Assembly: GCA_014860625.1 (NCBI GenBank)
Contig: JACZJJ010000074.1
Location: 1-36,271, forward strand
Source: Bacteroidales bacterium
GTDB taxonomy: Bacteria; Bacteroidota; Bacteroidia; Bacteroidales; FEN-979
Direction: 5' to 3'
DNA: 36,271 nucleotides
Within the stretch, counting starts at the first letter, position 1. Each line of letters begins with the position of its first letter. The notes under the pieces are model-generated. The model made no database searches. It was not told the DNA's origin and saw only the letters and a program-made list of their open reading frames with translations. Position numbers and translations under genes: made by a program. This document shows, one piece after another, positions 1 to 36,271 of this stretch.

Positions 1-542
1 GAATAGGGATCGGCTTTCAGGATAGAGAGATGGCGAATGGCTTCGTACATCCGGTGGTCCCATGCCGAAGCAAACGCCTTGCTGCCTATTTCGCCAAAAC
101 GCTTCAGGTAGCCGGCATAGAGCGGATCTGCAATGATGGGCGCATGTCCGGCTGCTTCGTGAATGATATCCGGAGCCGAGGTGTAGCCGATCTGGTCGAC
201 CGGCCGGATATCGGCAGCGATGACCAGTACGTTGTAAGCCTGGAACTCCATAAAAGCGGACGGAGGGATGAAGCCATCCACCGCAACGGCAGCCCATCCG
301 ATCTCCCTGAGGATCCGGTTCATGCCATACATGTGGGGAATCGTATCGATGCTGATGCCGGTTTTACGCAATCCTTCCAGGTACGACCCGTGAGCTGCCT
401 TGCCCAGAAAATCGACATTCTGCCTCATGACATAGCGCCACACCGCATGATCCTGAGCCGTGTAACTGTTGTACGGCTGATCGATTACCAGGCTCAGCAG
501 GTGCTTCGGCAATCTTTCAAGAATTTCGTTCATCTCCATCAT
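1..542 (-). CDS. phhA: Aromatic amino acid (phenylalanine 4-) hydroxylase, 3' end outside window
   Basis: Translating the minus strand from ATG 542 gives 180 residues that run off the left edge without a stop. The fragment contains PDIIHEAAGHAP (His128 and His133), the HxxxxH iron-binding motif of pterin-dependent aromatic amino acid hydroxylases. These enzymes use Fe(II), O2 and tetrahydropterin to turn phenylalanine into tyrosine. The third iron ligand, a Glu, would lie beyond the edge. Position as the last visible gene of a homogentisate operon supports phenylalanine hydroxylation as the entry step. The start is ambiguous: ATGs at 542, 539 and 533 are all possible, with no clear ribosome binding site, and a heptamer repeat array lies directly upstream. 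Family membership is quite sure; substrate preference (Phe rather than Tyr or Trp) is inferred from the operon. Confidence 0.88.
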   Translation of the reverse strand, partial: MMEMNEILERLPKHLLSLVIDQPYNSYTAQDHAVWRYVMRQNVDFLGKAAHGSYLEGLRKTGISIDTIPHMYGMNRILREIGWAAVAVDGFIPPSAFMEFQAYNVLVIAADIRPVDQIGYTSAPDIIHEAAGHAPIIADPLYAGYLKRFGEIGSKAFASAWDHRMYEAIRHLSILKADPY

Positions 543-545
543 TTC

Positions 546-615
546 GCTGTTTGCTGTTCGCTGTTCGCTGTTCGCTGTTCGCTGTTCGCTGTTCGCTGTT
601 CGTTTTTCGTTTTTC
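546..615 (-). repeat. Heptamer tandem array between flavin reductase and hydroxylase genes
   Basis: On the plus strand: one GCTGTTT, seven exact GCTGTTC units (553-601), then two GTTTTTC units (602-615). On the coding strand these read GAACAGC and GAAAAAC. The array fills the gap from the flavin reductase stop codon (617-619) to the hydroxylase start (542). No spacers are present, so this is not a CRISPR array. Confidence 0.95.
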
Positions 616-616
616 G

Positions 617-1258
617 CTATTGGGGTTTGGCCAGCTCAAAAAGGGATTCTCCACTGGCACGCACGTAGTAATTGCCTCCCATGCGGCCGACCAGATCAAT
701 TTTCTGCGGATCTATCCGTCCCTTGCTGTCGAGGATCGCTGTATTTACATGCATCCTGATGATTTCGCAGATAACCAGGTTCCCCGCGCCGCCTTCAACC
801 CCTGTTTCCACAATATTCAATACCTTGCATTCGAACTGCACCGGCGACTCTTTGACCCTAAAGGGCTTGACCAGTTCGGAGGGCTCCATCGTAAATCCAA
901 CCATGTCAAACTCGTTCACTCCTTTGGCAAATTCGGCGCTGGAATCGTTCATCTTCTGCACCATCTCATAGTTTACCACATTGATCACTACCTCGGGCAC
1001 CTCTTTCACATTTTCGTAACTGTGTTTTGTGGTACTGTCGTGGCCACGCCGTGCCGGAGAGAAGATCAGAATCGGTGGATTGGCTCCGAAAGCATTGAAA
1101 AAGCTGAATGGTGAAAGGTTTGGTCGTCCCTCTTTGTCGATGGTACTTGCCAGGGCGATGGGACGCGGAGCCACAGCTCCCAGCATCGTTCCGTGAAATT
1201 CGGCAAGAGGTGTCTCTTTCGGGTTGAAGTGAATGTATTTGTCAGTGGTCGTATTCAT
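617..1258 (-). CDS. Flavin reductase-like FMN-binding split-barrel protein
   Basis: 213 residues, the usual size for the flavin reductase-like / FMN-binding split-barrel family. The conserved N-terminal part has APRPIALAST (about residues 30-39), followed by NLSPFSFFNAFGANPPILIFSP, typical of the flavin-binding strands. Members bind FMN and either reduce it with NAD(P)H for a partner oxygenase or act on other substrates. No partner flavin monooxygenase is visible here. It lies 15 nt downstream of the fah stop and upstream of the hydroxylase gene, so it is almost certainly co-transcribed with aromatic amino acid breakdown. Its role there is not evident from sequence; regenerating a reduced cofactor or an unrecognised ring-modifying step are both guesses. 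The stop codon sits at the edge of the heptamer array. Confidence 0.85.
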   Translation of the reverse strand: MNTTTDKYIHFNPKETPLAEFHGTMLGAVAPRPIALASTIDKEGRPNLSPFSFFNAFGANPPILIFSPARRGHDSTTKHSYENVKEVPEVVINVVNYEMVQKMNDSSAEFAKGVNEFDMVGFTMEPSELVKPFRVKESPVQFECKVLNIVETGVEGGAGNLVICEIIRMHVNTAILDSKGRIDPQKIDLVGRMGGNYYVRASGESLFELAKPQ

Positions 1259-1273
1259 GAATCGTTCGTTTCT

Positions 1274-2545
1274 CTATTTTGCCGGCAGAATCCGGGTTGT
1301 AACCTCTCCAAAACCAATGCGTAATCCCTCTCTCTCCGCATAGCCGCGCATGATGACGGTATCGTTGTCGTGGATGAATTTTCGTTCACTCCCATCGGGC
1401 ATCCCGACAGGCTTAGTTCCTTTCCATGCAATCTCCATCATGGAGCCAAACGAATCGGGAGTAGGGCCGCTGATGGTCCCGGAGGCGTACATATCGCCAA
1501 CATTGATGTTGCATCCGTTCACCGTTTGATGAGCCAGTTGCTGGGCCATGTTCCAATACATGAATTTGAAGTTGGAATGCGACACCAGGTGCTCAGCGCC
1601 TCCTTCAGGCCGGATCAGCACATCGAGCTGGATGTTGAGATTCCGTTCTCCGGATGTTTGCAGATACGGAAGCACGGCAGGCTCCTGTTTCGGTCCCTGA
1701 ACCCTGAAAGGCTCCAGGGCATCCAGGGTAACGACCCAGGGTGATGCCACTGATCCAAAATTCTTACCCAGGAACGGTCCCAGGGGCACATACTCCCATT
1801 TCTGAATGTCGCGTGCCGAGAGGTCGTTGAAGAGCACCAATCCAAAGATGTACTCTTCGGCATCTCTTACCGGAACAGATTCTCCCAGCGAGGTGCTTTT
1901 CCCGGCGATAAAAGCCATCTCCAGCTCAAAGTCGACCTGCTTGCTTGGGCCAAACTCAGGCAGTTCGGCATCGTCGGCTTTGGTTTGTCCTTTTGGCCTG
2001 TGAACGGGTGTTCCCGATACCACAATGGAAGAGCTCCTGCCGTGATATCCTACCGGGATATGCTTCCAGTTGGGGAGAAGCGCATTGGCCGGATCGCGAA
2101 ACATGATGCCCACGTTGGTAGCATGTTCGATGCTGGAGTAGAAGTCGGTATAATCCCCAACCTTAACAGGCAGCAACATCTCAACATCCTGAATGTCAAC
2201 AAGGATGGTACTGTGATCTTTTACCCTGTCGCGAAGAAAAGAGTTCCTTGCTTCAAACAGCTCCGAAAGCCTGTTCCGAACAGCTCTCCAGGTTGGTTTG
2301 CCCAATGAGATGAAGTTATTCAGTGAAGAGCTCAAAAACACATCCGGCTCAATGTGAAAGTCGTGAAAATAGCCCAGGGCAGCCAGGCTGTAAAGATCGA
2401 TCACAGTGTCGCCGATCCGCGATGCCGCCCGGGGAGAAAGGTCTTTGGTAAGGATGATCCCAAAGGGGATGTTCTGGATGGGAAAATCACTCCCCGGAGG
2501 TACCGGAAGCCAGGAGGAGAGGGAAGGATTGTTGGTATTGTTCAT
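1274..2545 (-). CDS. fah: Fumarylacetoacetase
   Basis: 423 residues when started at ATG 2545. An upstream in-frame ATG (2638) would add 31 residues translated from the repeat array and a hairpin, so it is rejected. The product hydrolyses 4-fumarylacetoacetate to fumarate and acetoacetate, the last step of tyrosine breakdown. Residues match the metal and catalytic sites of the eukaryotic-type enzyme: DFYSSIEHA (Asp134, His141), FELEM (Glu207, Glu209), FNDLSARD (Asp241) and FLGKNFG (Lys261), plus VGYHGRSSSIVVSGTP. Length fits the family. It follows hpd after a 139-nt junction holding two heptamer arrays and a hairpin, and is followed by the flavin reductase gene. A maleylacetoacetate isomerase, needed between HmgA and this enzyme unless the isomerisation occurs otherwise, is not in the window. 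Confidence 0.95.
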   Translation of the reverse strand: MNNTNNPSLSSWLPVPPGSDFPIQNIPFGIILTKDLSPRAASRIGDTVIDLYSLAALGYFHDFHIEPDVFLSSSLNNFISLGKPTWRAVRNRLSELFEARNSFLRDRVKDHSTILVDIQDVEMLLPVKVGDYTDFYSSIEHATNVGIMFRDPANALLPNWKHIPVGYHGRSSSIVVSGTPVHRPKGQTKADDAELPEFGPSKQVDFELEMAFIAGKSTSLGESVPVRDAEEYIFGLVLFNDLSARDIQKWEYVPLGPFLGKNFGSVASPWVVTLDALEPFRVQGPKQEPAVLPYLQTSGERNLNIQLDVLIRPEGGAEHLVSHSNFKFMYWNMAQQLAHQTVNGCNINVGDMYASGTISGPTPDSFGSMMEIAWKGTKPVGMPDGSERKFIHDNDTVIMRGYAEREGLRIGFGEVTTRILPAK

Positions 2546-2548
2546 TTG

Positions 2549-2590
2549 TTGTCGGTTGTCGGTTGTCGGTTGTCGGTTGTCGGTTGAGGG
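2549..2590 (-). repeat. Heptamer tandem array just upstream of fah
   Basis: Five exact TTGTCGG units (2549-2583) plus a degenerate TTGAGGG (2584-2590) on the plus strand; CCGACAA on the coding strand. The array ends 3 nt before the fah start codon. Confidence 0.95.
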
Positions 2591-2609
2591 GCGGGTTTGG
2601 AACCCGCCC
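2589..2609. repeat. Perfect GC-rich hairpin between hpd and fah
   Basis: GGGCGGGTT (2589-2597), a 3-nt loop TGG, then the exact complement AACCCGCCC (2601-2609): a 9-bp perfect stem. No T-run follows on either strand, and it lies inside an operon, so a dispersed palindromic (REP-like) element or an mRNA processing/stability hairpin is more likely than a terminator. It sits between two heptamer arrays. Confidence 0.85.
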
Positions 2610-2627
2610 TTACCAGGCCCCTCTCTC

Positions 2628-2683
2628 TCATTCCTCATTCGTCATTCGTCATTCGTAATTCGTCATTCGTAATTCGTAATTGA
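2628..2683 (-). repeat. Heptamer tandem array after the hpd stop codon
   Basis: Eight 7-nt units on the plus strand: TCATTCC, TCATTCG x3, TAATTCG, TCATTCG, TAATTCG, TAATTGA. The array begins 1 nt after the hpd stop codon (2685-2687, read on the minus strand). Confidence 0.95.
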
Positions 2684-2684
2684 T

Positions 2685-3815
2685 TTAAAGCGTTCCCCTG
2701 CTCTCCTGCTCGAGTTCAATGGATTCGAAAAGCGCTTTGAAATTTCCTTTCCCGAACGATTTCGCTCCTTTCCGCTGGATGATCTCGTAGAAAAGGGTAG
2801 GACGGTCTTCTACCGGTTTGGTGAAGATCTGCAGGAGGTAGCCTTCATCATCCCGGTCAACCAGGATACCCAGTTCGCGTAATGGGGTTAACGATTCATC
2901 GATCTCCCCTACCCTATCGAGAACAGTGTTGTAGTAAGTATCCGGAACCCGTAAAAATTCAACTCCGCGGTCGCGAAGCATGGTCACTGTTTCAATGATG
3001 TTTTTGGTAGCCATCGCCACATGCTGAACACCCGGTCCGTGGTAAAAGTCGATATACTCCTCGATCTGCGATTTTTTCTTTCCGTGAGCCGGCTCGTTGA
3101 TCGGAAATTTGATCCGGAAGTTATCGTTGGCCATCACCTTGCTCATCAACGCGGTATATTCGGTGGAGATATCTTTGTCGTCGAACGATATCAGTTGTCT
3201 GAACCCCATCACATCGGCGTAGAACTTCGCCCATACATCCATCTCATTCCAACCTACATTGCCAACCATATGGTCAACATAAAGCAGACCAACATCTTCC
3301 GGTTGATAAAGAGGTTCCCACGCGATATAACCTGGCATGAATATCCCGTTGTAGTTCCGTCTCTCTACAAAAAGGTGCACCGTTTCGCCATAGGTATGAA
3401 TCCCGGCAGTGACCACCTCTCCCAACTCGTCCTTTTCGGCCCGGGGCTCGGAATAGCTCCTTGCGCCCCGTTTAACGGTCTCTTCATACGACTTCCGGGC
3501 ATCATCCACCCAAAGGGCTACCACCTTTACGCCGTCGCCGTGAAGTTTGCAATGGTCTGCCACAGGAGACTCGGGAGTCAGAGCGGTGGTTAACACAAAG
3601 GTGATCTTATCCTGCCGGATGACATAGGAGGCCCGGTCTTTCAACCCGGTTTCAAGGCCTGCATAGGCCAATGGCTGAAACCCAAAGGCTGTCTGGTAAT
3701 AGTGCGCTGCCTGCTTGGCATTGCCCACATAAAATTCGACGTAATCGGTTCCGTTGATCGGCAAAAAATCGTTTTGGGTTTCGGGTTTCGGGTTTCGGGT
3801 TTGTTCTGCATTCAT
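2685..3815 (-). CDS. hpd: 4-hydroxyphenylpyruvate dioxygenase
   Basis: 376 residues; converts 4-hydroxyphenylpyruvate to homogentisate with Fe(II) and O2. It has two tandem vicinal-oxygen-chelate domains, with iron ligands in the C-terminal one: His182 (YVDHMVGNV), His265 (GPGVQHVAM) and Glu344 (LFYEIIQRKGA). The C-terminal helix region KGNFKALFESIE is conserved in the family. The fold begins near residue 16 (NDFLPINGTDYVEF). Residues 4-15 (EQTRNPKPETQN) are encoded by a heptamer array, and no other in-frame ATG precedes the conserved fold, so this odd N-terminus appears to be translated. The gene follows hmgA after 27 nt that are themselves heptamers. An aminotransferase supplying the substrate is not in the window. 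Confidence 0.95.
   Translation of the reverse strand: MNAEQTRNPKPETQNDFLPINGTDYVEFYVGNAKQAAHYYQTAFGFQPLAYAGLETGLKDRASYVIRQDKITFVLTTALTPESPVADHCKLHGDGVKVVALWVDDARKSYEETVKRGARSYSEPRAEKDELGEVVTAGIHTYGETVHLFVERRNYNGIFMPGYIAWEPLYQPEDVGLLYVDHMVGNVGWNEMDVWAKFYADVMGFRQLISFDDKDISTEYTALMSKVMANDNFRIKFPINEPAHGKKKSQIEEYIDFYHGPGVQHVAMATKNIIETVTMLRDRGVEFLRVPDTYYNTVLDRVGEIDESLTPLRELGILVDRDDEGYLLQIFTKPVEDRPTLFYEIIQRKGAKSFGKGNFKALFESIELEQESRGTL
3771..3805 (-). repeat. Heptamer array inside the hpd coding sequence
   Basis: Plus-strand units GTTTTGG, GTTTCGG x3 (3778-3798), GTTTGTT. It codes for residues 4-15 of the dioxygenase. Because 7 is not a multiple of 3, one unit more or less would put hpd out of frame. 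Confidence 0.9.
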
Positions 3816-3843
3816 ATTTCGTAATTCTTAATTCTTAATTCCT
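3816..3843 (-). repeat. Heptamer array filling the hmgA-hpd gap
   Basis: Four 7-nt units on the plus strand (ATTTCGT, AATTCTT, AATTCTT, AATTCCT). They run from immediately next to the hpd start codon (3813-3815) to the first base of the hmgA stop codon (3843-3845), so the intergenic gap is nothing but repeat. Confidence 0.85.
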
Positions 3844-5003
3844 CATCCCCCCAGCCACGACCTGTAATAATCAGGGTTCTCAAGGGCCATTGCCTGTTTT
3901 GTGATTTTCAGCGGTTTGAACGTATCTACCATCACGGCAAGCTCTTCCGTTCCTTTGGCTCCGATGCTTCGCTCCACGGCTCCGGGATGAGGGCCGTGCG
4001 GGATGCCGGTGGGGTGCAGGGTGATCATCCCCTGTTCAATGTTGTTGCGGCTCATGAAGTCGCCATCTACGTAGTAAAGAACTTCGTCGGAATCGACATT
4101 GCTGTGGTGGTATGGAGCGGGAATGCTGTCGGGGTGATAGTCGTACAACCTTGGTACAAACGCGCACATGACAAACGTAGGGGTTTCAAATGTCTGGTGC
4201 ACCGGAGGAGGCTGATGAAGCCGGCCGGTGATGGGTTCAAAATCGTGGATCGACAGGGCAAACGGGTAGTGGTAACCGTCCCAGCCAATCAGGTCGTAGG
4301 GATGGGAAGCGAAATGGTAGGGCCAGATGCGGTCGCTGCGTTTGATCTTTACCAGAAAATCGCCCTTTTCATCATGGGTCTCCAACCCGGCAGGAGGCCG
4401 GATGTCGCGCTCGCAAAAGGGGGAGTGCTCCATCAGTTGCCCAACCTTGTTCATGTATCTTTTTGGGAAACGCAGAGGAGTGAACGACTCAACGATGAAG
4501 AGCCGGTTGTCGGTTCCCTTGAATTCCATCTGGTAGATCACCCCGCGTGGAATCACCAGGTGATCGCCGTAGCTGAACGGGATGTTGCCGTACATGGTTC
4601 TCAAAACGCCTTCGCCACGATGGACAAAGATCATCTCATCGGCTCCCGAATTCTTGAAGAAATAGTCTTTCATCGATTTTCGGGGGGCAGCCAGTGAAAT
4701 ATGCAGGTCGCTGTTTACCAGCACCGGGATGCGGCTTTCGAGGTAGTCGTCAGCTGCAGGAACCTCCATTCCCTTGAAGCTGCGGTGCTGCATGTTCTGG
4801 TCGACGGCTATTTCAGGTGCAACGCAGCAGGACTCCCCAATGCGGTCGACCATCGTGGGAGGATGGCAATGGTAAACCAGGGAATAGGTGTCGGAGAAGC
4901 CCTCTGTCGACACCAGCTGCTCCGCATAGAGCCCTCCGTCGGGCTTCCTGAAAACGACATGGCGCTTTCTCGGAATCTGGCCAAGTGTTTGGTAATGTGG
5001 CAT
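3843..5003 (-). CDS. hmgA: Homogentisate 1,2-dioxygenase
   Basis: 386 residues; opens the homogentisate ring to 4-maleylacetoacetate using Fe(II) and O2. It is a cupin-fold protein, with the C-terminal metal region seen as PAPYHHSNVDSDEVLYYVDG (candidate ligands His299/His300 and Glu307) followed by TGIPHGPHPGAVERS (His336/His339). Which His is the ligand cannot be fixed by eye. N-terminal features such as YQTLGQIPRKRHVVFRKPDGGLYAEQL and FSDTYSLVYHCHPPT fit the HmgA family. It is the first gene of the operon, with its start 23 nt from a strong Bacteroidetes-type promoter. It is shorter than the roughly 430-440-residue proteobacterial enzyme, with no visible break. Confidence 0.93.
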   Translation of the reverse strand: MPHYQTLGQIPRKRHVVFRKPDGGLYAEQLVSTEGFSDTYSLVYHCHPPTMVDRIGESCCVAPEIAVDQNMQHRSFKGMEVPAADDYLESRIPVLVNSDLHISLAAPRKSMKDYFFKNSGADEMIFVHRGEGVLRTMYGNIPFSYGDHLVIPRGVIYQMEFKGTDNRLFIVESFTPLRFPKRYMNKVGQLMEHSPFCERDIRPPAGLETHDEKGDFLVKIKRSDRIWPYHFASHPYDLIGWDGYHYPFALSIHDFEPITGRLHQPPPVHQTFETPTFVMCAFVPRLYDYHPDSIPAPYHHSNVDSDEVLYYVDGDFMSRNNIEQGMITLHPTGIPHGPHPGAVERSIGAKGTEELAVMVDTFKPLKITKQAMALENPDYYRSWLGG

Positions 5004-5025
5004 GGTTTTTAAGCTAAATCTGTCA

Positions 5026-5056
5026 CAAATTTATATTAATTCTAAATAAAAACAAA
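5026..5056 (-). promoter_or_regulatory. Bacteroidetes-type promoter of the homogentisate operon
   Basis: Reading the minus strand: TTTG at 5056-5053 (-33 box), exactly 19 nt, then TAAATTTG at 5033-5026 (-7 box, consensus TAnnTTTG). Transcription should start near 5020, leaving a leader of under 20 nt before the hmgA ATG at 5003. Confidence 0.7.
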
Positions 5057-5072
5057 ATATAATTAAAAGTCG

Positions 5073-5080
5073 TACCTTTA
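5073..5080 (+). promoter_or_regulatory. Possible -7 box of the secreted Asp-box gene
   Basis: TACCTTTA matches TAnnTTTG except at the last base. No TTTG lies at the right distance upstream. It would give a leader of about 25 nt before ATG 5113 and would make 5004-5112 a divergent promoter region. Confidence 0.35.
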
Positions 5081-5112
5081 CGCTCCAAACCAAACCATCA
5101 TTTCCTTCGCTC

Positions 5113-8100
5113 ATGAAAAAATTATTCCTGATTTCCTTAGGACTGATCTTCACTGCATTAGCAGCAAATTCGCAGTCCGCAGAACCAACTATCGGTACCA
5201 CCACATCCTATTCCGAAAACCCTGTTTGGGTCTCGATGATGCAGGACCCCAACGCCAATTTCTTCGAAACGCAAAAAGCGTTCAACGAATACTGGAAAGA
5301 CCGCCCCATTACGAGAGGATGTGGCTGGAAGGTTTTCAAGCGCTGGGAATACATGATGCAGAGCCGCATCGCGGCCGATGGGATGGTGCCTCAACCAGGC
5401 GCCACCTACCAGGCTTATACGGACTACATCACAAACATCCGTTCCTCCGGCGGGGCGTGGACCAACCTGGGCCCATCCCAGATCCCAGCTCCGGGGCCTG
5501 CCGGATATGAAGGTCTTGGAAGGATAAACAATGTTGCCTTTCACCCCACAGATCCTGACACATGGTACATTGCAGCCCCTTCGGGCGGCATGTGGATGAC
5601 CAGCGACGGTGGTTCGACATGGGAGACCCATACGGATACCCTGCCAACACTCGGCGTATCTGCCATTGTGGTGGATTATACCAACCCCAGCATTATTTTT
5701 ATCGGATCCGGTGACCGGGATGCCGGGGATGCTCCCGGCCTTGGCATTTTCAAGAGCACCAACGGAGGACTAACCTGGGTTCAGTCGACGCTTGGCCTGG
5801 GAGAAAAAACCATCGGCGAGATCCTGATGCACCCGACCAATCACCTGATCATGCTGGCTGCTGCCAATGGAGGCATCTACCGCACGACTGACGGAGGAGC
5901 CAACTGGTCACTCTCTGCCACAGGCAACTTCAAGGACATTGATTTCAAGCCCAACGATCCCAATATTGTCTACGCCGCATCCGGCGCAAATTTCTACCGT
6001 TCGGCCGACAATGGCGTCACCTGGACCCAGATCAGCGCCGGCCTGACGGGCGGACAGCGCGGCACGATTGCCGTTACTGCTGCCAATCCTAATTATGTCT
6101 ATTTCGTTCAGTCCAACAACAGCAGCGGATTCAAAGGACTTTATCGTTCGGCCGATGCCGGTCTGACCTTCACCACCCGTTCCACCTCTCCGAACATCCT
6201 CGACTGGTCGTGCGACGGCTCCGGAACCGGTGGCCAGGGATGGTACGATCTTGCGCTGGAAGCCGATCCGTTGAATGCCGAAACCATTTACGTGGGCGGT
6301 GTTGACGTTTGGAAATCCACCAACGGCGGAACCACCTGGAATATTAACTCTCACTGGTACGGAGGATGCAGCGTGCCTGCCGTCCATGCCGACTGCCACA
6401 TGCTCAAGTTCTCGCCGGTAAACGGAAAGTTCTATGCCTGCAACGATGGAGGTATTTACAATACCAGCAATGGGGGAACCTCCTGGACAGATTACACCGA
6501 AACCATGACCATCGGCCAGATCTACAAACTGGGTCAGGCACAAACCGTGAAAGAGAAGGTGATCAACGGCTTCCAGGATAACGGGACCTATACCTACATG
6601 TTGCCCGAATGGCTGGCTACTGGAGGTGGCGACGGCATGGAGTGCGCCATCGACTACACCAATGCATCATGGACCTACCATACCATCTATTATGGAGATG
6701 TTTTTCGGAAATACAACAACAGCAACGAAAAGAAAATAGCCGGAAGCGGTACGTATGGCATCAACGAAAGTGGCGCCTGGGTAACACCGTTTATCCTGCA
6801 CGAGACTGATCCTGAAACGATGTTTCTGGGGATGAAAAACGTGTGGAGAAGTAACAACATCCAGGATAACACCATCTCCTGGACGAAAATATCTGATTTT
6901 GGGACCGGCAACAACTGTGTGGTGGTTGAGCAATCATCGGCCAATACGGATATCCTCTATGTTGCCAGGTATGACAACAGGGTTTTCCGCTCCGATAACT
7001 GCAATGATGCCAGCGTAAACTGGGTTGAGATCACCTCATTCCTACCGGCATCCGGGTACCCAACTGACATCGAGGCCCATCCTAGTGAAGCCGACGTTGT
7101 TTACATAACCATGGCTAACGGGGTGTTTAAATCTATCGACAAAGGGCTTAGCTGGACTGATATCACCGGCACTCTGCCCAACATCCATATCAGCACGATC
7201 GCTTATTACAAAAATGCCATGGAAGGACTCTATGTAGGCACCGATGCCGGCGTGTTCTACAAAGACGCTTCCATGACCGACTGGATTCCTTTCAGCGAAG
7301 GACTTCCGGTAAGTGTGAAGGTGACCGAGCTGGATATCTATTACGACAACGATTCGGTGTCAAGCGACGCCATCCGCGCCAGCTCTTACGGCCGGGGTCT
7401 CTGGGGATCGGATATGTACCATTCCGTTCCGGATGCTGACTTTTCAGCAGATAAAACAACCGTTCCCATCGGTTGCGGCGTCAACTTCACCGACCTCTCC
7501 AACGGGGTCCCCACTTCCTGGCAATGGACCTTTGAAGGCGGAACACCTGCATCATCCAATGAGAAACATCCGACAGATATCGTATACAATTCCACCGGAA
7601 CATTCTTGGTTAAACTGTTAGCTGCCAACGAGGCCGGATCCGACTCTCTCACCAAAACCGGGTACATCACGGTAAGCGACAACCTGCTTCCCGATGTGGA
7701 TTTCATGGCCAGTGTCAACGTGGTTTGTTCCAATGAACCGGTATACCTGACCGACCTTACCGAATACTGTCCTTCAGCCTGGAGCTGGTCCTTCTCGCCC
7801 AACAATGTGATCTACCTGCAGGGCACGAACTCAAACAGCCAGAATCCCGTGGTGATGTTCACCCAGAACGGATCTTACTCTGTGACACTGACAGCGACCA
7901 ACTCGGTTGGAACCTCCAGCACCACCAAAGAGGATTTCCTCATGAACGGAGGCTACCAGCTCCCCTTTACCGATGATTTCGAAGCCGGCTTCTCTGCACA
8001 ATTCTGGACCATCGACAATCCGGATAACCAGATGACCTGGGATACCATTTCGGTTCCCGGAACCTCCCCTGATAATAAGGCCGCCTGGATGAATTTCTAC

Positions 8101-8778
8101 AATTATGTCTATATGTACAAGCGGGACCAGCTGATCAGCCCGGTGTTTGATTTCACGAACTTCACCAACGTCATGCTCACATTCCGTCATGCCTATGCCC
8201 AGCGCGATGTGCTGAAGGACTCGCTGATTATCCTGGTTTCGGATGATTGCGGATCAACCTACACACGGGTGTTTGCAGCAGGACCTGACGGAACCCCGAA
8301 TACCTTTGTAACGCACGAACCCATGATGGACGAGTTCTACCCGCAAAGCGCCAACGACTGGTGCGACGGTTCCTACGGCGTAAGCTGCTACGAGGTAGAC
8401 CTCAATGGATTTTCAGGCAAACCCAACGTGAAGATCGCCTTTGAAGCCTACAACCGCCGCGGGAACAACCTTTTCCTCGACGATATTTCCATTACAGGAA
8501 CTGTGGGGATATCCCCCGGGGGTGACATCGCAAATTCGATCCGTGTATATCCCAACCCAACGACCGGACTGGTGAACATATCGATCGATCACCTCAGCGG
8601 AGATGCCTTACTGCAACTCCTTACCGCGCAGGGACAAACGGTCATTTCCGAACAAATTACAGGAGATTCCGGACGGGTCACAAGACAGATTGATCTGGGT
8701 TCCTTAACCAAGGGAGTCTATTTCCTGAAGGTTACGACCGGCGATGCCTCCATCGTGAAAAAAATCGTAAAAGAATAA
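5113..8778 (+). CDS. Large secreted Asp-box (BNR/sortilin-like) PKD protein with T9SS sorting domain
   Basis: 1221 residues with an N-terminal signal peptide (MKKLFLISLGLIFTALAANS). Residues about 160-730 carry many Asp-box motifs (for example TSDGGSTW, STNGGLTW, TTDGGANW, SADNGVTW, STNGGTTW, SIDKGLSW), marking one or two beta-propellers of the BNR/sortilin type. Two PKD-like domains follow (about 772-855 and 861-944), then a jelly-roll-like segment with QLPFTDDFEAGF and NNLFLDDISITG (choice-of-anchor-J/MAM-like, about 948-1130). The end has IRVYPNPTTGLVNI and GVYFLKVTTGDASIVKKIVKE, a T9SS type A sorting domain, so the protein is probably exported and surface-attached or released. Propeller folds of this kind bind or cleave polymers, but no catalytic residues can be named. 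It is first in a plus-strand unit, 19 nt before the carboxypeptidase gene. Confidence 0.88.
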   Translation: MKKLFLISLGLIFTALAANSQSAEPTIGTTTSYSENPVWVSMMQDPNANFFETQKAFNEYWKDRPITRGCGWKVFKRWEYMMQSRIAADGMVPQPGATYQAYTDYITNIRSSGGAWTNLGPSQIPAPGPAGYEGLGRINNVAFHPTDPDTWYIAAPSGGMWMTSDGGSTWETHTDTLPTLGVSAIVVDYTNPSIIFIGSGDRDAGDAPGLGIFKSTNGGLTWVQSTLGLGEKTIGEILMHPTNHLIMLAAANGGIYRTTDGGANWSLSATGNFKDIDFKPNDPNIVYAASGANFYRSADNGVTWTQISAGLTGGQRGTIAVTAANPNYVYFVQSNNSSGFKGLYRSADAGLTFTTRSTSPNILDWSCDGSGTGGQGWYDLALEADPLNAETIYVGGVDVWKSTNGGTTWNINSHWYGGCSVPAVHADCHMLKFSPVNGKFYACNDGGIYNTSNGGTSWTDYTETMTIGQIYKLGQAQTVKEKVINGFQDNGTYTYMLPEWLATGGGDGMECAIDYTNASWTYHTIYYGDVFRKYNNSNEKKIAGSGTYGINESGAWVTPFILHETDPETMFLGMKNVWRSNNIQDNTISWTKISDFGTGNNCVVVEQSSANTDILYVARYDNRVFRSDNCNDASVNWVEITSFLPASGYPTDIEAHPSEADVVYITMANGVFKSIDKGLSWTDITGTLPNIHISTIAYYKNAMEGLYVGTDAGVFYKDASMTDWIPFSEGLPVSVKVTELDIYYDNDSVSSDAIRASSYGRGLWGSDMYHSVPDADFSADKTTVPIGCGVNFTDLSNGVPTSWQWTFEGGTPASSNEKHPTDIVYNSTGTFLVKLLAANEAGSDSLTKTGYITVSDNLLPDVDFMASVNVVCSNEPVYLTDLTEYCPSAWSWSFSPNNVIYLQGTNSNSQNPVVMFTQNGSYSVTLTATNSVGTSSTTKEDFLMNGGYQLPFTDDFEAGFSAQFWTIDNPDNQMTWDTISVPGTSPDNKAAWMNFYNYVYMYKRDQLISPVFDFTNFTNVMLTFRHAYAQRDVLKDSLIILVSDDCGSTYTRVFAAGPDGTPNTFVTHEPMMDEFYPQSANDWCDGSYGVSCYEVDLNGFSGKPNVKIAFEAYNRRGNNLFLDDISITGTVGISPGGDIANSIRVYPNPTTGLVNISIDHLSGDALLQLLTAQGQTVISEQITGDSGRVTRQIDLGSLTKGVYFLKVTTGDASIVKKIVKE

Positions 8779-8797
8779 CTGCTAAGACGTTACCCGA

Positions 8798-11308
8798 ATG
8801 AAACGGATACCCGGATTCCTAGTACTACTGCTCATTTCGATCGTTACATGGGGACAAACCAGCTGGCGTATGGGAGAGATGGAAGCCAAAGTCTATCTTT
8901 ACTCACCGGAAGATGGTGCCCTGCTGAAAAGCCTGAAGCTGATGGATGAGCCGGCCATGGAGAATGGCGTTGCCATGGCCTGGGTCTATGTAACTCCGGC
9001 TGAAATGGAGAAATTGCAGGCATCGGGACTGGAGATTGTCGTCACAAACCCCGACCTGAACTCCCATAGCCAGGGTTTCTGGGACCAGTCCATCCTGGAG
9101 AGTTACCACAACTACAATCAGATGGTAGAGCTCTCCGACAGCCTGGCGACAAATTTCCCTGCAATCTGTAAAAAGATCATCCTGGGAACTTCACCTGAAG
9201 GCAGGCAGTTCGGGATCCTCAAGATTTCTGACAATGTCAATGTCAATGAAAACGAACCTGAACTGATGTTCGACGGGGGTATTCATGGCAATGAGATCAT
9301 GGGTCCTGAGCTTGTGATCCGCTATGCCCGCCATCTCTGCCTGAGCTACGGAACCGACTCCGTTCTGACTGATCTCATCAACAACCGGGAGATCTGGTTG
9401 TACTATGTGGTTAATCCGGATGGGTTTGCTAACGGCATCAGGTATAATTCAAATGGTGTTGATTGCAACCGCGATGTTGGATTTATGTGGGGTGGTGAAG
9501 GGTACAGCCCGTTTCCATTCTCACAGCCCGAAACAAAGATCCTGAGAAGTCTTTGGCTGGAGCATAATTTCGTCCTGTACAACAATTTTCACGGAGGCAC
9601 AGAGGTCATCTCACTTCCCTGGAGTTACAGGGTCTCTCAACCTCCTGACTGGGTCCACATCCAGCAACTGGCATCGGTTTATTCCAATACCTCAGGATAT
9701 CCCAACCTGGGTTACGGTCAGGGATGTATCATTATGTACCAGATCTTTGGAGCCACCAAAGACTTTAACTACGGGGCGCTGGGCCAGATTGGATGGTCGA
9801 TGGAGATCTCTATGCTGAAAGAACCTCCATCCAGCCAGATTCTGATGTATTACAATTACAATGTTCCGGCAATTACGGAGATGATCAACAGGGTTGGTCG
9901 TGGATTAAATGGTGTGGTGACAGATTCGGTTACCGGAAGTCCCGTAAAGGCAAGCATTTTCGTTAACTCCTTCTATCCCGTCTATACGGATGCCCAACTG
10001 GGGGACTACCACAAATATGTGATGTCAGGGACCTACTCCATTACAGTGAAAGCCAGTGGCTATCAGACCAAAACCATTGAAGGAATTGTTGTTCCGCCTC
10101 AGGGCGCTGCTACCACCAACATTCAGCTGGCACCTGCCCCCGGACGGTTTGCCTATCGCACCATCGTGACCGAAATCCCCTATTTCCCAAGTTCCGGCAA
10201 CTATTCCGACGAGTCGTATGTACCCGGTATCATTGGCCCGCCCGACTCCATCAATTACAGCCTTGGACGAAGCGGATACATCATCATCGACATGGGAGAT
10301 ACCATTTTTGATGGCACGGGAGACGATTTCAAGGTGATTGAAGGCGATACCTCCCCTGAAGGCTACTACTGCTATGTAAGTCAAACGATGGACGGCCCCT
10401 GGACAAACCTGGGCTCTGCTACCGGCACCACTGCCTTTGACCTCTCAACCGGACCCATTTCCGGCATCCGGTATATCAAGATCACGGATGACGGCGACGG
10501 GATTACCAACACCAATGATGCCGGGTTTGACCTGGATGCCATCGAGATCCTCACCTTACCCCTGGTGGTCGATTTTTATCCTGGCAACAGCCATCCCTGT
10601 GTTGGAGATGGCGTGAATTTCTTCGATGCTTCAACCGGAAATCCGACTTCATGGCTCTGGGAGTTTCCCGGAGGAAATCCCTCCTCTTCCACGGATGAGA
10701 ACCCAACGGATATTACTTATGCGACAGCAGGTAATTACCCTGTCACGCTTACAGTTGCCAATGTTTTTACCCAACAAACGGTTACCAAAGAGGATGTCGT
10801 TCAGGTTGCGAACTCGATTGTGGTTGATCTTGGATCGGATACCTTGGTCTGTTCCTGGGAATCTGTTACCCTGGATGCCGGAAACCCGGGATGTCTTTAC
10901 GAATGGTCAAACGGCGCTTCCACCCAAACCATCACCGTTGATTCAGCTACCTTCGGACTTGGAGAACATACCATTTGGGTATTTGTTACAAGCAACGGCA
11001 ATTGCCAGGATACAGACACCATTCATGTTACCATTGATGCCTGTACATCGGTTGGCGAGCCTGTTTCCGCTCCTTCGGCAACGATCTATCCCAACCCCAA
11101 TTCCGGTACGTTTTATCTGACATTAACCAACGTTGAAAAAGGAACCTGCGAGATTCTTACCATCCAGGGAAAGGTCGTGTACACATCCATGATTGAACGT
11201 GGATCAGCAACGAGGAAGATCACTCTTTCACACATGAGCGAAGGCGTCTATCTGTTGCGTTTAAGATCCGACAATCAATCTGTTATAGAAAAACTGATTA
11301 TACAATAA
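8798..11308 (+). CDS. Secreted M14 zinc carboxypeptidase with PKD and T9SS sorting domains
   Basis: 836 residues with a signal peptide (about 1-19). The M14 catalytic domain covers about 95-365: zinc ligands His163 and Glu166 (GGIHGNEIMGPEL), VNPDGFANGIRYNSNGVDCNRD around 206-225, third ligand His265 (NNFHGG) and probable catalytic Glu336 (GWSMEISML). Next come a transthyretin-like carboxypeptidase-regulatory domain (GVVTDSVTGSPVKASIFVN, about 374-445), a beta-sandwich region, a PKD domain (about 590-670) and a T9SS sorting domain (TIYPNPNSGTFYL to the end). It should remove C-terminal residues from peptides outside the cell. The start at 8798 gives an intact signal peptide but has no obvious ribosome binding site. 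The tandem placement after the Asp-box protein suggests joint expression. Confidence 0.92.
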   Translation: MKRIPGFLVLLLISIVTWGQTSWRMGEMEAKVYLYSPEDGALLKSLKLMDEPAMENGVAMAWVYVTPAEMEKLQASGLEIVVTNPDLNSHSQGFWDQSILESYHNYNQMVELSDSLATNFPAICKKIILGTSPEGRQFGILKISDNVNVNENEPELMFDGGIHGNEIMGPELVIRYARHLCLSYGTDSVLTDLINNREIWLYYVVNPDGFANGIRYNSNGVDCNRDVGFMWGGEGYSPFPFSQPETKILRSLWLEHNFVLYNNFHGGTEVISLPWSYRVSQPPDWVHIQQLASVYSNTSGYPNLGYGQGCIIMYQIFGATKDFNYGALGQIGWSMEISMLKEPPSSQILMYYNYNVPAITEMINRVGRGLNGVVTDSVTGSPVKASIFVNSFYPVYTDAQLGDYHKYVMSGTYSITVKASGYQTKTIEGIVVPPQGAATTNIQLAPAPGRFAYRTIVTEIPYFPSSGNYSDESYVPGIIGPPDSINYSLGRSGYIIIDMGDTIFDGTGDDFKVIEGDTSPEGYYCYVSQTMDGPWTNLGSATGTTAFDLSTGPISGIRYIKITDDGDGITNTNDAGFDLDAIEILTLPLVVDFYPGNSHPCVGDGVNFFDASTGNPTSWLWEFPGGNPSSSTDENPTDITYATAGNYPVTLTVANVFTQQTVTKEDVVQVANSIVVDLGSDTLVCSWESVTLDAGNPGCLYEWSNGASTQTITVDSATFGLGEHTIWVFVTSNGNCQDTDTIHVTIDACTSVGEPVSAPSATIYPNPNSGTFYLTLTNVEKGTCEILTIQGKVVYTSMIERGSATRKITLSHMSEGVYLLRLRSDNQSVIEKLIIQ

Positions 11309-11314
11309 AGGAGG
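11307..11314 (+). promoter_or_regulatory. Strong Shine-Dalgarno sequence, rare in this window
   Basis: AAAGGAGG, 6 nt before ATG 11321 and overlapping the stop codon of the preceding peptidase gene (11306-11308). Neighbouring genes lack such a site, so it stands out and fixes the start of the lipoprotein gene. Confidence 0.75.
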
Positions 11315-11320
11315 CATTAA

Positions 11321-11773
11321 ATGAAGAAACTGCTGCTGTTTTTACTCGTTGGACTTGCTGCCTGCAGCTCGTCCGAAGATCGCCAGAAGGAAGCAAGAAA
11401 AGAGATCCTGAGTACCGACAGGGCATTTTCTGCCCGAAGTGCTCAGAATGGCATGCAGGAAGCCTTTCTCTTCTATGCGGCTCCCGACATGGTAAAGCTC
11501 CAGGATGGTCGTTTCCCGGTTGTTGGAAAAGAGGAGTTGAAAAACGTGTTTGAGAGCACCATCGATACGATGTTTCGCCTTACATGGCAACCTACAAAGG
11601 CTGAAGCCAGCAAATCGTGCGACCTTGGCTATACCTTCGGCAACTATGAACTCTATGACTTCTCACGTCAGGAGATCCGCTACGGAAATTACTTTACTGT
11701 ATGGAGGAAAGAGAAAGACGGCACCTGGCGATGGGTTCTTGATGGCGGCAACTCTACACCAAGGCCTCAATAA
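11321..11773 (+). CDS. NTF2-like (DUF4440-type) lipoprotein
   Basis: 150 residues. The N-terminus MKKLLLFLLVGLAACSSSED is a lipoprotein signal with lipobox LAAC, so Cys15 would be lipidated. The remainder (RKEILSTDRAFSARSAQNGMQEAFLFYAAPDMV, ELKNVFESTI, YTFGNYELYD, GNYFTVWRKEKDGTWRWVLDGG) fits the SnoaL/NTF2-like cone fold annotated as DUF4440. These domains bind small ligands, and the function here is unknown. It is 12 nt after the carboxypeptidase gene and 11 nt before the transporter gene, so probably in the same transcript. Confidence 0.8.
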   Translation: MKKLLLFLLVGLAACSSSEDRQKEARKEILSTDRAFSARSAQNGMQEAFLFYAAPDMVKLQDGRFPVVGKEELKNVFESTIDTMFRLTWQPTKAEASKSCDLGYTFGNYELYDFSRQEIRYGNYFTVWRKEKDGTWRWVLDGGNSTPRPQ

Positions 11774-11784
11774 TCAGGCCCCTG

Positions 11785-12975
11785 ATGTCATCCTCACAGC
11801 ACGACCGACTCTGGAGCTCCAGCTTTGTTTTACTGGCCATCGGGAATCTGCTGATGGCAACAGGGTTCTACTTCCTGATCCCAACTCTGCCTATTTATGT
11901 GGTGGATGTTCTCCATGCCAAAACCAGTGACGTTGGGTATATTCTGGCAGCCTATACGGTTTCCGCGCTGATCATTCGCCCCTTTACAGGCATTGCCCTG
12001 GATACCTGGGGCCGGAAATGGATCTACATCATCTCGCTGCTGGTATTCACCCTCACCATTCTTCTTTACCCGCTGGTCCTTACATTCAGTCTCCTTCTTG
12101 TGCTTCGTTTTTTTCACGGATTTTCGTGGGGTGCTACCACTACTGCAGGCATGACCGTGGTGGTAGACGTGATCCCTCCGCATAAGCGCGGAAGAGGCAT
12201 CGGCTATTTCGGCATCTCCTTTACCCTGGCCATGGCAATCGCTCCCTTTCTTGCCCTGCTGATCCTGGAAACCTGGGGCTATTTTGAGATGTTCTACATC
12301 GCTGCACTGTTTTCATTCTGCGGATTCCTGATGGTGTTGTTTGTCCGGTTTCCGGTCATTCAGATCCCCAGGGAGAAAACCAAACTTAACTGGAGCAGGT
12401 TCATCGAACCCAGGGGAATCCCTATTTCAATCCCTATGGCCCTGTTTGGGACCACCTACGGGGGAGTTGTGTCGTTCATTACCTTGTACGACAAAGAGCT
12501 GGAGTTGGCAAAGTCGGGAACCTTCTTTCTTATCCTGGCAGGAGGAGTTACATTGTCGCGCCTGTTTGCCGGACAGATTTTCGACAAATACGGCCCAACG
12601 CTCCTGATGATAACTGGCTTTGTGGTAAATATCGCCGGACTGTTGTTCCTGGGGCTCATGCAGAATATCACGGGTTTTCTTTCTGCTGCCGGATTGATTG
12701 GATTAGGCGTCGGAATTATGATGCCGACTCTCCAGACCATGGTTAACAATGTCGTTTCCATTCGACGCAGAGGGGCAGTCAATGCCACCCTGATCACCGC
12801 TTTTGACCTGGGTATCGGACTGGGCTCACTCGGGTTGGGGTACCTCTCGGAGTGGATCGGATTTGACGGCATGTACCTCACCTGCATGGGTATCTCCGTA
12901 CTGGCAATGATTCACTATTTTTGGCACGTGAGGGGATTTTATACGAGAAATGTGAGAGATGGATTGTCATCTTGA
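11785..12975 (+). CDS. Major facilitator superfamily transporter
   Basis: 396 residues with about 12 hydrophobic segments, the normal MFS size. The loop between segments 2 and 3 has TGIALDTWGRKWIY, a version of the MFS motif A, and VIPPHKRGRGIGYFG follows after segment 4. The substrate cannot be told from sequence; drug or metabolite efflux and peptide or sugar uptake are all possible. Its place as last gene of the secreted peptidase unit allows the guess that it moves a breakdown product or signal, but this is weak. It converges with the acetyltransferase gene, 30 nt apart, with no clear terminator between them. Confidence 0.88.
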   Translation: MSSSQHDRLWSSSFVLLAIGNLLMATGFYFLIPTLPIYVVDVLHAKTSDVGYILAAYTVSALIIRPFTGIALDTWGRKWIYIISLLVFTLTILLYPLVLTFSLLLVLRFFHGFSWGATTTAGMTVVVDVIPPHKRGRGIGYFGISFTLAMAIAPFLALLILETWGYFEMFYIAALFSFCGFLMVLFVRFPVIQIPREKTKLNWSRFIEPRGIPISIPMALFGTTYGGVVSFITLYDKELELAKSGTFFLILAGGVTLSRLFAGQIFDKYGPTLLMITGFVVNIAGLLFLGLMQNITGFLSAAGLIGLGVGIMMPTLQTMVNNVVSIRRRGAVNATLITAFDLGIGLGSLGLGYLSEWIGFDGMYLTCMGISVLAMIHYFWHVRGFYTRNVRDGLSS

Positions 12976-13005
12976 CGAGAGCAAACGATCAGGAGTATCC
13001 GGGAT

Positions 13006-13548
13006 CTAAGAACCGGCATCCGGGTTCCAGTCCTCCTTCAATATTGAATAGATACAACTGTTCCTGACCACCCCATTCTTGATGACATTCTTTCGAAGTG
13101 TCGCCTCAAGCCTGAAGCCCGCTTTTTCCAGTACTCTTCGTGAAGCCATATTATCGGCATAGGGTTCGGCATAAATCCTTATGATGTCAAACGTTTCAAA
13201 GCCATATTTCACAATTGCTTTTAGCGCTTCAGTAATAATCCCCCTTCCCCAGAATTGTTCACCAAGAAAATAGCCTATCTCGGCATTCATACGATAAACG
13301 TCAAGTTTTAAAGTTATGGCGATACTTCCGGCGGCTTCCCCTTCAACCTCAATGGCAAAATATTTTACAGGCTCGTTCATTGACCTGACCATCTCGATCC
13401 ACTCTTTTGCATTTCTTCGGGTGTATGGATGTGGGAACAGGTCCCTCAATTGGTTGGCGACTTTCTTATTATTCGCATGCTTTGGCAGGGAATCTGCATC
13501 GGAGTTTCGCCAGGGGCGGAGGATGAAGCCGGGGCAAATTATCTTCAT
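13006..13548 (-). CDS. GNAT family N-acetyltransferase (RimJ/RimL-like)
   Basis: 180 residues when started at ATG 13548. An upstream ATG (13587) would add 13 residues but lies upstream of the likely -7 box at 13575-13568, so the shorter form is preferred. NAEIGYFLGEQFWGRGIITEALKAIV holds the acetyl-CoA binding loop (WGRGIITEA), and NMASRRVLEKAGFRLEATLRK is the usual C-terminal signature of the Acetyltransf_3 group. The group acetylates protein N-termini or small amines such as spermidine; the substrate here is unknown. Transcribed alone and divergently from the Ntn hydrolase gene. Confidence 0.88.
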   Translation of the reverse strand: MKIICPGFILRPWRNSDADSLPKHANNKKVANQLRDLFPHPYTRRNAKEWIEMVRSMNEPVKYFAIEVEGEAAGSIAITLKLDVYRMNAEIGYFLGEQFWGRGIITEALKAIVKYGFETFDIIRIYAEPYADNMASRRVLEKAGFRLEATLRKNVIKNGVVRNSCIYSILKEDWNPDAGS

Positions 13549-13567
13549 TGAAAAAGAGTCTGGCCTG

Positions 13568-13575
13568 CAAAGATA
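13568..13575 (-). promoter_or_regulatory. -7 box of the acetyltransferase gene
   Basis: TATCTTTG on the minus strand (13575-13568) matches TAnnTTTG and lies 20 nt before ATG 13548. No TTTG is seen at the normal -33 distance. Its position inside the longer reading frame decides for the shorter start. Confidence 0.5.
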
Positions 13576-13588
13576 AAAGAATAGCAAA

Positions 13589-13620
13589 TTTGTTTATCCG
13601 TCTGTATTAGGTTATATTTG
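13589..13620 (+). promoter_or_regulatory. Promoter of the choloylglycine-hydrolase-family gene
   Basis: TTTG at 13589-13592, 20 nt spacer, then TATATTTG at 13613-13620: both Bacteroidetes promoter boxes at standard spacing. The ATG follows at 13636. It is back to back with the acetyltransferase promoter. Confidence 0.65.
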
Positions 13621-13635
13621 ATAAAAACTTAAGGT

Positions 13636-14742
13636 ATGAGATCTAACCTAATTACCAGTTGTGTATGTATTCTGATGCTATTCGGATATCTTACAACTAC
13701 AGATGCCTGCACTGTATTTCGCCTGCAGGCCAAAGATGGTTCTATCCTGGTTACACGGTCCATGGAGTTTGCCATCAACCTCAACTACCAAACGGTAGTG
13801 GTTCCCAGAAACACCCCGTTTTCCAGCCCGTTTAAAAACGGAGTCAATGGATTGAAATGGAATACCCGATATGGTTATGTAGCCATTACTGCAGAGGGTC
13901 TGACTTACGGAGCTAGTGACGGGATGAACGAAAAAGGTCTGGCCATAGGAGTGCTTTGGTTTGAAAACGACATGACCTGGCAAACCGTCACATTGGCCGA
14001 CAGCAACATAGCCCTGGCCCAGGCCATGTTCTCCGACTGGACATTGGGAAACTTTGCTACTGCAGAAGAGGTCCGTGATGCGTTACCATCTGTGAAAGTA
14101 TTTGATTATGAAGACCCTACATCAAAAATGGCACCTACTGTCCATTTTATCGTTTACGATGCTTCAGGTGGATGTATTGTGATCGAATACAATTTCGGGA
14201 CCTGCAATGTTTACGAAAACCCGCTTGGAGTCATGACCAATGCTCCTAGGTTTCCATACCATATGACCAACCTGCGCAATTTTATCGGTTTAACTACCGG
14301 GAATCCTCCCAGCCGTATAGAGGCCGGTCTTACGTTTCCTCCTACCGGCCATGGCGTTGGGTTCTGGGGTCTCCCTGGTGACTATACACCTCCCAGCCGG
14401 TTTATACGTCTTGGAATTTTAACAGGCGTTGTTGACCAACAGCCCGATGTTATGCTTACGCTTAATCTCGGGCAACATGTCATCAATACATTTGATATTC
14501 CTTTTGGCGTCATCACCGAACCGGGAGAGAACAATACGGTGAATAAAGAGTCTACTCAATGGGTTACATTCCGTGACCTGACAAACAGGATCTTATATTT
14601 CAGAACATATGATAACTTTACCCTCAGGAAGATCGACCTGAATGAGATCGATTTATCAAAGCCAGGGATTAAGATTTATAACATGTTCGATACACAGCAA
14701 ACCGTCGTCGATATCACCGAGAAAGGAGTCGCAGCGAAGTAA
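13636..14742 (+). CDS. Exported choloylglycine hydrolase-family (linear amide C-N hydrolase) Ntn hydrolase
   Basis: 368 residues. A signal peptide (about 1-24) ends at DA, so cleavage would expose Cys25 (CTVFRLQAKDGSILVTRSMEF), the nucleophile expected at the mature N-terminus in this Ntn family. Other family positions are visible: Arg41 and Glu44 in TRSMEF, Asn in VMTNAPRFPYHM, and Arg in PPSRFIRLGIL. Members cleave linear amide bonds: conjugated bile salts, penicillin V or N-acyl homoserine lactones. An environmental host makes bile salts a less obvious substrate, but this cannot be settled by eye. It has its own promoter. The last 15 codons and 3' flank recur in diverged form at 16963-17022, and two CTCATGAC octamers (14747-14762) follow the stop. 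The 254 nt before the next gene hold nothing else I could name. Confidence 0.88.
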   Translation: MRSNLITSCVCILMLFGYLTTTDACTVFRLQAKDGSILVTRSMEFAINLNYQTVVVPRNTPFSSPFKNGVNGLKWNTRYGYVAITAEGLTYGASDGMNEKGLAIGVLWFENDMTWQTVTLADSNIALAQAMFSDWTLGNFATAEEVRDALPSVKVFDYEDPTSKMAPTVHFIVYDASGGCIVIEYNFGTCNVYENPLGVMTNAPRFPYHMTNLRNFIGLTTGNPPSRIEAGLTFPPTGHGVGFWGLPGDYTPPSRFIRLGILTGVVDQQPDVMLTLNLGQHVINTFDIPFGVITEPGENNTVNKESTQWVTFRDLTNRILYFRTYDNFTLRKIDLNEIDLSKPGIKIYNMFDTQQTVVDITEKGVAAK

Positions 14743-14754
14743 CGGTCTCATGAC
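14695..14754 (+). repeat. Direct repeat copy 1 (3' end of the hydrolase gene)
   Basis: Shares the exact block GAGTCGCAGCGAAGTA and the blocks CAGCAA, TCGTCGAT, ATCA and CTCATGAC, in the same order and nearly the same spacing, with 16963-17022. In this copy it encodes the C-terminus ending GVAAK and the stop. Confidence 0.75.
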
Positions 14755-14762
14755 CTCATGAC
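14747..14762 (+). repeat. Two CTCATGAC octamers after the hydrolase stop
   Basis: CTCATGAC occurs twice in tandem, 4 nt after the TAA stop, followed by CTTCCC. It is a short member of the array class and resembles the start of the octamer array at 17013-17067. Confidence 0.6.
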
Positions 14763-14996
14763 CTTCCCTAAAACCCTTATAAATGCAGGGGCCTTATCAT
14801 CCATCCCCATGTGGTGATAAATATACCCCAACCCTATATATACTGTGGCTAACCGTTTCTGGTTGTTTATTCCTATTGCCAAATCATATATCAAAACAAC
14901 CATTTACTAAAAACTTGCCTCCAGATCCTAAATGTATATTGATTTTGCATTGTTGAAGAATTATTTTTATATGCAAAATACTTAAAACATCATGTC

Positions 14997-16568
14997 ATGA
15001 AAAAAATAGTTACGCTCAGCACCTGCATTCTCATCACATGCATCTCTTTTGCTCAAAATCCCGGGGATCTGGTGCAAACATATGGAATGAATGGAATCAG
15101 TGTTATCAGCTTAACGGATAGAAGAAATGTATTGTCAGATATTGCACTGCAAAGTAACGACAGACTAATCACTGCTGGAAAAACTTTCTATTTACCAACA
15201 TCAGAGTGGAATACCATGGCAACCAGGCTTACCAAAGATGGCATGCTTGACAATTTCGGAAACAATTCAATTTTTTTTCAAAACGATTTCAATAATGATG
15301 AAGATGAAGAGGCGTTTGCCTGCTGTGTACTTCCTGATGACAAAATACTGCTTGCAGGAGCATATACATCTGGGTCGGAAGAATATCATTTTGTATCGCA
15401 ATTAACTTCCGATGGTCAACTGGATCCTTCTTTCGGAAACGCAGGATCCTATATAAATGAATCGATACCTTTTTATATGATTTCCCTTAAAACTTATGCA
15501 AGTTCCAGTCTTAATACTATCCTGGCGTGTGGTTCTTCTGGCACTTTTGACCCTGCGATGTTAACACTGGATGAGAATGGCGATCCGGTTAGTTCTTTTG
15601 GGGATAACGGATATTATATTTGTACAGAATTGCATTGTTATTTCACAGATATTGTCGTTGACAGGACGGGAGGGTATATTTATGCATGTGGTTTCAATAG
15701 GCTTGTACCAGCATATTGTTTCGTTAGCAAACATAACTTAATCACCGGCGCGCTGGTAACCACTTTTGCTGATAATGGCGTTATGAAAATTAATCCCTTT
15801 GGGAGTGCACTTTTATTCACTACTTATACCATCGTTTTTGAAGAAGACACTGACTTGATTACGGTTTTCGGGGACTATAAACATACGGATGGAGATTTCG
15901 ATATTTTTGCATTTCGCTTACATGCCAATGATGGAAGTTTTGATAATTCATTTGGACTCAATGGCTTTTCAACTCTGAGAATCCCCTCATCCAACGAGTA
16001 CATCAATACCGCAGTGCTTCAATCCAACGGTCAGTATTACTTTGGTGGGTACACTGATAGTTCAGCAGATAATGATTTTATGCTCGGGAGGATAGATACC
16101 AACGGCGTTCTCGATCAAACTTTCGGTAATAATGGATTTACAATTACTGACATGGGGTTGGATGAACAAATAGAAAAGCTTGTATTGAATGAAAATGAAA
16201 GCAGGATATTAGCCGGTGGAAACATATCATCTGGAAACCACCAAATGATGGTGGCATGCTACCATACAGGATATCATCCCTCCGGTATTGTATCCAATAA
16301 AGATCAAGGGATACATGCAACGATCTATCCCAATCCGGTAAATGGTGACAATTTCACAGTATCATTTGACATCAACCATGAATCAGAATTGATTATCAAC
16401 CTTTTATCAATTGAAGGACAACTGATTAAGCAATGCTCATCAGCGCACAAGACAGCCGGGAATTACAGTGAAACATTTCATTTACCTTCTGGCTTGCCTG
16501 GAGGAGTTTACATCATTGAGATGAAGTTAACTAATTATTCCACCTTTCTGAAACTTGTCAACTATTAA
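14997..16568 (+). CDS. Secreted delta-60-repeat protein with T9SS sorting domain
   Basis: 523 residues with a signal peptide (MKKIVTLSTCILITCISFAQ). At least five copies of a repeat of the form LxxDGxLDxSFGxxG are visible, such as QLTSDGQLDPSFGNAG, TLDENGDPVSSFGDNG and RIDTNGVLDQTFGNNG, spaced about 55-60 residues, each followed by a strand like DDKILLAGAY. This is the delta-60 repeat, thought to form a beta-propeller-like structure. The C-terminus (ATIYPNPVNGDNFTV ... LPGGVYIIEMKLTN ... LKLVNY) is a T9SS sorting domain, so it is probably exported. No enzyme motif is seen. The coding sequence is noticeably AT-richer than the genes on both sides and lies between two copies of a direct repeat, which suggests later arrival at this place. 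Confidence 0.85.
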   Translation: MKKIVTLSTCILITCISFAQNPGDLVQTYGMNGISVISLTDRRNVLSDIALQSNDRLITAGKTFYLPTSEWNTMATRLTKDGMLDNFGNNSIFFQNDFNNDEDEEAFACCVLPDDKILLAGAYTSGSEEYHFVSQLTSDGQLDPSFGNAGSYINESIPFYMISLKTYASSSLNTILACGSSGTFDPAMLTLDENGDPVSSFGDNGYYICTELHCYFTDIVVDRTGGYIYACGFNRLVPAYCFVSKHNLITGALVTTFADNGVMKINPFGSALLFTTYTIVFEEDTDLITVFGDYKHTDGDFDIFAFRLHANDGSFDNSFGLNGFSTLRIPSSNEYINTAVLQSNGQYYFGGYTDSSADNDFMLGRIDTNGVLDQTFGNNGFTITDMGLDEQIEKLVLNENESRILAGGNISSGNHQMMVACYHTGYHPSGIVSNKDQGIHATIYPNPVNGDNFTVSFDINHESELIINLLSIEGQLIKQCSSAHKTAGNYSETFHLPSGLPGGVYIIEMKLTNYSTFLKLVNY

Positions 16569-16674
16569 ACTTAAAACTACTTTTTCCATAATTTGGGTTC
16601 CTCATCAACAGCAAGATCAGTGATAATTCTTCCTGACAACCGGCAGCGCAACACATCTGTACCTGGCAGGTTAG

Positions 16675-16851
16675 AACACCAATCCTTCTGGTGGTGATTA
16701 CCCGGTAATTCTTAAACTGGATCATGATGGATACAATGTCAATTCCTTTGGTATAGATAGATGGTGTATTGAGTCTGGATGGTTGGCGGTAAAATTTTAT
16801 CCTGGGATAAAACCATCCCATGCAGTATTTACAAAGAAACATTGCTGATTC
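16675..16851 (+). pseudogene. Possible remnant of a repeat-type secreted protein gene
   Basis: About 58 codons are open between stop codons TAG (16672-16674) and TGA (16849-16851), without an ATG start. The translation includes GGDYPVILKLDHDGYNVNSFG, which resembles the LxxDGxxxxSFG repeat of the gene just upstream. A decayed paralogue is one reading; chance similarity is possible because the match is short. Confidence 0.3.
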
Positions 16852-16962
16852 CACAAGGACTGTCAAAAGGGGTATAAATCCTTACTGTTATTGTGGAAAG
16901 CCATATCTACCAGCAAAAGATCATCATTTTATAGGACTCCGCAACGAACAGTTTGAAGAGAA

Positions 16963-17022
16963 CAGCAAGCAATCGTCGATCTATCAGGGAAAAGAGTCGC
17001 AGCGAAGTACCCACCTCATGAC
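16963..17022 (+). repeat. Direct repeat copy 2 (diverged hydrolase gene end)
   Basis: Matches 14695-14754 with a few mismatches and small gaps; GAGTCGCAGCGAAGTA (16994-17009) is identical. Here it is not part of any gene. Confidence 0.75.
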
Positions 17023-17067
17023 TTCCAGACTTCCTGACTTCCTGACTTCCTGATCTCCTGATCTTTT
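17020..17067 (+). repeat. Octamer tandem array upstream of mtgA
   Basis: Six 8-nt units: GACTTCCA, GACTTCCT x3, GATCTCCT, GATCTTTT. It follows the diverged copy of the hydrolase gene end directly, as the shorter octamer pair does at the real gene end. Confidence 0.9.
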
Positions 17068-17078
17068 CAAAATCTTCA

Positions 17079-17086
17079 TACCTTTG
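17079..17086 (+). promoter_or_regulatory. -7 box of mtgA
   Basis: TACCTTTG matches TAnnTTTG and lies 17 nt before ATG 17104. No clear -33 box; the region where it should lie is the octamer array. Confidence 0.5.
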
Positions 17087-17103
17087 TCAAACATTTCAAC
17101 ACG

Positions 17104-17799
17104 ATGCGCAAATTCCCCAAACGGATCCTGAAAGTTGTCTTATACCTGCTCATAGGGTTCTTTGGGGCCTCCTTCTTCCTTGTCCTGCTCTATAAATTCG
17201 TCCCGCCGCCAATAACCCCGCTGATGGTTGTCAGGCTCCTGGAGAAGCCAGTAAAAGGTCAAACTTACAGGCTATACAAGGATTGGGTCCCACTGAAAGA
17301 GATCTCTCCAAATCTGCAGACGGCTGTAATAGCTTCAGAAGACAACCGATTCCTGAAGCATTTTGGCTTCGACATGGATGCCATTGAGAAAGCGCAGGAA
17401 TACAATGAAAAACAGAAAGGGAAACGGCTTCGGGGAGCCAGCACCATTTCCCAGCAAACCGCCAAGAATGTCTTTCTTTGGCCACAGCGGTCGTGGATCA
17501 GGAAAGGCATGGAAGTTTACTTCACTTTTTTGATTGAACTCACCTGGAGCAAGCGCCGGATCATGGAGGTCTATCTCAACGTGATCGAGATGGGCAAAGG
17601 GATCTATGGCGCCGAAGCCGCTTCCCAAACCTATTACCATAAACATGCTGCCAAACTCACCCGCGGAGAAGCCGCGCTGATCGCTGCCATCCTGCCCGAT
17701 CCGCGGCGAAGAAGTCCTGTAAATCCCTCTGCTTACCTTCTCGAACGCCAGCAGTGGATCCTTTGGAACATGAATAACATCGGCAAGATTGAATACTGA
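17104..17799 (+). CDS. mtgA: Monofunctional peptidoglycan glycosyltransferase
   Basis: 231 residues, the normal size for MtgA. One membrane anchor (about 8-32) is followed by a GT51 domain: VIASEDNRFLKHFG (catalytic Glu79), RGASTISQQTAKNVFLW, RIMEVYLNVIEMGKGIYGAEAAS and LTRGEAALIAAILPDPRRRSPVNP, which are the standard GT51 motifs. It polymerises lipid II into glycan strands on the outer face of the inner membrane and has no transpeptidase domain. It has its own promoter and is followed after 84 nt by ppdK, which also appears to have one. Confidence 0.95.
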   Translation: MRKFPKRILKVVLYLLIGFFGASFFLVLLYKFVPPPITPLMVVRLLEKPVKGQTYRLYKDWVPLKEISPNLQTAVIASEDNRFLKHFGFDMDAIEKAQEYNEKQKGKRLRGASTISQQTAKNVFLWPQRSWIRKGMEVYFTFLIELTWSKRRIMEVYLNVIEMGKGIYGAEAASQTYYHKHAAKLTRGEAALIAAILPDPRRRSPVNPSAYLLERQQWILWNMNNIGKIEY

Positions 17800-17840
17800 T
17801 TTTACTGGTTGATTCATATCGAAAGTGCGAAAATTCTTCG

Positions 17841-17848
17841 TAATTTTG
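17841..17848 (+). promoter_or_regulatory. -7 box of ppdK
   Basis: TAATTTTG matches TAnnTTTG, 35 nt before ATG 17884. No TTTG is seen at the usual -33 position. Confidence 0.5.
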
Positions 17849-17883
17849 CACCCTTAATAGTTTAAGCTAAACCCCCTACGATT

Positions 17884-20616
17884 ATGGCAAAAGACATGAA
17901 AGAGAAAAAGTATATCTACTTTTTTGGCGGCAAGAAAGCCGATGGCACTGCAAAAATGAAAAACCTGCTTGGAGGCAAAGGAGCCAACCTGGCAGAAATG
18001 GTGAATATAGGTCTGCCGGTACCTGCCGGTTTTACCATCACAACCGAAGTGTGTACCTGGTTCAACGATCATGGAAAGAAATATCCTGCCGAACTGAAGA
18101 AACAGCTCACCGAAGCATTGAAAAAGACAGAAAAGGAGATGGGAGCTGTTTTCGGTGACAAAAAGAATCCGCTACTGGTTTCCGTTCGTTCAGGCGCCCG
18201 CGCTTCGATGCCAGGGATGATGGAGACCGTACTGAACGTTGGTTTGAACGACATCACCCGCGACGGGCTGATCAAGAAGACCGGGAACCCCCGCTTTGTT
18301 TACGATTCCCAACGCCGCCTCATCCAGATGTATTCCGACGTGGTGATGGAGAAGGCAGCCGGCATCGAGCCGAAAGAGGGCAAAGGTGTGCGTGTTCAAC
18401 TGGAACGCGAACTCCACAAAATGAAAGAGAATAAAGGCTGTATGTCCGATACTGACCTTACGGCAGATGACCTGAAGGAACTGATTGATATTTACAAGAA
18501 GAAGGTTCTGGATGTTCTCGGCAAACCCTTCCCTGAAGATCCCATGGAACAACTCTGGGGAGCCATTGGCGCCGTATTCCAGAGCTGGAACGGCAAACGG
18601 GCCATCTCCTACCGCCTGATCGAAGGGATCCCACACGAATGGGGAACAGCAGTCAATGTTCAGTCAATGGTCTTTGGCAATATGGGCGAAAGCTCTGCCA
18701 CCGGTGTAGCTTTCACAAGAAATCCTGCAACCGGTGAGAACTATTTCTACGGAGAGTGGCTGGCCAATGCACAGGGAGAAGACGTGGTGGCTGGTATCCG
18801 TACTCCAAACCCAATCAACGAGGTAGGTAAAAGCGAGCACACCATTCACCTTCAGTCTCTTGAAACAGCGATGCCAAAGGTTTACAAGGCATTGAACAAG
18901 ATCCAGCTCAACCTGGAGAAGCATTACAAGAACATGCTGGATATCGAGTTCACCATCCAGGACGGAACACTCTATATGCTTCAATGCCGTGTTGGGAAAC
19001 GCAACGGCCCGGCTGCCGTGAAGATGGCTCTCGACATGTACAACGAGAAGCTGATCTCCAAAGAGGATGCCGTGATTCGCGTAGAACCCAGCCAGTTAGA
19101 TGAACTACTGCACCCGATCCTCGATCCGGCTGCTGAAACAGCCACAAAGCCCATGGCAAAAGGCCTTCCTGCAGGACCCGGCGGAGCTACCGGTAAAATT
19201 GTATTTACCTCGGAAGCCGCTGTTGAGTGGAAAAAGAAAGGGATTCAGGTCATCCTTGTCAGGGAAGAGACCAACCCCGAAGACATTGAAGGGATGCGTG
19301 CAGCTATCGCCATTCTTACTGCCCGTGGTGGGATGACCAGTCATGCTGCGCTTGTTGCCCGTGGTTGGGGGAAATGTTGCATCGTTGGTGCTGGCGGACT
19401 GAAAATTGAGGCCGCCAAAAAGACAATGACCATTGGCGACAAGATCCTGAAAGAGGGAGATTTTATTTCACTCAACGGATCCAAAGGATATATCTACGAC
19501 GGCGAGTTGCCTATGATCAAAGCAGCAGAGGAGAATCCGGATTTCCAGGCATTCATGAAAATTTGCGATGCCGTTCGCACGATGAAGATCCGTACCAATG
19601 CCGATACTCCTGAAGATGCCGCCAAAGCAAGAGCATTTGGAGCTGAAGGGATCGGCCTCTTCCGCACCGAGCACATGTTTTATGGCCTGGATGCTGAGAA
19701 ACCTCTCTTCCTTCTTCGGAAAATGATCGCTTCGAAAAATGAAGCCGAACGCCGTAAAGCGTTGGACGAACTCTACCCGTATGTCAAGGCCGACATGAAA
19801 GGTACAATGGCAGCGATGGATGGATATCCGGTAACAATCCGTACACTCGACCCACCCCTGCATGAGTTTATTCCCCATAGTGCATCCGGGAGAAAACAAC
19901 TCGCAGAGAGCCTTGGAATATCCAGCACCGAATTTGAACGCCGTGCAGAAGCGCTGAGTGAAAACAACCCAATGATGGGTCACCGGGGTGTTCGTTTGGG
20001 CATCACCTATCCCGAAATCACTGAGATGCAGGTGAAAGCGATCTTCGAAGCGACAGCTGAACTGATAAAAGAGAAAAAGAAACCCTTCCCTGAGATCATG
20101 ATCCCTGTCACCTGTTCGGAGAATGAGTTGAAGGACCAGTTTGCTCTGATCGAAAGGGTCTATAAGGATGTTTGCTCCAAAATGAAGGTCAAAGAGATCC
20201 CGTATATGTTTGGAACTATGATCGAGATCCCAAGAGCCTGTCTTACAGCCGATCAGATTGCGCGCACGGCGCAATTCTTCTCCTTTGGCACCAACGACCT
20301 CACCCAGATGAGCTTCGGATTCTCACGCGACGACATCGGAGGCTTCCTCCCCGACTACCTCGAGAAGAAGATCCTGCCGGTAGATCCGTTCCAGGTGATC
20401 GACTTCGACGGTGTTGGCGAACTGATAAAAATTGCTGTACAAAGAGGACGCAAAACCCGTAAGGACCTGAAGATCGGCATCTGTGGCGAGCATGGTGGTG
20501 AGCCGGCATCCGTAGAGTTCTGCTACCAGCAGGGATTCAACTACGTAAGCTGCTCCCCGTTCCGCGTACCCATTGCCCGTTTGGCAGCTGCGCAGGCGGT
20601 AGTGAGGGCGAAATAA
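17884..20616 (+). CDS. ppdK: Pyruvate, phosphate dikinase
   Basis: 910 residues, close to the usual 870-910. It interconverts pyruvate + ATP + phosphate and PEP + AMP + pyrophosphate. The N-terminal nucleotide-binding domain starts GGKGANLAEMVNIGLPVPAGFTIT; the swivelling phosphohistidine domain has LTARGGMTSHAALVARGWGK with catalytic His487; the C-terminal PEP/pyruvate barrel has GAEGIGLFRTEHMF, FSFGTNDLTQMSFGFSRDD and GICGEHGGEPASVEFC with catalytic Cys867. It allows PEP formation or pyrophosphate-linked glycolysis in the cytoplasm. The gene runs towards the histidine kinase gene, with only 2 nt between the two stop codons, so any transcription end must lie inside coding sequence. Confidence 0.97.
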   Translation: MAKDMKEKKYIYFFGGKKADGTAKMKNLLGGKGANLAEMVNIGLPVPAGFTITTEVCTWFNDHGKKYPAELKKQLTEALKKTEKEMGAVFGDKKNPLLVSVRSGARASMPGMMETVLNVGLNDITRDGLIKKTGNPRFVYDSQRRLIQMYSDVVMEKAAGIEPKEGKGVRVQLERELHKMKENKGCMSDTDLTADDLKELIDIYKKKVLDVLGKPFPEDPMEQLWGAIGAVFQSWNGKRAISYRLIEGIPHEWGTAVNVQSMVFGNMGESSATGVAFTRNPATGENYFYGEWLANAQGEDVVAGIRTPNPINEVGKSEHTIHLQSLETAMPKVYKALNKIQLNLEKHYKNMLDIEFTIQDGTLYMLQCRVGKRNGPAAVKMALDMYNEKLISKEDAVIRVEPSQLDELLHPILDPAAETATKPMAKGLPAGPGGATGKIVFTSEAAVEWKKKGIQVILVREETNPEDIEGMRAAIAILTARGGMTSHAALVARGWGKCCIVGAGGLKIEAAKKTMTIGDKILKEGDFISLNGSKGYIYDGELPMIKAAEENPDFQAFMKICDAVRTMKIRTNADTPEDAAKARAFGAEGIGLFRTEHMFYGLDAEKPLFLLRKMIASKNEAERRKALDELYPYVKADMKGTMAAMDGYPVTIRTLDPPLHEFIPHSASGRKQLAESLGISSTEFERRAEALSENNPMMGHRGVRLGITYPEITEMQVKAIFEATAELIKEKKKPFPEIMIPVTCSENELKDQFALIERVYKDVCSKMKVKEIPYMFGTMIEIPRACLTADQIARTAQFFSFGTNDLTQMSFGFSRDDIGGFLPDYLEKKILPVDPFQVIDFDGVGELIKIAVQRGRKTRKDLKIGICGEHGGEPASVEFCYQQGFNYVSCSPFRVPIARLAAAQAVVRAK

Positions 20617-20618
20617 TT

Positions 20619-23099
20619 TTACGTTTCACGCTCTTTCAGCGGCAGCGTGAAATAGAAAACGCTCCCTTTATTTCTTTCACTTTCTACCCAGATCCTGCCG
20701 CCATTTTTTTTAATAAATTCTTTGCAGAGGATCAATCCCAGGCCGGTTCCCTTTTCATTTTGGGTACCAGGGGTTGAACTGGTTTCGTCGACACGGAATA
20801 GTTTGTCAATCCTATCCGGATCTATACCAACTCCTGTATCGCTGACAGAAACTACTGCTTCGCTTATCGTAACACGGGTCGAAACCGTTATTTTCCCACC
20901 TGGCACGGTGAATTTAATGGCATTTGAGATCAGGTTCCTCAATACAGTAGCGATCATCTCGTTATCCACATTAACTCGTATCCCGGGAGCTAACTCGAGG
21001 TCAATGGTTATGGATTTTTGCCCGGCAATATCGATGAATATCGGCACAGCCTGATTGATGAGGTCAGTCAGTTGATAATCCTCAGGCTTAAACTCCATCC
21101 TGCCGGTTTGCGACCTCGACCATTCCATCAGGTTCATCAGCAAGTCCATTCCGCGAACTGACGATTGGTGGATGATTTTTGCAAATTTTTCGATTCCTGC
21201 AATGTCTCTTTCCCTGATCTGTTCATCAAGAAGATGGCTAAAGGAGATAATGGAGTTAAAAGGGCTTTTTAAATCATGTGCAATGATCGAGAAGAATTTA
21301 TCCTTTTCGGCATTTAACTGAACCAACTCTGCAGTATATTCTTTTAGTTTCTCTTCCGTACTTTTCTTATAAATTGCCGAAGCAACCTGCTCGGAAACGA
21401 ACATCAATATCTCCTTCTCCTTTTCACCGTATGCCCTTTCATTGTGATAATCCTGCACAACCATCACCCCAATGGTCTTGTCGTTTACTTTGAGAGGCAC
21501 TCCCAGCCAAACCTCTAAAGGTTCCCCAACAACATCAACTTCTCCCGTCCTGTTCAGTTCCTCTGTTAATTCAGGATCAATGATAGCCGGTTTACCTGTT
21601 CTTAACACATATGCAGAACAACTTCTCCCGGGTTTGATAGGGTCACTAACTACATCCACCTCATCGATAAAATATGGGAAGCTAATCAAATCCGTATCCG
21701 GGTCGTAGAGAGCGATGTAAAAATTATTTGCAAGCATCAGCTTCTTCACTATTTCATGAATGCACCTATACAGAGAATCAATATCCGGTGCCTGATGAAC
21801 AGCCTGCGATATTTCATAAAGAGAGTTTCTTAACTTCTCCATCTCCAAGCGTGATGTGATGTCACGCCAAACAGTATAAAGGACCTGTTTGCCTTTTAAT
21901 TGAATTGGGGTCAGCATCACCTCAACCGGGAAGTCACTTCCATCAGATTTTGAATGGATCCACTCAAACCGATGATACCCTTCTGCAATAGCGGTATTTA
22001 TCATCATTACAGCTTTATCGGATGATAACTGACCATCTGGTTGTCTCTCCGGTGATAGTTCCCATGGCTGTCGTTTCAGCAGCTCATTCCTGAACGAATA
22101 TCCAAGTGCAGTAAGAGTTGAATCATTGCAATTTGTGAAACCCGATTCATCAAGAATTAAATTTGGCTCAGCTGATTCATCAAACAACCTCCGAAACATC
22201 TCTTCACTTTCAAGGATCGATTCGTGAGCATCATTGCTAAGCTGGATCTCATTCTCCAATTTTGCAATCAGCTGCTTTATTTTTAACGCCATTTCATGAA
22301 AGCTCTTCCCGAGCACTCCGACTTCATCGGAGGATTTGATGTCAGTAACAGCATCAAAATTCCCATTCTGAAAATTATCTGCCAGTTGTGTAAGTTTTGT
22401 GATTGGTTTTGAAATGGAACGGGATATCAGTAAACCGATTAATAAACCGATAACAATAGTTAATCCGCTTAAGAGCAATATGTTTCTATAAGATGTAGAT
22501 ATGTTGATTCCCAGGTGTGTTTTCTCATCTGCAAACCGCTTGTTTGTATGAGCGATGCTGCTGCTTATCGCACTGAGAAATTCCATTTCAGCCGACTCCA
22601 TCTCCTCCTTTTTCACCAATGCCTGGGTGCCTGTAACTCCGTTTTCCTTTAGTGCAACGAACTCTTCTGCGGAGGTGTGAAGTACAATACCAGCCTTTCT
22701 GATTTGTTTGACATGTTCAATCGTTTCCGGAAATGATTCGTTCACCAGGAGCTCATAGTGCGAAAAAGCATCATGACACGAATTACATGCCTGTTGCATC
22801 AGCTCTTTTTCATTTTTAGCAGGGGATCCTACGGTTATATTCCTGTTTTCTGCTACAAAGTACCCGAATTCTGAAGTAGAGGAAATAAGTCTCAAACAGT
22901 TGAACTTCATATCCTCCAGGTATTGAAGAAGAGGTAGTGATTTATCGGAAATCTGTTCATAGTCTTTCCCAATTTCACGTATTGTTCTTAGACTGATATA
23001 ACTCACGACTCCAACAAAAAGTGAAACGAAAACAAACCCAACGATTAGTTTATAACGAATTCTGGAATTAATAATCCTGATTAACTTCATCGGTTTCAA
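20619..23099 (-). CDS. Membrane histidine kinase: periplasmic CxxCH sensor, HAMP, PAS, GAF, HisKA, HATPase
   Basis: 826 residues. Transmembrane helices at about 18-38 and 207-227 enclose a helical periplasmic domain with CNSCH (105-109), a c-type heme attachment motif. HAMP follows (RSISKPITKLTQLADNFQNG), then PAS (about 297-415), GAF (about 425-580), HisKA with His608 (FFSIIAHDLKSPFNSI) and HATPase_c with NLISNAIKFT, DTGVGI and GTGLGL. It should autophosphorylate in response to a periplasmic (heme/redox/ligand) and a cytoplasmic (PAS, GAF) signal. No response regulator is in the window. It is on the same strand as the copper genes but has its own probable -7 box; a link to metal sensing is only suggested by position. 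ATG at 23090 is an alternative start. Confidence 0.9.
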   Translation of the reverse strand: MKPMKLIRIINSRIRYKLIVGFVFVSLFVGVVSYISLRTIREIGKDYEQISDKSLPLLQYLEDMKFNCLRLISSTSEFGYFVAENRNITVGSPAKNEKELMQQACNSCHDAFSHYELLVNESFPETIEHVKQIRKAGIVLHTSAEEFVALKENGVTGTQALVKKEEMESAEMEFLSAISSSIAHTNKRFADEKTHLGINISTSYRNILLLSGLTIVIGLLIGLLISRSISKPITKLTQLADNFQNGNFDAVTDIKSSDEVGVLGKSFHEMALKIKQLIAKLENEIQLSNDAHESILESEEMFRRLFDESAEPNLILDESGFTNCNDSTLTALGYSFRNELLKRQPWELSPERQPDGQLSSDKAVMMINTAIAEGYHRFEWIHSKSDGSDFPVEVMLTPIQLKGKQVLYTVWRDITSRLEMEKLRNSLYEISQAVHQAPDIDSLYRCIHEIVKKLMLANNFYIALYDPDTDLISFPYFIDEVDVVSDPIKPGRSCSAYVLRTGKPAIIDPELTEELNRTGEVDVVGEPLEVWLGVPLKVNDKTIGVMVVQDYHNERAYGEKEKEILMFVSEQVASAIYKKSTEEKLKEYTAELVQLNAEKDKFFSIIAHDLKSPFNSIISFSHLLDEQIRERDIAGIEKFAKIIHQSSVRGMDLLMNLMEWSRSQTGRMEFKPEDYQLTDLINQAVPIFIDIAGQKSITIDLELAPGIRVNVDNEMIATVLRNLISNAIKFTVPGGKITVSTRVTISEAVVSVSDTGVGIDPDRIDKLFRVDETSSTPGTQNEKGTGLGLILCKEFIKKNGGRIWVESERNKGSVFYFTLPLKERET

Positions 23100-23124
23100 A
23101 GGGCCTTAACTTAATGAGCAAATA

Positions 23125-23132
23125 CAAAGATA
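23125..23132 (-). promoter_or_regulatory. Possible -7 box of the histidine kinase gene
   Basis: TATCTTTG on the minus strand (23132-23125), 25 nt before ATG 23099. A TTTG at 23150-23147 is only 14 nt away, shorter than the usual spacing. Confidence 0.4.
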
Positions 23133-23161
23133 TGGTAAAACCCTTACAAATAAAAAACCTT

Positions 23162-23189
23162 CTTCCCTCTTCCTTCTTCCTTCTTACTT
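23162..23189 (-). repeat. Heptamer array over the stop codon of the TonB receptor gene
   Basis: Plus-strand units CTTCCCT, CTTCCTT, CTTCCTT, CTTACTT. The TTA of the last unit (23184-23186) is the receptor gene's TAA stop codon on the minus strand. Confidence 0.9.
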
Positions 23190-25520
23190 TAATATATACC
23201 TCACCCCTGCATATACCGTTATGCCAGTAATCGGGCCCCATACCACTGAGCCGTCGAAATAAGGCTGGTAAGGGGATTCATATTGCTGGATCGGATCCGG
23301 TTGCCGGTAATTGGTCAGGTTCTCTCCACCCAGGTAAACTTCGAACTTACCGAAAGTCCTCGATACCTGAGCCATAAGATTAAACCATACTGGTGATTTA
23401 TCAGGCCATTGCAACTCAGGAGGAAGTTTATCGGAATCGGGAAGCCGTGCCGGACCATTCAGCTGTCCGGTCAAATCAAATTTCCAAAGGTCAGAATGTG
23501 TTTTATACGACAAGGTTAACAATCCTTTATAGGCATTCACCATGGATTTCGTTTTCAACCTCCCCCCTTCGGTCACTTTCACTTCGTTCAGCCTGAATGC
23601 CCCGGTAACTGTAAGACCTTCGATGGGATGAAATGTCAGTTGTGCCTGCAGACTAATGGCATAAGAGCTCCCGTCAAGGTTATAGAAAAAGACCTTATCG
23701 GGCATGCTGTCCACATCCACAATCACCTGGTTGACAAAGCTGGTCTGATAGATATCGAAGCTGAATTGAGCGTCCCGTTTGAACAGGTTGAAATCTTTTG
23801 TGAAGTTTAGTCCAAAATTCCATGCCTCTTCCTGGTCCAGGGTCTCACCCAGAATCCATGTACGCTGACTGACAAACAGATTGCTGTTCTCTGCCAGGAT
23901 GTTCGCAGTACGGTATCCTTTCCCCACTGAAGCCCTGAGGAATGTACTTCCATTGAGCTGATGCCGGAGATGCAGCCTGGGGGTGAAGAGTGCACCATAC
24001 AGGTTGTTGTAATCTACCCGCAAACCGGCAATCAGTATGAACACAGGACAGAGGTCAAACGTATATTCCATGAAAGCTCCCGCCACCCATTCGGTTCTGT
24101 CCATGTTGATATTCACCAACGAATCTCCCGTCAATGGGTAACGGAACAGACTCAGTGTATCAAAAAGCGCGGATGTCGCATAAGAGAGCTGGTGCTGTGA
24201 ATAATTCTCCGAATAGTCGTCCAGGGAATAATTTATCCCGGCAGAGATCCTGTGCATATTCTCCCGGAAGCCTGTCGACAGGGAAACCATCCCCTCGAAT
24301 CGTTGTTCATGACCATGGTACCTGTTGATCCCATAGAAACCATCCTGCTGATGGTTAATTCCCGAAACAGAAACATCAAGGATTGTATTCCCGCATTCTC
24401 CAAGCAGAAACCGGTTTTTCCAGAAAGCTTCCAGCCGGTTGGTCCGGATGCCTATGCCATATCTTTTTGTATTGCTGCTGATGCCGGAGGTATCGAAAAC
24501 AAACGAATCCGGATCAAAGCTCATCTGGCCGCCATTCCTCTCCTCATAAAGGTATTTGATTGCTAATCTCGAAAGGTATCTCCCGGGATTGATATAGTCC
24601 CACCTGTTCATTGCTGTCAGGGTGGTCGATAGCGGCAGGTCCATGAACCCATCACCATTACGGTCAAACTTATGCTGCATGGTGCTGCCGTGCAGCAGTA
24701 GCATCGTACTCAGTTTATCGTTCATTCTTACCGATCCGTCCCCGTTTAGCTCCATACGCAGATTGCTGTTTCCATAGAGGTTAAGAAACAATTTCTCACT
24801 ATCCTCAGGCTTTTTATACTCGACGTTAATCTGTCCGGTAATCGACTCATACCCCTGGGAGACGGATGAGGCGCCTTTGGAAATCTGGATAGACTCCATC
24901 CAGGGACCAGGGATATAGCTCAAGCCATAAGGTGCGGCCAAGCCACTGATCAGCGGCACATTTTCCGTCATGACCTGGCTGTACAAGCCCGACAAACCAA
25001 GCAACTGGATCTGACGTGCTCCGGAAATGGCATCACTGTAAGAGACATCTACCGAAGCGTTGGTTTCGAAACTCTCAGCCAGATTGCAGCAGGCAGCACG
25101 CTCCAGCTCACCTCCCGTTACTACCTGAGTATACCGCGGGTTTAGTTTTGAGAGGTAGGAGTCTTCTATTTTTCCCTCCACCACTACCTCCCCTAGAAGT
25201 TGCTCTGTTGAATGCATCTCCAGATCTACCGGCCGAAAATCCGATTCTACAACCACCGTATCCTTCGCAAACCCCATCAAACTGAATATCAGTCTATTGT
25301 CATGGTTTTTATGAGTGGGGAGCATGAAATTTCCCTCGGCATCAGTGAATGTTCCCTGCAAGTTATGAAGCCAGTAAACATTCACTCCTGTCAAAGGAAC
25401 AGGTTGATTCTTATCATTTTTCTCATAGACAAAACCACGAACCATTTGAGCAGCACAAGGGATCGTCAGAATGAATGATAAAAGAAAAACGGAACTTATA
25501 ACTTTACACAGTTTTATCAT
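23184..25520 (-). CDS. TonB-dependent outer membrane receptor in the metal island
   Basis: 778 residues: signal peptide (about 1-24), carboxypeptidase-regulatory-like domain (about 27-105), plug (about 115-235, with LGLSGLYSQVMTENVPLISG and ISKGASSVSQGYESITGQINVEYK) and a 22-strand-type barrel ending in the aromatic-rich GVRYILK. TonB receptors bring scarce ligands across the outer membrane using energy from the inner membrane. The plug has an unusual Cys pair (RAACCNLAESFETN, Cys144-Cys145). The gene starts 4 nt after the P1B ATPase stop, so it is in the metal operon. A metal or metal-chelate ligand is therefore likely, but whether it imports or supports removal is unknown. Confidence 0.9.
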   Translation of the reverse strand: MIKLCKVISSVFLLSFILTIPCAAQMVRGFVYEKNDKNQPVPLTGVNVYWLHNLQGTFTDAEGNFMLPTHKNHDNRLIFSLMGFAKDTVVVESDFRPVDLEMHSTEQLLGEVVVEGKIEDSYLSKLNPRYTQVVTGGELERAACCNLAESFETNASVDVSYSDAISGARQIQLLGLSGLYSQVMTENVPLISGLAAPYGLSYIPGPWMESIQISKGASSVSQGYESITGQINVEYKKPEDSEKLFLNLYGNSNLRMELNGDGSVRMNDKLSTMLLLHGSTMQHKFDRNGDGFMDLPLSTTLTAMNRWDYINPGRYLSRLAIKYLYEERNGGQMSFDPDSFVFDTSGISSNTKRYGIGIRTNRLEAFWKNRFLLGECGNTILDVSVSGINHQQDGFYGINRYHGHEQRFEGMVSLSTGFRENMHRISAGINYSLDDYSENYSQHQLSYATSALFDTLSLFRYPLTGDSLVNINMDRTEWVAGAFMEYTFDLCPVFILIAGLRVDYNNLYGALFTPRLHLRHQLNGSTFLRASVGKGYRTANILAENSNLFVSQRTWILGETLDQEEAWNFGLNFTKDFNLFKRDAQFSFDIYQTSFVNQVIVDVDSMPDKVFFYNLDGSSYAISLQAQLTFHPIEGLTVTGAFRLNEVKVTEGGRLKTKSMVNAYKGLLTLSYKTHSDLWKFDLTGQLNGPARLPDSDKLPPELQWPDKSPVWFNLMAQVSRTFGKFEVYLGGENLTNYRQPDPIQQYESPYQPYFDGSVVWGPITGITVYAGVRYILK

Positions 25521-25524
25521 CTTT

Positions 25525-27828
25525 TCACATCTTCCTTAGCCGCAAAGCATTGGAAATAACCGAAACAGAACTGAAACTCATTGCAGCAGCCGCTATCATC
25601 GGGCTGAGTAAAATACCAAAGAAGGGAAACAGGATGCCTGCCGCAATTGGGACTCCTATTGAATTATATACAAAAGCAAAAAACAGGTTTTGCTTGATAT
25701 TGCGCATTACTTTAGTGCTCAACTCCCTGGCCCGGACAATTCCGGCAAGATCACCTTTAACCAGGGTGATCTCAGCGCTTTGCATCGCAATATCGGTACC
25801 GGTTCCCATGGCTATCCCTACATTGGCTTGTTCAAGGGCAGGTGCATCGTTTATACCATCACCTGCCATTGCAACAACCCGACCTTCATCCTGAAGTTCT
25901 TTTACTTTATTATATTTATCTTCCGGCATGCAATCTGCCTGGTATCCGTCCAGGTTTAACTCCCCTGCAACGGTTTTGGCAGTAAATTCATTGTCGCCGG
26001 TAAGCATATATACTTTCAGACCCATTTTTTGGAGGGCCTTAATCGCTTTTGCCGAGGTTGGTTTTATAGTGTCGGCTACACTGATAATCCCTTCCACACT
26101 ATTTTCAATAATAAGGTACATCACCGTTTGCCCGGTTAATTGCCATTCTTTTACCTGGTCTTCTAGTTCTTTTGCAAGCTTAGCGCTAAAATCGTCCTTC
26201 AACCTGGAGTTTCCCAAACCAATTCGTTTCCCATGATAAACCGCCTTCACTCCTTTTCCCGTGACTGATTCGAAATTTTCCAGTTTTTCCAACACAACAC
26301 CCTTTTCTTTGGCTCCCATCACGATTGCTTCGGCTAACGGGTGTTCGCTATAAGCATCAACGGAAGCTGCCAGACGTAGAATGTCATCATCCGAAAGGTC
26401 ACCAAAGGAGGTATATGATTTTAAAGCAGGTTTCCCTTCAGTAATTGTTCCGGTTTTATCAATAATCAGGGTATCCACCTTGTTCATCTCTTCAATTGCC
26501 CGGGCATCCTTCACCAGCACCCCCGATTGGGCGCCACGTCCTGTACCTACCATGATAGACATTGGTGTTGCAAGCCCTAACGCGCATGGACAAGCAATAA
26601 TCAACACCGAAACAGCATTTACAAATGCATAGACTAAAGCCGGTTCAGGCCCCCAGATTGCCCATATAGCAAAAGTTAGCAAGGCTACTCCTATTACAAT
26701 CTGTACGAAATATTTCGCCACTACATCAGCCAGCTTTTGGATAGGCGCCCGAGAACGGCTGGCTTTGTTAACCATCTCAATGATCTGTGAAAGCAGGGTA
26801 TCGGAACCTACTTTCTCTGCCTTCATGATGAAGGAGGTTTTGCCATTAATCGTCCCCGCGGTCACGTTGTCACCCTCTGATTTATCAGCAGGCATTGGTT
26901 CTCCTGTAATCATGCTTTCATCAACAATGGCCGATCCTTCCGTGATGATTCCATCCACAGGGATCTTTTCGCCGGGCTTCACCCTCAACAGATCACCCAC
27001 CTGAACCTCTTCGAGAGGGATTTCTTCTTCCTCTCCGTTTCGGATGACTCTGGCAACAGGCGGTACAAGCCCCAGTAATGCTCTAATGGCTGAATTGGTT
27101 TTGCTGTGTGCTTTGAGTTCAAGTACCTGGCCTAACAAAACAAGGGTGAGAATGACGGCCGCGGCTTCAAAATAGAGATGTACGTTTCCCTGAGCATCCT
27201 TAAAATGATCAGGAAATAATCCCGGAAATAACATTCCTACGAAACTAAACAGGTATGCCGCTCCCACACCAATGGAAATTAATGTCCACATATTGGGCGC
27301 CCACCGGCGTATGGAACTCCAGCCACGCTTGAAAAACTCCCAACTGGAATAAAACACGACAGGTGTTGCCAGAATGAATTGTACCCAGTTCCACACTTTT
27401 TGAGATGCAAGCGCATCGAGATGCATGAACGGGAAAAATTCCGACATGGCGATAATGAATACCGGGATGCTCAATGCCAGGGCAATCCAGAATCTTTTTG
27501 CCATTTTCTTGTAGGCTTTCTCCTCTTCGCTTGTATCTTCTGATTTTTCCGGCACCAGGTCCATCCCGCATTTGGGGCAACTCCCCGGATGATCCTGTTT
27601 TACTTCCGGATGCATGGGACAGGTGTAAATTGTCTTACCTGCTGGTCCGGCCGATGGAACTTCCACCATTTTTAAATCCATCCCACACTTCGGGCAATCG
27701 CCAGGTTTGTCGTATGTTTTATCACCTTCGCAGTGCATAGGGCAATAATATGTACCCTGAGAATGATCTCCATGATCTCCATGATCATGGTGCGACTGAT
27801 TTGCTGAAATTTTATGTTTTTTCATCAT
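25525..27828 (-). CDS. copA: P1B-type Cu(+)/Ag(+)-transporting ATPase with two N-terminal heavy-metal binding domains
   Basis: 767 residues. A His-rich start (SHHDHGDHGDH) leads into two heavy-metal-binding domains of the CPMH...CPKCGMDL type (about 29-52 and 70-92) instead of the usual CxxC HMA domain. The P-type core has TGE (308-310), metal-site CPC (413-415), DKTGT (457-461, phosphorylated Asp457), SEHPLAEAI, MLTGDNE and AGDGINDAPAL. The last helices contain YNSIGVPIAAG and MSFSSVSVISNALRL, the Asn/Met-Ser pattern of Cu(+) pumps. It exports Cu(+) or Ag(+) from cytoplasm to periplasm. Codon ATG 27825 is an equally good start. The family could also be called SilP/CopB-like; monovalent copper or silver is the best supported substrate. 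Confidence 0.93.
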   Translation of the reverse strand: MMKKHKISANQSHHDHGDHGDHSQGTYYCPMHCEGDKTYDKPGDCPKCGMDLKMVEVPSAGPAGKTIYTCPMHPEVKQDHPGSCPKCGMDLVPEKSEDTSEEEKAYKKMAKRFWIALALSIPVFIIAMSEFFPFMHLDALASQKVWNWVQFILATPVVFYSSWEFFKRGWSSIRRWAPNMWTLISIGVGAAYLFSFVGMLFPGLFPDHFKDAQGNVHLYFEAAAVILTLVLLGQVLELKAHSKTNSAIRALLGLVPPVARVIRNGEEEEIPLEEVQVGDLLRVKPGEKIPVDGIITEGSAIVDESMITGEPMPADKSEGDNVTAGTINGKTSFIMKAEKVGSDTLLSQIIEMVNKASRSRAPIQKLADVVAKYFVQIVIGVALLTFAIWAIWGPEPALVYAFVNAVSVLIIACPCALGLATPMSIMVGTGRGAQSGVLVKDARAIEEMNKVDTLIIDKTGTITEGKPALKSYTSFGDLSDDDILRLAASVDAYSEHPLAEAIVMGAKEKGVVLEKLENFESVTGKGVKAVYHGKRIGLGNSRLKDDFSAKLAKELEDQVKEWQLTGQTVMYLIIENSVEGIISVADTIKPTSAKAIKALQKMGLKVYMLTGDNEFTAKTVAGELNLDGYQADCMPEDKYNKVKELQDEGRVVAMAGDGINDAPALEQANVGIAMGTGTDIAMQSAEITLVKGDLAGIVRARELSTKVMRNIKQNLFFAFVYNSIGVPIAAGILFPFFGILLSPMIAAAAMSFSSVSVISNALRLRKM

Positions 27829-27947
27829 AAACAGAACAACAGTTTAATTAGTGTTTCTTGAGTGAAGCTCAAACAGCCATAAAGCCCTGTTCAAGCGAGA
27901 GACCATCCCTACCGGCCAGGACTCAATGCCTGGACCAGCAGGAACAG

Positions 27948-27975
27948 CTTCCCTCTTCCCTCTTCCCTCTTACTT
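27948..27975 (-). repeat. Heptamer array over the stop codon of the HMA protein gene
   Basis: CTTCCCT x3 (27948-27968), then CTTACTT (27969-27975) on the plus strand. The TTA at 27970-27972 is the TAA stop codon of the HMA gene. The last unit is identical to that over the TonB receptor stop. Confidence 0.9.
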
Positions 27976-28317
27976 ACTCTCCGGCCTGTCATACTTGCAG
28001 CAACCGTGCAGTGCATCATAGGTCTTGCTGTCAGCTTTTACGTTATCCGTATCATGGCCAACTTTTGCAACGGCTTCTTCAATTTTTAGCACTGTTGTTT
28101 TAGTGTCATCATACGTCACTTTCAGCATCTTCTTTGTGGCATCCCATGTTGCTTTCGAAACGCCTTCTACAGATTTTGCTGCCTTTTCAATTCGAGTTTT
28201 ACACATTCCGCAATTGCCGTACACTTTGATTTCCTCTGTTTTCCCATCTTTTGCAAAAAGGGAGGTCATGCCAATAAACAGCATTGCTACTACCAGCATC
28301 ATTGATTTTGTTTTCAT
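27970..28317 (-). CDS. Periplasmic heavy-metal-associated (HMA) domain protein with Cys-Cys tail
   Basis: 115 residues with a signal peptide (about 1-22), then one HMA domain with the metal loop YGNCGMCKTRIE (Cys36, Cys39), and a tail with HGCC (Cys106-Cys107). HMA domains of this type carry Cu(+), Ag(+) or Hg(2+). Placed outside the inner membrane, it could act as a periplasmic metal shuttle between the ATPase and the Cus efflux complex. It lies between cusB (107 nt) and the ATPase gene (141 nt). Its whole mature layout (HMA then a Cys-Cys tail) is repeated at the C-terminus of the CusB protein next door. Confidence 0.88.
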   Translation of the reverse strand: MKTKSMMLVVAMLFIGMTSLFAKDGKTEEIKVYGNCGMCKTRIEKAAKSVEGVSKATWDATKKMLKVTYDDTKTTVLKIEEAVAKVGHDTDNVKADSKTYDALHGCCKYDRPESK

Positions 28318-28358
28318 TGTTTGAATTTTAAGATTAATGTTAAGGTTGATTGTTATTT

Positions 28359-28393
28359 GAAATTTGAAATTCGAAACTTGAAACTTGAAACTT
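28359..28393 (-). repeat. Heptamer array between cusB and the HMA gene
   Basis: Plus-strand units GAAATTT, GAAATTC, GAAACTT x3. It lies in the 107-nt junction, 31 nt after the cusB stop codon, the only array in the window not touching a stop codon. Degenerate 7-nt units may bridge this distance. Confidence 0.85.
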
Positions 28394-28424
28394 AATAAGT
28401 ATTCGTCTTCTTCCGTCTTACGTT

Positions 28425-30002
28425 TTACTCAATCTTACAGCAGGCCGGAAGGTTCTCGTATACCACTTTATCAGCAAGAACATCATCTGCTCCATAGCCT
28501 AGCTGTGAGATAGCTTTTCTGATCTTTTTTGAGTTTGTTTTGGCCGGATCAAAGCTCACGCTCACCACCTTTGTATCAAGGTCAACATTCACTCCCTTCA
28601 CTCCTTTCTCCTTCACAAGGCCTTTTTCTATCGTCTCCCGGCACATGTCGCATACCACTGTCGACGCAATCTCAACCTTCTCGATCGCTGAAGCCGGCTC
28701 CACACTCATCATGCTGGGTTTTCCTTCGAGTTGAGCTGCAGCATCCACACTGAAGGTGCCTTCTGTGACAATCTCCTCCCCTTCTGCAAGTCCTTCAACT
28801 ACCACGTAACTGTTTCCGAGCCGGGGACCTAAGGTGATCTCCCGCAATTTAAACGTGGGCTCCTCCTCATCTGCCAGCCTGACATAAACGACTGACCGTT
28901 TCCCGGTCCACATGACCGCTGACCTGGGAATAACCAGGTTGTTTTTAAATTGATCTGTGTGTGCCTGAATCACTCCTGCTGCAAACATTTCGGGTTTCAG
29001 CTGTCCATTGTGATTTGGGAGTTCAACCCGTATTTTTGCCACCCGAGTCGCGGGATCCACAAAGGGATCCACAAACTTCACAGTAGCCTTGTATGTCTTC
29101 CCTGGCATCGCTTGAAGTGTATAGGTTATCTTATCGCCAGTGCGGATGAAAGGCAGGTCCTGCTCATAGGCATCGAACAAAACCCAGAGTTTCGACAGGT
29201 CGGCTATATCGAACAGGGTTGTTCCGCGGTTCACATAATCTCCCACATTGATACGTCGTGCCATGACAATCCCCGACGTGCCTGCAAGTACGGGAAACTC
29301 AGTAGTTATTTCTCCGGAATTCTCAATAGCTGCAATCTGATCAGGTGTCAGCTTCCATTGTCTGAGGCGTTCCCGGGCGGCTTCCAGAATGGCCGGCTGA
29401 ATATCTTTCATCTTCATTGCCTCCAGCAAATCCTGTTGAGCCTTAATCAACTCCGGAGAGTATATCTTCGCAAGGATCTGACCTTTTTTGACCGTTTCAC
29501 CGGTAAAATTCACATCCAACTCTTCGATCCGACCGGGGATATGGGCAGGTTGACTCTGCAATAACCGTTCATCGGGCTGTACCGTACCATAAAGCCGAAT
29601 CTCCCTGGCAGACTGGTTCTTTGAAACCACGGAGGTCTGAACATGTGCCAACGCAATAGCCTCCGCAGAGAGCTGGATAGCTGTGGGATCCTGGGTCACA
29701 CCGCCCTGCATCAGAGGGATCAGATCCATGGCACAAATCGGGCATTTCCCAGGTTCATGCATGCGGATCTGGGGATGCATGCTGCAGGTCCAGATCTCCT
29801 CCTGAGCCGAAACTCCTTGGTGTTCATGGCTATCAACTTGCTGCTGGGTTTCAGGCAGACCCTTCCCTGGTGAATGGAAAAATAACCATCCGGTAAAAAG
29901 TCCCAGACCTATCAAAAATATTGTTCTTATATATCTGTATACCTTGGTTTTACTTATTTCATTCACCTTGATATAATCTCTGAATTGCTTCATCCTTTTC
30001 AT
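28425..30002 (-). CDS. cusB: CusB-like periplasmic adaptor with N-terminal heavy-metal domain and C-terminal HMA domain
   Basis: 525 residues. A membrane anchor (about 26-43) is followed by a heavy-metal-binding domain (TCSMHPQIRMHEPGKCPICAMDL, Cys73 to Cys90), then the membrane-fusion-protein core with barrel-sandwich, alpha-hairpin and beta-barrel parts (IPGRIEELDVNFTGETVKKG, VMARRINVGDYVNRGTTLFDIADLSKLWV, FVDPFVDPATRVAKIRVELPN). From about 443 to the end comes an added HMA domain with VVCDMCRETIE (Cys451, Cys454) and a tail with PACCK (Cys521-Cys522). It should link the CusA pump to the outer membrane channel and pass Cu(+)/Ag(+) to it. The HMA fusion is absent from E. coli CusB. It is 12 nt downstream of the channel gene. 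Confidence 0.92.
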   Translation of the reverse strand: MKRMKQFRDYIKVNEISKTKVYRYIRTIFLIGLGLFTGWLFFHSPGKGLPETQQQVDSHEHQGVSAQEEIWTCSMHPQIRMHEPGKCPICAMDLIPLMQGGVTQDPTAIQLSAEAIALAHVQTSVVSKNQSAREIRLYGTVQPDERLLQSQPAHIPGRIEELDVNFTGETVKKGQILAKIYSPELIKAQQDLLEAMKMKDIQPAILEAARERLRQWKLTPDQIAAIENSGEITTEFPVLAGTSGIVMARRINVGDYVNRGTTLFDIADLSKLWVLFDAYEQDLPFIRTGDKITYTLQAMPGKTYKATVKFVDPFVDPATRVAKIRVELPNHNGQLKPEMFAAGVIQAHTDQFKNNLVIPRSAVMWTGKRSVVYVRLADEEEPTFKLREITLGPRLGNSYVVVEGLAEGEEIVTEGTFSVDAAAQLEGKPSMMSVEPASAIEKVEIASTVVCDMCRETIEKGLVKEKGVKGVNVDLDTKVVSVSFDPAKTNSKKIRKAISQLGYGADDVLADKVVYENLPACCKIE

Positions 30003-30014
30003 TATTATTTTTCT

Positions 30015-31586
30015 TTATTCAGTTTGAGCAACACCAGCCTTCGCCATCAGGCGGTCAAGAGTGGCCAGTGCAATATTATTTTCCACCATGGCTGAAATTT
30101 TAAGCAGTTCATAATCGAGTAACTGTTGCTCGATTTTCAGCAGTTCATCCAGCCCCGTACCTGAAACACTGAATTCCACGATCATCAGGTTGAGGGTTTT
30201 TTGTGCCAGGTGGGCTTGCCGGGTATAGAGCTGGATTCTTCTTATAGCATCGTTCTGCCTTTTTAGTACATTCTGATAATCTACAGAGAGGGAATTCCTC
30301 ATGGCAGAGATTTGATTCGCGGTAGCCATGCTCAGGAATTCCGCCTCTTTTCTCTGGGCAGAGTATTTGCCCCGGTAGATGGGAAGTGTGATTTTTCCCA
30401 TTGGCATGAACATGTCCTTCCCGTTCATCATCGACGTATTGCCATCCCTGGGGTTGATCAGCATGTAATCAATTCCCAAACCGAACATTGGGTAGCTCAT
30501 CCGTTTCGACATCCGGATGCGCTCGTCAAAGGCCTGCTTTTCCATCGACAGCATATTCAGCATCGTATTGTTTGACCAGATGCTGTCGCGCGTAGCCAAG
30601 AAAGATCCGATTGGAAACTCCTGCCCGAGGGTATCCGGAAGAAATACAGGCATATCAGATCGCCGGTTCAGGAGGCTGTTCATTGTTGTGATCAAAACGG
30701 TTTGTTGCGATTTCCAGTCGGCCAGTCGGTTTTCCAGATCCCCCATTTCGATCTGGATCCGGTACAGGCTGATCAGGTCGGAAGAGCTACCCATTTGACC
30801 CATTCCGCCACCTGTCATGCTCCCCGGCATTTGGTCCATGTTCGATCCTGTTAATCCTCCTGTCTGACTACCTGAGGAGTTGCCAGACATCCCACCAGAC
30901 ATACCACCCTCCATTCTGCCGGCTGTATTTCCTGAAGCCTTTCCCTGCGATCCTGTGGAGTTACGCTGGATCGGTTGCTGACTGGAACCCGATTCATAGG
31001 TGCCGGGTGTCGATGTTGAGAAACGGGTGAGCGCAATCCGTTCAATGGCCTTCAGGAGCTCGAGGTTTTTTTGTGTTACACTGATCTGCGACCGATTCAG
31101 GTAGAGTTCAAGCCAGGCTTTCCGTACATTGAAGAACACCTCCTGCTTTACATCCCTGAATGATTCAAATTTTGCTTTCGCCATCAGGGAAGCTTCATCC
31201 CGGGCCGAACGAAGTGATCCAAACCAGGGGAACATCTGCATCAGCTGAAAGTCAGCCACCTGGTTTCCTCCCATCAGTTCCATGGGCTTGATGAAGACTC
31301 CAAAGCTGAATTCGGGATCAGGCAACCCTCCAGCCTGTGGTGCCTTCTCCTTGGCAGCCAGGTACTCGTTAAACTTCGCCTTAACAGAGGGATTGTTCTT
31401 TGCTGCAAGTTCAAGGTAAGCTGCCAGGGAGTCGTGCATAATAGTCTGACCCATCGAAATATCTGTACCCGACAGGACCATCATCACTATAAAAACCCTT
31501 AACAGGATTGTCTGAGGAGTACTCCAGGGAATCATCTTAAGAATCATCTTTTTTAAATGAGATCGAATTTTATTAACCTTCTTCAT
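30015..31586 (-). CDS. TolC/CusC-like outer membrane efflux protein with Met/Gly/Ser-rich insert
   Basis: 523 residues. Signal region up to about 47 (a long, Lys-rich N-terminus, so the ATG at 31586 may not be the only start). The outer-membrane-factor coiled-coil pattern follows (LAAYLELAAKNNPSVKAKFNEYLAAKEKAPQA; later ALATLDRLMAKAG). Between the two repeats of the fold, residues about 192-270 form a low-complexity stretch rich in Gly, Ser and Met (eight Met between 225 and 265, as in GGMSGGMSG and MTGGGMGQMG). Methionine clusters bind Cu(+)/Ag(+), so this may be a metal-catching loop. It is co-transcribed between cusA and cusB, and should form the exit duct of the complex. Confidence 0.88.
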   Translation of the reverse strand: MKKVNKIRSHLKKMILKMIPWSTPQTILLRVFIVMMVLSGTDISMGQTIMHDSLAAYLELAAKNNPSVKAKFNEYLAAKEKAPQAGGLPDPEFSFGVFIKPMELMGGNQVADFQLMQMFPWFGSLRSARDEASLMAKAKFESFRDVKQEVFFNVRKAWLELYLNRSQISVTQKNLELLKAIERIALTRFSTSTPGTYESGSSQQPIQRNSTGSQGKASGNTAGRMEGGMSGGMSGNSSGSQTGGLTGSNMDQMPGSMTGGGMGQMGSSSDLISLYRIQIEMGDLENRLADWKSQQTVLITTMNSLLNRRSDMPVFLPDTLGQEFPIGSFLATRDSIWSNNTMLNMLSMEKQAFDERIRMSKRMSYPMFGLGIDYMLINPRDGNTSMMNGKDMFMPMGKITLPIYRGKYSAQRKEAEFLSMATANQISAMRNSLSVDYQNVLKRQNDAIRRIQLYTRQAHLAQKTLNLMIVEFSVSGTGLDELLKIEQQLLDYELLKISAMVENNIALATLDRLMAKAGVAQTE

Positions 31587-31654
31587 TTCGTATTTCGTAT
31601 TTCGTATTTCGTATTTCGTATTTCTTATTTCTTATTTCTTATTTCTTGTTTCCC
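31585..31654 (-). repeat. Heptamer array filling the cusA-channel gene junction
   Basis: Plus strand: ATTTCGT x5 (31585-31619), ATTTCTT x4 (31620-31647), GTTTCCC (31648-31654). The first unit overlaps the channel gene's start codon (31584-31586). The last units encode the end of CusA (TRNKK) and contain its stop codon (31632-31634). Confidence 0.97.
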
Positions 31655-34600
31655 TTCTTACCGCATTTTCCCTCCAAATCGCCTGCAGCACCGGCACCAC
31701 AAACATCGTCATCATCTGGATGATCATGCCTCCAAACGTCGGGATAGCCATCGGCACCATGATATCCGCCCCTTTTCCTGTAGAGGTGAGGACGGGGAGC
31801 AGGGCAATGATTGCTGTTGCTGCGGTCATCATGGCCGGGCGAACCCGCTTCTTTCCTGCCTCCACAACGGCTTCCTGAACCTCAAACACCGTTGAGGGTT
31901 TCTTTCGCTCAAACACCTGGTGGATATAGGTTCCCATGATCACGCCATCGTTGGTAGCAATTCCGAAGAGGGCAATAAACCCTACCCACACAGCCACACT
32001 GAGGTTGATCGTATGCATTTGAAAGAGGTCGCGCATATTCATCCCTGCCACAGAGAAGTCCATAAACCACCCCTCTCCATAGAGCCACAGCATAATAAAA
32101 CCACCCGCAAACGCCACAAATACGCCGGAGAAGTGAATGAGAGAAGCAGTGATGGTGCGGAATTGGAAATAGAGTAGCAGAAAGATGAGAATCAGGCTGA
32201 TCGGGACAAGGATTAGCAGTTGTTTTGTGGCCCTGACCTGCTGCTCGTAATTACCGGCGAATTTATACGTCACATTTTTCGGCAGCTGAAGCTCTCCGTC
32301 TTCGATTTTCTGCTTGAGTATCTTATCGGCCTCCTCAACCACATTCACCTCAGCGATGCCCGGGTGCTTGTCGAAAATAACGTAACCTACGAGAAAGGTA
32401 TTCTCACTGCGGATCATCTGGGCTCCCTTCACATAATCGATGCTGGCAACCTCATTCAACGGGATCTGAGCCCCTGTCATAGTTGGCACCAGGATCCGGC
32501 CAAGGTCTTCGGGGTTGTCACGCAACTCCCTGGCATACCGCACCCGGATGGGAAATCGTTCCCTTCCCTCTACGGATGTACTCAAGGTCATACCGCCCAC
32601 AGCCACCTCCAAAATCTCCTGGACGTCACTAACAGTTAATCCATACCTGGCCATCGCCTCCCTGTCGAGGTTGATCTCCAGGTAAGGGGCACCCACGGCC
32701 CTGTCATAGAACACCGAAGCGGCTTTGACGGAGGGAACATCTTTCATGGCCTGTTCAAAAGCCAGTCCTGCTTCTTCGATCGACTCCAGATCGGGTCCAT
32801 ATACTTTGATACCCATTGGAGCCCGCATGCCCGTTGAGAGCATCACCAGGCGTGTCTCAATCGGTTGCAACTTGGGTGCTGAAGTCAGTCCGGGCAGATT
32901 GGTGACTTTGACAATCTCTTTCCAGATGTCGTCAGGGCTTTTCAAAAACGATCGCCACTGCCTGAAATACTCTCCTCCTTTTTCGGGGATCAGGGAATCT
33001 GCCGGAATAATCCGGAAGCCATCCCTGTCGGGGTGATAGGTTGTTTCATCAATCAGCACGAAGTTGTCCTCTTTGTCCACCTTGAACCGCATCCGGTGTC
33101 CGTTTTCATCCAGGATAAATTCGGGGCGGTAGTTGATCGTGTTCTCGAACATCTGTACAGGTGCGGGGTCCAGTGCCGAGTTTACCCGTCCCCATTTGCC
33201 AACCGCCATCTCCACTTCGGGGATAGATATCAGTCCCCTGTCCAGCTTTTCAATGTAATCGAGGTTCTTCTCAATACTGGTATGTGGCATACTTGTCGGC
33301 ATCAGCAGGAAAGAACCTTCGTCCAGGGCAGGCATGAACTCTTTTCCGATGCCCGGGAAGCTCTTATCCGCACCTCTCCAGAAAGCTGTTTCCCTTACAT
33401 CGAGGTGTATTGCCTGGAGTCCATTCGCGGCCCACCCGAATATCTTGTCAAATCCCAGCCAGATCACTGCACCGAAAAGGATGGTGATCACAGGAAGAGA
33501 TAAAAACTTCCATTTGTGTTTCAGGCACCAGCGAAGCATCGGCTCATAATAGTGGACAACGATAGAAAGTGCTCCCAGAATCAGGCCAATGATGCCAAGC
33601 ACGAAAAGGAAATTAACGATCGAGCTGTTGTGTGCTCCCAGAGGCAGCCATTCGGCGGCCAGGTAGTACATGGCAAACAGCAAAATGATTGCAATGTTGA
33701 TCAGGGTATGGAGGTGGGTGTACCGTTTTTCCCATTGAGGCTTTAGCAGGTTGTTGATGCCGATAGCCGAAAGCGCCAGCGCAGGCCAGTCTCCCCAGAT
33801 AGCGACCAATAGAATGCCGGCAAGGATCAAAAGTCCATTCCACCACAATCGAATCCGTTTCTTATCAAACCGGAGGGAGAAAAGGAAGTAAGCCAATGTT
33901 GGCAGCACCACAACTCCCAAAATAAATGAGGCGGTCAGGGCAAATGTTTTGGTGAAAGCGAGTGGACGGAACAACTTCCCTTCGGAAGCCATCATGAAAA
34001 AAACCGGCAGGAAGCTGACAATGGTTGTTGAAAGTGCAACGGTAACGGCGGGTGAGACCTCCATCGTAGCTTCCTGAATCAGCTTCACAAGTTTTGGCCC
34101 CCGGGCCCCCTCATTTTCAGGCATCTCGATGTGTCGGACGATATTCTCCACATAGATGATCCCCACATCTACCATCACACCGATCGCAATGGCAATACCC
34201 GACAAAGCAACGATGTTGGCTTCCACACCCAGGTAGCGCATGATGATAAACGTCATCAAAACGGCCACGGGAAGCAACCCCGAGATGATGATAGATGCCC
34301 GCATGTTCAACAGCAATACAATGATGACAATGATGCTGATCAGGATTTCGTGCGACAGCGCCGATTCCAGGGTGCCAATCGTCTCCCGGATGAGACCGGT
34401 GCGATCGTAAAACGGAATAATGGTGACCTTGGAAATCGTTCCGTCTGGCAATACTTTCTGTGGCAATCCCTGCTCTATCTCCTTAATTTTATCCTTGACA
34501 TTATTGATCACCTCCATCGGATTGGAGCCATAGCGGGCTACCACCACCGCTCCAACAGCTTCGGATCCCTCTTTGTCTAGTCCTCCCCTGCGTGGTGCAG

Positions 34601-35459
34601 GTCCGAATGAGACATGTGCCACATCCTTGATCCGGACCGGCACGTTATTCCGAACGGTAATTACCGAGTTGTCCAGGTCACTCAAACTCTTGATATAGCC
34701 CAATCCCCTGATCAGGTATTCCACCTGGTTCATTTCGATGGTTTCGGCCCCGATGTCGAGGTTGCTTTTCCTGACAGCCGTCATCACATCCATCAACGAG
34801 ACCCCGTATGCTTTCAGCGCATCGGGGTTGACATCAACCTGGTACTCCTTGATGAAGCCTCCCACGGAAGCCACTTCAGAGACCCCTTTGGCGGTAGCCA
34901 GACTATATTTCACATAAAAATCCTGCAGTGTGCGGAGTTCCTGCGGACTCCAGCCACCGGTGGGCTTGCCGGTCTTTGGATCCCGGCCCTCCAGCGTATA
35001 CCAGTATATCTGTCCAAGAGCTGTGGCATCCGGGCCCAGGGTTGGCTGAACACCCTGCGGCAACGTCCCTGTAGGCAACGAGTTTAATTTCTCCAGAATC
35101 CGGGATCGACTCCAGTAAAAGTCGACATCATCGTTAAAAATGATGTAAATAAACGACATCCCAAACATGGAGGTGCTGCGGATGGTGCTTACACCAGGGA
35201 TTCCAAGCAACGCAGAGGAGAGTGGATAGGTTACCTGATCCTCGATATCTTTGGGAGACCGTCCCATCCATTCTGTGGCTACAATCTGCTGATTCTCACC
35301 AATGTCGGGGATAGCATCCACCGGGACAGGATCTCGCGGGAGAAAATCGATGGGCCAGTTAAACGGAGCAGTAACCAATCCCCAACCGATGAAGGTCAGC
35401 AGCAGGAGCATGGAGACCAACCGGTTTTTCAGGAAATATCCAATGATTTTGTTGAGCAT
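31632..35459 (-). CDS. cusA: CusA-type heavy-metal RND efflux pump
   Basis: 1275 residues, about 230 longer than E. coli CusA. The start (PVDAIPDIGENQQIVATEWMGRSPKDIEDQVTYPL) and GVMVDVGIIYVENIVRH in the membrane part are typical of the HME subgroup of RND pumps. Met residues fitting the CusA metal-binding triad are seen in LLMPTSMPHTS, VQMFENTINY and LVMLSTGMRAPMG. It takes Cu(+)/Ag(+) from periplasm or cytoplasm and drives it out with protons, together with the adaptor and channel. The added length lies mainly after the first membrane block (FDKKRIRLWWNGLLILAGIL to FDKIFGWAANGLQAIHLD) and contains several extra hydrophobic segments. First gene of the tight part of the island; the stop is embedded in a repeat array. 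Confidence 0.94.
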   Translation of the reverse strand: MLNKIIGYFLKNRLVSMLLLLTFIGWGLVTAPFNWPIDFLPRDPVPVDAIPDIGENQQIVATEWMGRSPKDIEDQVTYPLSSALLGIPGVSTIRSTSMFGMSFIYIIFNDDVDFYWSRSRILEKLNSLPTGTLPQGVQPTLGPDATALGQIYWYTLEGRDPKTGKPTGGWSPQELRTLQDFYVKYSLATAKGVSEVASVGGFIKEYQVDVNPDALKAYGVSLMDVMTAVRKSNLDIGAETIEMNQVEYLIRGLGYIKSLSDLDNSVITVRNNVPVRIKDVAHVSFGPAPRRGGLDKEGSEAVGAVVVARYGSNPMEVINNVKDKIKEIEQGLPQKVLPDGTISKVTIIPFYDRTGLIRETIGTLESALSHEILISIIVIIVLLLNMRASIIISGLLPVAVLMTFIIMRYLGVEANIVALSGIAIAIGVMVDVGIIYVENIVRHIEMPENEGARGPKLVKLIQEATMEVSPAVTVALSTTIVSFLPVFFMMASEGKLFRPLAFTKTFALTASFILGVVVLPTLAYFLFSLRFDKKRIRLWWNGLLILAGILLVAIWGDWPALALSAIGINNLLKPQWEKRYTHLHTLINIAIILLFAMYYLAAEWLPLGAHNSSIVNFLFVLGIIGLILGALSIVVHYYEPMLRWCLKHKWKFLSLPVITILFGAVIWLGFDKIFGWAANGLQAIHLDVRETAFWRGADKSFPGIGKEFMPALDEGSFLLMPTSMPHTSIEKNLDYIEKLDRGLISIPEVEMAVGKWGRVNSALDPAPVQMFENTINYRPEFILDENGHRMRFKVDKEDNFVLIDETTYHPDRDGFRIIPADSLIPEKGGEYFRQWRSFLKSPDDIWKEIVKVTNLPGLTSAPKLQPIETRLVMLSTGMRAPMGIKVYGPDLESIEEAGLAFEQAMKDVPSVKAASVFYDRAVGAPYLEINLDREAMARYGLTVSDVQEILEVAVGGMTLSTSVEGRERFPIRVRYARELRDNPEDLGRILVPTMTGAQIPLNEVASIDYVKGAQMIRSENTFLVGYVIFDKHPGIAEVNVVEEADKILKQKIEDGELQLPKNVTYKFAGNYEQQVRATKQLLILVPISLILIFLLLYFQFRTITASLIHFSGVFVAFAGGFIMLWLYGEGWFMDFSVAGMNMRDLFQMHTINLSVAVWVGFIALFGIATNDGVIMGTYIHQVFERKKPSTVFEVQEAVVEAGKKRVRPAMMTAATAIIALLPVLTSTGKGADIMVPMAIPTFGGMIIQMMTMFVVPVLQAIWRENAVRRETRNKK

Positions 35460-35505
35460 TGTGTAATGAAATTTTAGATATCAATCAGTAATTCAAGGGC
35501 CTTCC

Positions 35506-35593
35506 CTTCGTGTCCTTTGTGTTATCCTTGGTGTTCCTTCGTGGTTAAAATATTTACCACAAAGGACTCAAAGTGCACACAAAGGGCTCAAAG
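35506..35593. repeat. Long imperfect inverted repeat between cusA and the Cys-rich gene
   Basis: The left arm (35506-35549, starting CTTCGTGTCCTTTGTGTT) and the right arm (35553-35593), read on the other strand (CTTTGAGCCCTTTGTGTG), match over about 40 nt with mismatches; the centre is GTGGTTAAAATATTTACCAC. Each arm is itself built of short G-TG-CCTT units. It may be a dispersed palindromic element or a strong mRNA structure; no T-run marks it as a normal terminator. Confidence 0.8.
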
Positions 35594-35619
35594 TATCTTC
35601 ACCGAAAACATCCAGTGAA

Positions 35620-36114
35620 TTAAGTAATATCTTCCGGGGAGGGAATTTTGATTGAATGAAGGAGGATTACGAGGGATCCACCCGCTCGGGGAGGCAACAC
35701 ATAAGAGTGGATGATGGGATCCAAAAAAATTGATTCATCCAGTGATCCGGCATCAGGCATCCGGAAATCAGGCATCTCGAAGGAGATCTCAGAAACAGCC
35801 AGTTCCTGAACCGGCATCATGAAGATGATCGGAGCTTTGAGATAAGTAACTTCGTTTTTGCACTTGTCGGGGTGCTCTGAATCACATGCGTCATGATTCT
35901 CATCGGTACAGCATGTGGGTCCCATCGGTCCCATCGGTTCAGTTGGTATCTCAGCAACAGCGCAACAACTATGATTGTGACCGGCAGGTTCGGCAGTCTG
36001 TGCCATTGGGACAGGGCATCCGCAGATATGATGATAAATTGCCACACCCGTGGTGCTGAAGAGCATCAGGGCTGCAAATATCATGATACTGAGTTGCCTG
36101 AGAACGGCCTGCAT
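35620..36114 (-). CDS. Small exported Cys/His-rich protein, HYC_CC_PP-like
   Basis: 164 residues with a hydrophobic N-terminus (about 7-26). Just after it comes YHHICGCPVPM, then HNHSCCAV, TCCTDENHDACDSEHPDKC and, near the end, a PPRAGGSLVILLHS segment. This order (HxxC after the signal, CC pairs, late PP motif) resembles the small family annotated in Bacteroidetes as HYC_CC_PP, often found next to metal efflux genes. Eleven Cys and many His make metal binding likely, but no function is established. It is upstream of cusA on the same strand, separated by 160 nt that contain the long inverted repeat, and has its own promoter. Confidence 0.75.
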   Translation of the reverse strand: MQAVLRQLSIMIFAALMLFSTTGVAIYHHICGCPVPMAQTAEPAGHNHSCCAVAEIPTEPMGPMGPTCCTDENHDACDSEHPDKCKNEVTYLKAPIIFMMPVQELAVSEISFEMPDFRMPDAGSLDESIFLDPIIHSYVLPPRAGGSLVILLHSIKIPSPEDIT

Positions 36115-36141
36115 AAGATGAATTATTTAGATATAAGACTA

Positions 36142-36173
36142 CAAAGATATAAAAAACTTGCGGGAGGTCCAAG
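36142..36173 (-). promoter_or_regulatory. Promoter of the Cys/His-rich gene and possibly the metal island
   Basis: Minus strand: CTTG at 36173-36170 (-33 box, TTG core), 20 nt, then TATCTTTG at 36149-36142 (-7 box). The start codon follows at 36114. No other clear promoter was found between here and the TonB receptor gene, so it may drive much of the island. Confidence 0.55.
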
Positions 36174-36246
36174 TTATTTTGAATCCTTTTAAATAACCAT
36201 TTCAAATAATAGCAGCCTTACAGAGCAGTGGTGCAAATACAAATTT

Positions 36247-36271
36247 ATTTCGCTATTTCGCTACCTCGCTA
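36247..36271. repeat. Octamer array cut by the right edge
   Basis: ATTTCGCT x2 (36247-36262), then ACCTCGCT (36263-36270) and one further base. It continues beyond the window. By analogy with the other arrays it may mark the end of a minus-strand gene just outside. Confidence 0.75.

Follow-up and report, generated by a model that had tools for sequence, protein, structure and literature searches.

Long simple sequence repeats with heptanucleotide units in bacteria are known as STRRs. Heptamer arrays occur in unrelated bacteria, and the available text of PMC4692102 and PMC4679880 gives no agreed explanation of their length or placement. In Xanthomonas and Nostoc the units are of the type GGGAATC / GGGGA(C/T)T, and arrays near or over stop codons have already been published for Xanthomonas (PMC4692102). 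Direct repeats of TAACTGA are present in Beggiatoaceae, Cyanobacteria, and five Bacteroidetes, and close Cyanothece strains differ by 7-nt indels (PMC4679880). These sources cite the long simple sequence repeats of Mrazek (2007) and the tandem heptanucleotides of Calothrix, where heptamers are the commonest long unit class and polymerase slippage has been proposed. A literature search for intergenic heptamer tandem repeats in Bacteroidetes returned only PMC4679880, found no paper on intergenic 7-bp tandem repeats in Bacteroidales, and, as far as the available text of the sources extends, gave no earlier description of heptamer arrays overlapping stop codons in register.

The arrays described here come from a Bacteroidales genome and were recognized in the window, the whole 36,271-nt stretch of DNA that was analysed. 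They share the heptamer period with these systems, and in co-directional gaps their register often takes in the final one or two bases of the upstream stop codon.

Heptamer arrays in the window and the genome

All eight arrays listed in the first-pass annotation were recovered by TRF within a few bases of their original positions, the one at 3771-3843 being resolved into two. Genes, called with a custom gene finder rather than taken from annotation, lie on the minus strand where they adjoin these arrays (Table 1). The open reading frame of 4-hydroxyphenylpyruvate dioxygenase (HPPD) from 3815 runs through array 3771..3802 (MNAEQTRNPKPETQ..), and its TIGR01263 match begins at residue 22. The unit of the period-8 array closing the window is also found in genomes G002, G003, G008, and G021. 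An Rfam scan of the window gave no match at gathering scores.

Table 1. Tandem arrays of the window and their gene context; at boundary -2, the last two stop-codon bases are in register.
Array	Strand	Units	Context
543..618	-	10.9 units, coding-strand CAGCGAA (TRF)	Fills gap from stop of flavin-reductase-like gene (617-1258) to start of next gene (3-542); last two bases of TAG stop (617) in register, boundary -2 (TRF)
2548..2586	-	5.6 units, coding-strand CGACAAC	Ends 2 nt before probable start codon (2545) of fumarylacetoacetase
2628..2681	-	7.7 units, CGAATGA / CGAATTA mixed	Begins 3 nt past TAA of HPPD (ORF 2685-3815)
3771..3802	-	4.6 units, CCGAAAC	Upstream of conserved part of HPPD
3810..3841	-	About 4.6 units, TAAGAAT (low TRF score)	Starts 1-2 nt past stop (3843) of hmgA-like gene; fills remaining gap
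23158..23189	-	AAGAAGG units	Overlaps TAA stop of TonB-dependent-receptor gene (23184-25520); in register, boundary -6
27948..27971	-	3.4 units, AGGGAAG	In exact register with final two bases of TAA stop of heavy-metal-associated domain gene (27970-28317), boundary -2
28357..28393	-	5.3 units, GTTTCAA	Lies 31 nt past stop of CusB/HlyD-like gene (28425-30002)
31579..31652	-	10.4 units, ACGAAAT / AAGAAAT	Encloses stop of RND transporter gene (31632-35459), boundary -14; reaches ATG 31586, which opens longest ORF of outer-membrane efflux protein gene (30015-31586)
17013..17061 (period 8, related)		TGACTTCC	Intergenic, upstream of gene at 17104
36246..36271 (period 8, related)		TATTTCGC	Window end

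A 925-kb sample of the same 3.77-Mb genome holds 137 period-7 arrays, and the density in the lineage is about 145 arrays per Mb. Non-coding DNA makes up 12 percent of this sample, and 107 of the 137 arrays lie outside called genes. Five dinucleotide-preserving shuffles of every gap produced no period-7 array (two arrays of period 14 and two of 21 appeared), which excludes a chance origin. In this excess over shuffles and their mainly non-coding location, the arrays agree with intergenic heptanucleotide simple sequence repeats. Exact runs in the gaps of the sample number 73 at period 7, 20 at period 8, and 15 at period 9; periods 5-6 are absent and periods 10-13 rare. Hence, the first-pass statement that the period is 7 almost everywhere holds as an excess and fails as a sole period. 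In the gaps of 11 other genomes of the family, exact runs number 17 at period 7 and 20 at period 8, and TRF reports 72 and 40, respectively, in the same stretches.

Sampling defines how these counts extend. Among the first 20 stretches of the genome, 11 come from contigs matched in an earlier search, and several stretches of relatives come from contigs matched in searches with the AATTACG or ACTGCCA array. Later stretches of the genome were picked independently of prior matches, except L138, whose contig (C143) was matched in that earlier search and which is excluded from the 925-kb shuffle, TRF stop-distance, and density counts. Gaps below 10 nt or with long N runs were skipped in gap statistics. 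The boundary, purine, C-terminus, unit, and deletion-model statistics cover the genome's own stretches, 11 of 16 other sampled genomes, and 24 of 80 named loci, namely L009-L030 together with L035 and L042, the last two added for showing arrays. Outside this set fall genomes G026, G031, G032, G034, and G040 and the remaining 56 loci.

The 137 arrays use 54 units. Identical unit pairs number 239 against 8 expected for random units, and one-mismatch pairs 763 against 181. Identical pairs so far above chance indicate that the families have spread. The first-pass annotation had described a unit that differs at each site and had preferred a changing unit over spread; neither view agrees with this recurrence of the same and nearly the same units, and unique local units were rejected on the same grounds. 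Among 41 genomes (the source genome and 40 relatives), the AATTACG array is matched in 25 and the ACTGCCA array in 15, and for these families several genomes hold at least 22 matches each. Mixed units within arrays show signs of local growth.

Register with stop codons

The early picture of arrays anchored at gene ends within a narrow period range is supported by the stop register and the period counts, and the link to stop codons, confirmed against a placement null, is sharper than first described. Across 172 co-directional gaps with arrays, the boundary falls at -2 in 13 gaps (0.7 expected), at -1 in 9 (1.6 expected), at -3 or below in 9 (0.4 expected), and at 0 in 3 (3.4 expected). The third stop base is matched by 35 of the 39 arrays touching the first base after the stop, with 13.9 expected. 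In co-directional gaps, 27 of 79 TRF arrays lie within 5 nt of the stop (11.0 expected), and in 19 of 88 gaps an exact run has its boundary within the stop or directly at it (2.7 expected). The excess near stops is thus present beyond the window. At start codons no peak appears (exact-run boundaries in 1 of 88 gaps, 2.7 expected), and start-codon anchoring was rejected; the start-side value of 0 comes from N runs in L188 and is spurious. T|RR, considered as a sequence-level DNA target, was likewise rejected, being unfavoured at array boundaries away from stops (10 of 221, 12.2 expected).

Array occurrence varies with gene orientation. Arrays sit in 88 of the 868 co-directional gaps and in 17 of the 146 convergent ones, and the 6 of 202 in divergent gaps support avoidance of the latter. 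In 9 of 88 gaps, a block covers 80 percent or more of the gap. Non-anchored arrays add to gap DNA, their flanks summing to 85 nt in comparison with 85.5 nt for array-free gaps.

Native stops are kept at in-register arrays, and the C-termini are conserved. For 13 genes with such arrays, orthologs match to within 3 aa of both C-termini in 120 of 144 pairs; where genes have no array, the figure is 1666 of 2329. This comparison leans on few genes, and many of its pairs belong to the HPPD cluster among the named loci. In 11 pairs the protein whose gene carries the array exceeds its ortholog by more than 3 aa. Among the matches listed, the same gap in relatives holds arrays of other sequence and period, or no obvious array. 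These matches include one same-genus pair (L135 and L158) that shares an array at one gap in differing copies, which would reflect inheritance with copy change, and two loci (L127 and L153) in which orthologous genes are followed by a period-8 array and by a period-7 array of another unit, as array turnover would predict.

Hairpin repeats of other kinds also hold the stop within their own unit in three examples, considered without a null: TGA|TGGAG..TGATGGA in L135 and L160, and TAA|GGGCGGG..TAAGGGCGGG in L138. The palindrome GGCGGGTT..AACCCGCC has 23 copies in the pooled set and only 9 co-directional gaps, numbers too small to judge it as carrier or control.

Proposed trimming of a spreading repeat family and alternative explanations

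The simplest account, which we regard as more likely than not, is a spreading, slippage-prone repeat family trimmed by deletion to the stop codon, with no dedicated repeat-making machine. The dispersed arrays, of period 7 and less often 8 or 9, would ride along in intergenic DNA as passengers, either neutral or mildly selfish, and their unit families would spread over the genome. Units may drift when a point change is copied locally to the units beside it, as the mixed arrays suggest. Gaps lengthened by arrays would then be cut back by small deletions favouring short matching ends. Such a deletion would survive only where the upstream gene keeps its stop codon at the usual place, so that trimming would halt where the array supplies the entire stop or just its final one or two bases (T|AA, T|AG, T|GA), bringing the array into register without targeting. 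Start-side DNA and divergent promoter gaps would be spared because initiation signals lie there.

A model of random arrays with about two microhomology-favoured deletions per gap, stop-breaking ones being rejected, gave chi2 values of 9.7-11.3 over nine bins, compared with 330.4 for random placement and 22.4 at best when the microhomology preference was removed; its settings were picked after seeing the data, with 20 combinations run. The best runs predict boundary 0 in about 7-8 gaps (3 seen) and boundary -2 in about 8 (13 seen). Trimming should also shorten the gap left beside in-register arrays, an effect that is weak in the data: 41 versus 85.5 nt at the strict threshold (p 0.12), and 65.5 versus 81 (p 0.048) and 69 versus 79 (p 0.11) at looser thresholds. 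Under this model an enzyme acting at gene ends would not be needed, because trimming against a protected stop reproduces the boundary distribution and the T|RR junction finds no favour at non-stop sites.

Targeted placement appears unlikely. Here, a transposition-like, recombination, or copying activity would join arrays through 1-2 bases of homology with the stop, which agrees with a spike of boundaries at -2/-1, few at 0, and no spike at start codons, and with units recurring as dispersed families. Since T|RR is unfavoured elsewhere in gaps, however, the targeting signal would need to be the stop codon in its role as a stop, and the targeting-free deletion model fits. No carrier element came to notice in the course of these comparisons. 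The gap beside in-register arrays also tends to be shorter than array-free gaps rather than equal, a weak point against targeting.

Purine composition bears on functional selection. As first noted, units are purine-rich on the coding strand: purine content exceeds 0.5 in 54 period-7 arrays and falls below it in 16 (141 versus 77 for periods 7-9 at a looser threshold), and 25 of 27 arrays within 12 nt of the stop are purine-rich. Array-free gaps have no such bias (220 versus 269 windows), and the convergent-gap count of 16:16 is uninformative because rows were counted from both strands. A purine-rich array after the stop could aid ribosome release, restart, or mRNA stability, or else could block Rho-type termination inside operons and be kept for that reason; the depletion in divergent gaps fits as well. 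Nonetheless, 780 of 868 co-directional gaps have no array at the strict threshold, the listed relatives differ in unit and period or have no obvious array in the same gap, and the in-register boundary itself is unpredicted, which leaves the two routes together somewhat more doubtful than targeting. The bias persists far from the stop (29 versus 14), where trimming does not explain it, and Rho- or RNA-related selection is a possible cause of this strand bias.

In-place birth, the mechanism first put forward, would have 7 bases at the stop copied in tandem and grown by slippage. Units that contain the stop (GAAGTAA in L090, TGAGACG in L142, TAGCGAT in L009) and the local growth in mixed arrays speak for it, but it is already weakened by units shared between different sites far above chance, and one unit can recur at unrelated stops, as TAA|TTACGAATTACG does at four genes, each on its own contig, in two genomes (L115, L124, L194, L195); we give in-place birth little credence. 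Smaller still is the likelihood of a dedicated activity that would recognise translation stops or be linked to them, for example via mRNA ends made there, and would seed 7-9-nt arrays by copying with 1-2 bases of homology, so that the stop codon becomes the first repeat unit. An assembly artefact is scarcely credible: arrays stand at 12 of 92 true contig ends against 1.6 percent per 50 nt, which makes array lengths uncertain, but different assemblies carry arrays at the same stop, a TAG|AATATCG-type array following HPPD in L012, L013, and L019.

Comparison with described heptamer repeats

With deletion trimming as the preferred reading, the in-register boundary and the targeting-free model make it possible to test what had been only a suggestive bias in position. 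With this array density and dozens of units, the sites are numerous enough for birth, spread, and trimming to be told apart. In 350 kb of Trichormus variabilis plasmid A, exact runs number eight at period 7 and one at period 8, with none at periods 4-6 and 9; only four arrays lie at -20 to +60 of a stop, one enclosing it, too few for a register comparison.

The TAACTGA system resembles the present arrays as gap-located heptamers that also occur in Bacteroidetes, alongside other heptamer direct repeats (PMC4679880). In the main species treated in the available text of that source, those repeats lie mostly just upstream of start codons, whereas the arrays here peak at stops, avoid starts, and include the unit TAACTGA in 0 of 137 cases. 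Relative to the repeats of Mrazek (2007) and Calothrix, as presented in the available text of the citing papers, periods 8 and 9 here join 7, periods 5-6 are absent, and register with stop codons is observed. The repeats of Xanthomonas and Nostoc have one G-rich, quadruplex-capable unit type (PMC4692102), in contrast with the diversity of units here; judged by GGG content, the present units are not of the G-rich Xanthomonas type, as GGG occurs in 26 of 137 arrays and 111 lack it on either strand. Stop-codon register and a placement null, presented here, do not feature in the available text of PMC4692102 for those repeats. By analogy with the targeting-free model, a similar preference for gene ends in Xanthomonas does not have to reflect regulation.

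Periods, controls and unit families

All eight 7-nt arrays listed in the first-pass annotation were recovered by Tandem Repeats Finder (TRF), and all lie between minus-strand genes or across their ends. The genome holding the window comprises 3.77 Mb in 171 contigs. Among the genes of the window are type IX secretion tails and two clusters, one for tyrosine degradation and one for metal efflux; the 4-hydroxyphenylpyruvate dioxygenase (HPPD) region has its best named relatives among assemblies of Bacteroidales and other Bacteroidota.

The repeat survey covered 925 kb of this genome: the window, 20 stretches (11 from contigs already matched in a search) and 39 others picked without such matches. 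At a TRF score of 45, period 7 yielded 137 arrays (107 outside called genes), period 8 yielded 30, period 9 yielded 24, period 10 yielded 3, and periods 5 and 6 yielded none. Five dinucleotide shuffles per gap, pooled, produced no period-7 arrays and two each of periods 14 and 21. Density in the 39 stretches was 144 arrays per Mb. Exact runs with 14 or more matches numbered 73, 20 and 15 for periods 7, 8 and 9 in gaps of this sample. Across 11 other genomes of the family, the corresponding counts were 17, 20 and 0 in gaps, a further 15, 4 and 0 inside called genes, and 72, 40 and 2 by TRF. TRF detected no array of period 7 in two of these genomes, G009 and G019; 89 kb of G009 (stretches L179-L183) held six arrays of period 8, three with the unit AAATGGCG, one with AAATGGTG and two with other units, so genera may differ in the period they favour. 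Five genomes from other families of the order gave three (G026), three (G040, 27 kb only), zero, zero and zero period-7 arrays. An array lay within 50 nt of 12 of 92 true contig ends, against 1.6 percent expected; arrays break assemblies, so their lengths and densities are probably underestimated.

The earlier impression of a new unit at each site failed once more sites were considered, as the 137 arrays use only 54 distinct units. Identical unit pairs numbered 239 and one-mismatch pairs 763, against 8 and 181 for random units of equal composition. Two units were searched for in this genome plus 40 relatives, with scored candidates limited to 22 per genome; AATTACG arrays turned up in at least 25 of the 41 genomes and ACTGCCA arrays in at least 15, the latter mostly of the same genus as the window. 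Within that genus, stretches L135 and L158 have one array in common with differing copy numbers, and orthologous genes are followed by a period-8 array in L127 and a period-7 array in L153. One window array mixes the neighbouring units CGAATTA and CGAATGA, and mixed arrays of this kind look like the result of point change followed by local copying.

Boundaries at stop codons

Arrays occupied 66 of 400 co-directional, 14 of 70 convergent and 5 of 91 divergent gaps in the first survey. Exact runs, pooled over the own, family and named sets, occupied 88 of 868, 17 of 146 and 6 of 202, respectively. Among 79 arrays in co-directional gaps of the first survey, 47 were closer to the stop and 32 to the start, and the distance to the stop was 5 nt or less for 27 (11.0 expected). 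The stop-nearest block began at or inside the stop codon in 19 of the 88 co-directional gaps against 2.7 under random placement, a count never reached in 20,000 simulations; the counterpart on the start side of the same gaps showed no excess (1 against 2.7).

A finer test used runs of at least 10 matches, with a null of random block reinsertion and recomputed chance extension. The resulting distribution shows that the repeat takes in the final one or two bases of the stop codon and does not simply lie beside it.

Array start relative to the upstream stop codon in 172 gaps (-2 and -1, last two and last one stop bases in register)
Boundary	Observed	Expected
-3 or less	9	0.4
-2	13	0.7
-1	9	1.6
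0	3	3.4
1-5	27	19.5
6-12	24	19.8

In-register junctions (dot, array boundary) include T·AATTACG, T·AGTTGGC, T·GATGTAC and T·AAGAGGG at period 7, and T·AAATGGTG and T·AGGTTGGAC at periods 8 and 9. Where units hold the whole stop codon, the array extends further into the gene end. The third stop base was matched by 35 of 39 arrays reaching the first post-stop base (13.9 expected for random phase). T followed by two purines (T·RR) was rejected as a sequence target, occurring at 10 of 221 boundaries more than 3 nt past the stop against 12.2 expected; RR starts alone occurred at 73 of the 221 against 52.8.

Judged from ortholog sequences, the protein ends of genes with in-register arrays are native. 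For 13 such genes, 120 of 144 ortholog pairs agree to within 3 residues of both C-termini (a small set of genes near HPPD contributes many of the 144), as do 1666 of 2329 pairs for genes lacking arrays; the array-bearing protein was longer in 11 of the 144.

Arrays also follow HPPD in relatives, opening TAG·AATAT(C/T)GAATAT.. in loci L012, L013 and L019, TAG·AATGACG.. in L017 and TAG·ATTTACG.. in L042. The hmgA-HPPD gap holds TAG-containing CGATTAG units plus 9-nt units in L009, the nearest named relative, 9-nt units in L012, L013 and L017, what resemble, by eye, worn 9-nt arrays in L019 and L022, and a GAAGTGG and GAAGTCG array opening TGA·AGTGG in L030; several other relatives have no obvious array there. 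In the window, an HPPD start at 3815 would make part of an array an N-terminal extension; this start is doubtful because the TIGR01263 match begins only at residue 22.

Probable trimming, hairpin repeats and purine bias

The two flanks of non-anchored arrays total a median of 85 nt, close to the 85.5 nt of array-free gaps, so these arrays add length to the gap. From the established behaviour of simple repeats, arrays would expand by slippage and spread by recombination. In simulations, arrays were placed at random in native gaps and then subjected to deletions of 1-60 nt, each accepted only where it left the upstream coding sequence intact and a stop codon in its place. The best of 20 combinations, with roughly two accepted deletions per gap and a preference for matching ends (four of five weightings), gave chi2 values of 9.7 to 11.3 over nine bins, compared with 22.4 at best lacking that preference and 330.4 for random placement; an earlier version gave a similar distribution shape. 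These best-fitting runs gave too many gaps at boundary 0 (about 7, observed 3) and too few at -2 (about 8, observed 13). On this fit, trimming, the most likely mechanism, can account for most of the peak at stops, the array then providing the end of the stop codon. Gaps with in-register arrays showed the predicted loss of DNA only weakly (p 0.05 to 0.12).

A stop codon also lies inside the unit of other, hairpin-type repeats, as TGA·TGGAG..TGATGGA in L135 and L160 and TAA·GGGCGGG..TAAGGGCGGG in L138; these three examples, taken without a null, fit trimming of any repeat.

Side observations concern further elements. Each TGATGGAGGCCTTCGGCC-like unit forms a small hairpin, and the first begins with the upstream gene's TGA stop. 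The palindrome GGGCGGGTTCCAAACCCGCCC, dispersed in gaps with 23 copies in the pooled sample and sometimes adjoining heptamer arrays, looks like a REP-type element. One L138 gap contains three copies, and the gene's TAA there is that of the repeated TAAGGGCGGG unit. The perfect palindromes before one homologous gene differ in sequence between loci, and L022 carries GCCGCACCGCAGTGCGGC three times in tandem.

Coordinates of repeat features
Feature	Stretch	Position	Strand
Mixed CGAATTA and CGAATGA array	Window	2628-2681	
Array and doubtful HPPD start	Window	3771-3815	
T·AAGAGGG junction	Window	27970	
Palindrome GGGCGGGTTCCAAACCCGCCC	Window	2586-2612	
Palindrome GGGCGGGTTCCAAACCCGCCC	L129	near 4694	
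Palindrome GGGCGGGTTCCAAACCCGCCC	L135	near 11566	
Palindrome GGGCGGGTTCCAAACCCGCCC	L138	gap upstream of 7237	minus
~18-nt TGATGGAGGCCTTCGGCC-like units	L135	gap after gene 2672-3313	minus
~18-nt TGATGGAGGCCTTCGGCC-like units	L160	gap after gene 15274-17403	minus
Perfect palindromes	L015, L017, L019, L022	gap before homologue of window 3-542	

On the coding strand, 54 co-directional period-7 arrays were purine-rich against 16 that were not (25 of 27 at distances up to 12 nt from the stop, 29 against 14 further away), and periods 7-9 at a looser threshold gave 141 against 77; array-free gaps showed no such bias. Near stops the need for RR explains the bias, but it does not account for the more distant one. 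A speculative explanation would be selection against RNA that is C-rich and prone to Rho.

Relation to described heptamer repeats

Within the portion of the literature covered by our search, we found neither a many-family heptamer load in Bacteroidales nor an in-register boundary at the stop or a model for it. The arrays favour unit lengths of 7-9 over 5-6 or 10-13; for such a preference others have put forward a polymerase contact length (cited in PMC4692102 and PMC4679880). For Xanthomonas and Nostoc, PMC4692102 reports that heptamers prefer sites near the stop on the sense strand, overlap stop codons and avoid divergent gaps, and PMC4679880 reports heptamer arrays in several Bacteroidetes. 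On these precedents, the arrays analyzed here represent a variant form of the heptamer repeats already described.
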